The position numbers and the translations under genes were made by a program. This document shows, one piece after another, positions 1 through 64,000 of a stretch of 64,000 nucleotides of DNA (positions within the stretch are counted from its first letter, which is position 1; the number at the start of each line of letters is the position of its first letter). The DNA comes from Halichondria panicea (taxonomy: Eukaryota > Porifera > Demospongiae > Suberitida > Halichondriidae): contig NC_087386.1 of assembly GCF_963675165.1 (NCBI RefSeq), forward strand, positions 1,538,931 through 1,602,930, given 5' to 3'. The notes under the pieces are model-generated. The model was not told where the DNA came from, ran no database searches, and saw only the letters and a program-made list of their open reading frames with translations.

Positions 1-1924
1 CCCCCAGCTGTCTCCACAGTGTTGCCAACCTTATTGCTACGACGTCTCCTATATAAATGTATACAGACAGAAATTTAGACTCTGCGATATAGCATTTTAT
101 GCATAAAATTATAATACAAGTACAATGGTCATGTAAATCACATGTATAGACCTATGTAGGTATATCAGCATAATTAAGGGACTTACCCACTGAATGTTGA
201 GGCATAGAAGGCTCCAAATATCTCCCAGGCAATTAAACACACCACAAGAGCCAAGTAAGCACACACCGTGATCAGGTGGGGAATACTGTACACACGTAAG
301 AGTCATGATACAGCCACCACTGACAGTTTAATTATACACATCTCTGTAACTTACTAGACCTCCGTGCTGCAAAACTTTTGGAGAGAGAGAGACTCTTCAC
401 GCAAGCTCTATATGATAATGATTTGCTAATGGTAATGTCCAGTGTATATGGAGATAAATCCCCTAATTACCTGGTCAGAACAACGTGTAGTGCCTCCAAT
501 GCGATATAGATCATAGCAAACGAACGATGTGAGCTGACACGAGAAAGTATGTTAGATTACATTGATACTGTGAAGCAAGTGCATGCACTTACAAACAGGC
601 TGAAAAATGTGACAGCTGCCATTGACGCCACTAGAACGGTCCAAAGAGCATTGATGACAAGCATGCTAAAAGGGGCACACAATAAGTACATTTAGTTGTC
701 ACATTTAAAGCTTACAGAATCACAGGAGCCATAGATTCCTTGTAAGGTGTGCACAGTGTGACTGCAAGGAGTGCTCCTAGCATTATCAGGATGGTGACAA
801 AACTCATAGCAACAGAAATCCAGTGCCTGCATGTAGAAACAATAACACAGCAAGTCACAGCCTTAACGCTTTGATAACGCTACAACAGTCGACCATGCAC
901 CCAGTATAAGTTCAATATACTTAACTTGGTAGTAAACTTTTAACCCATCACAAAAGAGATACAAATGCACCTGACATTGGACACTACAAATACTCTAGTA
1001 TTTGAACAACATAAATCTCTGGGGTTGAGAATTATAGTTATGTACCTGTACAGTTGATAGGTAAAGACGAACTGCATTGACTGTTGGACACCCAGAGCTG
1101 CACTCTCACTTGGCACTGTTTGGTTGACAAACGACCACAAATTGTCCCTGTACAGTTCCACACTAGCATCCATTGTGAACTCACTCCAGAGAATTATAGC
1201 CGAGCAAATTCTGAACACACAGAGGAAATATTTATAAAAGCAACATTTTTGAGTTGAGGCCAGACACCACTGACAGCAGAATGCAGGAGATCAAAACCTA
1301 CGTGCCAAGCTAAGTAAAGGTGTACCCTAACATTTAACTCAATCACACAATTATAATTTTTTAATGGATGGCTACAAGACTACTTCCAAAGCTTCACATG
1401 ATAATTCCTATTAGCAACCAGGAGAGTATTCCGAAGAACACTTTGCAACCAAATTGCTTCTTTTCGTATCTTTGAGCTGAGCAGAGGCAGGCCAGACAGC
1501 ACTGACAGCAGAAGGTGGACAGGAGGAGAGTCAGGAACGCCAACAACACGAGAACACACCAGAACAATGGGTCCTGTGAACGCAGAGACACAATACACAC
1601 ATTAGTAACACATGTTAACACGCAATCAAGTCGCTTTGTTCATGCATGCACCTGCAAAAAATGAGATTGTCATCAAAATTAATGAACGTATGATTGCCTC
1701 TAGCTTTGACTACTAGCTTTATAGTGGAAATCAACTCTTACCAGTAAAGCATTCAAGCTAGCAGATGTAACAAGCACAGTCTGACCATCAGCATTAGTAA
1801 CCTCTAGTCTGTTACTAATAGTGGGAAGGAGGTAAAAGAAGCCTCCATTTGTCCTGATATCCTCAGGGTCAAACACAAAGCCACTCTGCTGGTATAGCAC
1901 ACTGTCACACTCTAGCTCTTCCAT
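1..1924 (-). CDS. Multi-pass membrane protein, unidentified (3' end outside window)
   Basis: Eight exons can be phased on the minus strand: 1742-1924, 1398-1573, 1046-1210, 716-826, 561-665, 471-533, about 187-285 and 1-48, with GT-AG borders. The start is ATG at 1924 (MEELECDSVL...). A soluble N-terminus of about 60 residues without a signal peptide is followed by roughly six hydrophobic spans: around FWCVLVLLAFLTLLL, ILSWLLIGIIIICSAIIL, WISVAMSFVTILIMLGALL, ALWTVLVASMAAVTFF, YIALEALHVVL and HLITVCAYLALVVCLIAW. A basic stretch (GRRRSNK) then begins what looks like a cytosolic tail at the window edge. The first span ends in a cysteine cluster (CCQCCLACLC), a possible palmitoylation site. I do not recognise the family. 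The donor at 560/561 was chosen because it keeps the hydrophobic frame open; a GTAAGT 32 bp earlier in the gene is an alternative. Confidence 0.6.
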
Positions 1925-2107
1925 AGTGCTTGCTTGCAATGGCTGTAATCAGTGGCTAAGAATAGCTAGCCTATAGCTAGCTATGTCTAGTTATGATTCC
2001 TACAGATTATTGAGCCCCACCCCCTTAGACTATGCTGTAGCTAATGTGACGTAATTATTAATAATTATATTCATAGGCAAAACAAAAAGTGCTAAAAAAA
2101 CAACTGT

Positions 2108-4279
2108 TCAATTAACAGAAATGGTTTTCTTTGATGCAAACTTATGCTGGATATCTTCAAGGTTCTTTCCTTTTGTTTCATAAACAAACACGACCACAAA
2201 CACGATTGCAGCCACATTAAAAATCGAGAAAGTCCACCACGCAAACCACGGATTAACAATTTTGGCATAGTCCAGATAAAATCCTGCCACAATGGCTGCC
2301 GTTCCCCAATTTACAAAAGTAGCTATCCCACTTCCAAATCCACGAACTCTCAGCGGAATCAACTCAGCTAGCAATACCCACGGCACAGGTCCCCAACCAA
2401 TCGAGAACGAAGCAATGAAGAACATCAAACTCACTATAGCCATCGGAGCTAAGTACGTATTACATTCTCCTTCAGCATTGTCAGATAGTAATGTAGTGTT
2501 AGAGCATAGCGAAGATCTTGTGACGTAGAAAGATGTTCCTAAAAGGACAGTTCCGATAAGCATGCCAATTCCACTAACGATTAGCAGCGTTTTTCTGCCG
2601 ATGCGGTCCACAATGAAGGCAGCGATGATGGTGAACACGATCCCTACAGCACCAACTGCATACGCTGAAGTAAGTCGATAATTCTCCACGTGTGCTTCCT
2701 TGAAAATCAAAGCAGAGTAAGCAGTGCTGGCATTAAGGCCCCCAATCTGCTGGAAAAACATCACTGTACAGATTATCAGAAGGGGCAGTAGTATTGGCTT
2801 CTTTCTCAGTTCCAAGAGAGCTTGGGTAGTTGTCAACCGAGGATATTTGGCACTTTCAGTTTCAATTGTGATTAGTTCGTTATCAATCTCGTATTTGGGA
2901 CCTCTCAGAAATTTGAGGGCTTTAATGGCTTCTGCTCTTTGATTCTGGGCTAGAAGCCATCTTGGAGAGTCGTACAGAAATAACATTAACAGTTCAAACA
3001 GAGCTACAATCCCGATCAGGATAAGAGATGAATTATAGTAGTGGAAATCTTCAATGGAGCTCAACAAGTATATCAACAATATTCCCATCCGTAGGAATAC
3101 TTGCGTGAAAAAGCTAAAGACACCTCTTAACTTTTTAGAAGAAATTTCTGCCAGATATACCTGCAGTGGGTATAATTTTATGAGGAGCCCAATTTAAGAC
3201 ATCCAGATGTGACACACAATTGTAAGCTATGCCCTACCATAAAATAGAACATTCTAATTAAACACATGCATTAGTAAATCCCTCACTCACTGGTGTAGCC
3301 AGACAAGACCCTCCCAGACCCACTCCAGTACTCAGTCGTCCTACAAGAGTCACAGTCTTGAAGGCCACAGGGTGGGGGATGATGGTAGCACACACCATCA
3401 TGAGGTAGCCAATAAGGTAGGGAAGTCCCACTAGCATCAGAGCTGCCTTTCTCCCTGCATGGTCTGCAATCCAACCAGCCAATGGAGCACCAAGGAGAGC
3501 TCCAATGGGAGCCAAAGCCTGCACGCAACATTGATTATGATACACACATTACAATGTATTACAAGTTTCAAAAATGATTGTCCAGAAATTAATTATACTG
3601 ACAATCCACAAGCTTATAACTAGTGTTGCAAGCTGCGCTGTGCTAACTCCTCTCGCCATGTTTTGCTTTCGCTCAAAAATATTAGAGTGTTAGAAGAAAG
3701 TGGTATAATTATCTATCTAGAAGAAAAGACTTGTGTACATGCATATGGTATCTTTGTAGTGTTTGTTATGATTGGAATACACAGACACACACACAGGCAC
3801 ACAGACAGGCACACAGACAGACATACACACAGTCAGCTTTACCGTATCCCTCGTGCGGCTATGCCTCGAGGCATAGTTATGAGCGACTAACACCAGTTAA
3901 ACAGGAGAATTTTAGCGGTATTAATTTATATGCTGATTACACAACTCGTTAATTTGTATCCAAGAAAGCTTTAAGAGCTCACCCCAAATACATCTGAGAG
4001 AACACTGTCAAACTTGAAATCTTTTCTCGGTTCCAAGTCGGTGAGGTCCAGCAGAGCCCCTGAGGGAAACGCGAGGGTACACCCCACTAGAAGAGCAGGG
4101 AGAGAAGATATCGCAGCAGACACAAACACTGCCCAAATACGCTCACGAATTGCGCTCGTTATCTGTGTAGATCCTGATTTATCCATGGGAGAAGGGACCT
4201 CATTTGACCATAACGACCCATACTTGGATCTGCTGTTGTCAGGCTCAAGGGAGTTCCCCGGCTTGCTGTCAGACTGCAT
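2108..4279 (-). CDS. GLUT/SLC2-type facilitative sugar transporter, copy 1
   Basis: Three coding exons, all phase 0: 3983-4279, 3291-3518 and 2108-3160, giving 525 aa. ATG at 4279 directly follows a splice-acceptor-like sequence, so a 5' UTR exon lies upstream. It is a 12-span major facilitator protein of the sugar porter family. Visible signatures are DHAGRK in the loop after span 2, PVYLAEIS at the exon 2/3 join, YDSPRWLL after span 6, QQIGGLNASTAYS in span 7, DRIGRKTLL, GWGPVPWVLLAELIPLRVRG in span 10 and YETKGKNLEDI at the C-terminus. A hydrophilic N-terminus of about 45 residues precedes span 1. Expected role is uniport of hexose or a related sugar at the plasma or vacuolar membrane; the substrate cannot be read from sequence. 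It lies head to tail with a near-identical copy. Confidence 0.9.
3615..3895. repeat. Interspersed repeat fragment ending in CA-rich tract and CTCGAGGCAT terminus
   Basis: This lies in intron 1 of the first sugar transporter. Its start (TAACTAGTGTTGCAAGC) and its end (CCCTCGTGCGGCTATGCC) match the start and end of a longer copy at 42145-42972, with most of the middle missing. A CA/GACA microsatellite at 3776-3832 precedes the end. Transposon class is unknown. Confidence 0.55.
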
Positions 4280-4488
4280 TCCTGAGAAAAATGTTGAGAA
4301 TGAGTGCAAGAACAATGAATACATTTGAGCATGTACATGTACCTGTATCTAATGGCAAGGGGGGAGGTGAACATTCAGTTCCAGTAGCTAGTTTCCACTC
4401 AGCACTCTCGTCTCTAGTCTGGCCACGCCCTCCCCAAACTTTGTTGAAAAGAGGCTGGAATTCGAGACTACCCTTCTATGCTGCATGC

Positions 4489-4544
4489 TAGCCTCGATTT
4501 CAGACCGCAGGGAAGTGTTGTTGAAGGGGCTGGAGTCGAGGCTA
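4489..4544. repeat. Tiny inverted-repeat unit with TAGCCTCGA termini
   Basis: Fifty-six bases bounded by TAGCCTCGA and TCGAGGCTA, between the two transporters. The terminal nonamers equal those of the large transposon at 54081-59429, so it could be a much-deleted relative. The match is short and chance is not excluded. Confidence 0.3.
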
Positions 4545-4635
4545 TTATTACCGGTATGCTTGCATATTCATAATTATAATTATTCATAGGCAAAATAATG
4601 CAGACTTGATACAAAAAGTGCTGAAAAATAACTGT

Positions 4636-6527
4636 TCAACGAACAGCAACGATTTTCTTTGAAGCAAACTTATGCTGGATATCTTCAAGGTTCTTTCCTT
4701 TTGTTTCATAAACAAACACGACCACAAACACAATTGCAGCCACATTAAAAATCGAGAAAGTCCACCACGCAAACCACGGATTAACAATTTTGGCATAGTC
4801 CAGATAAAATCCTGTCACAATGGCTGCGGCTCCCCAATTTACAAAAGTAGCTATTCCACTTCCAACTCCACGAACTCTCAGCGGAATCAACTCAGCTAGC
4901 AATACCCACGGCACAGGTCCCCAACCAATCGAGAACGAAGCAATGAAGAAAATCAAACTCGCTATAGCCATCGGAGCTAAGTACGTATTACATTCTTCTT
5001 CAGCATTGTCAGATAGTAATGTAGTGTTAGAGCATAGCGAAGATCTTGTGACATAGAAAAATGTTCCTAAAAGGACAGTTCCAATAAGCATGCCTATTCC
5101 ACTAACGATTAATAGCGTTTTTCTGCCGATGAGATCCACTATAAAGACAGCTATGATGGTGAACACGATCCCTACAACACCAACTGCATACGCTGAAGTA
5201 AGTCGATAATTCTCCACGTGTGCTTCTTTGAAAATCAAAGCAGAGTAAGCAGTGCTGGCATTAAGGCCCCCAATCTGCTGGAAAAACATCACTGTACAGA
5301 TTATCAGAAGGGGCAGTAGTATTGGCTTCTTTCTCAGTTCCAAGAGAGCTTGGGTAGTTGTCAACCGAGGGTATTTGGCACTTTCCATTTCAATCGTGGT
5401 TAATTCGTTGCCAATCTCGTATTTAGGACCTCGCAGAAATTTTAGGGCTTTAATGGCTTCTGCTCTTTGATTCTGAGCTAGAAGCCATCTTGGAGTGTCG
5501 TACAGAAACAACATTAACAATTCAAACAGAGCTACGATCCCGATCAGGATAAGAGATGAATTATAGTAGTGGAAATCTTCAATAGAGCCCAACAAGTATA
5601 TCAACAATATTCCCGTCGATAGGAATACTTGCGTGAACGAGCTAAAGACACCTCTTAATTTGTTTGAAGAAATTTCTGCCAGGTATACCTGCAGTAAGTA
5701 TAATCATGGTACAATAAAAGCTCCTAGGAATAACCTAATATTCGTGGAATCATTAAGTTCAGCTATATAATTGATGTGATATGCCATAAAAATTAAACAC
5801 ATAAATTGGAAAACAAAATCCCTCGCTCACTGGTGTAGCCAGACAAGACCATCCCAGACCCACTCCAGTAATCAGTCGTCCTACAAGAGTCACAGTCTTG
5901 AAGGCCACAGGGTGGGGGATGATGGTAGCACACACCATCATGAGGTAGCCAATAAGGTAGGGAAGTCCCACTAGCATCAGAGCTGCCTTTCTCCCTGCAT
6001 GGTCTGCAATCCAACCAGCCAATGGAGCACCAAGGAGAGCTCCAATGGGAGCCAAAGCCTGCACGCATTACAATGGATTACATTGATTATGATTGTCACT
6101 GGAATATTATGCTGACAATCCATCCATTAATTATGAGCGACTGACACCTATTAATTAAAGAAGTTTATAACAGCGTTAGCCTTTATACAACTCGTTAATT
6201 ATACAACTCGTTAATTGCAAGACAAGTCACCCCAAATATATCTGAGAGAACACTGTTAAACTTGAAGTCCTTCCTCGGTTCCAAGTCGGTGAGGTCCAGC
6301 AGAGCCCCTGAGGGGAATGCGAGGGTACACCCCACTAGAAGAGCAGGGAGAGAAGATATCGCAGCAGACACAAACACTGCCCAAATACGCTCACGAATTA
6401 GGCTCGTTATCGGTGTAGATCCTGATTTATGCATGGGAGAAGGGATCTCATTCGACCATGACGACCCATACTTGGATTTGCTATTGTCTGGCTCAAGGGA
6501 GTTCCCCGACTTGCTGTCAGACTGCAT
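4636..6527 (-). CDS. GLUT/SLC2-type facilitative sugar transporter, copy 2
   Basis: Exons 6231-6527, 5831-6058 and 4636-5688, with exactly the exon lengths (297, 228 and 1053 bp) and phases of copy 1, give 525 aa. The same sugar-porter signatures are present: DHAGRK, PVYLAEIS, YDTPRWLL, QQIGGLNAS, GRKTLL, GPVPWVLLAELIPL and YETKGK. Differences from copy 1 are scattered substitutions (for example DRIGRK to DLIGRK, and a C-terminus ending KKIVAVR instead of KKTISVN). Introns have diverged: intron 2 is about 142 bp here, and intron 1 lacks the repeat that copy 1 carries. Both copies look functional, so this is a fairly recent tandem duplication under constraint. Confidence 0.9.
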
Positions 6528-6939
6528 TTCTGGTGGAAAGAATGAGTGCAGAACAATATTCAGGAGCAAGTAGCTGTATCTGATGGTAACTTGGAGGGGG
6601 CAGGTGAACAATCAGTTCCAGCAACTCATACCCTTATACCATGTTATAGCCATTAGATTTGAACTCGACTCTCTAGCTAGTAGATGGGCGTGTGTTAGGT
6701 CACTAAAAGATAAATAGGCAACACCTTACGTTCTATTAAATAAAAATCGGCATGAAAAGGAGGCTTGTTCTATGGTCGCGGTCTGTAATCGAGGGTAGCT
6801 ACTGCGCATGTGTATGTTGACATTGGCAACGTACGCTCACTCTCCATCACTTTTTTGTGAACAGGAAAGCTTCATTCACTTGTCAAGATTTTTATCATTC
6901 AAGCTGATCTCTTTCAATTCTATTTCATCCCAAATCGCT
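6528..6939. other. Divergent intergenic region between transporter and paralogue A
   Basis: About 410 bp separate the transporter start (minus) from the next start (plus), so both promoters must lie here or in upstream UTR. The stretch at about 6786-6890 is similar to the region just upstream of paralogue B (about 8790-8890; both contain TTGACATTGGCAACGTACGC), marking a conserved promoter/5' UTR of the duplicated gene. No clear TATA box was identified. Confidence 0.5.
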
Positions 6940-8539
6940 ATGGCTGTCTTCTCAAAGCTGATAAGCTCCATCAAAAAGCATGAAAAAACCAAGAAACCAC
7001 AAACCACTTCGCAATCATGCAAAGTTGGTTCTTTCAAGCTCAATGGACTGAAAATCAAGGGAAAGGTAAATAATAATTATTACATTAGAATGCTATTATA
7101 ATGATTTACTAATCTTCATAGCTCCTGCTGCCCCTGGTAGTTATCCCAGACAGTCAACCAGCCATGGCTCTATTCAGAGCAGGAGGCTGTGAGAAGAGAA
7201 AGGGAAAATCTGTGGCTACCTTGAATTTTTCCAAAAAATGGATGTATCTTACCACCAAGAACCAGGAACAATCTGTAAAGGTATATTAGCTAACTGTGAA
7301 TAGTGAAATGTCTTCCTACAATTATAGATTTTGTTAAGTCATAATATACACACTTTGTCTTTTCAGAATTGTACCACCATCATTAAGTTTACCTATAAGA
7401 ACATTGTGTCTGTGGACATCACTGAGCGAAAGAATGAGGTGGCCATTGTTTGCAAGAGGCCTGTTGCGAGCAACTCTTATTGGTGTGTGTGCCTCAAGCT
7501 CAAAACTGCTAAAGGATTCCAAAACGGCAAAATATCCAAGAGCAGGAAAGTTACTGTGAGTATACAATAACCCACTGCTATCAATGCTATAGTAGCTACA
7601 ATTTCGTGCACATCATTCATTTGCATGTAGCTAACATCTTTTGTTACAGGGCAAAGAAGTCCAACAACTCCTACAACCTCAACTCAAAAAAACCAACTCA
7701 CGGCTACCACCAGCTGTTTGTGCTCCACCAAAGGTAACAATCAGTATTTAATATGCACTATAGGTGAAATACTTGCTGTTTTTTCCCTTGCATAGGATGA
7801 GCCTCTAGTTAGAAGAAGCTCTGTCTCAGAACTACATGTGAGTGAGCCTAAACAAGAAGATACAACAAGCTACAATGGTGCTACTGTATCGAGTGATGAG
7901 GTAGAGCCTATTGCTTCTCAAGAACTCGGAGAAACTAAACTGGAGCAACACAACCAGGAATTTGATACACTAGAGGTGTCTGATGCTGAACAAGAGAGTG
8001 CCTCGCAAGAACTTCACGAATCTGTAGAGGAGGAAAACAGTTGGGAAATATCGGATCCTGTGTCGATTCATGAATATGCCTCCTGCCCTAACATTTATAT
8101 GGAACCTTGTGAAGTTGATGGTGGGCCAACTGAGGATGAATGTGGGCCAAGCAAACGACATTTAAGTCCAGAGGTGACTTTGGCTAATGCTCTACAACTC
8201 AGCGATGAAGCCTACTACGACAGAAATCGCAATCGTTCCCACACTGGATACTTTCACTTTCAACAGACCCAGCAAACAGCTCAGCAAGCATCATCCTTCT
8301 CATATGTTCAGAGCCCCACCCCTGGCTACAACTATACAGCTCGGTACAGTAGCACTCCTATGAACTACTACTACAATGGCTACGGGTACCTAACCTACCA
8401 GTGGCAGCTCCAATACACTGTGTGCCCCCCAACTCCTGAATCAAGCTCCAGCACTGAACTTGATTTTGGTTTGTACCACTCTCCTGCTTTTTGCATTGTC
8501 AGCGAACAGTACGAGACCTCACCTCACATCTTGTGCTGA
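6940..8539 (+). CDS. Lineage-specific five-exon gene A, possible PTB/PH-like core
   Basis: Exons 6940-7065, 7122-7280, 7367-7555, 7650-7733 and 7796-8539 are all phase 0 and give about 433 aa. The N-terminus is basic (SKLISSIKKHEKTKKPQ). Residues from about 43 to 158 (from LLLPLVVIPDS to SYWCVCLKLKTAKGF) alternate hydrophobic and polar residues like a beta-rich PTB or PH fold, with IVSVDITERKNEVAIVC as the most PTB-like strand pair. This assignment is tentative. The long last exon is acidic, then Tyr/Gln/Ser rich (YNYTARYSS, MNYYYNGYGYL), and looks disordered with many tyrosines, as in a signalling adaptor. No signal peptide or membrane span is seen. A tandem paralogue follows 370 bp downstream. 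Confidence 0.7.
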
Positions 8540-8679
8540 CCAAAGCCAATCTTCCATGAACCCTCAGGATCCTCTTGATATTACTAATCAAGTAACAAGC
8601 AGCCACTAAAGACGTTATCAGTTTTTCCTCTCAAAGAATTTTTTGTCGCACAATGATTTTTTTGTAATATTATAATTGT

Positions 8680-8760
8680 GTGTGTGTGTGTCTAATTTTT
8701 GTAAGTATAATGGTAAATTAAACTGGTTGCTAAATAATTATTAATTTTGTAAGACACATT
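8680..8760. other. 3' flank of gene A with short GT tract
   Basis: An AT-rich 3' flank with a short GT repeat near 8680-8692. No gene is seen between 8540 and 8911 other than the upstream region of gene B. Confidence 0.4.
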
Positions 8761-8911
8761 ACACTAGCGGTTGTGCACTCTGTATTCGAGGGCCTCTACT
8801 GCGCATGCTCAGTATAATTATGTTGACATTGGCAACGTACGCTGAATGTCTCCATCACTTCTGTGAACAGTTTATGCTGATCACATTCAATTCTATTCAT
8901 CCCTAATCGCT

Positions 8912-10619
8912 ATGGCTGTCTTTTCAAAGCTGGTAAGATCCATCAACAAGCATGGAAAAACCAAGAAACCACAAACCATTTCACAATCATGCAAAGTTTG
9001 CTCTCTCATGCTCAATGGACTGAAAATCAAGGGAAAGGTACAATATAAAATAATTGCCTGGCTGATTTATTATTATTACTCCATAGCTTCTGCTCCCCTT
9101 GGTAGCTATCCCAGACAGTCAACCAGCCATGGCTCTGTTCAGAGCAGGAGGCTGTGAGAAGAGAAAGGGAAAATCTGTGGCTGCTTTGAAATTTTCTCAA
9201 AACTATGTGTTTCTCACCACCAAGAACCAGGAATCTGTCAAGGTATATTTTTAGCTATGTAGCTAGCTTAAAAGCTTAAAACCCTGTAAATTTACCTATC
9301 TCTGACATATTTTGTCCTCCACCATTATCAAGTTTGCCTATGAGAACATTGTGTCCGTGGACATCACTGAGCGAAAGAATGAGGTGGCCATTGTTTGCAA
9401 GAGGCCCGTTGAGAGCAACTCTTATTGGTGTGTGTGCCTCAAGCTCAAAACTGCTAAAGGATTCCAAAAAGGCAAACTATCCAAGAGCAGGAAAATTACT
9501 GTGAGTGCTATTATCACAATGCTTATAGTATATAGCTATATATAATTATTATGATTGTGTGAACATCATTTAGCTATCATGGTGCATATATATACTTTTG
9601 TTACAGGGCAAGGAAATCCAACAACTCTTACAACCTCTACTCTGTACCAGCTCACCGCTACGAACTGTTAGCGCTCCACCAAAGGTAATGTTACTGAATG
9701 CACATGTATACTAGGTGAAATATACTTGCTGGTTTCTTTTTTTATATAGGATGAGCTACTAGTCAGCAGAAGCTTCGTCTCTGACATTGCAGAGCTAAGT
9801 GAGTCTGAACAAGAAGACACAACAAACTACAATTATGCTACTGTATTGAGTGATGAAATAGAGCGTATAATTGCTTCTCAAGAAACTGAAGTGGAGCAAT
9901 ACAACCAGGAATTTGATTCACTAGAGGTGTATGATGCTGAACAAGAGAGTGCCTCACGAGAATTTCACGGATCCGAAAACACTTGGGAATTCTCGGATTA
10001 TAATACGGCGATTCTTAAATGTGCATCATGTCCCATCATTTATATGGAACCTTGTGAAGTTGATTGTGAGCCAACTGAGGATGAATATGGGCTAAGTAAA
10101 CGACATTTGAGTCAAGAGGTGACTTTGACTAATGCTCTACAACTCAGCGATGAAGCCTACTACGCCCGAAATTGGAATCTCTCTGCTGGATACTTCTATT
10201 TCGAACAGACCCAGCAAACAGCTCAGCAAGCATCCGCCTTCCCAATTGTTCAGAGCGCCACCCCTGGCTACAACTATACAGCTCAGTACAGTAGCACTGC
10301 TATGAACTACTACTACAATGCCTACCTAACCTGCCTGTGGCAGCTCCAATACACCTTGTGCCCCCCAACCCCCGAGGCAAGCTCCAGCACTGAACCAGAT
10401 GCTTGTGTTTGCATCAATTGTCTACAAGGCCGAGCATTCAAGCCCTCAGTCCTGGAAAGGAGCCCTGAGCTTGCTTTTGGTTTGGACCACTCTCCAGCCT
10501 TTTGCTTTGTCGGCGAACAGTACGAGACCTCACCTCACATCTTGTACACTGACCGAAAAGAGTCTCTCATGAACTCTCAGGCTCCTCTTGATATCAATGC
10601 AATTGAATCTGACTGCTAA
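8912..10619 (+). CDS. Lineage-specific five-exon gene B, tandem paralogue of A
   Basis: Exons 8912-9037, 9087-9242, 9333-9500, 9607-9684 and 9750-10619 are all phase 0 and give about 465 aa. Exon 1 and the central core are highly similar to gene A (MAVFSKL...GLKIKGK, then NIVSVDITERKNEVAIVC). The pyrimidine-AG acceptor used for exon 3 in gene A is not preserved here. The nearest usable AG is at 9331-9332, seven codons further in, and it keeps phase 0. The tail is longer than in A, with an inserted cysteine-containing segment (DACVCINCLQGRAFKPSV). Function is not recognised; a PTB-like adaptor is a weak suggestion. Confidence 0.68.
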
Positions 10620-10917
10620 TCACCATAATTAAATAATGAGCAGTCACTGCAATCAGTTTCTCTCCTCCTAAAAAGAACTTTTTTGCCCTAATCAATGTAT
10701 TTTTTGATAAAAATTAATGTTGTACAAGTACATCTTTTCACGCTGCGGGCGGATCCACCACGCTATGAACGCCGCAGAGACTCGTACCTCGAGGTATGTA
10801 TATGCAACTAAATTAAAGGGGAATTCCCTGTCTTTAGCAAAGGCGTGGCTTGCTGCATGTGTTTAGTTTTTCTTCCATATCCATCTCTAGCTATCTAGCT
10901 CTAGCTCTAGTACTGTC

Positions 10918-11832
10918 ATGACGTGCTACTTTGTGATCGTGGGCCACAATGACAACCCTCTCTTCGAGCTGGAGTACCCTCCAAGGCCAGCTGACCCCCC
11001 AAAGGTGAATCTTATAAACTACACATTGAACAGTTCAATGTTTGATTACCACCCTCTCCCCAGATTGACGATAAGCGTCACTTGAACCAGTTTGTGGCAC
11101 ACGCTGCTCTGGATTTGGTGGACGAGGCAAAATGGCAGTCGGGAAATCTGTGAGTAGAGGTAATAGGAAGTTCACATAATTATATATAATTAATATACCC
11201 AGTTAATTAAGAGAATTAATGTGATGTCACGCTAGAGGGTCGTTGGGAGTGTCCAATAGTTTAATACGCTTTGGAGCTCTATAATAATTATATTTTAATC
11301 TGCATGTGATGGGTGTTTTAAATCCTGTATAGGCATTTGAAGACTGTGGATAAATTCAACGACCTCACAGTCAACGGATTTGTAACAGCAAGCCGTATCC
11401 TGAGATTCTTATGCTGCTTTAATACATTATAAATGCACAAAATGGTTTATTTCTACTTGACCTGTTCTGTTCAGATATGAGGTTCTTGATTGTTCATGAC
11501 ACGAGCAAATCACAGGAATCTATGAAGAACTTCTTTCAAGAAGCATATGAACTGTTTGTTAAGGTAAATCTATACTAATTATACTCTCTATAATCTTACA
11601 CTTATGTCATCATTGCTTTAATTGTAGAATGTACTGGCCTGGCCTTATAATTCTATTTTCATTTCCATACTTAGCCATTATAACTAATGATGATTTTCAT
11701 TGTGGACACTTGACACTTACACACACACATACACAGGCGACACTGAATCCGTTCTACACACCTAACACACCGATAACTTCAAACAGCTTCAAAAAGAAAG
11801 CAAATGCATTAGCAAGAAAGTACCTAGCGTAA
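10918..11832 (+). CDS. TRAPPC2: Trafficking protein particle complex subunit 2 (sedlin)
   Basis: Five exons, 10918-11004, 11064-11149, 11333-11394, 11475-11563 and 11737-11832, encode 139 aa, against 140 in human TRAPPC2. The reading follows the family closely: [17 protein letters not shown], then [46 protein letters not shown], and [15 protein letters not shown]. Exon 3 must end at C|GTATCC (11394) so that the split His codon gives TASHMRF, matching the family's TAGHMRF. The protein is a longin-fold core subunit of TRAPP complexes, tethering ER-to-Golgi vesicles in the cytosol. Its stop lies 37 bp from the stop of the convergent BAG1 gene. Confidence 0.95.
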
Positions 11833-11869
11833 CAACTGAACAGACTTTAATTATCATGTTTTCTTGCTA

Positions 11870-13674
11870 TTATATTGCATCAATTCTTTTTATGAGATCA
11901 TCGTTTCTTGTGAGTAGACTCTGTGCAAAAAGAATGGGAAATGTGTCATATTACAATGCTCTCTTGTCAAATATGAAAAGTGTATACAACAGTGGAACCT
12001 CTGTGAACAACCACCTCCGAATAAAGGCCAGGCACCCAGGTCCCAAATGAACAGTTTGTGAACAGTTTGTGTACAAAACAACCTCTCAACAAAGGCCACC
12101 TCAGTCTGTATAAAAGCCAAAACATTGTTCCCCAGAGGTGTCCGTTACAGAGGGGTTCCACTGCACATTATAATTATTAATAGCGTATTGACAGTGAGGA
12201 GGTGCTATTATACAAGCTCCTGGGAGTATATATACTCACCTGTATTCTTACGACCGTTGACTTCTTCCTCCCTCTAATGAGCGTTTCTGTTGGAGGAATT
12301 ATCTGTACAGAAAAATAAATGCAGTGAGTGATATAGAGACCAAAGTCAGGAGATGTTAAATACAACTATGAGCATGCATAATAGGTTGCAGGTGATGGTA
12401 ACAAACAACAACAACTACGGGTAGCAAGGAATTAAAATTTAATACTTTAGTAGGTTCTATTGTTACCATAGAATCTAGTTTCTCCAGGTTTTGCATGAGT
12501 AGCTCTCCACACGCGAGACACCTCTTGTGTAGACCACGACAAGCATCGGCTATCAACTCAGTTTGGAGAAATCCCTGTGAGCAATGACAAAACTAATTGT
12601 GTGGCTAGCCATACCAATAATAGCCCCCAGGCCGAAAATGACAAATTATGGCCCCCTTAGATTTAAACACATAATTTGAAAGATCTCTTTCAACCCTCCC
12701 TTAATGGTTTGTAGGGATCTTTCAGCTGCCAACTTGAATTCCGGGAATGAATTTCAACAATGTTATAGAAAGAGACCATTCAATCAAAGTTCGAGAGATA
12801 ATTTGAAGTATTCGCCATACCATGGATTATAGTTTATAGCTATACTACCTCCAACCTTTTCAATCCCAGTGACCTCCTCTCTGATTCCCTCCATCTTCCT
12901 TGCTATGCCATCCACTGCACAGCTAAATTTCTCCACTTCTTTAGAGGAGGGGTCATCAGCTACTGCACTCTGTGAGGAGGGATAAACTACTTCAGAACAG
13001 GAATAAAAAAAAAACTCAGTGTACTGTGTGCAATCAAAATAGATTCCATTTCTTTTAGGAGGTACATGTACTAATGGTTAATTTTATCTCTGTTTTACGG
13101 ATCTAACCTTTCTTCCCAGAACCATTAATCTACTGCCTTGCTTGATTCCTAGTTCAGAAACCGTCTTGTAGTCATCTTGCAGTGTTTTACCTAGTATTAT
13201 TGTTACCTAGTATTATCGTTACATGTACCTAGTATTATTGGGTATACCGTAGAACATGGCTTCAGAATCATAAAATGCAACTTTTCCACAACATGAAAAG
13301 GCATACGGAATCTACCAGCATAATTGATATAGCATACAGTACATTAGTAGGTGTGGCAATGAAGGAGTTAGGGTTTATCGCAATTAACATTTTTGGGGTG
13401 TTTCACGTATATGCCCGGATATCTCTTCTGTACGCTAATACACTAGACATCACTGTCTTGTTAGCTTACCTTTGAATATAAGCTTTTGTGAGTCTATGGG
13501 AATCTGTGTCAGTGTTAATAGTGTGGTCTTGAGGTCTGCAACAACGCTGTCAGCACTCTGCACCTCAACAGCATGCCTGTCAGAACCTGTAGGAGCATTA
13601 GCAATAGTCAGAGGGTGTCTAGATACAATAGTATAGGCCTCCTTACCGTGACTGACTTGTACCTGGAAACTCAT
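11870..13674 (-). CDS. BAG1: BAG family molecular chaperone regulator 1
   Basis: Seven exons: 13647-13674, 13470-13586, 13108-13190, 12856-12969, 12467-12574, 12240-12302 and 11870-11920 give about 187 aa. Residues 1-76 are a ubiquitin-like domain (QKLIFKGKTLQDDYKTV, then ELGIKQGSRLMVLGRK). The rest is a BAG domain (VDGIARKMEGIREEVTGIEK, GFLQTELIADACRGLHKRC, then a short final helix LLTRNDDLIKRIDAI). The BAG helices bind the Hsp70 ATPase domain as a nucleotide-exchange factor, and the ubiquitin-like part links to the proteasome. The first intron is only 60 bp, a multiple of three and free of stops. Removing it gives VSHGSDRHAVEV, which fits the family better than the read-through form. Confidence 0.9.
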
Positions 13675-14199
13675 GCTGGGTGTTGGGTAAAGATCGCTAC
13701 ACCACAAGAGCTAAGCCAGGGTTGAGGTCCACCCACTACTTTGCATGTATGGCTGTACACCCATTTCTTTCTTTGCTGCCTCACTTTGTCTTATGAACAA
13801 TGACCCCTAGTAGTCCCATAGCCATCTATTAGTGTGTGCAGTTAGTTAGAATCAATCTCGTTTTTTTCGTGCACTTTTAGCTGACGAAATTCGGTCATTT
13901 ACTCTACTGATGTGCATATCTCCACCTCAATCAAGAGAAGCCAGTCTATCTGTTCAGTGTTTGAGAATAATTGTCTCATTGACGCTAGAGTCAGTATACT
14001 AGTGTATACAACCTATGTATACACTATAGTTAGTGATATACATAGTTTCACCATTAGGTTGCTCTGAATACAATTATAGTCTCTTTAATAGTCTAACTCC
14101 CCCTGGATCCGCCCCTGCTTTACACAATGACATTTTAGAGTACCTTTTGCTTTATGTTTTATTTCAAGTGAGGTGAAAAGGATTATAACTAGCTGCTAA
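13675..14199. other. Intergenic, start of transferase-receptor array
   Basis: About 525 bp between the BAG1 start and the first transferase start. It contains a receptor exon fragment (13915-13985, listed separately) and, from about 14055, the conserved 5' flank found before transferase copies (for example GGTTGCTCTGAATACAATTA, also at 37830). Nothing else was recognised. Confidence 0.5.
13915..13985 (-). pseudogene. Fragment of Ig-receptor exon 2
   Basis: The minus strand encodes the end of the receptor N-terminal domain (QIDWLLLTEVEI type). It ends at the same internal point (…GAGAATAATTGTCTC on the plus strand) as truncated receptor copies 1, 3 and 4. It shows that another repeat unit once lay upstream of the array. 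Confidence 0.6.
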
Positions 14200-17100
14200 A
14201 TGATAGTTACAAGAAGAAAGCTGTTTGTTGGAGTTGTCCTTACCATTCTTGGATGCATTGCCTTATTTATAGTGAGTTCAAGATTATAGGCACCTACAAG
14301 AGTTCCTAATGAAGTCTTGGTAACCTAAGTATGTATAGTCTTGCGAGTGCGACATCTTCCTAAAAGGGATATTCTCCCCCCTCACCAACGTCTGCTCGCG
14401 AGACTACCTAGTGTGAGGTTTGTCAAATATACTGGTACATGTCAAGAGCATGCACAAGGTTTTATAAATGCATGAAGGTCTTTACTAATTTAAAAGCATG
14501 AACTTTCGAATCTAGGTTGCATGCTTAAGGCATAGACTAAGTAGATCTATAAGCTTACTGAATCGAAGGCTAGTACAGTTGTGCTAACAAAATTTACTGT
14601 CACACGGGATCAAGAAAGTTCAAACTTCTTGATTCTTAGTCATTGCATAAGGCTATAACTATCACCTGCACGTTCCTCATGCTTTTTCTGTGCTTATACT
14701 AATTACCTGTTTAGTAAACCCTCATGCTTTTAGTACCTTCAAGTTGATGCTTTTAGTTTTTAGTATAATACACATGCACATCATGCTTTAATATCTCACT
14801 ATTAATAACTTCTGTGCGTTGCGTAATTATGGCGCAAACGTCATCAATTGCGAGATGCTCACGTGCAATTGACAGGATGTCACGTTACTTTGTGCACAGT
14901 GTTTGTGTAGAAGTATCAGTAGTTCGACACTCTTTTCTTCTTATGCACTCTTGGTATTACTGTAGAATCTTTGCCAACAACACATGAATAAAAGTGTTGA
15001 GCATTATGCGTTCCTTAGAGAAATGCTTTAATATCTTCATGCATTTACCATAAGAGAGTTGTGGGAAGCAAAAATAATATGGAATTCGCAAAACTAATGA
15101 ATTCACTCAAAACACATCTTGGAAAACTTGACCAATCAGAAGAGTTTGACGTCATTGGGTAACAATTATTACAGGCGCCCTCGTGCTGGGCAATAAATAA
15201 AGTACAAGAGGAGTATGCAACTCCCACGCTAGGGGTTGGTAGATTATGCTCGAGATATTACCTATTATGCTATTCTCAAGTAAACAGCCTATTATTCTTG
15301 CCTATTATTCTTTTCAAATCGCCTATTATTCCCACATTATTCCTCTAAAGCACAACATATGTACATGTAGGCCCCATATCATGTCGTCACACAACTAACA
15401 TCAAACTATAATAATTGCCACGTGACTCTATCTATATTAATGAATTGCAAGGAGATAATTAACCACCAGTACTTCCAAATGTTTATACTACTGTACAACT
15501 CCTATATACTGACCTGTATTCTGCCTATTATTCTCATAATCGCATGTTGTCCTATTGTTCACTGTGATTTGTACAGTGATTAATCGCGTATCAGTAATTG
15601 CACGTCGTCAAGGCAGTAATTGCACGTCGTCATTAATGACATGCAATTACTGCCTTGACAACCGCACGTTCGAATAACGGCCGTGGCTAATTTTTTACTG
15701 AAACTGCAGCTAAAAGTGTCCTTAAAACTGCATCACAAACGATTAACAATCAATAGTATAATAGCTACTCGTGCAATAGGGGATTAATAGCACTCATAAC
15801 AAGCACTGGCAAAGTTAATAGCACTCGGCTGCACCTCGTGCAATTAGTATCCTTGCCATTGCTTGTTACTCGTGCTATTACATATTCCATATAGGAATGA
15901 GTAACTCTCTACGCTTTTACTGGTGTGTTGCAAAGATTTTGCAAACTCCTGTAAATATACCCTCATCTTTTTAGTAATACCGTAGTTATGACAGTGGCGT
16001 AATAAGGGGGGGCTCCAGGGGCTGGAACCCCTCCATCTATCTAGGGCTATTATACTTATCAAGCTGCATGCATCCATTATGTAGATGGCGTACTTCAAAA
16101 AATTAGAGCCCCCCTAATTGAGAAATTTCCTACGCCACTGTATGATATACTGTCTATATGCTTATTATATAAACATCCCTATTATTTACTAATTTATATA
16201 TACCGCCATGCATGCATGTATTTAATAAAATAACACAAAAATATTTTCATGAATATTTTGACACAGACGGCACTCCATGCATAACCTAGAGCTCTTTCCA
16301 GTATTGGGGGAGGCGGCTCAGAAATTCCAAGTGCATATATAAGGTCCACAGGGAACCCTTGTAAACTATATAATGTATGCTCACATGCATTGATGTGCAT
16401 GTAATTATATGTGTAATTAAATCCTACTTCCACATATACAGTGTGGACATACTCCACTCTTGTGGACAAATCACTTCCCCCGTGACTCTCGCATGATGCA
16501 ATGTAGTTCAAGCATCTATAATTTGAAATTCAATGAATTCAACTGTTCTCTGCTCTTCAAGGGTGATGCAGAGGAAATTGCAAAGGCTAAATCGATTGAT
16601 AACAAATCCAAATGGCCAGTTCCATCAGATGACGAGTTCTACAAACTTGCTGACAGTTGTGACTGGATAAAGAAAGAGTTGGATCGAGATTACTACGTGT
16701 CTGAGCAAGAACGGCAATTTCCACTAGCATTTGCTCTAAGTGTATATCAGTCACCTTATCAGATATTTCGGTTTCTCAAAGTTATCTATAGACCTCACAA
16801 TTTGTACTGCATTCACTATGATAAAAAGTCCAGCGAACCATTTAAGAAGCTGATGATCACCATTGCTGCTTGTCTGCCCAATATGATTGTTCCCAGCAAG
16901 ATTGCTGATGTCACATGGGGCTGGCATACTATAGTCGATGCTCAGATGAATTGTATGGAAGATCTCTACGAGCTGCGATACAAATTTCCTTGGAAGTATG
17001 CAATCACTCTGTGTGGGAAAGAAGTTCCCCTGAGAACTAATAAAGAAATGGTTCAAACTTTACACAAGTTGAACGGTACTTCAGCAGTAGTTCTAACAAG

Positions 17101-17771
17101 ACATTTAAAAACTGAATTCGAATATTGGACATATAAATATTCACTTTCCGGAGACTCCGTGGTGCAATTGAAGGAAAAATTGGATCCAATACCATTTAAT
17201 CTCACAATGGCCAAAAGTATGGCATACTACGGGTTATCAGAGACGTTTGTTAACTATTTATTGCACAATGAAGAGGCTGTTAAGTTTCGGAGATTTATGG
17301 AGGATACTAAAATAGCTGATGAGCATGTTGTTGCTACCCTCTTCAATCGAACAGGTATGTCATATACAGAGCTTTTATAGCAACACATTGTTAGCTAGTG
17401 AGAGCCTGCATCTATATATACGTGAGTAGATACTGGTGGATGCATAATTATACATACATGCAGGTGTACCTGGTGGAAGAAATGAAAGATATGTACATCT
17501 TATACCCACAACTTCCTCCTATTTGTGGCTTTCCTCCACGGCAGAGAAGAAGCTATGCACTGGTTGGAATGTGCACAATATTTGTACCATAGCAAATGGC
17601 GACCTACAGCAACTAGACTATACGTTCGACCCTAAGAAATATCATCAAACTTTCTTCCACAACAAGTTTTTCATTGAGAGAGATCGGGCAGTGATGGACT
17701 GTGCTGAGGAAGAGCTCCTCAGGAGAAACAGAGAAGAATGTTTGAGTGACAATGCACTGAGCATGCACTAG
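14200..17771 (+). CDS. GT14 core-2 beta-1,6-N-acetylglucosaminyltransferase-like, copy 1
   Basis: Exons 14200-14271 (phase 0), 16442-17354 (phase 1) and 17464-17771 give 430 aa, close to the 428 of human GCNT1. Exon 1 encodes a short basic cytoplasmic end and a membrane anchor (MIVTRRKLFVGVVLTILGC), as in type II Golgi enzymes. The catalytic region follows GCNT order: FPLAFALSVYQSPYQIFRFL, RPHNLYCIHYDKKS, ADVTWGWHTIVDAQMNCMED, WKYAITLCGKEVPLRTN, then ADEHVVATLFNR, whose Glu fits the catalytic base of GCNT1, and FHNKFFIERD near the end. The expected role is adding branching GlcNAc to O-glycans in the Golgi. It appears intact. A receptor gene converges on it 140 bp downstream. Confidence 0.85.
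14963..15942. repeat. AGAATCTTTGC inverted-repeat element split by inserted DNA
   Basis: The left end at 14963-15010 (GAATCTTTGCCAACAACAC) and right end at 15885-15942 (TACTGGTGTGTTGCAAAGAT) match the ends of the small element seen whole at 29509-29653. About 840 bp of other sequence lies between, including AT-rich DNA with repeated CCTATTATTC motifs (15250-15560) and a hairpin at 15594-15670. Confidence 0.5.
15594..15670. repeat. Hairpin-forming inverted repeat in transferase intron 1
   Basis: GTAATTGCACGTCGTC occurs twice in direct orientation, followed by a complementary arm through GACATGCAATTACTGCC. It is present in both segmental copies (second copy about 44385-44455). It may be the end of a decayed element. 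Confidence 0.5.
15992..16140. mobile_element. Small non-autonomous transposon, CAGTGGCGTA ends
   Basis: A 149-bp element begins CAGTGGCGTAA and ends TTCCTACGCCACTG. TATGA lies immediately on both sides (15987-15991 and 16141-16145). CAGTGGCG-type termini are typical of hAT-like MITEs, though the usual hAT duplication is 8 bp, so the superfamily is uncertain. The same insertion is in the second segmental copy at 44774-44926 and therefore predates the duplication. Confidence 0.65.
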
Positions 17772-18179
17772 TTAAAATTTTATACATTAATTATGACTTG
17801 AGAAATCAAATTAGGAACTGAGTGCAAATATGTCTTTCTTGCAGTAACCTATGTTATGTTTTTATTCAGGCATAGCTGTTTGTGCAAGGTGATAAAACTT
17901 AAAGTCATAACTCACCTATCCATGTCCATAGAGTTGCTTTCGTGTTCTCTAACTATCTTGATTACAATTATGACGATGATAAGCGTGATAACAATCACAA
18001 TCATAAGAAGTATAATCACTCCAAGAATAGCTTCGATAAGCAGCCCAGAGTTGTCTCCAGTCCCTGCAGTAGTGGGAGGAGTGTTGGGAGGTGCGGTAGG
18101 CACGACAACAACAGCATCCGTGGCTACGGGAGAGAGGACATTAATATGAGAGTGAAAACTATATTATTATCAGTACAGT

Positions 18180-18774
18180 CAGGAGCACATTACAGAAGGA
18201 GCGTCTAACTATGCATGGGTTCGGAAATCGCATCTCATGTGCTTTCCTAAACGCCGCATTGCCTTATAAGAAAATGTGTAAGTACTGTGTACATAAATTA
18301 CAGACCGCAGTCAGCCTGTGAATATCATTATAAACGGATTTTGTATGTAGTGCAGCAGTAGGAGAGCTAGGTTGAGCTAGAAAGAGCTAAAATGAATAGC
18401 TAGATCTTTGATGGATGTTGGTATACATCATGGAAGAGACTGTCATAGGTGAGGTAAAGAAAGTTCTAAAATAGGAGCATATCCAGTCACTTTGTACAGA
18501 GAAAGTTAGACTAACACATACTAGGCGTTTTGTTTTTGCAGTAGGGAGTCTTACTGGGGTTCTTAGAAGAGAGAGCTTACTACCAGGCCTATAGCTAGCT
18601 AGCTAGCTGTAGCTTTTCACTTTTATTGACCTATGCTTGGTAAAAGTGCACCGTCAGCTCAATTAGCATTCGCCCGCAGACCCACTTAGTGGTTTTGCAT
18701 ATAAGGTAATGCTTTGCAAACTTCCACGAGATGCGATTCCCGAGGTAAGACGCTCCTTCTGTAATGTGCTCCTG
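18180..18774. mobile_element. Non-autonomous DNA transposon with 7-bp target duplication
   Basis: A 595-bp insertion in receptor copy 1 with terminal inverted repeats of about 26 bp (start CAGGAGCACATTACAGAAGG, end its complement). GTACAGT flanks both sides (18173-18179 and 18775-18781). The paralogous site at 46983-46996 reads straight through with a single GTACAGT, giving an exact empty site. No coding capacity was seen. Ends resemble the 206-bp element at 24874-25079, which also has a 7-bp duplication. Confidence 0.85.
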
Positions 18775-19871
18775 GTACAGTCAAACCTATTGAATGTACT
18801 TTAATAGCCTTTTGCTCAAATTATGAAGGTTGAAAATTTGTCCCAAAATGGTCAGTTTATTATAATTATAATCGGGATTTTTTAGGATCCCTTAAAGTAG
18901 CATAGTGGATAATTAATTTTTCGTTGGTGCAAATTTTCGAATGAACTATTTTAACTATTCGTACAGCTCAAGATAGTGACGTAGATAGAACCTAGGCTAT
19001 TATGCCAGAACAATTTCTTTTTGATGATACTCTACAATAGGAAAAATTCCACCATATGAAAATAACCCGCTATAATTATATATCATGGTATTCAGCTCTG
19101 ACCCCAGTACAACTACATGCATGTGCCAGTGGGATACAGTAGATCTATATTGCACTCACTCAGGACAATTGTTTGCATGGTGACATTGTTCATTTGGCTC
19201 GAGATACAAGTATAAATTCGTGTGCTAGTCGTAAGTGGGTCTCTTGTCAGATTCACAGTCAGTGTGCTGATCAAACTTGGTATAGGTTGTGCCCCTCCAT
19301 TCTGAATAAACATGTCTCCTTGCTCCGGACGTGATGGTATTAACTAAGTCATTGGATAGTTCATTGTTAGATGTTAGATAGTTGCCAAGTGATCGAAGGA
19401 ACATTCATTGAAAGGTATAAATATAATATAGCCATGCATAGAGAGAGCACCTCAGCACTGCACTGCATGTCATCACTGGCTGTAACTTGAATCATTCCAT
19501 TCTCAGCTTGTAGAGTACCTGCAGCAAAGATAGGAGACATTGACACATTGTACAGTGCACAATTTGTATGATGCAACAGAACTGTAAATTTCATCTTAGC
19601 GTACTATGTCTTCTTTTTCTATCGTATAAATGTACTGTTTTATCTGTCAGTGAGAGGGTAATATCAACGCTATATGACGCCATTGTTCCAAAATTAATGT
19701 TCTGAATGTGTGAGTGGTCTGACATTGGCATCATTACTGCTGAGTGGTGATAGCTCCAGAACACTAGTCCTCCCAGCATTGAGTACTCGTGCTGGAGGGA
19801 GGGGGTCACCAGTAAGCCGAGTCCAGGTCCATGCAGTCAAACTGTCCCTCAGTGACAGAGAAGGTTAGGCT

Positions 19872-19926
19872 TAGACTCGCCAGCCAGCCCTTCCTTACCC
19901 CGAGGAAGGGCTGGCTGGCGAGTCTA
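19872..19926. repeat. 55-bp perfect hairpin insertion
   Basis: Two 24-bp complementary arms (TAGACTCGCCAGCCAGCCCT...) around a 7-base loop sit inside the Ig1 exon of receptor copy 1. The equivalent place in receptor copy 4 (near 48050) lacks it, so it arose after the duplication. Confidence 0.7.
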
Positions 19927-20165
19927 GGTCAGGCTGAGTGATGAGTTGACAGTTGGTGGGTAGATGGTCCCCACAGTGTCCGGGGTGAAGGTGATGGGAG
20001 GAGGGTTGAGGAGAGTTACAACTGGAGGGGTGGAAGGATGAGTAAGGTATACAGTTCATGTTCAATTTGATATTGTCTGTACCTGACTCTGATGTGCAGA
20101 TCTCCACCTCAGTCAAGAGAAGCCAGTCGGTCTGTTCAGTGTTTGAGAATAATTGTCTCTTTGAA

Positions 20166-20743
20166 AATAAAGCCACTGCATGCATGCTTGCTGTTGTTTT
20201 AGTCCATTTCTGCCCAAGCTTTCAATTGTACGCAAATACACATGCCTAGAACCATTCCCAGAGCATTCTTTTTGGGGGTGCACTTAATATGTGCGCACAC
20301 GCGTATCAACTTCTCCTCTAAGCTTTTTCTACTATCCATGCTCTAAGTGATTAGCCCTCTTCCTACACCACTGCTATCAACATGTTCACATTTCAAAGTG
20401 CTAGGAGTAGGATTTACTGCAACCCTATATAGCTGCTAGATTTATAGTACACAGTTAACACTAGGCCAATTTTTGATTTGATACTGTAAGTAAAGAAACC
20501 ACCCATGCATGTTTACATTGTGGTTTACCATCTGTGTGCGTGTGTGTGTTGCAAAACTGTTGTACATGCATAGTTTGTATAACGGCATTATAACAAACTA
20601 TACAACCCATTATAATAATGGCTTGACCACACTATTAGACTATCTAGCACAATGAATAGTCTCTGCACAATGACATTTGAAGAAGAGTAGCTTCTGCTTT
20701 TTCAAGTGAGGTGAAAAAGATTATAGGTCTACTGCTAGTTATA
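20166..20743. other. Intergenic between receptor copy 1 and transferase copy 2
   Basis: About 580 bp that match 48291-48902. No gene was found. A short TG tract lies near 20535-20550, and the conserved 5' flank of the transferase begins about 20640. Confidence 0.4.
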
Positions 20744-20821
20744 ATGATAGTTACAAGAAGAAAGCTGTTTGTTGGAGTTGTCCTTACCAGTCTTGCAATT
20801 GGATGCATTGCCTGCATAGCA
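20744..20821 (+). CDS. Transferase copy 2, separated exon 1 (membrane anchor)
   Basis: Seventy-eight bases encode MIVTRRKLFVGVVLTSLAIG plus CIACIA and end at a GTGAGT donor in phase 0. This is exon 1 of a GT14 gene. The matching exon 2 is not found within the next 1.5 kb as in copy 5; it lies at 29948. Between them is about 7.6 kb holding a truncated receptor and the sulfatase. Splicing across that distance is possible in principle but unproven. Confidence 0.65.
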
Positions 20822-21280
20822 GTGAGTTCAATATTCTATATATAAAGGAATATACTAAGTAGATCTATATGTCTTGCGAGTGCGACATTTTCCTAGAGGG
20901 AACATTCCTCCCCCCCCCCAAATTTGCGCGAGACTACTTAGTATATATATGGGGTTCCATTTGTGTCAAATAATTTTAGTACATGTCAAGAGCACTATAA
21001 ATGCATGAGGGTATTTACTAAAAGCGTGAGGGTAATTACTAAAAGCATGAACCTCAGGGGTATTTATATATATATATAGCTTCCAATCCAGGTTGCATGC
21101 ATGCTTGCTTTGATTTGAAGCTATTATTTCCAAATTATAGTGTAAGGCATAGACTAAATAAGCCTAAGCTCTGAAGGCTATATATACATTTGTGCCAACA
21201 GAATTTACTGTGTAATTATCGGTATATAAATACATACAAGCTTTATATCTTCATGCATGCATTTACCATAAATACTATAA

Positions 21281-21778
21281 TGGAGTTTGTAGAATCTTTG
21301 ACAACACATGAATAAAAGATAGTGTTGAACATTAGGCCACTCCAAGTGATACTCTGGTTTCTGGTCCACCGGCCGCATCAGATTTTATTCTTGGATTTCT
21401 ATCTCATTATTGGATTTCTATCCCATTATTTCTACTACACATGCGCATAATGGTCCATGTGGTACAAAATAGTGTGATATAATGTCATTTGCAAAATAAT
21501 GAGATTCATAAGGTGAAATTGATAATGACACAATGAGAAAAGCCGCCCGCCCGCATGCAATTAGAAAAACTTCAGGACCAGAAACCAGAGTGTCACTTGG
21601 AGTGGCCTTACAATAATGTATGGGAAATGTTCATACACATAAAAGTAGTAAAACAGACCACAGTGCATGTGTACACATATTCCATATAAGGAACACGTGT
21701 ACACATATTCCATATAAGGAACACGTAACGCTCTACGCTTTTACTGGTGCATGTGTTGCAAAGATTCTGCAAACTCCA
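21281..21778. mobile_element. TGGAGTTTG element with nested Harbinger-type insertion
   Basis: The left end is TGGAGTTTGTAGAATCTTTG and the right end is its near complement (AAGATTCTGCAAACTCCA). The element was about 200 bp before a 273-bp insertion at 21335-21607; the uninterrupted counterpart is at 49428-49629. A 33-bp stretch (ACACATATTCCATATAAGG...) is tandemly doubled here only. Confidence 0.65.
21335..21607. mobile_element. PIF/Harbinger-like MITE, TTA target duplication
   Basis: 273 bp with inverted ends of about 30 bp, start GGCCACTCCAAGTGATACTC and end GTGTCACTTGGAGTGGCC. TTA is duplicated at 21332-21334 and 21608-21610. The paralogous site at 49475-49485 reads GAACATTACAATAATG with a single TTA. 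A 3-bp TWA duplication and GGCC-type ends fit PIF/Harbinger. Confidence 0.8.
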
Positions 21779-21822
21779 GTACTCTCATGCTTTTAGTAAT
21801 AAATAGCTTGATGCTTTACTAC

Positions 21823-21984
21823 AGAATCTTTGCAACACATGAATAAAAGTGTTGAGCACTGGGGTTCCTTATATTAAATGGTCATACATTAAAACAGACC
21901 ACAGTGTGTACATGCACGTATTCCATATAAAGGAATGCGTGGCGCTTCTACGCTTTTATACTGGTGTGTTGCAGCAAAGTCCTG
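21823..21984. mobile_element. Second AGAATCTTTGC element
   Basis: A further copy of the same inverted-repeat family (AGAATCTTTGCAACACATGA at the left), directly after the first. Its counterpart is at 49674-49837. Confidence 0.55.
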
Positions 21985-23589
21985 TAAATAAATACCCTCA
22001 TGCATGCTTTAGTAATAGTTATGATACTGTCTATACTATCATTTTTTTATATCAAGTCATGCTTTTACTTAATATATACCGCGGCCATGGATGCATGCAA
22101 TTACAATAATCTTGTCATGAATATTTTGCGACGGCACCCCATGCATAACCTAGAGCTATTTCCAATATTGGGGGAGGCTCAGAAATTCCATGTACGTATA
22201 TAAGATACACAGGGAGGCTCGGACGTGATGGTATTAACGGAGTCATTGGATAGTAGTTCATTGTTAGATAGTCGCCAAGTAATTGAAGGAACAGCCATTA
22301 AAGGACGGTAGCCAGAGAGAGAGCACCTCAGCACTGCACTGTTATTACTGGCTGTAACTAGAATCATTCCATTCTCAGCTTGTAGAGTACCTGCAGCAAA
22401 GATAGGAGACATTAAACACATTGCACACCACATAATACCACACAATCAGTATAGCTGTTGCTCTATGCTGTACTTTTAATATAGAAAGCTTAGTGATATA
22501 GCCCTCTATCATAATTACCTGGCAGTAAGAGGGTGATATCAACGCTATTTGACACCGGTGTTGTTTCAAATGCTCCGCCGAATGTGTGAGTGGCCAGACA
22601 TCGGTAGATACCGGCATCATTACTGCTGAGTTGTGATAGCTCCAGAACACTAGTCCTCCCAGCATTGAGTACTCGTGCTGGAGGGAGGCCTAGGGTGTCA
22701 CCAGTAAGCCGAGTCCAGGTCCAGACAAACCGTCCCTCAGTGACAGAGCAGGTCAGGCTGAATGAGGAGTTGATGCTGGGTGGGGAGATGGTCCCCACAG
22801 TGTCCGGGGTGAAGGTGATGGGAGGAGGAGTGGGGAGGGGTACAACTGGAGGGGTGGAAATATGTGTATAAGGTACAGTGTTCAATTTGATATTGCCTGT
22901 ACCTGATACTGATATGCATATCTCCACCTCAGTCAAGAGAAGCCAGTCGATCTGCTTAGTGTTTGAAAATTTGAATATAATTGTGAAGGTATCACTGGTA
23001 GGAGTCAAAGACAGTAATTCTGGGATAAGGGTGACACTTCGTTGTCCATTATCGTCCAGGGTCAAGTCATCATTACCCTCCAGTTGATATGGATGGTCAC
23101 TAGATGGTGAGGTTATTCTGATATTGTAAGGTAGTCCAATTCTTCGCGAGGGAATGTTGTAGAAGTAGAGATTGAGTCCCTCCACGTATGTAGTGACCAT
23201 AGTAGTAAAAGTGAATGAGATACTGACAGTCTGATCCCAAGCATGGCCAACAAAGGTACCATCATCAAGAGTTTGTGAGCCCAAGACTTCATCACCTAGT
23301 CTTTCAGTAGGAAGTGCCACAAATCCTGGTCCTATACACGTGACAGTAGACATGCTAGTAGACGATGTACAACCACCCAGTGTGCTCTGTCCCTCAAAGT
23401 CACTGGGGGGTGGGGTAACCGTGTACCATGACCATGTCCTGTCTGTGTGTGTATGTGTTTGAGGTTTTGAAAAAAAATAAAAATAAAATGTAGGTGGAAT
23501 TGTGTTGTCTGCAACGTATACTAGCTCAAACGGAATGCTTGATAGATTATTCTTATGGGTGTATTTACGACGAGATTTGTATTTAGGGA

Positions 23590-24660
23590 ACTACAGTAAA
23601 CCAGAAACAAACAAAAAAAAAGAGAGCAGACAACACAAAACCATACAGGTATAGAAAAAGCAAACAGATGTTCGGCCTGCCGAGAATGATGGGTTAACCC
23701 TTTCCCGGCTTTAATTAAAACAAAATAATACAGAATAAATACATGTTTTTCTTTAAAAATCCATATCTTATGAACCGTACATTGAAATCACTCGTAACTA
23801 TTTCCTACAGGTAGCCCAGACCCCGGGGGTACCATGACATCATCATCGTTACCTAGCAACTGACCACCTCCAACTAATTAGCGATTGTTTACAAACATTC
23901 ACAATTATGTACACAAACAATATTATACGAAGGCACAAAGTGACTATAGACACTAAGTAAGTGTTCTCAATGTTCTCACGGTGACATAGTTCGATCAGGA
24001 TCTGCCGAAACTTCTCTGCGAGGTCGTATCAGCAGACGCCCTTTTCCCGGGAAACGTTCTTCACCTACACACACGTTTATAAGTTCAATGGTGGCTCATG
24101 ATATCCACTGCTGTACTAACTAGCCTAAGCAAACCTATACTGAAGCTATCCTGAAGCTATCAGAATACAGTAGGTTGTACAAATGCTACTCTAGACTTAC
24201 CAGATCCAGAAACTTGGTCCAGCTCCTTCAGGCTCCTCAGGCTCTTTATTTTTTAGCTTGAGGTAGCTTCCTACCTAGCTACGATCCCAGTCACTGTCCT
24301 CTCACTCTACAAGGCCATAAGCATCGATATTCTCACTGTCTAGCAGCTCTAGAGCCCCACTGAGGTTGTACTACAAAGATCTTGAAGTCATCATCAAACG
24401 GTCACTTTTCTTTCGACAGTACTGCACAAAGCGTACCTCGAAGCAAGATGTTGAAAATACCACGTGAAAGAGCAGCTCAATGTGCATGTGCTGGTACCTA
24501 CAGTGTGCGCATAGCTCCAACACAGCCTGCACAGCAAATTTTTGAAAAATCTCGGTCCGCTGGACGACATATGTCGTCTAAAGCCGGGAAAGGGTTAAAG
24601 AGTCTTTAACGGTGCACCAACCCTCCCCATTCATCTGTTGCATTCAGAACAACTAGTATA
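23590..24660 (-). repeat. tRNA-like SINE interrupted by a piggyBac-type element
   Basis: Around the TTAA-flanked insertion the outer parts join into a sequence resembling the repeat at 25985-26130: on the minus strand GGGAGGGTTGGTGCACCG (A-box-like), then GGCAGGCCGAACATCTG (B-box-like), then an A/T-rich tail. The SINE call is tentative. Confidence 0.35.
23698..24594. mobile_element. piggyBac-like non-autonomous element
   Basis: 897 bp flanked by TTAA (23694-23697 and 24595-24598), with ends CCCTTTCCCGGCTTTA and TAAAGCCGGGAAAGGG. TTAA duplication plus CCCT ends are diagnostic of piggyBac. No full transposase is present. A minus-strand stretch around 24280-24360 (LELLDSENIDAYG, EDSDWD) resembles the acidic N-terminal region of piggyBac transposases, so it may be an internally deleted copy. 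Confidence 0.75.
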
Positions 24661-24873
24661 CTGAATAATTATTGTAAGCTATTCACTTCATGGGGCCATG
24701 CTGATTGTAAGCTATTTTCATATTTGAGGTAATGCTGACATAAAGTATAGAACTTATTTTAGACTTCATATTGGCTGCTGTAATACTTCAACTTATTAAT
24801 TTATAAGGTACACAGGCTGTATTGTCTGGGCCAGTTGGTTTTGTGGTGGGACTATCTGGTAATGGGGATGGGT

Positions 24874-25079
24874 CAAGAGCGCATAAAAGAGAGAGAGCGT
24901 GTAACTTCCGTCTCCTACAGTGCGGGCAGAATCCACTATAAATAGAACTATGGTCACGTGGGACTACATTCCATGCACATGCAGCAGTGAGTGATTTCAA
25001 GAATGGTTCTATTTATAGTAGTGCCCGTACGTGTAGCGGATGCATAAGTTACACGCTCTCTCTCTTTTATGCGCTCTTG
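24874..25079. mobile_element. MITE with 7-bp target duplication (GATGGGT)
   Basis: 206 bp with inverted ends of over 30 bp (CAAGAGCGCATAAAAGAGAG and complement) and a second complementary block (CTATAAATAGAAC / GTTCTATTTATAG). GATGGGT flanks both sides (24867-24873 and 25080-25086). Its ends follow the pattern CARGAGCRCATWAMAG shared with the element at 18180-18774. Confidence 0.8.
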
Positions 25080-25175
25080 GATGGGTCTATGTGGTTTTTC
25101 TAGGTGGTAAGCCAAAACAAGTCTAATTTTGGTTTTTAGAATTAGCACCAGGCATTAAATAGATGGTAGTGTGTC

Positions 25176-25177
<2 letters not shown>

Positions 25178-25249
<72 letters not shown>
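25178..25249. repeat. GT microsatellite
   Basis: An almost pure GT repeat of about 70 bp with one CAC interruption, in receptor 1b intron 1. Confidence 0.9.
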
Positions 25250-25251
<2 letters not shown>

Positions 25252-25380
25252 ATAGAAGGTATACAAAAGGTATAGGGTGGATGATGGCTTTCAACCACAC
25301 ATCCTATCTTATTCAACACGGAATGCTCAGTTCTGAATTTTCATTTGGAATCCCATCTCTGTTGTTACCTTACTTACTGT

Positions 25381-25417
<37 letters not shown>

Positions 25418-25984
25418 CAGTATTTAAAGTGTGTGCATGCATTTAGCTTACATTAGTTCACTTGTCATCTTTCAGGTAGGCCAGGTGGAGAGGAGATTGA
25501 TAGACTATTTTTAGGATTATCATGTGATGTTTCTTTATGTAATGGAGCAGGCTTGTGTATTGTGGTAATGTACTTGTGGATCTTAATTGTATGTGTAAAT
25601 TTCACTATCTTCATTAATTTTGGTGTATCATTATTTTGGGGTTTTTGTTTTGTATGCTTTTATGGTAGTAAGGCAATGGTTTGGGTTTATGTTTTGAGGG
25701 CGTTCTGGAAGCTGTATGTGGCGTACACCGTGGTTGTGGTGTTTTTTTTAAAGTATGCAGGGTACATGTATTCTGTAGTGCTCAGTGCTGGTAATTTATT
25801 CTTTTGCTCAACGGGGTCCTATCAGTGGCTTTGTTACTCTATACCATGGGTTGGGTGGACATACCTATTAAGTGAGCTTACATTTGCAGTGGCCCTGCTG
25901 CTATTATATCTAAAGGACTTAGGTTATAGTCTGAATTCAAAGTGGGCAGTACTGGTTATTGTCAATAATAACAAATGGGGGGGG

Positions 25985-26130
25985 GGGGCACAGGGGACAG
26001 AAAATAAAATTAAAACAGAAAACATAGACAAATGATAGACAAAGAAGCACTTGAACGCCCGACCTTGAGATTCGGGAATGGGGATTAAAGATCTTTGATG
26101 GTACCAACTCTCTCCGCTCGTTCAATGCAT
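25985..26130 (-). repeat. tRNA-derived SINE-like repeat
   Basis: On the minus strand the head reads GAGAGAGTTGGTACCATC, then ATCTTTAATCCCCATTC, then GGTCGGGCGTTCAAGTGC. Order and spacing resemble a tRNA D-loop (A box), anticodon arm and T-loop (B box). An A/T-rich tail follows on the far side. It lacks a full acceptor stem and is not a tRNA gene. Confidence 0.4.
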
Positions 26131-26552
26131 CCACAGTCTTAAGTATAGATACTTGTACACAATACTTGTACACAGCTACTTATTACACATTGGGTATGTT
26201 TACATAGCTATTCAATGGTTTGAGGATATCTTGTTCATGTATCCACAGTCTTAACAATTTAGTATACTTATGTATTTTACACCTTGGGTATGCTTAGCTA
26301 TTTAATTACAGTAATAATGGTGGGAGCACTTATCTTATGTTATTCTGAGTGGGTTGCTGCAGTTTACTTGGCTTTGTTATGGAGGCTCTCTTAGGACTTA
26401 TCTCATGTGACTACTACTGGGTTGTGGTACTTTGGAGGGAAAAACCTAGGGTCTTATCTAATTTTTGTGGTATAAGCTTAATTAATGCTTATACATATAA
26501 ATAAAGTACATGTACATTTAGGTGACATGTGTGTGTAGTCTTTACATTTCTT

Positions 26553-26629
26553 AGAGTTAGCACAAGGCATTAGTCAAAATAAATATTTCTTAGAGTTAGC
26601 ACAAGGCATTAGTCAAAATAAATATGTGG

Positions 26630-26682
<53 letters not shown>
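26553..26682. repeat. 37-bp direct repeat followed by GT microsatellite
   Basis: CTTAGAGTTAGCACAAGGCA... occurs twice in tandem, then about 50 bp of GT. A related sequence (AGAATTAGCACCAGGCATTA) precedes the GT tract at 25178, so both tracts descend from one duplicated segment. Confidence 0.75.
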
Positions 26683-26685
<3 letters not shown>

Positions 26686-27114
26686 GCAATGTACACACAT
26701 CAAGCTAATTACCTGTTGGAGAACACAATCCATGAACTGTAGACTGCGTAATAGTCAGAAATACAAATACCACAACTATTGTCAATTGCATCTTGTCTAT
26801 GTACATACGTATAAATCGAGCCTACTGCCAGATCTTCAGATATATAAAATTATGATGTAGTCTATACAAGCCCCACCCAGGGGCCACTATTGTTAGCTAA
26901 GGATTCTTGTAGCCACAACTGGGAGCAATAAAATTCTTGTGTAATGAGCTCTTACGAAGTGCCGTAACACCATCAGTATTAGCATGTAATATTGAGCACC
27001 TTCCTACGGCTATCCCTGGAGATGAACTGTGGAGGAAGATGGGCAGTGATGCCGCGCCAGTGTACTATAGCCAATATAGTTTGTACTTCATTGAGTCTGC
27101 AACTGGTTGTCAGT

Positions 27115-27222
27115 ACTCTGCATTTCAACAGCATGCCTGTCAGAGCCTGTAGTAGCATTAACAATAGTCAGAGGGTGTCTAGACAAGTAATAGCAGACCC
27201 TTACCGTGACTAGACTGTACTG
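27115..27222 (-). pseudogene. BAG1 5'-end fragment
   Basis: This matches 13556-13656 of BAG1: the start of exon 2 (AGCATGCCTGTCAGAGCCTG on plus), the whole 60-bp intron and the exon 1 donor (CTTACCGTGAC). Because the intron is kept, it was copied as DNA, not from mRNA. It lies between receptor 1b exon 1 and the sulfatase. Confidence 0.7.
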
Positions 27223-27334
27223 TACTGCACTGCAAAAGGAAAACCTTCCGAGATTAATTCTCGAAATAAAGTAAAAAGATGGGAGGGGCTGCCTTGTGCA
27301 AATGCGTGGGAGTGGCTGCTCAGCATCAAACAAG

Positions 27335-28863
27335 ATGGTCAAAATGAACGGCAAACTCTTTCTTCTGGTGCTGATCTTTAGCTGTGTTGCTACTTCTACG
27401 GGACAAAGGACAAGCTCTCAACCACCCAACATTCTATTTCTAATGGCAGACCAAATGAGAGCAGATCTATTGTCATGTGCTGGAAACAAAATCTCCAAAA
27501 CTCCCAACCTCGACCAGCTTGCTACAGAGGGTGTACGTTACACAAATGCCTTCAGCACTACTCCAACTTGCACTCCAGCTAGAGCAGCCATCCTCACAGG
27601 TCTGTCTCCATGGTATCATGGAATGCTGGGCTATGGACAAGTAGCCAATCGATACGATTTCGAAATGCCAAGAGCTTTGTGTGATGCTGGTTACTACACT
27701 TGCTCTATTGGCAAGGATCATTTTGGTTGGAATAGTACAGCTAACGATGGAATCGACCACGGCTATCATCAAACAGATCTCTATGATGGTCTTGAGAATG
27801 AACTGGACAATTATGATAGATGGCTTGCAACGGAGCAGCCGGGTGTGAACCCCATGGCAACTGGACTGGGATTTAACGATTACAGAGGAGCTGCTTATGC
27901 ACTACCAGAGTACTACTACCCCACAGCCTGGGTTAGTAGAGGAGCCACATCTTTTATTGAGTCATACAATCGTACAGATCCGTTCTTCCTGAAAGTGTCC
28001 TTCCATCGACCTCATAGCCCCTACGATCCTCCGGAAAGATGGATGGAAAAATTCAACAGAGATGACATGCCTCCCCGTATGTCGGAAATACTTGGGACAA
28101 GGAATACGCTCAAACGTACGATGAACCACCCCCTCCAATGTGGAATGGAGACATCGGATTGGACGAGGTCAAGCGATCACGACAAGCCTACTACGCCAGT
28201 GCTGGTTTCGTCGATGAATGGATTGGAAAAATTTTACAAACTTTGGACAGAAAGGGACTAAGAAACAACACTTTTGTCTTCTTCACAGCCGATCATGGTG
28301 ATATGATGGGAGACCATTACCTCTGGCGCAAAGGGTACCCCTATTATGGATCGGCTCATGTGCCAATGTTGCTAAGTTGGCCACCCTCCATGGATACCAA
28401 AGTGTCCGTCAAACGAGGCACTGCACTTGACGTGGTGACTGAGCTTCGAGACATTCTACCAACTTTTCTAGACGTTGCAGGCGTGAACATACCCGAGACA
28501 ATTAATGGAAGCTCTTTACTATTAACTCTCGAGAAATCTACTCCGAATTGGCGAGAATTTATCGATCTAGAACATGCTGTCGTTTATAACGAGACTATTC
28601 ATTGGAATGCACTTACTGACGGACAAGTGAAATACATATTTCGAGCATATTATCCAGACGAGCAATTGTTTGATTTGTCCCAGGATCACATGGAGCTTAC
28701 TAACCTCGGCTCTGATCCACAATGGAAGTCCACTCTGTTGAAATGGAGAGGAAGAATGGTTGCACAGTTTGAGAAAGAAGGCAGGGGAGAGGAGTGGGTG
28801 AAAGATGGAGTACTGCAGAGGAGAGAGAAGACACAAGTCTACTCACCTAACTATCCTGGGTGA
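27335..28863 (+). CDS. Intronless sulfatase with one apparent frameshift
   Basis: ATG at 27335 starts a signal peptide (KLFLLVLIFSCVATSTG). PPNILFLMADQMRAD supplies the metal-binding Asp. CTPARAAILTG (Cys about residue 79) is the sulfatase C-x-P-x-R signature, whose Cys is converted to formylglycine. HRPHSPYDPPERW and later ADHGDMMGDH complete the type I sulfatase core. The frame shifts at the CCCC run at 28072-28075: one more C would give MPPPYVGNTWD and join the two frames into about 510 aa. This may be an assembly or sequencing error, or a young pseudogene. The likely role is lysosomal or secreted hydrolysis of sulfate esters. The lack of introns is unlike its neighbours. Confidence 0.8.
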
Positions 28864-29507
28864 ACATGCATTCACCAACTGGTTTATCGTTTAATACTAT
28901 GTGTTTAATATTATACGTTTTTTTACCATGATAATTGTGCTATGCATGTGCAATGTTGACATAAACATTAAAGTGAAAGCAAAACGTTGAAATGAACGGT
29001 TCTAGTTACATGTATCTAGCAAACGACTTTTCCCCAAGTAAAATGCAAAAGCAAGTTAGTAATTATAAATCCAGTACACAACCGCTGCAACGTACGTACA
29101 TCTTCCTATAATTATACCGTAAATGTTCCCTTTAATTTCAATACCCGTAGTCATTTTGCATGACAGTAACGTCATGCAACCCACACAACTAAAGACTTTC
29201 GCAACAAACATGAAGTACAATAACTTTCAACACAATAATGATTATACCACAAAAACAGTGAAGTAAATTATGAAATAGAAGTAATTAATAACTATTGCCA
29301 TTGTCCAGCCATTTGGGGTGGGGCTTGTCCTGGCAGCTGCTTGGATGTGGGTGGGGTTTGTTTGATGGAGGGGTATCCCCTCGGACCATGGATCCCCGGT
29401 TGTAGCCGGCAGATAAAGTGCATGGTAGTCTACAAGGGAGAGGAGAATAAAATGGAGCCTATGCAGAACAATACATGCACTAGTACATACATGAACACTG
29501 AACAGAC
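28864..29507. other. Intergenic, nothing recognised
   Basis: About 640 bp downstream of the sulfatase. AT-rich at first, with ATTAAA-like signals near 28966; no coding frame or known repeat was recognised. Confidence 0.4.
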
Positions 29508-29508
29508 C

Positions 29509-29653
29509 AATCTTTGCAACACATGAATAAAAGTGTTGAGCACTGTGTGTCCTATGGGATATGCTCATAGTAAACCAGACCACATGTAGTGTGTATACAC
29601 ATATTCCAGGAATGCGTGGCACTCTACACTTTTACTGGTGTGTTGCAAAGATT
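29509..29653. mobile_element. AGAATCTTTGC-family MITE, short copy
   Basis: The cleanest copy of the family: left AATCTTTGCAACACATGAAT, right TACTGGTGTGTTGCAAAGAT, about 145 bp. The following DNA to 29825 matches 21990-22205, so this copy sits at a block boundary. Confidence 0.7.
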
Positions 29654-29947
29654 TTGCAAAGTCCTGTAAATAAATATTACCCTCATGCTTTAGTATAATA
29701 GTTATGATACTGTCTATATAATGCTTTACTATATAGATACCCTCAAGTCATGCTTTTACTGTAAACACCTATATTTCAATATTGGGGGAGGCTAAGAAAT
29801 TCCATGTACGTATATAAGATACACAGGGAGTAACTATAATTATAATTATACTCACATGATGCATGATGCATGTAATTATGTGTATAATTATAGTTGTGTA
29901 TACCTTTTATTTAATACATGTTAATTCCTACTTTCATGCACATGCAG

Positions 29948-31349
29948 TGTTTGAAGCACGGACATACTCCACTTTTGTGGACAAATCACTTCTCCCGTGA
30001 CTCTCGCATGATGCGATATAATTCTAGTATCTACAATTTGAAATTCAATGAATTGAACTGCTCGTTGCTCTTCAAGGGTGATGCAGAGCAAATTGCAAAG
30101 GCTAAATCAATTGATAACAAATCCAAATGGCCATCAGTTCCATCAGATGATGAGTTCTACAAACTTGCTGACAGTTGTGACTGGATAAAGAAAGAGTTGG
30201 ACCGAGGTTACTATGTGTCTGAGCAAGAACAGCAATTTCCACTAGCATTTGCTCTGAGTGTATATCAGTCACCTTATCAAATATTTCGGTTTCTCAAAGT
30301 TATCTATAGACCTCACAATTTGTACTGCATTCACTATGATAAAAAGTCCAGCGAACCATTTAAGAAGCTGATGAATACCATTGCTGCTTGTCTGCCCAAT
30401 ATGATTGTTCCCAGCAAGATTGCTGATGTCATATGGGGCTGGTATACTATAGTCGATGCTCAGATGAATTGTATGGAAGATCTCTATGAGCTGCGATACA
30501 AATTTCCTTGGAAGTATGCAATCACTCTGTGTGGGAAAGAAGTTCCCCTGAGAACTAATAAAGAAATGGTTCACACTTTACGCAAGTTAAACGGTACATC
30601 GTCAGTAGATGTAATAGAAAATTTAAAACATGAAATCAACTATTGGACATATAAATTTTCCCTTTCTGGACGCTCAATTGTGCAGTTGAAGGAAAAATTG
30701 GATCCAGTACCGTTTAATCTCACAATGGCCAAAAGTATGGCATACTACGGGTTATCAGAGACGTTTGTTAACTATTTATTGCACAATGAAGAGGCTGTTA
30801 AGTTTCGGAGATTTATGGAGGATACTAGAATACCTGATGAGCATGTTGTTGCTACCCTCTTCAATCGAACAGGTATATCATATACAAAGCTTTTATAGCA
30901 ACACATTGTTAGTGAGAGCTAGCTAGCCTGCATTAGTAAAACCTGCTGGTTTTACATAAGATTGACAGTGCAGTTGTGTGTGTTTTCAATTATTGCGTGA
31001 GTCTATAATTATATAGATATACTGGATGCATATACATGCAGGTGTACCTGGTGGAAGAGATGAAAGATATGTACATCTTATACCCATAACTTCCTCCTAT
31101 TTGTGGCTTTCCTCCACGGCAGAGAAGAAGCTATGCACCGGCTGGGATGTGCACAATATTTGTACCATAGCAAATGGCGACCTACAGCACCTAGACTATA
31201 CGTTCGACCCTAAAAAATATCCTCAAACTTTCTTCCACAACAAGTTTTTCATTGAGAGAGATCGGGCAGTGATAGACTGTGCTGAGGAAGAGCTCCTCAG
31301 GAGAAACAGAGAAGAATGTTTGAGTGACAATGCACTGAGCATGCACTAG
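29948..31349 (+). CDS. GT14 core-2 GlcNAc-transferase-like, copy 2 exons 2-3
   Basis: Exon 2 at 29948-30872 and exon 3 at 31042-31349 are open, phase 1 at their join, and encode the whole catalytic part: CLKHGHTPLLWTNHF, RPHNLYCIHYDKKS, ADVIWGWYTIVDAQMNCMED, WKYAITLCGKEVPLRTN, PDEHVVATLFNR and FHNKFFIERDRAVIDC. One extra codon (WPSVPSDD) distinguishes it from the other copies. No local membrane-anchor exon was found; the candidate is at 20744. The substrate-side segment (SSVDVIENLKHEINYWTYKF) differs from copies 1, 3 and 4 and matches copy 5. Confidence 0.75.
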
Positions 31350-32456
31350 TTAAATTTTATACATTAATTATGACTTGAGAAACCAAATTAGGAACTGAGT
31401 GCAAATATGTCTTTCTTGCAGTAACCTTTTTTTTTATATATATTCAGGCATAGCTGTTTGTGCAAGGTGATAAAACTTAAAGTCATAACTCACCTATCTA
31501 TGTCCATATTTACTTCTCGAAACATCGATGTGCGCATGCGCACAAGGGCAGGGGACAATAGTTATACATGTACTGAGCCTCTGACTGAGCCACAGGCCAT
31601 TTGCCAGAACACAATCTCTAAAATTTTTTAGAGTTATGCATAAATGGTTGTTTAACTTGCAGTGAAAGCGTTGCAATCTCTTCAAAATCTTTCATACCAT
31701 CATCTGTTTGCACAAACTTTCTATTCAATTTACGAGCCCAACTGTAATCTAATCTAGATAAGTCTTTAAGCTATGTCTATCAAATAATAAATGTTCTTAG
31801 TCGTCATAATTTGCTCTTCACACTGAGACAGAGGTCACAGGCTCAGCAAATGAGTTTCGATAGTGTTTCGTCATATAAACTTGAGATTTGATAGTGTACC
31901 AGCACAATTAAAAATGCATTTTGTAGCCCTTTGTAATGTCTATCTAATGGTGTGTTTAAATCAGTGATAACCTAGAGATAGAGAAAGTTCTATTCTCTGA
32001 GAAAAGCCATGGCCCAACCGAATCGTAGGAATTTGGCCTGTTTTGTTACTAACTTTGAGGCTCTTCATACACACTTTCTTCTTACAAAGTGTCAAAACAC
32101 CATTAGTATCAGCAAAGAGGAAGATGTGATACTGAGCACCTTCTCACCACGGTCGCTGGAAGAGGAAAATAGTGGAAGAGGAGAGGCAGGATGCCAGGTT
32201 ACTGATAGCCAGATGTCTGCAACTGCATGGTTTTCGGTACTGACCTCAACAACATGCCTGTCAGAACCTGTACTGTGTAGGAGCATCTGAGTGAAAAGCC
32301 AACAAAGAGTTTATATAGGTTGAGGTCCACCCACTACTTTAATCATGTAGTAATTATGATCTGAGAAAATGCGCACAACATTTTAAAGCACACAAGCTGT
32401 GTCTACCTATATATACAGTCAAACAATAATGTTCTTCAATCGTCATAATTTGCTAT
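31350..32456. other. Spacer between transferase 2 and receptor 2
   Basis: It holds a receptor-tail fragment (CACTGAGACAGAGGTCACAG, about 31817), one copy of the 181-bp unit that is tandem at 52687-53250, and a BAG1-like fragment near 32225-32290. Open frames here (for example MAQPNRRNLACF) lie in that repeat and look non-coding. Confidence 0.5.
32225..32290 (-). pseudogene. BAG1 exon 2-like fragment
   Basis: The minus strand reads GSDRHVVEVSTENHAVADI, like the BAG1 segment GSDRHAVEVQSADSVVADL. It is part of a longer block (about 32087-32335) shared with 53280-53545. Confidence 0.55.
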
Positions 32457-34979
32457 TCATACTGAGACAGAGGTAACAGCAAATGAGTCCAACTCTTCAT
32501 AGTCATGTTGCACTTGATCAGGCTCTTCATACACACCTTTTTCAGTAGTGCCTGGGCCATAGAGGGTGTTCTGTGTCATACTGAATGTGCTTGGTTTGAA
32601 TCCATAAGCTTCATTGCTATTGACAGTTATTTCAGAGTTGCCTTTGTGTTCTGTAACTATCAAAGTTTTCTTTGTTCTTTTGATGACAATTATGACGATG
32701 ATCAGCGTGATAACAAATATAATCATAAGAACTATAATCACTCCAAGAATGGCTCCGATAATCAACCCGAGGGGTTCTACAGCATCAGGAGTGGGAGGAG
32801 TGTTGGGAGATGGGGTAGTAGTGACACCAGGATCGATGGGACTGACAACAACATCAGTGGCTGCATGTGTGGGGAGAGAATATGAAAGTGAAAACTATGT
32901 GTAGTTACATCTAAATAAAGATGTGCAGAGAATACACCGTATAGCGGGTATATTCGAGGGTACAAATTAATGTTTGTGGTTTTCGCTGATTAAGCATATA
33001 CCACGAACATTTTATACCCACGAATTTAATATCACATGTGTGTGAGGAACTGAACATTAGAACTATATGTTTGGCTGTCAGCCTATTATAACTACGTATA
33101 CATCTACATGTGATTTGGTATTTACCTATGTTGTACTTTAACCTGGTGTTGTGCTCGCGTGAGCAGCTTTTGCCTCGTGATTTGGAGTATTATTGTTGAC
33201 AAGCAGTTGAACTACTGTAGATCTAGCTTGTTACACATGCATGCATGCATGCGGCTATTTCGCAAAAATTGAATCCGCAAAAACTGTTCCAAAAGCATTT
33301 TCTTTATATACCTTCGAATTATACATGCTATACGGTACATGTAACTGCTAATGGAGGCCGAAATCTAGCCACCAAAAATATCAACTTCCCATGGGCTATT
33401 ACATTGAAGTAGGTACCATCAGACAAATGCTCTGACCCCAGTATACAACTACAGTATACTGCACTCACTCAAGACAATTGTTTGGACGAGGGGGTTGATC
33501 ATCTGGCTGCTCGATATACAATTGTAAACTCGTGTGCTAGTCGTAAGTGGATCTCTTGTCAGATTCACAGTCAGTGTGCTGGTCACACTTGGTATAGATT
33601 GTGTCCCTCCATTCTGAATAAACATATCTCCTTGCTCGAACACAGAGTCATTGGATAAGTCATTGTTAGATAGTCGCCAAGTGATCGAAGGAATAGCCAT
33701 TAAAGGAAAGTAGCCAGAGAGAAAGCACCTCAACACTGCACTATCATCACTGGCTGTAACTTGAATCATTCCATTCTCAGCTTGTAGAGTACCTGCAGCA
33801 AAGATAGGAGACATTAAACACATTGTACATCACATAAACAATCAGTATAGCTGTTGCTCTATGCTGTACTTTTAATAGGCTTAGTGATATAGCCCTCTAT
33901 CATAATTACCTGGCAGTGAGAGGGTGATATCAACACTATTTGACACCGGTATTCCAAATGTTCCGAATGTGTGAGTGGCCAGACATCTGTAGGTATCGGC
34001 ATCATTACTGCTGAGTTGTGATAGCTCCAGAACACTAGTCCTCCCAGCATTGAGCACTCGTGCTGGAGGGAGGCCTAGGGTGTCACCAGTAAGCCGAGTC
34101 CAGGTCCAGTCAAACCGTCCCTCAGTGACAGAGCAGGTCAGGCTGAATGAGGAGTTGATGGTGGGTGGGGAGATGGTCCCCACAGTGTCCGTGGTGAAGG
34201 TGATGGGAGGAGGGTTGGGGAGGAGTACAACTGGAGGGGTGGAAAGATGTGTAAGGTACAGTGTTAACAGTTATTGTATATTGCCTGTACCTGACTCTGA
34301 TGTGCAGATCTCCACCTCAGTCAAGAGAAGCCAGTCGATCTGTTCAGTGTCTGAGAATTCGAATATAATTGTGAAGGTATTACTGGTAGGAGTCAAAGAG
34401 AGTGATTCTGGGATAAGGGTGACACTTCGTCGTCCATTATCGTCCAGGGTCAAGTTATCATTACCCTCTAGTTGATATGGATGGTCACCAGATCTAGATG
34501 GTGAGGTTATTCTGATATTGTAAGATAGTCCAATTCTTCGTGAGGGAATGTTGTAGAAGTAGAGATTGAGTCCCTCCACGTATGCAGTGTCCGTAGGAAC
34601 AAGAGTGAATGTGATACTGATATTCCGATCCCAAGCATGGCCAACAAAGTTACTATCATCAAGAGTTTGTGGGCCCAAGACTTCATCACCTAGTCTATCA
34701 CTTCCTAGTCCAAAAAATGGTCCAAAACAAGCGCCAGTAGACGATTGACACTGACCCTGTGTGCTCTGTCCCCCAAAGTCACTGGGGAGTGGGCTAACCA
34801 AGTACTGTGACCATCTCCTGTCTGTAGAAAGAAAATGCATAGTGTCACAGTGCAATACACACATAAGCGTACGTACGCTCACCAGTTGGACTACACATAG
34901 AATTGCCCGGAGTTGTAAGTTGGAGGATGAGCAGTAGAGAGAGAGTCAGGAAGTGAGAGCATCTCCATAGCCAGTCCAT
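32457..34979 (-). CDS. Type I Ig-domain receptor with tyrosine-motif tail, copy 2 (intact)
   Basis: Five exons, 34883-34979, 34291-34821, 33910-34230, 33469-33792 and 32457-32860, joined in phase 1, give 558 aa. Order: signal peptide (CSHFLTLSLLLILQL); a domain of about 175 residues (HAWDRNISITFTL, GLNLYFYNIPSRRIGLSYN, QIDWLLLTEVEIC) that looks beta-rich, possibly galactose-binding-like; Ig1 (SLTCSVTEGRFDWTWTR ... DTYRCLATH); Ig2 (AVLRCFLSGY ... SITWRLSN ... VYNCISS); a Ser/Thr/Pro stalk; a membrane span near residues 457-484; and a tail with NEAYGF, NTLYGP, GVYEEP and HDYEEL. YEEL fits a YxxL signalling motif. Inference: surface recognition or adhesion receptor. It is the only copy with all parts. 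Confidence 0.85.
32936..33336. mobile_element. ACCGTATAGCGGG-family element
   Basis: It starts ACCGTATAGCGGGTATATTC and ends GCTATACGGT, the complement. It lies in the last intron of receptor 2. A shorter relative is at 60155-60302. Confidence 0.55.
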
Positions 34980-35318
34980 CTGTATAGTCGTGAGTCAGGT
35001 TTAAGGGACAAGCATTTTATACGCATAATGAATCTGGCAAAGGTTATAATTATCAGAACTGACAGGGCTTTATTGGAATGCTATGATAAAATTGGGGGTC
35101 AACATAGGACAAGGTGCTAATAGTAAAAGCAATGAGATGAGTATTCAACAGTGTATATACTGTGACACTACAGTCATTCCGCCAGCGTGACCGGATGCCT
35201 ATCAGTATTTTATTTGCAAAGGAAGATGAACTTCCTGTCTTAATTGTGTTGGTTTTGCTCATTATATATTCATGCTCTTTTTTTCTACACTTGTAATCAC
35301 CACATCTCTACTGATAGC

Positions 35319-36495
35319 TCCAGATGCACCCATTTGCCAGGCATGTAGACGAGACATTGGACGAGTTGGATCTGACCCCGATTTCACACCTAGATGGGAG
35401 AAAGTGAAAGGTAAAGAGAAGAATGTGTAATACATGAATGCAAAGCTAAAGTATTTGCATCAAGCAAACCCATATCAATGGAAATATTTCGATCAGCACT
35501 AGCCGCACAACTGGACTCAATGCCGCTGACAATAGTATTAACAATCCTATACCACTCTGCAAGCACCATTACTTCATGCTATCACTACTCTTCACCAACG
35601 CAAACAAATTGTGTATCATGTAATGTGTCCATTAAACGTATAAATGTTAGATCTTGCCCTAACCCCTTTGAAATTGAACACCTCCGTGACAAAACTGGAT
35701 TTGACGGTAATAGTAAGGATACAGACAAGGTTTGCATGAGTTGCTACAAATTTCATTTGTCAATCTTAGACTAACAAAAAGTAACGAGCACAGACAAAAA
35801 CATTGTGACGTTAATCAACTCCAATGAGGATAAAGAATTGAATAGAGTATAGTGAACAACGCTGTGATTAAAACTGTAATTTCTGACACTATTAAGAAAC
35901 GAGGTGACCCTCACTCTCTACAGTTCACTGCTTGCATACAACAGAGCTAGAGATAGACTTGAGTGTTTGTGTTTCACTTTCACAAGCAAAGGAGCTAACC
36001 ATTGCCATGTGTCTTTTAGGCCATTAGTTGACACTTAGGTCATATATACAGTTGCAAAGTTAGGCATCCTTAGGCCTAACACTAACTTTGTTTTATAAGT
36101 AGGCTGCTATGGGAACAAAGAAAACCTATTGTCCTAGAGCCACTCCATATAGCCCAAATAGTGTTAACACTACTACAATTGAGGATCTTATAACGTTTAG
36201 AAATCTGAAAAATTTAGAATAAAAACAGATGGCTCCCTTCAATTTTAACGAAATAAAAAACATGCAGCAATCAAACACAGCAAGTGCAGTCACAGATGAC
36301 GTAATGTTGGAAGTAAGTCTTGAAGAGTGCATTCGTATGCACTCTTCAGAGACGACAGTTATAATGGAAGGCGAAAAGGTGGACGAACTAATGGATTGGG
36401 TATTTGGGCCTAGTCTCAATGAAGAAGTTGAACAGTTATCAAGCTACTCCATTTATCAAGCTACTCAGACACAGAGGACTAAGATTTTATTTTAA
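35319..36495 (+). pseudogene. Cysteine-rich coding relic, family unknown
   Basis: Three coding-like pieces: 35319-35411 (APDAPICQACRRDIGRVG, with splice-like borders), 35478-35774 (NCVSCNVSIKRINV ... DKVCMSCYKFHLSIL) and about 36229-36495 (MLEVSLEECIRMHSSETTVI). CxxC pairs suggest a zinc-binding module. Stops interrupt the sequence between the pieces. It may be a decayed transposon gene, since the transposon at 54081 also begins with a CxxC module, or a lineage-specific gene. Confidence 0.35.
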
Positions 36496-36499
36496 TAGC

Positions 36500-37961
36500 T
36501 ATATATGTAGAAAGTGGTATATTAAACCACTAAGCTAATACACATTCCTATTTGTAAACTTTTTTTCTGACAACATTCACCTATTCGCATATATACTTCC
36601 AGATCATGGTTATCGCTCAGTGTTGGGTCAAAGTAAGAAAATACCCTCTTGTTTAACCTTGTTTGGGATCACAGCCACTTAGCCAACACGAATTTACCAT
36701 TTATACTTCAAATCCATGTTCTTTTATGATAGACAGAACATTTCAACAACAGACAGCGAAGTAAAAAAGTTAGAATTAGTGAGAAAAAGGAGTATAACTT
36801 TAGCTACTATTGTTCGCTGTCTCTGCCCAGATTCTTCATAACAAATAATGTCATTGTGCAAATAAATTTCACGTGAGCTGCACCCTGGCGGAATGACTGA
36901 CTAGCTTGATATCGTCTTTATTCATATTGTGATAACTAGATTGTATACGTACACTGCATGCACACACTAAACATTAGGACACGCTCTTGATTCCTACAAC
37001 TCTCAACATACTTGGAGTAGACTCAATACGATACACACACAATGGTTAATACTTATTGCTCAGTATACAATAATTATATACAATACAACATGGAACAGAG
37101 CTATTCAGTCAATATACATTCACAGTTTAATAAGTTAGCAGTACAATAATAACTATATTCTCAATTCTAGATCTATAGCCCATAGCCCCCCCCCCCCATA
37201 CTCACCATAACTGAGTTTCTGTGCTGCATGGCTAGTAGTCTAGTTTATAGTTACGTATACGCCCCTGCTATTTAGTGATAGACTTGGTTGTAGCTAGCTC
37301 TCAGGATTGTGCGGTGGTACAGACTTTTGCAGAGTTCTTGCAACTCGACGTCTAAAGCGGAAGTTACCGTCACGTGATATTCTTGTACATTAAAGCCACA
37401 CAACATCACGTGAGCCAAACATTGCTGAGTGAGGCAAGTTTTTTACATTGAGTTCTCAAGATGTATCACTAAATTACTTGTTTTTATAGGCAAAAAATAA
37501 TCCCTATATTTTAATATCAGAAAGTTCCAGATAATTATGTTAGAACAGCCAATTAGCGTTAAAATTAATTAATTGCAATGGTGTCTCATAATACCCCCCC
37601 TGTCTCATAATACCCAAACCACTTTGAACACTAAAATGCTAGCATTAGCTGCTTTTTTTTGCTTACATGCAAAGCCTATTGACCATAAAAGTTAGTGAAC
37701 AGGCTATTTAGCTCCCTCAAGATTACTGCAAGACAGGGGGGTCAGAAACATTTAGATGTCTCCCCTTGTACTCTATATACTAGTGTATACAACCTATTGT
37801 ATATAGTTTCACCATAATATATTTAGGTTGCTCTGAATACAATTATAGTCTCTACGCAATGACATTTGAAGAAATTAGAGTAGCTTCTACTTTATGTTTT
37901 ATTTCAAGTGAGGTGAAAAAGATTATAACTAGCTGCTATAGATCTAGCATATATAATTATA
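36500..37961. other. Intergenic 1.46 kb, nothing coding recognised
   Basis: AT-rich, with a poly-C run near 37187-37198. From about 37780 it becomes the conserved 5' flank of the transferase genes (GGTTGCTCTGAATACAATTA). Confidence 0.45.
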
Positions 37962-39451
37962 ATGATAGTTACAAGAAGAAAGCTGTTTGTTGGAGTTGTC
38001 CTTACCAGTCTTGGATGCATTGCCTGCATAGAATTATTGATAGTGAGTTCAAATTTTATATAAAGGTACCTACAAGAGTTCCTAATGAACTCTTGGTATA
38101 CCTAAGTATTATGTAGTCTTGCTAGTGCGACGTTTTCCTTAGAGGGAATATTCTCTCCCCCCCCCAACACTTGCTCGCGAGGCTACCTAGTATGGGTGCC
38201 ATTTGTGTCAAATATTTTAGTACATGTCAAGAGCACTAGCTATAAATGCATGAGGGTATTTACTAAAAGCGTGAGGGTAATTACTAAAAGCATGAACCTC
38301 GAGGTATTCTATATAATTATAATATAGCTTCGAATCCAGGTTGTATGCTTGCTTTGATTTGAGGCTATTATTTCCAGCAAATTATAGTGTAAGATAACTA
38401 AATAAGCCTACACAGTAAAAACAGATTCGTTATAATAACATAAAACATCTCAAATAAAATGCATCATTTGAAATTTAATGTAGAAATGATATAAATTTCT
38501 GTCATTTCTACATTAAATTTCAAATGATGCATTTTATTTGAGATGTTTTATGTTATTATAACGAATCTGTTTTTACTGTGTAAGCTCTGCAGGCTATATA
38601 CAGTTGTGCCAACAGAATTTACTGTGCAACAAACCCTCGGCTGGTGACATGATTATAAAGAAACCAGAAGAGTGATATAATGCAGTGCATGCATGCATGT
38701 ATAGTGATGTTGTTATCATGTATAGTTGAACGGTACTTCAGCAGTAGTTCTAACAAGACATTTAAAAACTGAATTCGAATATTGGACATATAAATATTCA
38801 CTTTCCGGAGACTCTGTGATGCAATTGAAGGAAAAATTGGATCCAGTACCGTTTAATCTCACAATGGCCAAAAGCATGGCATACTACGGGTTATCAGAGA
38901 CGTTTGTTGACTATTTATTGCACAATGAAGAGGCTGTTAAGTTTCGGAGATTTATGGAGGATACTATAATAGCTGATGAGCATGTTGTTGCTACCCTCTT
39001 CAATCGAACAGGTATATATATGTCATATACAGAGCTTTTATAGCAACACATTGTTAGCTAGTGAGAGCCTGCATCTATATATATGTGAGTAGATACTGCA
39101 TGGTGTATGCATATAACATATACATAATTATACATGCATGCAGGTGTACCTGGTGGAAGAAATGAAAGATATGTACATCTTATACCCATAACTTCCTCCT
39201 ATTTGTGGCTTTCTTCCGGAGCAAAGAAGAAGCTATGCACTGGTTGGAATGTGCACAAGATTTGTACCATAGCAAATGGCGATCTTCGGCAACTAGACTA
39301 TATGTTCAACCCTAAGAAATATCATCAGACTTTCTTCCACAACAAGTTGTTCATTGAGAGAGATCAGGCAGTGATGGACTGTGCTGAGGAAGAGCTCCTC
39401 AGGAGAAACAGAGAAGAATGTTTGACCGACAATGCACTGAGCATGCACTAG
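37962..39451 (+). CDS. GT14-like copy 3, internally deleted but still open
   Basis: Exon 1 at 37962-38042 (MIVTRRKLFVGVVLTSLGC, ending ELLI) and exon 3 at 39144-39451 are intact. Exon 2 keeps only its 3' part: homology starts at 38726, directly after GTATAG, which can act as an acceptor and keeps phase 0. The predicted product is about 224 aa: anchor, then LNGTSAVVLTRH to the C-terminus with ADEHVVATLFNR. It lacks the HYDKKS donor-side region and the QMNCMED segment, so catalysis is unlikely. A 169-bp MITE sits in intron 1. It could be a pseudogene or a non-catalytic anchored protein. Confidence 0.6.
38412..38580. mobile_element. Foldback Tc1/mariner-type MITE, TA duplication
   Basis: 169 bp, two nearly perfect complementary arms of about 78 bp around TATAAATTTCTG, with ends CACAGTAAAAACAG / complement. 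TA is duplicated at 38410-38411 and 38581-38582. Empty counterparts read AGCCTAAGCTCTG at about 21167 and 49310. Confidence 0.85.
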
Positions 39452-40544
39452 TGCAATTTTATATGACTTCGAGAAACCGAATTATCTGATAAGGGGACTG
39501 AAAATTACTATTAGTGCAAATGTTGTCTTTTTTGCTCAGACATTATAATTATAGTTATGTTTTGTTATTCAGGCACAGCTGTTTGTGCAAGGTGAAAGTC
39601 ATCTGGCCACTTTTGTTTTCAATGTCCATATTTATGCCTCGAGGCGTAGCCGCAAGAGACAGCCGATCTCCATGTGTGCATGCCCACAAGAGCAGGACAA
39701 TACTGAGCCTGATACTGAGCCAACAAGTGAGACAATATTAAGTGAGCCATAGGCCATTTGCCGCAACACAATCTCTTTAGCAAACTAAAGCTTTTTTCTA
39801 GAGTTATGGTTGTTTGACTCACAGTGAAAGCTGTTGCAGTCTCTTTAAAATCTTTCATAGCGTCATCTGTTTACAAACTTTCTATTCAACTTATGAAGTG
39901 TTAGAAGTGTAATTACTTCTTACAACCCACTACTTCAATCTAGATCTATTTTAAACTAATAATAAATGTTTTTCTTCATAATTTGCTATTCACACTGAGA
40001 CGGAGGTCACAGCAAATTAGTCCAACTCTTATAGTCATGTTGCATTAGCCTCGATCCCAGGCTGATCCGTCTCCAATTGAACGCTAGGTCGCCTCCTCCT
40101 AGTAAGGAACAGCTTGTAGCAATGCTACAGTGCACTATCGTTCCCAAAGACACAGGAGTCTACTGAAGTATAAACAATTTTGAAACATGGCTGCAGGATG
40201 GAAACAGAAGTCAGGAGGACGAAGTTGACAAATGCTACAAGTTGAAGACATGCTTTCATGTTTGTGACAATGGATCCAGAACAGTTAAAATCATTGGCTC
40301 TTAGTGTTCCTCGTAGGGACAAGAAAAGATACTGTGGAACCCTATACTATCAACCCAGCAAACGCTATAGAAACTGGTAGTGAAAAAACTGAACAGCCAT
40401 AGCTAATTATCATGCAGCTACAGCTTTATTATCATTTCTGTACATTTAAAAAAATTATACTTGTACTTTATACCCTCAAGCTTATAATTCCCTGGGAAAC
40501 TATGAGATTATGGCTCATAATTCCCTGATAAACACACACAAGTG
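39452..40544. other. Spacer between transferase 3 and receptor 3 remains
   Basis: It includes an interspersed-repeat stretch (about 39630-39900, starting TTATGCCTCGAGGCGTAGCC), a receptor-tail fragment near 39995, and about 330 bp of unique sequence (40055-40385) with no gene supported. Confidence 0.4.
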
Positions 40545-41745
40545 GGATCTAATCACTCCAAGAATGGTTCCGATAATCAGCCCGAGGCTTTCTCCATGCA
40601 GTCTCAGGAGTGGGAGGAGTGTTGGAACATGTGGGAGGAATGGATCGACAATATCAGTGGCTGCAAGTGAGAAGAGGAGGAAATTAATACGTGAAAACTA
40701 TGTCAATACAGCGAAACCTAATAGCCTTTTGCTCGAATTATGGAGGTTTAAAGTTTGTCAACAAAATCGTCAGTTTCCTTGCTCGGCTATTATACCATTG
40801 GATCCCTCGAAGTAGGCTACCATCGTATTCAACTCTGACCCCGGTACAATTACAATTGTTTGGAAGAGTACGTTGAATAATTTTGGCTCGAGATACAAGT
40901 GTATAAATTCGTGGGCTAGTCGTAAGTGGATCTCTTGTAAGATTTACAGTCAGTGTGCTGACAAACTTGGTATAAGTTGTGCCCCTCCATTCTGAATAAA
41001 CCTCCTTGCTCAGACGTGATGAGTCATTGGATAATTAATTGGCTAGCCGAATTATCAAAGGAACAGCCATCGAAGGAAGGTAGCCAAGAGAGAGCACCTC
41101 AACACTGCACTGTTATCACTGGCTGTAACTAGAATTATTCCATTCTCAGCTTGTAGAGTACCTGCAGCAAAGATAGGAGACATTAAACACGTTGTACAGT
41201 GTGCAATTAGTATGATGCAACTGTATAATTATACAGTACGTAGAAAGCATAGCCTACTTCTTCTTCTATCGTATAAATGTACTGTTTTACCTGAAAGTGA
41301 GACCGGGGAGATATCAATATTATTTGACTATTGTGTTCCGAATGTGTGAGTGGCCTGACATCAGTAGGTATCGACATCATCATTACTCCTGAGTTGTGAT
41401 AGCTCCAGAACACTAGTCCTCCCAGCATTGAGTACTCGTGCTGGAGGGAGGGTGTCACCAGTAAGCCGAGTCCGAGTCCAGGTCCAGTCAAACACCGTCC
41501 CTCAGTGGCAGAGCAGGTCAGGTTGAGTGAAGAGTTGATGGTGGGTGGGGAGATGGTCCCCACAGTGTCCGGGGTGAAGGTGATGGGAGGAGGGGTGGGG
41601 AGGGGTACAACTGGGAGGGGTGGAAATATGAGTAAGGCACAGTGTTCAATTTGATATTGCCTGTACCTGATTCTGATGTGCAGATCTCCACCTCAAACTC
41701 AAGAAAAGCCAGTCTAACTGTTCAGTGTTTGAGAATTAGAATAAT
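40545..41745 (-). pseudogene. Ig-domain receptor copy 3, heavily decayed
   Basis: Remains of the stalk exon (about 40550-40670), Ig2 (about 40860-41170), Ig1 (about 41290-41600) and the end of exon 2 (about 41665-41745) are in the usual order. Several frame breaks are present, and exon 2 is cut at the same point as in copies 1 and 4. Confidence 0.75.
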
Positions 41746-41765
41746 TGTCTCCTTGCTAGAGCATA

Positions 41766-42010
41766 TATAGGTGCCAACTGTCCCGAATTGGTCAGGACTG
41801 TCCCAGATTTAGCACCCCTGTCCCTTGTCACAAAGGAAACTGCTATTCACCTCAAATATCCGGATTTTCAGGTTGTTGCTCTTGAGCTGGGTTATTAAGC
41901 TCCAATAAAGCTTCCTAACACCCCCATGTTTTGTCCCTGAAATTTGGCTGGGGAAGTTGGCACCTATGCTAGAGTCAGTGACTCTAGCATAGGTGCCAAC
42001 TTCCCCAGAC
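41766..42010. mobile_element. TAGGTGCCAACT inverted-repeat element
   Basis: Left end TATAGGTGCCAACTGTCCC; right end AAGTTGGCACCTATG near 41968. A further inverted copy of the end (TAGCATAGGTGCCAACTTCC) follows at about 41985, forming a local palindrome around CTAGAGTCAGTGACTCTAG. Confidence 0.5.
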
Positions 42011-42144
42011 TCAGTGTAATACTATACATAGTTTGACCATAATAATGGCTTGACCACACTATCAGGTTTCTCTGTACAATAACTATTAGTCTCCACAATG
42101 ATTAGAGTATAGCTTCTAATTTTCAAGTGAGGTGATAACTAGCT

Positions 42145-42972
42145 GCTATAATAACTAGTGTTCAAGCTGGCGCTGTGCTAATGCCTCTCGCCATGTTTTT
42201 GCTTTCGCTCAAAAGTAATTAGAATGTTATCTAAAGTTAGCTTATCTATATAAAGTCACTGAGAAGAAAACACTTATTTACATGCATCTATTGTTGTATT
42301 ATGTGGCTTACCAGGACCTCAAGAAAGAAGAAAATTGATTCTTCCAGGATCTGTAGTTCAGTGTATATAATATCTAAGAAGAAAAGACCTGTACATGCAT
42401 ATTGTTATCTATATTAATATTGTTATATGGTAGTGTTTTATGGCTTACCAGGCCCTAGCCCTCAAGACAAAGATGATTCTGCCAGGAGGATCTGGATCTG
42501 GATCTTGGATATTATTTTCTCACACATGGGGAATGAGCGCGCATGCGCATTACATCCACAGCAATAATTAAAGGGTGTGTCCAAAGAGATCAATTTTCAC
42601 AAATGGCTACTGCTAGCTAGCTGCTTTAACAGATATTTTCTGAGTCTTGTAGCTAACAAAAAGCTAGCGCTTTAGTTCAAGGCTAACTCATATGTTGAAT
42701 AGAAAGTTTGTGCGAACAGATGATGCTATGACAGATTCTGAAGAGACTGCAACAGCCTTCAATGTGAGTCAAACTAGCCATAACTAGAGAAAGAAGCTTT
42801 AGTTTGCTAATCCACGAATCAAAATCCAAGAGAACGTGGCTAGAAGCCTATAGAAGCTGTTAGTTTTCGTCGCATTGCAACCGTTGAGCAGTTACTGCTG
42901 GAATACACACACACACAGACACACACACAGTCAGCTTTACCGTATCCCTCGTGCGGCTACGCCTCGAGGCAT
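42145..42972. repeat. Interspersed repeat, long copy, abutting transferase 4
   Basis: It begins AACTAGTGTTCAAGCTGG and ends CCCTCGTGCGGCTACGCC plus TCGAGGCAT, after a CA tract at 42901-42930. A shorter copy lies at 3615-3895, and its interior resembles 53740-54080. It ends one base before the duplicated block, so it marks or caused the left breakpoint. Confidence 0.6.
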
Positions 42973-42973
42973 A

Positions 42974-45900
42974 ATGATAGTTACAAGAAGAAAGCTGTTT
43001 GTTGGAGTTGTCCTTACCAGTCTGGATGCATTGCCTGCATAGAATTATTTATAGTGAATTCAAGATTATAGGCACCTACAAGAGTTCCTAATGAACCCTT
43101 GGTACCTAAGTATGTAGTCTTGTGAGTGCGACATCTTCCTATATAGAGGGAATATTCTCCCCCCCACCAACGTCTGCTCGCGAGACTACATAGTGTGAGG
43201 TTTGTCAAATATACTAGTACATGTCAAGAGCACAAGGTTTTATAAATGCATGAGGTCTTTACTAATTTAAAAGCATGAACTTTCGAATCTAGGTTGCATG
43301 CTTAAGGCATAGACTAAGTAGATCTATAAGCTTACTGAATTGAAGGCTAGTACAGTTGTACCAACAAAATTTACTGTCACAACGGGATCAAAGAAAGTTC
43401 AAACTTCTTGATTCTTAGTCATTGCATAAGGCTATAACTATCACCTGCACGTTCCTCATGCTTTTTCTGTGCTTATACTAATTACCTGTTTAGTAAACCC
43501 TCATGCTTTTAGTACCTTCAAGTTGATGCTTTTAGTTTTTAGTATAATACACATGCACATCATGCTTTAATATCTCACTATTAATAACTTCTGTGCGTTG
43601 CGTAATTATGGCGCAAACGTCATCAATTGCGAGATGCTCACGTGCAATTGACAGGATGTCACGTTACTTTGTGCACAGTGTTTGTGTAGAAGTATCAGTA
43701 GTTCGACACTCTTTTCTTCTTATGCACTCTTGGTATTACTGTAGAATCTTTGCCAACAACACATGAATAAAAGTGTTGAGCATTATGCGTTCCTTAGAGA
43801 AATGCTTTAATATCTTCATGCATTTACCATAAGAGAGTTGTGGGAAGCAAAAATAATATGGAATTCGCAAAACTAATGAATTCACTCAAAACACATCTTG
43901 GAAAACTTGACCAATCAGAAGAGTTTGACGTCATTGGGTAACAATTATTACAGGCGCCCTCGTGCTGGGCAATAAATAGAGTACAAGAGGAGTATGCAAC
44001 TCCCACGCTAGGGGTTGGTAGATTATGCTCGAGATATTACCTATTATGCTATTCTCAAGTAAACAGCCTATTATTCTTGCCTATTATTCTTTTCAAATCG
44101 CCTATTATTCCCACATTATTCCTCTAAAGCACAACATATGTACATGTAGGCCCCATATCATGTCGTCACACAACTAACATCAAACTATAAATAATTGCCA
44201 CGTGACTCTATCTATATATTAATGAATTGCAAGGAGATAATTAACCACCAGTACTTCCAAATGTTTATACTACTGTACAACTCCTATATACTGACCTGTA
44301 TTCTGCCTATTATTCTCATAATCGCATGTTGTCCTATTGTTCACTGTGATTCGTACAGTGATTAATCGCGTATCAGTAATTGCACGTCGTCAAGGCAGTA
44401 ATTGCACGTCGTCATTAACGACATGCAATTACTACCTTGACAACCGCACGTTCGAATAACGGCCGTGGCTAATTTTTTACTGAAACTGCAGCTAAAAGTG
44501 TCCTTAAAACTGCATCACAAACGATTAACAATCAATAGTATAATAGCTACTCGTGCAATAGGGGATTAATAGCACTCATAACAAGCACTGGCAAAGTTAA
44601 TAGCACTCGGCTGCACCTCGTGCAATTAGTATCCTTGCCATTGCTTGTTACTCGTGCTATTACATATTCCATATAGGAATGAGTAACTCTCTACGCTTTT
44701 ACTGGTGTGTTGCAAAGATTTTGCAAACTCCTGTAAATATACCCTCATCTTTTTAGTAATACCGTAGTTATGACAGTGGCGTAATAAGGGGGGGGGGGCT
44801 CCAGGGGCTGGAGCCCCCCCATCTATCTAGGGCTATTATACTTATCAAGCTGCATGCATGCATTATGTAGATGGCGTACTTCAAAAAATTAGAGCCCCCC
44901 TAATTGAGAAATTTCCTACGCCACTGTATGATATACTGTCTATATGCTTATTATATAAACACCCTATTATTTACTAATTTATATATATACCGCCATGCAT
45001 GCATGTATTTAATAAAATAACACAAAAATATTTTCATGAATATTTTGACACAGACGGCACTCCATGCATAACCTAGAGCTCTTTCCAGTATTGGGGGAGG
45101 CGGCTCAGAAATTCCAAGTGCATATATAAGGTCCACAGGGAACCCTTGTAAACTATATAATGTATGCTCACATGCATTGATGTGCATGTAATTATATGTG
45201 TAATTAAATCCTACTTCCACATATACAGTGTAGACGTACTCCACTCTTGGGGACAAATCACTTCCCCCGTGACTCTCGCATAATGCAATGTAGTTTTAGC
45301 ATCTACAATTTGAAATTCAATGAATTCAACTGTTCTCTGCTCTTCAAGGGTGATGCAGAGGAAATTGCAAAGGCTAAATCGATTGATAACAAATCCAAAT
45401 GGCCAGTTCCATCAGATGATAAGTTCTACAAACTTGCTGACAGTTGTGACTGGATAAAAAAAAAGTTGGATCGAGATTACTACGTGTCTGAGCAAGAACG
45501 GCAATTTCCACTAGCATTTGCTCTAAGTGTATATCAGTCACCTTATCAGATATTTCGGTTTCTCAAAGTTATCTATAGACCTCACAATTTGTACTGCATT
45601 CACTATGACAAAAAGTCCAGCGAACCATTTAAGAAGCTGATGATCACCATTGCTGCTTGTCTGCCCAATATGATTGTTCCCAGCAAGATTGCTGATGTCA
45701 CATGGGGCTGGCATACGATAGTCGATGCTCAGATGAATTGTATGGAAGATCTCTACGAGCTGCGATACAAATTTCCTTGGAAGTATGCAATCACTCTGTG
45801 TGGGAAAGAAGTTCCCCTGAGAACTAATAAAGAAATGGTTCAAACTTTACACAAGTTGAACGGTACTTCAGCAGTAGTTCTAACAAGACATTTAAAAACT

Positions 45901-46556
45901 GAATTCGAATATTGGACATATAAATATTCACTTTCCGGAGACTCCGTGGTGCAATTGAAGGAAAAATTGGATCCAATACCATTTAATCTCACAATGGCCA
46001 AAAGTATGGCATACTACGGGTTATCAGAGACGTTTGTTAACTATTTATTGCACAATGAAGAGGCTGTTAAGTTTCGGAGATTTATGGATGATACTAAAAT
46101 AGCTGATGAGCATGTTGTTGCTACCCTCTTCAATCGAACAGGTATGTCATATACAGAGCTTTTATAGCAACACATTGTTAGCTAGTGAGAGCCTGCATCT
46201 ATATATACGTGAGTAGATACTGGTGGATGCATAATTATACATACATGCAGGTGTACCTGGTGGAAGAAATGAAAGATATGTACATCTTATACCCACAACT
46301 TCCTCCTATTTGTGGCTTTCCTCCACGGCAGAGAAGAAGCTATGCACTGGTTGGAATGTGCACAAGATTTGTACCATAGCAATGGCGATCTTCAGCAACT
46401 AGACTATACGTTCGACCCTAAAAAATATTAGCAGACTTTCTTCCACAACAAGTTTTTCATTGAGAGAGATCGGGCAGTGATGGACTGTGCTGAGGAAGAG
46501 CTCCTCAGGAGAAACAGAGAAGAATGTTTGACTGACAATGCACTGAGCATGCACTA
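42974..46556 (+). pseudogene. GT14-like copy 4, pseudogene
   Basis: Exon 2 (45229-46141) is fully open and near-identical to copy 1. Exon 1 (from 42974) has lost one base relative to its paralogues (ACCAGTCTGG against ACCAGTCTTGG), leading to a stop, and its GTGAGT donor is GTGAAT. Exon 3 (46251-46556) has lost one A (AGCAATGG against AGCAAATGG) and carries a TAG. Two independent exons are damaged, although the duplication is recent. TGG to GGG (W to G in LLGTNHF) is a further change in exon 2. Confidence 0.75.
44774..44926. mobile_element. CAGTGGCGTA element, second segmental copy
   Basis: The same insertion as 15992-16140, a few bases longer because of a longer G run. Confidence 0.65.
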
Positions 46557-46722
46557 GTTAAAAATTTATACAGTTATATATTTATTTATTTAATTATGAC
46601 TTGAGAAATCAAATTAGGAACTGAGTGCAAATATGTCTTTTTTGCAGTAACCTATGTTATGTTTTTATTCAGGCATAGCTGTTTGTGCAAGGTGATAAAA
46701 CTTAAAGTCATAACTCACCTAT

Positions 46723-48290
46723 CTATGTCCATAGAGTTGCTTTCGTGTTCTCTAACTCTATCTTTGTTCTTTTGATTACAATTATGACGATGATAAGCGT
46801 GATAACAATCACAATCATAAGAAGTATAATCACTCCAAGAATAGCTCCGATAAGCAGCCCAGAGTTGTCTCCAGTCCCTGCAGTAGTGGGAGGAGTGTTG
46901 GGAGGTGCGGTAGGCACGACAACAACAGCATCAGTGGCTACGGAAGAGAGGACATTAACATGAGAGTGAAAACTATATTATTATCAGTACAGTCAAACCT
47001 ATTAATAGCCTTTTGCTCAAATTATGAAGGTTGAAAATTTGTCCCAAAATGGTCAGTTTATTATAATTATAATCGGGATTTTTAGGATCCCTCAAAGTAG
47101 CATAGTGGATAATTAATTTTTCGTTGGTGCAAATTTTCGAATGAACTATTTTAACTATTCGTACAGCTCAAGATAGTGACGTAGATAGAACCTAGGCTAT
47201 TATGCCAGAACAATTTCTTTTTGATGATACTCTACAATAGGAAAAAATGAAAATAACCCGCTATATATATATCATGGTATTCAGCTCTGACCCCAGTACA
47301 ACTACATATGCCAGTGCATGGGATACAGTAGATCTATATTGCACTCACTCAGGACAATTGTTTGCATGGTGACATTGTTCATTTGGCTCGATATACAAGT
47401 ATAAATTCGTGTGCCAGTCGTAAGTGGGTCTCTTGTCAGATTCACAGTCAGTGTGTTGATCAAACTTGGTATATATAGATTGTGCCCCTCCATTCTGAAT
47501 AAACATGTCTCCTTGCTCGGACATGATGGTATTAACTAAGTCATTGGATAGTTCATTGTTAGATGTTAGATAGTTGCCAAGTGATCGAAGGAACATTCAT
47601 TGAAAGGTATAAATATAATATAGCCATGCATAGAGAGAGCACCTCAGCACTGCACTGCATGTCATCACTGGCTGTAACTTGAATCATTCCATTCTCAGCT
47701 TGTAGAGTACCTGCAGCAAAGATAGGAGACATTAAACACATTGTACAGTGCACAATTTGTATGATGCAACAGAACTGTAAATTTCATCTTAGCGTACTTC
47801 TTTTTCTATCGTATAAATGTACTGTTTTATCTGTCAGTGCATGAGAGGGTAATATCAACGCTATATGACGCCATTGTTCCAAAATTAATGTTCCGAATGT
47901 GTGAGTGGTCTGACATTGGCATCATTACTGCTGAGTTGTGATAGCTCCAGAACACTAGTCCTCCCAGCATTGAGTACTCGTGCTGGAGGGAGGGGGTCAC
48001 CAGTAAGCCGAGTCCAGGTCCAGTCAAACTATCCCTCAGTGACAGAGAAGGTCAGGCTGAGTGAGGAGTTGACGGTTGGTGGGTAGATGGTCCCCACAGT
48101 GTCCGGGGTGAAGGTGATGGGGGGGAGGGTTGGGGAGAGTTACAACTGGAGGGGTGGAAGGATGAGTAAGGTACAGTTCATGTTCAATTTGATATTGCCT
48201 GTACCTGATACTGATGTGCAGATCTCCACCTCAGTCAAGAGAAGCCAGTCGGTCTGTTCAGTGTTTGAGAATAATTGTCTCTTTGAAAAT
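46723..48290 (-). pseudogene. Ig-domain receptor copy 4, truncated
   Basis: Membrane exon (46723-46935: SGLLIGAILGVII, tail KRTKIELENTKATLWT), Ig2 (about 47350-47720), Ig1 (about 47830-48140) and the end of exon 2 (to 48290). It lacks the signal-peptide exon and most of exon 2, and Ig2 is frame-broken near a TATATATAG insertion. The truncation point equals that of copy 1, so it predates the segmental duplication. Confidence 0.8.
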
Positions 48291-48902
48291 AAAGCCACTG
48301 CATGCATGCATGCTTGCTGTTGTTTTAGTCCATTTCTGCCCCAGCTTTCAATTGTACGCAAATACACATGCCTATAGAACCATTCCCAGAGCATTCTTTT
48401 TGGGGGTGCACTTAATATGTGCGCACACGCGTATCAACTTCTCCTCTAAGCTTTTTCTACTATCCATGCTCTAAGTGATTAGCCCTCTTCCTACACCACC
48501 GCTATCAACATGTTCACATTTCAAAGTGCTAGGAGTAGGATTTACTGCAGCCCTATATAGCTGCTAGATTTATAGTACACAGTCAACACTATAGGCCAAT
48601 TTTTGATTTGATACTGCAAGTAAAGAAACCACTCAAGTATAGTCCATGTTTACATTGTGGGTTAACATTGTGGTTTACCATTTGTGTTTGTGCCGGTGTG
48701 TGTTGCAAAACTGCTGTACATGCATAGTTTGTATAACGGCATTATAACAAACTATGTACAAGCCATTATAATAATAATGGCTTGACCACACTATTAGACT
48801 ATCTAGTACAATGAATAGTCTCTGCACAATGACATTTGAAGAAGAGTAGCTTCTGCTTTTCAAGTGAGGTGAAAAAGATTATAGGTCTAGCTGCTAGTTA
48901 TA
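48291..48902. other. Intergenic, counterpart of 20166-20743
   Basis: No gene recognised; it contains the conserved transferase 5' flank from about 48790. Confidence 0.4.
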
Positions 48903-51900
48903 ATGATAGTTACAAGAAGAAAGCTGTTTGTTGGAGTTGTCCTTACCAGTCTTGGATGCATTGCCTGCATAGCAGTGAGTTCAATATTCTATATATAAAG
49001 GTACTAAGTAGATCTATATATGTCTTGCGAGTGCGACATTTTCCTAGAGGGAACATTCCTCCCCCCCCCCCCCAAATTTGCTCGCAAGACTACTTAGTAT
49101 ATATGGGGTTCCATTTATAATTTTAGTACATGTCAAGAGCACTATAAATGCATGAGGGTATTTACTAAAAGCGTGAGGGTAATTACTAAAAGCATGAACC
49201 TCAGGGGTATTTATATATATAGCTTCCAATCCAGGTTGCATGCATGCTTGCTTTGATTTGAGGCTATTATTTCCAAATTATAGTGTATATATAAGGCATA
49301 GACTAAATAAGCCTAAGCTCTGAAGGCTATATACATTTGTGCCAACAGAATTTACTGTGTAATTATCGGTATATAAATACACACAAGCTTTATATCTTCA
49401 TGCATGCATTTACCATAAATACTATAATGGAGTTTGTAGAATCTTTGACAACACATGAATAAAAGATAGTGTTGAACATTACAATAATGTATGTGTTCCT
49501 GAGGGAAATGCTCATACACATAAGTAGTAAAACAGACCACAGTGAACGTGTACACATATTCCATATAAGGAACACGTAACGCTCTACGTTTTTACTGGTG
49601 CATGTGTTGCAAAGATTCTGCAAACTCCAGTACTCTCATGCTTTTAGTAATAAATAGCTTGATGCTTTTACTACAGAATCTTTGCAACACATGAATAAAA
49701 GTGTTGAGCACTGGGGTTCCTTATATGGGAAATGCTCACTACATTAAAACAGTCCACAGTGTGTACATGCACGTATTCCATATAAAGGAATGTGTGGCAC
49801 TTCTATACGCTTTTATACTGGTGTGTTGCAAATATTTTGCAAAGTCCTGTAAATAAATACCCTCATGCATGCTTTAGTAATAGTTATGATACTGTCTATA
49901 CTATAATTATATAGATACCCTCAAGTCATGCTTTTACTGTAAACACTTAATATATACCGCGGCCATGGATGCATGCAATTACAATAATCTTGTCATGAAT
50001 ATTTTGAGACGGCACCCCATGCATAACCTAGAGCATTTCCAATATTGGGGGAGGCTTAGAAATTCCATGTACGTATATAAGATACACAGGGAGGCACTAA
50101 TTATAATTATGGTCACATGATGCATGGATGCATGTAATTATGTGTAAAATTATACCTTTTATTTAATTCCTACTTTCATGCACATGCAGTGTTTGAAATA
50201 CGGACGTACTCCACTTTTGTGGACAAATCACTTCTCCCGTGACTCTCGCATGATGCGATGTAGTTCAAGCATCTACAATTTAAAATTCAATGAATTCAAC
50301 TGTTCTCTGCTCTTTAAGGGTGATGCAGAGGAAATTGCAAAGGCTAAATCGATTGATAACAAATCCAAATGGCCAGTTCCATCAGATGACGAGTTCTACA
50401 AACTTGCTGACAGTTGTGACTGGATAAAGAAAGAGTTGGACCGAGATTACTACGTGTCTGAGCAAGAACGGCAATTTCCATTAGCATTTGCTCTGAGTGT
50501 ATATCAGTCACCTTATCAGATATTTCGGTTTCTCAAAGTTATCTATAGACCTCACAATTCGTACTGCATTCACTATGATAAAAAGTCCAGCGAACCATTT
50601 AAGAAGCTGATGAATACCATTGCTGCTTGTCTGTCCAATATGATTGTTCCCAGCAAGATTGCTGATGTCATATGGGGCTGGCATACTATAGTCGATGCTC
50701 AGATGAATTGTATGGAAGATCTCTACGAGCTGCGATACAAATTTCCTTGGAAGTATGCAATCACTCTGTGTGGGAAAGAAGTTCCCCTGAGAACTAATAA
50801 AGAAATGGTTCACACTTTACGCAAGTTAAACGGTACATCGTCAGTACATGTAATGGAAAATAAAAAACATGAAATCAAATATTGGACATATAAATTTTCC
50901 CTTTCTGGACGCTCAATGGTGCAGTTGAAGGAAAAATTGGATCCAGTACCGTTTAATCTCACAATGGCCAAAAGTATGGCATACTACGGGCTATCGGAGA
51001 CGTTTGTCAACTATTTATTGCACAATGAAGAGGCTGTTAAGTTTCGGAGATTTATGGAGGATACTAGAATAGCTGATGAGCATGTTGTTGCTACCCTCTT
51101 CAATCGAACAGGTATGTCATATACAGAGCTTTTATATATAGCAACACATTGTTAGTGAGAGCTAGCTAGCCTGCATTAGTAAAACCAGTAGGTTTTACAT
51201 AAGATGGACAGTGCAGTTGTGTGTGTTTTCAATTATTACGTGAGTCTATATAATAGTTATAGGCTGAGTCCAAGGTCTCTATGGGGTTTTGAGACCCCGA
51301 GGGCCCGAGGCCGAGTGTAGCGATGGTGCTACTAAGGGCCTAAGGGTCTCAAACTCCATAGTGACCGTTGGACGAGGCCTATAACTGATTTAGAATAGTG
51401 CTAAGCAATCTAAGCAATTTTTAAACAAAGAAGACTCTGTTTCTACAAACCTCAAGCAACATTAAAGCTTTGCTCTATATAGCTAGTCTATACATAAAAA
51501 AAAAACTCACATTGAAGGCAGTTTCCGTCTCTTTGCATAGCAAAAACGGTTAATAGAAAGTTGCTATTCTACTTAGTAGTAGCTCTGCACTAGAGCACTA
51601 GCTATTGGTAGCTGCAAGAGTGAGATAAAAGCTACAAAATGTTGCTAAGCATTCCATGTATGATTGTATGTATCATGTAAAAATGTTAAATGCATGTAGT
51701 GAACATATAATGGACCTCCATAGAAGACCTCTGAATGACTGAGAGGTCTCTATGAGAAATAAAGGACCTCCAAGTAACCAATCAGATTGCACCATTTGTG
51801 ACAAGCATTTTAATTATATAGATATACTGGATGCATATACATGCAGGTGTACCTGGTGGAAGAGATGAAAGATATGTACATCTTATACCCAGAACTTCCT

Positions 51901-52154
51901 CCTATTTGTGGCTTTTCTCCACGACAGAGAAGAAGCTATGCACCGGCTGGAATGTGCACAATATTTGTATCATAGCAAATGGCGACCTACAGCACCTAGA
52001 CTATACGTTCGACCCTAAGAAATATCATCAAACTTTCTTCCACAACAAGTTTTTCATTGAGAGAGATCGGGCAGTGATGGACTGTGCTGAGGAAGAGCTC
52101 CTCAGGAGAAACAGAGAAGAATGTTTGAGTGACAATGCACTGAGCATGCACTAG
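48903..52154 (+). CDS. GT14 core-2 GlcNAc-transferase-like, copy 5
   Basis: Exons 48903-48974, 50190-51111 and 51847-52154 give 433 aa with all blocks: anchor MIVTRRKLFVGVVLTSLGC, FPLAFALSVYQSPYQIFRFL, RPHNSYCIHYDKKS, WGWHTIVDAQMNCMED, LCGKEVPLRTN, ADEHVVATLFNR and FHNKFFIERDRAVMDC. It appears intact. The variable middle (SSVHVMENKKHEIKYWTYKF) groups it with copy 2, against copies 1, 3 and 4 (SAVVLTRHLKTEFEYWTYKY). Intron 2 is 735 bp rather than about 110-170 because of inserted repeats. No receptor gene faces it; only receptor-tail fragments remain downstream. Confidence 0.85.
49428..49629. mobile_element. TGGAGTTTG element, uninterrupted copy
   Basis: 202 bp, ends TGGAGTTTGTAGAATCTTTG and complement. 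It is the empty-site counterpart of 21281-21778. Confidence 0.65.
49674..49837. mobile_element. AGAATCTTTGC-family MITE
   Basis: Left AGAATCTTTGCAACACATGA, right TACTGGTGTGTTGCAAATAT. It is the counterpart of 21823-21984. Confidence 0.6.
51256..51385. mobile_element. GTTATAGGC inverted-repeat element in transferase 5 intron 2
   Basis: About 130 bp with imperfect complementary halves: GTTATAGGCTGAGTCCAAGG at the left and GTTGGACGAGGCCTATAAC at the right, with GTTTTGAGACCC / GGGTCTCAAAC inside. About 420 bp of further inserted sequence follows to about 51800, absent from the other copies. Confidence 0.65.
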
Positions 52155-52686
52155 TTAAATTTTATACATTAATTATGACTTGAGAAACCAAATTAGGAAC
52201 TGAGTGCAAATATGTCTTTCTTGCAGTAACCTATATAATTATTATGTTTTTATTCAGGCATAGCTGTTTGTGCAAGGTGATAAAACTTAAAGTCATAACT
52301 CACCTATCTATGTCCATATTTACTTCTCGAGACATCGATGTGAGCATTCGCACAAGGGCAGGGGACAATAGTTATACATGTACTGAGCCTCTGACTGAGC
52401 CACAGGCCATTTGCCAGAACACAATCTCTAGAGTTAATATGCATATATATGGTTGTTTAACTTACAGTGAAAGCTGTTGCAATCTCTTCAAAATCTTTCA
52501 TAGCATCATCTGTTTGCACAAACTTTCTATTCAACTTATGAGCCCAACTGTTGGAAGTACTTACAACCCACTACTTCAATCTAAATCTAGATAAGTCTTT
52601 AAGCTATGTCTATCAAATAATAAATGTTCTTATAGTCGTCATAATTTGCTCTTCACACTGAGACAGAGGTTACAGGCTCAGCAAAT
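52155..52686. other. Downstream flank of transferase 5
   Basis: It matches the DNA after transferase 2 (31350-31830), including the receptor-tail fragment (CACTGAGACAGAGGTTACAG, about 52655). The receptor body itself is gone. Confidence 0.5.
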
Positions 52687-53250
52687 GAGTTTCGATAGTG
52701 TTTCGTCATATAAAATTGAGATTTGATAGTGTACCAGCACAATTAAAAATTAATTTGTAGCCCTTTGTAATGTCTATCTAATGGTGTGTTTAAATCAGTG
52801 ATAACCTAGAGATAGAGAAAGTTCTATTCTCTGAGAAAAACCATGGCCCAACCGAATCGTAGGAATCTGGCCTATTTTGTTACTAACTTTGAGTCGTCAT
52901 AACTTGAGTTTTGATAGTGTACCAGCACAATTATAAATGCTTTTTGTAGCCCTTTGTAATGTCTATGTAATGGTGTGTTTAAATCAGTAGAGATAGAGAA
53001 AGTTCTATTCTCTGAGACAAGCCATGGCCCAACTGAATCGTAGGAATCTTGCCTATTTTGTTACTAACTTTGAGTCGTCATAACTTGACTTTCGATAGTG
53101 TACCAGCACAATTATAAATGCATTTTGTAGCCCTTTGTAATGTCTATCTAATGGTGTGTTTAAATCAGTAGAGATAGACTATTCTCTGAGAAAAGCCATG
53201 GCCCAACCGAATCATAGGAATTTGGCCTGTTTTGTTACTAACTTTGAGGC
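52687..53250. repeat. 181-bp tandem repeat, about three units
   Basis: Units start near 52687, 52891 and 53072 with GAGT(T)CGTCATAACTTGA-like sequence and each end in GCCATGGCCCAACYGAATCG ... TTGTTACTAACTTT. A single unit lies at about 31850-32059. The open frame MAQPN... is just one phase of the repeat. Confidence 0.75.
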
Positions 53251-53411
53251 TCTTCATACACACTTTCTTCTTACAAAGTGTCAAAACACCATCAGTATCA
53301 GCAAAGAGGAAGATGTGATACTGAGCACCTTCTCACCACTGTTATCGCTGGAAGAGGAATATAGTGGAAGAGGAGGGGCAGGATGCCAGGTTACTGATAG
53401 CTAAGATGTCT

Positions 53412-53478
53412 GCAACTGCATGGTTTTCAGTACTCACCTCAACAACATGCCTGTCAGAACCTGTACTGTGTAGGAGCA
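53412..53478 (-). pseudogene. BAG1 exon 2-like fragment
   Basis: GSDRHVVEVSTENHAVADI on the minus strand, as at 32225-32290, within a shared block 53280-53545 that also contains GAGGTCCACCCACTACTTTA. That sequence also lies just upstream of BAG1 (about 13726). Confidence 0.55.
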
Positions 53479-53559
53479 TCTGAGTGAAAAGGAGTTGGCA
53501 GTACACCAACAAAGAGTTGAGGTTGAGGTCCACCCACTACTTTAATGATGTAGTAATGA

Positions 53560-54080
53560 AAGCACCGCAGGTGCTGATGCCTCGGTGGAGGTGCCAAAGC
53601 TACATAACATAAAACTACTAATAGCTAGCTTTTATTATACACACATTGATTTTATGATGAATTTTGCTGCATGCAATCAACCGAATAGTGGGTAATGATC
53701 TACCATGATTGTTGTTAAAAACGATCGATGCCAAAAGTTCAAGTCTAAAATTAATGGCTGCAAGTCAGCAGAGCCTTGCAGCTCTCTGCTCACTCTTGCA
53801 GCTACCAATAGCTAGCGTTCTAGTGCAGAGCTAACTACTAAGTAGAGTAGTAACACTCGGTGAACAAGTTTTGCTACGGACTCTTCTGAAAAGGCTGCAA
53901 TAGCATTCCAAGTAAGCAAAACTAGGCATAACTTGAGAACGAAGCATTATTTTGCAAATCCACGAATTATAATCCAAGTAAACATGACTAGAAGCCTATA
54001 GAAACTCTTACTTGCACTTGATTCATCCTTGAGCAGCTGTAGCGGTCTACACACACACACACACAGACACACAAACACAC
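53560..54080. repeat. Interspersed-repeat remains and CA microsatellite next to the transposon
   Basis: The part from about 53740 resembles the interior of the repeat at 42145-42972 and ends in a CA/GACA tract (54048-54080) exactly where the transposon begins. No gene seen. Confidence 0.5.
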
Positions 54081-54149
54081 TAGCCTCGAGACCAGCCGTT
54101 CGTTATCTGAAAGAACGCCTGGTCAAGTTCCAATGTAGCACTCGTTCTA
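54081..54149 (+). repeat. Left terminal inverted repeat
   Basis: 69 bp starting TAGCCTCGAGACC and ending CACTCGTTCTA; it contains CTCGAG. Confidence 0.9.
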
Positions 54150-54299
54150 TGGTCCAGGAATTTCTTGGACCGATAATTGCCCGCAACAAGGTGTGAAAAC
54201 CATAATTATTTACCTGTGAATATCATTATGACGTTACAGCAACGGCAGCTAGCTAGCTTGGACCATTCAACGTACTTGCTGCCTGTACTGTGAGACACT

Positions 54300-57200
54300 A
54301 TGAGTGTAGCTATAGCTCATCAGAAAATGGACCATTACACTTGCTGCCTGTGTAAATCAACGCTTCCTAGTGATAAGAGGACAAGGAGAAAACTGCATGG
54401 AGAAAGTTGCAAGGAAGTAAAAGAGCAATTACAAGGCATCTCAGTTGTTCCATTGGCCAACTTTGAAGAGACAAGTGACCCAACTGCATACTTATGCCGC
54501 AAATGTGAGCAACAGGTCATATCCTTTGGTAATTGGACTGCAAAAGCAACTGCACTGAAGAAATGTATTGAAACTCTTCTTTCTCAGCTACATTGCACTC
54601 GAAAAAGATCCATTTCCGCAGATGCTCAGTCAAGTACGCCAAAACAACCACGTTTATCACTAGGCCCTATTAGGCCTAGCAGTTCATATATTCCTCCTGC
54701 AGAGAGTCAGAAATCCCCAGATGTCAAGGTATTGCTGATGCATGGAACTTTATCATATCATGCGTATATATATATATAGTTGCGTATAGTATTGATTATT
54801 GTTCGTTCTCGTGGTATATAGGTTAGAATCAATTACAAATCCGGACCAAAAGAACTCAAGATATGCACTCCTGCGAGGAAAACAGGCATCAAACGTTTTG
54901 CACGGAAAAGTTATAAGTCACTGGCATCAACTATGGTCAATTCTAAGGATACTTTGAAACCAATTGTCTCGGAAGTGTGTCTTAAAATTAAAAAAGAGAT
55001 GAAAAGCCTTAGCTCTGACCAATACGACTCCATTTTAAGGGACAGGATTGAAGCAGTAAAGTGTTTCAGCTGGGAAACAGTGATTTTGGATATGGAAAAA
55101 ATGATTCCTACTCTACTTTCTTTATTGAGACAAGTAGTTCCACAACCAGCTAAGCATAAACCATTGATTTGTTTCTTAGCATCCCTACTAATAAAGTCGC
55201 GACACAAGCGCATGGGGCTGGTACAGCGTGCAACTTCAATCATGTTGTATGGAAATGGATCTAACAAACAGGTAATAATACAAACATATATTCCTATATA
55301 ACTTCTATATATCTATCCTACTTCAGATCTACATGAACCTTCAGCCTCTCAACATATGTTTGTCTTATCAAGGGACACTCAATCTTGTGGAAGCAATCAG
55401 TGAGGGGTATGATGTGGCTGTTGAATATTGGGGAGATGAATTAAAAGAGAAGTTAACGTCACTTGAGCAAGTAAGTATGCGACATTGTGTGATGCATGTA
55501 TATACGTATCATAAGAAGGTTGGCCGCAAATTATAACAATTATTGATTATACAGTTATATATATGCAAGTGCATGTATAATTATTGTGCAGGTTGATGGG
55601 TGTAGCTCAATCCCAATCACTCACCGAAAGCTTGCACCAGCCTTTTTAAGGGATAATGACGACGACTCTGACTCTGATAGTCACAATTATGCCCCAGATT
55701 TCAGTCCTTTGTCGGATATGGAATTTGAAAATTTTGAATTGTTTTCTGAAGATAGTTCATGTGATGACACACACGATGTTCAAGCGAAAGATAACGAAGC
55801 TGACAGTAATGACTCAGAAGTGCAGCAAACAGATGATGATGACGATTCGTTGTCCGGACAAGAAGATTTAGATCCCACACAAGCCGATTCGTCATGGAAT
55901 GGCTTCAAGATCGTGGGTGATAATATTGATAAAAATATCAAACCATCTTTTCAGCGTCACGAAATTAAAGGAAAATCCCTCCACTATTTTCATTCGTACG
56001 CAGTGAAGGATAGAGTGGACCTATCTTCCCTCAGTGATACTACTCCAGAAATATGTGACCCTGACCCAAGCATGCTTGTGCCGTGTGCAGACGATATATC
56101 TTGCATATTGAAAGAAATAGAAATTCTTCTGTCCAGGTATAATTATGTGGTATATAATTGTACTATAAGACTATTGTATGCATGCATGCATGCATGGTTC
56201 CATATACGTATAATGTATAACTATAATTATTATAGGGTTATTGTTCAGCACATGGAAGGATACAAAGATCAAGCAACGAAAATAATATGGCATATACAAA
56301 GCAAGCAAAACAAGGAGATGGCTCTAAAGTCTCTAGTGGTAATTTAAAATTGTTATGCCACATTATACATAATTTGGTTCGTTTTTAGGTGCCACTTGGG
56401 GTACTCCTTCACAATGAAAATAAGCTTAATGAAATGTGTAAGATCCTGGAACACTGTGTGAAGTTTGTTCCTACCCGACCAGCTGAAGGAAAGTACATTC
56501 TTCCTAATGGGAGTATACTCGACTTTGATGATACACGATTCTTCAAAATACTTCTTGGTGGCGACCAACTAACAGTGGCCAGAGTACGTGGTGCCCAAGC
56601 ACTTCGAATGTCACAAGACAAGGCTAAAGACCGACTAGAAGGGATCGTTCCAGTAGTCGAGGATTGGCATGCCAGAATGACACTCATGAAGGTAAGAAAA
56701 ATGGATATAAAAACTGCATGTGTGTAATTGTAGAACTCGGATTGTTTTATTTATGCATTTGTTCAATTTAGACCATATGGCAACGGCTTTATTCTGTGAA
56801 GTCATCACGGGATAAAGGGACTATGTACCAACTGAGAAATTTGATTAATAGGACATCTGTACCAACTGATCCTTGTGACAACATGAACTCTGCTGAAGAT
56901 TACTTCTTGCTGCTGGTGCATACACATGCCATTGCTGCTGCAAAGGAAATACTTTCATACACCTCGATGGATTCAGTTTCAGATCTTGCCAAAGCAATCA
57001 CAACCAACTTTACATACGTTTCACATCTAGATTTTTCTCAGCAAACTACTGAAAAACAGAAGACAGTAGATGATAGTGTACATTTATACGCAGTTGAACT
57101 ATTGACCCTAGGATTGTTGTGGCATGGCTTCCATGATGCCATCAAAGAGGGTGATGGGGAACGAATCATGAGGTATTGGAAGTTTTTGTTAATTCTATTT

Positions 57201-57710
57201 AAGTCGACCAATCACCCCAATTATGCTAAAGAGGCAGTGAATTTGTTGCTGCAATACAACTACTTGTTTTCTGAAAGGCAAAAGTCTCAACTTCTTTGGA
57301 GTAGATGCGTAAATACACGAGGGCTCCCTGGAACCAACATTCCGTGTGATCTTCACATGGAACATCTTAACAGAAGACTAAAGACAGTGCTAAGGAATAT
57401 GGGAGCAAATGTCAACGACAAAACCGTTACAAAAGCTGGGAAGTGTATTGCTGTTGTGCAACGTGTCTGTCAAGCTTTTGAGGAACAAACTTCTTCTACG
57501 GCCTCACGCTCTGACAATCACCCCTACCCTAAATTTGGGAAGGACTTTGACATGGTGCTGAACGTTCTCGAACAAGAAAGAGTCTTTACGTATACAGCAA
57601 ACAGAAAACATGATACTTTCAGTTTTTCTAAAGGACTACTCGTAAAACTATCTAAGAAGCAGCTTCTCAATAAAGTCCAGACTAGCATTGACCAGATATA
57701 TTTGGTGTAA
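54300..57710 (+). CDS. Transposon-encoded DUF6589-like putative transposase
   Basis: Seven exons, 54300-54728, 54822-55271, 55327-55470, 55592-56136, 56236-56338, 56389-56691 and 56772-57710, all with GT-AG borders and consistent phase, give about 970 aa. The N-terminus has a zinc-binding pattern (YTCCLC, GESC, YLCRKC) like ZAD-type modules. Basic and linker segments follow, then an acidic stretch (DNDDDSDSDS; DDDDDSLSG). Exon 6 has the best motifs, LLGGDQLTVARVRGAQ and VPVVEDWHARM (about residues 615-650), which recall the DUF6589 family. Their aspartates are candidate catalytic acids of an RNase H-like nuclease. The fold and catalytic triad are inferred, not shown. No stop or frameshift interrupts the exons. 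Confidence 0.7.
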
Positions 57711-57871
57711 CGAACAGTCAATTTATGTCCTCTATCATTGTTATTATTAATATGCAAAACTTGTCGTCAACATTATACTAACATATACATATGCATTAAT
57801 TAGAATCATACGTAACTGATTTAATTTCAGTCATGATGCCAATCAGGCATGTATACCTAGCATAATTTCAG

Positions 57872-59321
57872 TTAATCAAACTTCTCACAAGACAATACAC
57901 ATAAATCACAGCATCTAGATCGGCTCATTCTTACTGAACCATCGTAATACTTCAAAAAACCTTCGAACAGAAGTTTTCGCCTACAAACAGTAGCATTGCT
58001 CACATACTCTTTTAGTCTTTCAGAAGAATGTTGTCCACCCTTTCCTTCAAACAAGGTTGCTTTAGCATCTAAACCGTCTCGACCAGCACGACCAGTCTCC
58101 TGGACATATTCTTCCATGTTTGATGGTAACCCCCAATGAAAAATTTGTCGAATATCAGAACAATCTATGCCAAGCCCAAAAGCTGATGTGGCAATTATTA
58201 ATCGCAGCTTCATTCCAGTTCCTAAAAATGATGATATCACTTGCTCTTTCTTTTCAGATGTCTGAACACTGCTAAACATATCAAACAGCCGGTATTCTGA
58301 AAGATTTGGGTACCCAGGAGGATCTGTCATATCTTCACCAAGCTTGCGTGTTAAAGCAATGTATAAATCCGAACAATCCCTATATCTGCGAACAAATACC
58401 ACAGTTTTTGGGTACGCAGTTCGTTTTCGGCACAGCCCGTAACACAAATCCTCACTCAACCTTTCAAGATCAATCTTTGGTTCTAACGTATAGAAGATAT
58501 TACCACGATCAGGGGGTAATGCAACCAATACTGGCTCCTTCATACTTAGTCGTTTGGATACAATATTAAAGGTTTCTATAGTGGCAGTAGCTGTGAGAGC
58601 CATCACGTTAACTTCAGTGGGTATGATACTGCGTAAGTCACCAAGTGCTGCAAAGGCTCTTCTAAATTGATCCCCCCATGTTTTAACACAGTGGGCTTCA
58701 TCCACTATTAATGCCACAAGCTTCTTCATGTACACTTCACTCTGGAGCATATCTCTATATCGAGCATTGTTCATAATGTTCTCTGGAGTTATAAAAACTA
58801 ACTGCACTACTCCATCGAGCACTCTCTTTGTTGCTTCTTGGTCAAGTTGTGCCTCTCCTACAAATTCTGCTTTCAAACCGCTCCGAGTAAATTTAGAACT
58901 TTGATCAACCATGAGAGACGACAAAGGGCTGATACACAAAACAATACTTCCAGACGAATCTGCATGTGGAACGTTATAATGTAATCTGTTATAATTGGCA
59001 TTCATATTACTTACTATAATGCAAAAAATTAATCTGCATTCATTACTTAGATCTATTACCTTTCAGTTTGTCAAATACAAGTGGCAGAACGGCATATATG
59101 ATAGATTTTCCATATCCAGTAGGGAGTGATACAAATATGTCATGGCCTTCAACAAACTTGAGGACAGCTTCCAACTGTTTATCTTTGAGACTTTCTATTC
59201 CTAGTTGTCGGGCACTGTCAGATATAGCTGCAGCTACTCTCTTCTCCATCTCTATTTCTTCACACTGCAAACACATGCACACCCCCGTAGTATTGTTGTG
59301 TTTGCGGTTACCGCAATGCAT
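57872..59321 (-). CDS. Transposon-encoded RecQ-like SF2 DNA helicase
   Basis: Two exons, 59060-59321 and 57872-58959 (phase 1), give about 449 aa from ATG 59321; in-frame ATGs at 59276 and 59249 are alternative starts. Motifs in order: LKDKQLEAVLKFVEG (Q-motif region), LPTGYGKSIIY (Walker A), ISPLSSLMVDQ (Ia), VDEAHC (DEAH box), ALTATAT (III), RLIIATSAFGLGID (V) and YVQETGRAGRDG (VI). A cysteine cluster (CCDLCVLSC) at the C-terminus resembles the RecQ zinc-binding part, while the winged-helix and HRDC domains of cellular RecQ are absent. It probably unwinds DNA during transposition. The end at 57872 lies 160 bp from the end of the convergent transposase gene. Confidence 0.88.
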
Positions 59322-59360
59322 GCCGCAATCATGTCGTAACTAACCACTCGCTGACTCAGC

Positions 59361-59429
59361 TAGAACGAGTGCTACATTGGAACTTGACCAGGCGTTCTTT
59401 CAGATAACGAACGGCTGGTCTCGAGGCTA
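59361..59429 (-). repeat. Right terminal inverted repeat
   Basis: Complement of 54081-54149 over 69 bp, ending CGGCTGGTCTCGAGGCTA. Confidence 0.9.
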
Positions 59430-59670
59430 ATAGAACCATACCCCGTACCCATAGCGTCGATTGTCGTAAAGTATAATCATCATACTCCCCTCAGGTACGG
59501 TACTGATACAGGAAACTTCACGGTTACCGTACTTCAAGATCATTGATCCAAGGTGGGTGATTTGATCGATGCCTCAATCTCGACAATAATCTTCGTCGAG
59601 TGTCTGAAATCATATTAAGGTAAAAAAACGAGTGAGTCACTCTTGACTGATTGTTGATTAAACGTTCACC

Positions 59671-59758
59671 ATGTCTGTTGTTTCTTTGTCCATAGAGAGA
59701 GAGTTGTTTCAACAGCGGCAAAATCGTCAAGTCAGCACTTATTCTGTGATTCTAATAG
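59671..59758 (+). other. Possible non-coding first exon of the SEC16-like gene
   Basis: A stretch from about 59671 ends at CTAATAG|GTAAAT. Joined to the acceptor before 60366 it would leave the ATG at 59671 out of frame with the main protein, so it is best seen as 5' UTR with a short upstream frame. The upstream border is unknown. Confidence 0.35.
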
Positions 59759-60154
59759 GTAAATTTTCATTGTCAATTTTAACACATTACTGGTCTGCTT
59801 TCATTAAAATATTGATGTATATACGTATTATTGTAAGTGTACTACAGCGTTTAAAACAGTGGAGGTTTTGTTCTCACATCGTATTTGTCATACACCATTC
59901 ACTGTCAAAGAAACTTCCTTTTCTCTATCTCTGTTCTTCCTGGTTCCATGTACGTGTGGGCAACCATGTACATCTATAAGGCTTTATTGAAACCTAAAGC
60001 ATTGAGCTTATGGTAATACAGACTGGGTTGTCTGAGTGTACCACCGATAATAATTATGATGATTGTAGAGAGAGTATATTGTACCATAATAATAATCAGC
60101 GACGTTGCGTGAACAGTAAGTGTTGAAACGTGTAACACCATATATGTACATGTA

Positions 60155-60302
60155 TACCGTATAGCGGGTAATTTTCGTATGAATTACTTTTAAATATTCG
60201 TATAGCTCAGGGTAGTGACGTTGAACGTAGAATAATTTTATAGGTTTAATTTTGTATGATGCTCTACAATACGAAATATGCGGACAATTTCGCTATACGG
60301 TA
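60155..60302. mobile_element. TACCGTATAGCGGG MITE
   Basis: 148 bp, left TACCGTATAGCGGGTAATTT, right CAATTTCGCTATACGGTA. It lies just upstream of the SEC16-like coding start. Same family as 32936-33336. Confidence 0.65.
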
Positions 60303-60383
60303 CCCGATTGTAATGCATTCTGATTTAGTTGGTCGTCACACACTCTCTTCCTCTGTCCATACAGGAACCAATCAACAGCAGCA

Positions 60384-63300
60384 ATGGCTGCTCCTCCCAC
60401 TTCTCAGACTGACACCACCCCCTTCCAAGGCCCCGCCTACTTCTCTGCTGGCACACCCACTGATGAAGGCAACCCATTCGCATTTGTCTCCAAGACCACT
60501 CAAGAATCGTTCACCACTAATGTAACATCAGGAGAAGGACCTCATAGAATACTTCAATCTGGAACTGGATATGCTGCGGCTAGTTTCTTTGATGAATACT
60601 CTGCTGAACCACCCCCAGTGCAATCACACCCCACACAAGGATCTCATCACATGCCTCGTGGACCGCCTGTGCCATCACAAGGGTCACCTAATCCACTAGG
60701 GTCACCGACTGCACAAGCACCCGTCTTCCCACCGCCCACACACGGAGCACTAGAGTCACATTACTCACAGAGGATGGTACCCTCACAACCTCCACCACCC
60801 TCACAAAACTCACAGATGTCACAGGGTCCACCACCATCACAACTATCATATCCTCCGCAAATGGATTCTTTGTCTTCTTGGGAACAAAATATTACAGCTG
60901 CTCGTCCCTCGTTAGAAATCCAAGGTGAGAGGCACAAGTGGACAATTGAATATTTATACGTGTACAGTTACTTCATTCATGTATTTATGTATCTGTAACT
61001 AAGTTCATTCATGGCTAATAATTAACCTTTTCATTCCAGATGGCCCCCACGCTCGTGTCGGTCAAGGTCCACCACCCTCACAAGGTCCACCAGGGTCGCA
61101 GATGCAGCTGTACCCTCCACAAGGCTCACTCATGTCACAAGGTCCACCACCGTCTAATAGCGATCCTCCGTGGGAACAAGTTATCCCACCCCAATCCTTG
61201 CTAGAGAGTGAGTTCCAGTAATAGCAGCATTAAGTGCAGTAGGCTAGAGCAGCCATTAAAACTATTACAAGGCTAAATAGAGTACGATAATATCTACCAT
61301 TGCTAAAAACATCTTTCTTTCTCATCATAATTATCAGCCAATACAGCATTAAAAGGCTAGAGCAGCCATTACAACTATCACAAGACCAAGACTTGTACAT
61401 GTGCCTAGCTAGAGAACATTAATTTGAATCCATGTATTGCTACGAGTAATCAACATCATCTCCCTCACAGCAGGTGCCCCTCATCACAAGAGGCAGACCT
61501 CCCAGCTGTCCACAACGTCTCTGTTTGGCTCCACTGAACCTACCGATGACTTCTTCTCCATTGGTCAACCTCGGAGCATGGAGTCGTTGTCACAACAATC
61601 AATGAGTGCCCCAACTACAGCTATACAAACAATTCTCTCATCTGATTCGTCGGCTCATCGTCAATCTCTCACCTCGATAACGACACAGGAAGCCACACCC
61701 ACACAACTTGATCGCCCACCCTCTAATGCGGACACACCTGATCCAATGCCGTCCATTTCCTCGGTTGATTCGTTTCCGTTTGACCGCCCCCCTTCGAATG
61801 CTGATATTGCACACCCGATGCTCATGGGGAGCTACCCAATATTAACCAACGCTGATTTTCCACCTGGCACAAACTCTCAACGAAGCAGTATCGATTCTGC
61901 TGTCGTCAATACGTCCCCACCAACTAATTCACCTGACAACACACCTCCGATGACTCACGAGCATAGCAACGCCCCAACAGCCGCTAATGTTTCAGGGCCG
62001 AAAACAAACGATGAAGTTTCAAACGGTTTTGTTGTGCCAAGTAGCGAAGAATTTGTGTTGACTAGTACACCTCCTGTGTTGCATCAATCGTCAGAGCCAG
62101 TCAACATCACAGCCTCTCAAGACACTTTGAACCATTCGACCAGCTCTTTATTGAACAACAGTCAAGAAGATTTCACGAGTGCCTCTCCCGTTAGGCTTCT
62201 CCCACCCACCCCCAGTTTAATGTCCGCTGTTGTCATGCCGATTAGTGATGCACAATCTCAACCACAATCAGTAGGTGATGAAGGAAATGGTTCGTTAAAA
62301 GACTGGGAAATTATCAACAATGCTCCTACAGATATTCAGCCTGTTCTCGAATCCAAGGCTGTTGATCATACCTCTCTCACCAGCCAGGCTAGCAGGGAGA
62401 CTATTACTACTGGACCACCCCCACTAGGCCCACCACCCTCACAAGGTCCACCATCCTCACAAGGTCCACCATCCTCACAAGGTCCACCGCCCTCACATGG
62501 TCTACCACCGTCATATGGTCCACCATCCTCACAAGGTCCACCATCCTCACAAGGTCCACCGCCCTCACATGGTCTACCACCGTCATATGGTCCACCACCC
62601 TCACAAGATCCACCACCCTCACAAGGTCCACCGCCCCCACAAGGCCCACTACCACCACAACAAATTATCATGGCTCCACGATCTTCTCTAGAAAGTAAGT
62701 GCATTTTCAATGTATTTTTCAGGGCACAGTGAAATCTGTAGGCAAACCAATAGTTACCTGTAGTACTGTCTGCTTGCTTAATATGCTGTATACATGTCCT
62801 TGTCTACCTGTTGAATCTCTGCATTGATATCTGCTCTTTATATTTTCCTTTTCCCAGGTGCCCTCCCACAGGGACTTCCCCCTACGACTGTCTACGAGAA
62901 CACTGTAATGTACACACAACCGATGTCTGTCCGTCCCACCATTATGAACACTACTGATGTCAACTATCATCCGGTTTATGTTCAACCCTTGACTACTAAT
63001 ACTCAGCCAATGCCCCCCAGTGGTGGACCCCCTGCAAACATTACTCAACCAATGCCCCCCAGTGGAGGACCCCCTGCAAATATTACTCAGCAAATGCCCC
63101 CCAGTGGACCGCCTGCAAATATTACTCAGCAAATGCCTCCCAGTGGACCTCCTGCAAACTTTACACAGCCAATGCCCCCCAGTGGTGGACCCCCTGCAAA
63201 CATTACACAGCCAATGCCCCCCAGTGGTGGACCCCCTGCAAACATTACACAGCCAATGCCTCCCAGTGGTGGACCCCCTGCAAACTTTACACAGCCAATG

Positions 63301-64000
63301 CCTCCCAGTGGTGGACCCCCTGCAAACATTACACAGCCAATGCCCCCCAGTGGTGGACCCCCTGCAAACATCACACAGCCAATGCCTCCCAGTGGTGGAC
63401 CCCCTGCAAACATTACTCAACCAATGCCCCCCAGTGGACCACCCCCTGCACAGGCGCTACCGCCCCCCAGTGGAGTCGTAAATGAGAACATTGTTCAGCC
63501 AAATAGTACGCTATTTCAACCAACAGTTCAAACCCGACCTGCTGTTCCATCTCAACCATCTCAACCTGCCACCCTTCAACCACCACTAGCTGCTGCACAA
63601 TCTTACTCAGATCCTGCCTTTCCTAGGACAGCTGGAGAGGTTATTGCACCTGTTCAATATTCTACTGTTGGTGTTACTCAAAGTGTGCCGCACATGTCAC
63701 TACCTCCACCACCCTCACAACAAGCACAGGCTCCACCGCCCACACATCAAGAACCACCCTCACACTACTCACACCCCCCACACAGGGACGACTATCGACC
63801 TCCACACGAACCCAGCCGAGATCAATATGCCTATCCTGAAGAAGACTATAATCGCCGTTACTATGACAATTATGACAGAGGAGGAGGGCGTTATCCTGAC
63901 GATCGCTATCGGCAACCCTCGGACTATTATCCTCCTCAGTCACATGACTCGAGGTACTATCGACCACGCCCACCTAGCAGGAACCCATATCCCGATCACC
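60384..64000 (+). CDS. SEC16-like proline-rich scaffold, N-terminal part (continues past window)
   Basis: Exons 60384-60924, 61040-61207, 61474-62694 and 62858-64000+ are all phase 1 at their joins. ATG 60384 follows an acceptor (CATACAG). The protein is low-complexity: GNPFAFVSK near the start, Ser/Pro/Gln repeats (GPPSSQGPPSSQ, GPPPSHGLPPSYGP), a 14-residue tandem repeat (QPMPPSGGPPANIT) from about 62998 to 63460, then an Arg/Tyr/Asp-rich stretch (DDYRPPHEPSRDQY, RRYYDNYDRGGGRYPDDRY). This order, with NPFAF-type motifs first and a Tyr/Arg-rich region later, resembles the N-terminal half of SEC16, the COPII scaffold at ER exit sites. The conserved central domain would lie beyond the window, so the call is provisional; another disordered scaffold is possible. 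Confidence 0.55.
62998..63460 (+). repeat. 42-bp coding tandem repeat, about 11 units
   Basis: CAGCCAATGCCCCCCAGTGG plus GGACCCCCTGCAAACATT repeats in frame as QPMPPSGGPPANIT. Two units lack a GG codon (SGPPANIT). Near-identity of the units indicates recent expansion. Confidence 0.85.

Follow-up and report, generated by a model that had tools for sequence, protein, structure and literature searches.

The interval at 14.1–53.6 kb of the 64,000-nucleotide stretch of Halichondria panicea DNA analysed here (the window) is a tandem array built through repeated block duplication, whose unit is a GT14 glycosyltransferase (GT) gene and an immunoglobulin-superfamily (IgSF) receptor gene facing each other, and the two gene families each live and die independently, since intact partners are mismatched and lesions have been inherited (below). 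The reading that we favour, and hold to be moderately probable, is that of a block-duplicated array in which two families undergo birth and death and may each be diversifying at a binding face, and for which a role in recognition is plausible. Repeats were detected by self-BLAST of the window and the copies were located by tblastn with their exons, and both confirm the alternation of plus-strand GT14 genes with minus-strand receptor genes that the initial annotation had described. Its count of five transferases holds for the GT main exons, but the repeated units number six, the unit at 20.7-23.4 kb, in which the GT body is deleted, having been added here. One 4.0 kb block is 97% identical by self-BLAST, which excludes a chance origin of the repeats, and the copies differ by 3-30% plus structural changes. 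The term "convergent pair" is valid as one drawing of this layout, but each receptor start also faces the GT start of the next unit; a promoter shared within the convergent pair was rejected, as the GT and receptor starts lie at opposite ends. The GT copies are as follows:

14200..17771, plus strand: GT1, complete GT14 gene (exons 14200-14271, 16442-17354 and 17464-17771; 430 aa; loop type A)
17081..17164, plus strand: hypervariable loop codons of GT1, aligned through GT5 with C2GnT-L residues ~241-268
20744..22218, plus strand: relic of a GT unit (intron sequence and an open anchor exon, 20744-20821; the GT body lost by deletion at ~22217)
29948..31349, plus strand: GT2 (open frames in exons 29948-30872 and 31042-31349; anchor exon not found; loop type B)
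37962..39451, plus strand: GT3, broken (anchor exon at 37962; main exon 5'-truncated, its last third left at 38726-39011; exon 3 39144-39451; loop type A)
42974..46557, plus strand: GT4, broken (exon 1 with a frameshift and an altered donor; main exon 45229-46141 open; exon 3 with a frameshift and a stop; loop type A)
48903..52154, plus strand: GT5, complete GT14 gene (exons 48903-48974, 50190-51111 and 51847-52154; 433 aa; loop type B)

The frames of GT1 and GT5 are open from end to end, each with a separate anchor exon. The tblastn search gave five GT main exons, all five with a terminal exon (exon 3) of their own, and the exon 1 that encodes the type II anchor is also present in five copies (at 14200, 20744, 37962, 42974 and 48903), identical across the 46 bases searched. 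No exon 1 was found for GT2: with up to 12 mismatches allowed in the 46 bases, these five sites are all that the window has. The GT4 unit is 97% identical to the GT1 unit, and the GT4 copy starts at its ATG, without the upstream sequence present in the other copies.

That the enzymes are of the core-2 (O-glycan branching) type, as first proposed, is supported by the Pfam Branch domain (PF02485), matched in 4/4 scanned main exons at E 3.8e-31 to 5.8e-31 (the 5'-truncated GT3 was left out), and by the closest PDB relative, the core-2 β1,6-GlcNAc-transferase C2GnT-L (GCNT1; GT14; PDB 2gak, 2gam, 3otk), for which 2gak gave E=1.6e-44 across residues 57-421; XylT1 is far weaker (3.6e-11). Ten of 17 mapped C2GnT-L positions match, namely E320, K401 and eight of nine cysteines, the ninth cysteine of GT5 (C100) being one column off in the alignment; the disulphide cysteines of GT5 were scored in the C2GnT-L numbering. 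Judged by these alignments, GT1 and GT5 carry the Branch domain, the cysteines and the catalytic glutamate (Glu320) of C2GnT, and further resemblances are Lys401 (in GT5) and the type II anchor. W356 and Y358, presumably contact residues of C2GnT-L, have no match at the aligned GT5 positions, and E243, K251 and R254, the core-1 acceptor contacts of the core-2 enzyme, are not kept (H, E and Y in GT5), so the copies are classed as C2GnT-like and not as the core-2 enzyme proper. They differ from GCNT1 also in standing in tandem and in one of its two basic UDP-contacting residues, which an excerpt of PMC5992326 gives as R378 and K401: K401 is kept in GT5, and the R378 column is His in all five GT copies. 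Exon 1 encodes MIVTRRKLFVGVVLT..., basic residues and then a hydrophobic stretch, a sequence that points to type II membrane topology. As type II membrane proteins, GT1 and GT5 probably reside in the Golgi, and a β1,6-GlcNAc-type branch on O-glycans, whether of the surface or mucin-like, would be their probable product. No GT relative was confirmed among 136 and 52 pattern matches in viral and prokaryotic collections, a result with no bearing on novelty among animals.

Amino-acid changes between the GTs concentrate in one 28-codon loop that aligns to the acceptor side of C2GnT-L, a position based on sequence alignment because the predicted structure of the GT main exon has a pLDDT of 33; in Gcnt1 the hypervariable segments HV2 and HV3 form the acceptor site (excerpt of PMC7948508). 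Between GT1 and GT5 the loop has dN 0.353 and dS 0.297, and the codons outside it dN 0.019 and dS 0.078. Clustering of replacements in the loop was equalled in 0/5000 shuffles for GT1-GT5 and for GT1-GT2, and GT2-GT5 replacements were not clustered (1851/5000). But does this single out selection? The silent GT1-GT5 changes in the loop cluster too (157/5000 shuffles), and the loop has diverged as far as the introns (0.255 vs 0.20-0.25), so it does not, and a segment that is old or was exchanged, its constraint relaxed, would explain the data equally well; the selection signals here and in the receptor N-domain (below) come from few copies and one haplotype. The differing acceptor-side loops of GT1 and GT5 probably confer different acceptors. 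Unlikely, though to be taken seriously, is a neutral expansion, in which a duplication-prone stretch multiplies, most copies decay, and the survivors serve house-keeping O-glycan branching and cell adhesion without a recognition role. A loop that diverges at about the intron rate is what such an expansion would give, as are a dN/dS of 0.24-0.26 outside the loop (among GT1, GT2 and GT5) and the fact that just two of the five GT main exons belong to complete genes and a single receptor of the five is complete; it accounts poorly for replacement changes that concentrate strongly in one loop of the GTs and, to a lesser degree, in the first half of the receptor N-domain. The receptor copies, also under the favoured birth-and-death reading, are as follows:

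13908..13967, minus strand: R0, remnant of the end of a receptor N-domain (cut point nearly that of R1, R3 and R4)
17930..20150, minus strand: R1, broken receptor (membrane exon, Ig2 and Ig1 with frameshifts; of the N-domain only the last 22 aa)
22179..26791, minus strand: R1b, open receptor frame, 385 aa (putative signal-peptide exon 26791-26713, N-domain 23442-22903, Ig1 22845-22519, part of Ig2, stop near 22179)
32457..34979, minus strand: R2, complete receptor, 558 aa (exons 34979-34883, signal peptide; 34821-34291, N-domain; 34230-33910, Ig1; 33792-33469, Ig2; 32860-32457, stalk, membrane span and tyrosine tail)
39990..41755, minus strand: R3, broken receptor (several stops and frameshifts)
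46733..48271, minus strand: R4, broken receptor (lesions in common with R1)
52695..53557, no strand assigned: vestige for the receptor side of GT5, matching sequence just past the R2 3' end (31868-32354); nothing more of a receptor found

The two transferases and one receptor initially called intact are complete here as GT1, GT5 and R2, and R1b is a further open receptor frame. R2, with five exons, phase-1 intron joins and an open frame, bears out the architecture assigned to these receptors (signal peptide, N-domain, two Ig domains and a membrane span, the last seen as a hydropathy peak). Ig1 matches Pfam Ig_3 at E 1.5e-6 (R1b) and 2.6e-6 (R2), scores of 29.0 and 28.3 bits falling short of the cut-off of 30, and Ig2 matches C2-set_2 at E 0.001, below cut-off; the best PDB match of the receptor, Dscam, is weak (5.8e-5). 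Antibody-chain matches in the PDB search were taken to reflect the Ig fold and nothing beyond it. Of the proposed tyrosine-motif tail, four tyrosines stand (NEAYGFK, NTLYGPG, GVYEEPD and HDYEELD), but the R2 tail has no canonical ITIM or ITAM; it was scored against the ITIM/ITAM and single-YxxL hemITAM consensus, and one DYEEL near its end was compared with the hemITAM-type YxxL. The R2 stalk is 30 residues long, with 9 Ser/Thr and 8 Pro. R2 would be a surface receptor of type I, with a variable N-domain for the probable binding of a ligand and tail tyrosines through which it probably signals; R1b, which has no membrane span and whose frame is counted with a signal-peptide exon 3.3 kb away, may be a secreted form.

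The excess of replacement changes envisaged for the receptor domains is seen between R2 and R1b in the first half of the N-domain, at a borderline level, but not in Ig1 (dN ~ dS) or the Ig2 part (dN < dS). The first 95 N-domain codons, a boundary picked after the data were seen and applied to this one pair, have dN 0.195, dS 0.087 and dN/dS 2.2 (Fisher p=0.066, bootstrap P=0.01), and p=6e-5 against 158 intron bases; for the whole N-domain p=0.30. In Pfam the N-domain of R2 finds DUF7949 alone, at E 0.069, and that of R1b nothing; in the PDB there is a single match, at E 3.1; and no relative was confirmed among 208 pattern matches in viral contigs and 59 in prokaryote genomes, which has no bearing on novelty among animals. 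The predicted fold (pLDDT 50) consists of strands and one short helical turn. Foldseek with this model returned 1332 matches, none at E up to 0.001, the best 50 of which are a mixture of viral capsid, carbohydrate-binding module, Cry, laminin, CUB and discoidin entries (TMq 0.18-0.42), so that the model gives only a hint of a jelly-roll.

Five frame-shifting indels are common to R1 and R4, as are multi-base insertions and deletions. With 93–97% identity between their units, this means that the receptor had already decayed when the block was duplicated. R0, R1, R3 and R4 all lack the N-domain from nearly one point, similarity stopping within ~15 bases, and the sequence beyond the cut is common to R1 and R4 only; by this comparison one common loss event is likely for R1 and R4 and only possible for all four. 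A sulfatase gene also lies inside the array, its coding sequence changing frame at a run of C near 28.07 kb, and some single-base lesions in the array may therefore be sequence errors.

Does each enzyme then act on the receptor beside it, as was first suggested? If each transferase set the O-glycan type on the adjoining receptor or on that receptor's ligand, the two forming a functional unit, one could understand why the genes alternate and co-duplicate and why regions of both have elevated replacement change, and the Ser/Thr- and Pro-rich R2 stalk is a plausible O-glycan carrier. However, none of the six units has both members intact: the receptors next to GT1 and GT5 are broken or vestigial, and the intact R2 adjoins GT2, which has no anchor exon. 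The indels common to R1 and R4 are, moreover, older than the last duplication of those units. A maintained pair should show neither mismatched intact partners nor inherited lesions, so the functional pair is unsupported and we consider it decidedly improbable; an enzyme and the receptor next to it are probably not fixed, matched enzyme-substrate partners. The tandem birth-and-death array of the initial annotation is supported. We give little credence to a linked writer-reader glycan recognition locus, in which the enzymes, with their loops of type A or B, would write alternative surface glycans, to be read by the receptors through the variable, probably all-beta N-domain, with R2 membrane-bound and R1b secreted; if it were true, haplotypes would carry matched sets of glycans and receptors, single neighbours not being matched.

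Still less credible is a GCNT2-like variable-exon cluster, with anchor and main exons spliced across the array and GT2 borrowing the orphan anchor exon at 20744. That exon (20744-20821) does have a GT donor, GT2 is an open frame without an anchor exon of its own, and vertebrate Gcnt2 (I-branching), as an excerpt of PMC1885805 describes it, is a multiple-first-exon GT14 cluster that resembles the array in tandem duplication, birth and death, and a 5' membrane anchor. The Gcnt2 copies, however, have two constant exons in common, and no such common 3' exons were found among the array GTs, where 5/5 copies have their own exon 3 and receptor genes lie between; the splice would also span 9 kb across R1b and the sulfatase gene. 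Least credible of all is an assembly artefact, extra copies having arisen from misjoined haplotypes or consensus errors, for which the split sulfatase frame could speak but against which stand the 3-30% and structural differences between copies and the multi-base indels common to R1 and R4.

Genes through which glycans would vary between individuals are little known. Literature searches found no paper joining sponge allorecognition, immunoglobulin and glycosyltransferase, none on a sponge GT14 glycosyltransferase and, in the titles or abstract openings among the matches listed, no description of a GT-receptor array. Under the favoured reading of two families in birth and death, both would plausibly take part in recognition of other cells or microbes, the enzymes varying surface sugars and the receptors their binding domain. 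Botryllus fuhc and Hydractinia Alr, as described in PMC12065747, resemble the array in having several IgSF-type receptors per locus with tyrosine-bearing tails, and fuhc also encodes a secreted protein; the array differs in that its receptor lacks a canonical ITIM or ITAM and in being known from sequence alone. A word-start search of that paper's text found no glycosyl- term. Sponge cell recognition is tied to carbohydrates through the glyconectins (excerpt of PMC11999971), and these and the sponge Ig-domain adhesion molecules treated there are like the array in carbohydrate-based recognition and Ig domains, a likeness of description; glyconectins are proteoglycan-like, unlike the array receptors. 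Since branching enzymes and receptors co-duplicate here, each perhaps varying at its binding face, the array could test whether enzyme polymorphism, beyond receptor polymorphism, encodes individuality, and the GT loop and the receptor N-domain are concrete exons to genotype.

The plus-strand transferase copies (GT1 to GT5 and a sixth relic) are predicted from sequence to encode a C2GnT-like enzyme of family GT14: GT5 matches C2GnT-L with E=1.6e-44 over 365 residues (xylosyltransferase 1, E=3.6e-11), and in the alignment it keeps the catalytic Glu320 and Lys401 and eight of the nine cysteines of C2GnT-L, while the Arg378 position is His in all five copies (the roles of Glu320, Arg378 and Lys401 are taken from PMC5992326 and PMC4202792). 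A complete gene has three exons: exon 1 (24 codons) encodes a type II anchor, the main exon encodes the Branch domain, and the last is ~102 codons long. GT1 and GT5 are open from end to end; GT2 has no first exon, GT3 is missing most of its main exon, GT4 is frameshifted in exon 1 and again in exon 3, where it also has a stop, and the sixth copy is exon 1 and intron only. Between exon 1 and the cut main exon of GT3 lies a 182-base near-perfect palindrome (38405-38586, 97% by self-comparison), perhaps a small mobile element.

Among the minus-strand IgSF receptor copies, R2 begins with a signal peptide and an N-domain of 177 aa, followed by two Ig domains, a stalk rich in Pro and Thr, a single strong membrane span and a tail of 74 aa that includes four tyrosines; all four of its introns are phase 1, and both receptor Ig domains score slightly under the Pfam cut-offs. 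This outline is similar to that of the IgSF allorecognition receptors described in PMC12065747, but a canonical ITIM or ITAM is absent. R1b is a 385-aa open frame ending within Ig2, whose proposed splice sites carry GT and AG, and a signal-peptide exon 3.3 kb away is provisionally assigned to it because of the common CSPT ending and the reading phase. Just above that exon, 26950-27151 is a 65% distant copy of sequence past the R2 3' end, possibly a trace of yet another receptor.

Are the transferase and the receptor a functional pair? The initial annotation proposed that the enzyme may set the O-glycan type on the receptor paired with it or on that receptor's ligand, but nowhere do intact partners stand side by side: GT1 adjoins the broken R1, GT5 only a receptor vestige, R2 adjoins GT2, which has no anchor exon, the GT3/R3 and GT4/R4 neighbors are all broken, and the R1b unit has no transferase body. 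In Ig1, R1 and R4 carry the same 10-base deletion, 5-base insertion and altered splice donor, and in Ig2 the same three insertions (4, 14 and 7 bases); therefore the receptor of this lineage had died before the unit was copied, and pair selection did not drive that step of array growth. The N-domain is gone from nearly the same point in R0 (a receptor scrap), R1, R3 and R4, and the sequence beyond is common to R1 and R4 only. A 64-base palindrome-like insertion at 19870-19935 interrupts Ig1 of R1 and is absent from R4.

Self-comparison found repeat blocks spread over 14.1-53.6 kb, the top one (14199-18181 versus 42973-46995) being 97.2% identical across 4.0 kb. Beyond it similarity runs on at 94.4%, 93.0% and 87.5% across the receptor into the intron of the next transferase, so the last large duplication went beyond a neat pair: besides a transferase and a receptor it took in the 5' portion of the transferase that follows. 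The unit-4 copy begins at the transferase start codon, without the sequence that precedes it in the other units. Birth and death resemble those of vertebrate Gcnt2, as presented in PMC1885805, although the exon sharing of Gcnt2 has no parallel here.

GT1 and GT5 differ outside a 28-codon loop by 17 replacement changes in 905 sites and 17 silent changes in 229 sites, and inside it by 18.5 in 66 and 4.5 in 18, respectively. Such clustering of replacements was reached in 0 of 5000 shuffles for both GT1-GT5 and GT1-GT2, and the replacement:silent ratio differs between loop and remainder at p<0.05 in five of ten pairs (uncorrected, and the pairs are not independent). There are two loop types, A (GT1, GT3, GT4) and B (GT2, GT5); GT2-GT5 replacements show no loop clustering (1851 of 5000 shuffles were as clustered), with 6 replacement and 0 silent changes in the loop. 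The loop aligns gap-free with C2GnT-L residues 241-268, a stretch that holds three acceptor contacts; the acceptor residues of a core-2 enzyme are not kept in GT5. Gcnt1 acceptor binding is placed in hypervariable segments 2 and 3 by PMC7948508, segments that may differ from the present loop. Two measurements count against selection: silent changes also cluster in the loop (157 of 5000 shuffles), and the loop has diverged (24 of 94 columns, over a slightly longer stretch than the 28 codons) as much as introns have (0.20 and 0.25). Both fit a loop of older sequence, retained while its flanks were homogenised or under purifying selection, and this explanation accounts for the data as well as selection does.

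The N-domains of R2 and R1b are 77% identical. Their first 95 codons, a division chosen after inspection of the data, differ by 37.5 replacement changes and 5.5 silent ones (dN 0.195, dS 0.087; bootstrap P(dN<=dS) = 0.01; p=6e-5 against an intron with 7 differences in 158 bases), and the remaining 80 by 11 and 6. For dN>dS, Fisher's test gives p=0.066 over the first 95 codons and p=0.30 over the domain as a whole; a placement-tolerant shuffle test with 45-codon windows gave 60 of 5000. Values for Ig1 are dN 0.070 and dS 0.068, and for the Ig2 part 0.073 and 0.216. Most probably, two gene families are carried along together in a duplication-prone stretch, each perhaps diversifying where it meets other molecules, the enzymes varying surface O-glycan branching and the receptors their binding domain; we infer that cell or microbe recognition would be a natural function for such genes.

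Genes of the window contain introns and domains of animal type, which is why the DNA is taken to be animal. Other genes in the window are as follows:
2082-6067, minus strand, tandemly duplicated sugar transporter gene (92% identity between the two copies; Pfam Sugar_tr in the one copy scanned)
6782-10619, plus strand, tandem gene pair with no family name (78% identity by self-comparison; the single exon scanned matches nothing in Pfam)
27275-28863, plus strand, sulfatase gene inside the array, no evident introns, signal-peptide-like start
54294-57710, plus strand, DUF6589 gene
57872-59339, minus strand, DEAD/Helicase_C gene, which we take to be RecQ-like

The last two lie tail to tail and look like a transposon-derived cluster. 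The sulfatase, whose CTPAR we take to be the active-site motif, breaks into two frames at a C-run near 28.07 kb, so single-base lesions in the array must be read with care. Its halves score 242 and 264 bits against PRK13759, a bacterial arylsulfatase model whose cut-off of 481 for the whole protein neither half reaches, and it is possibly a gene gained from bacteria.
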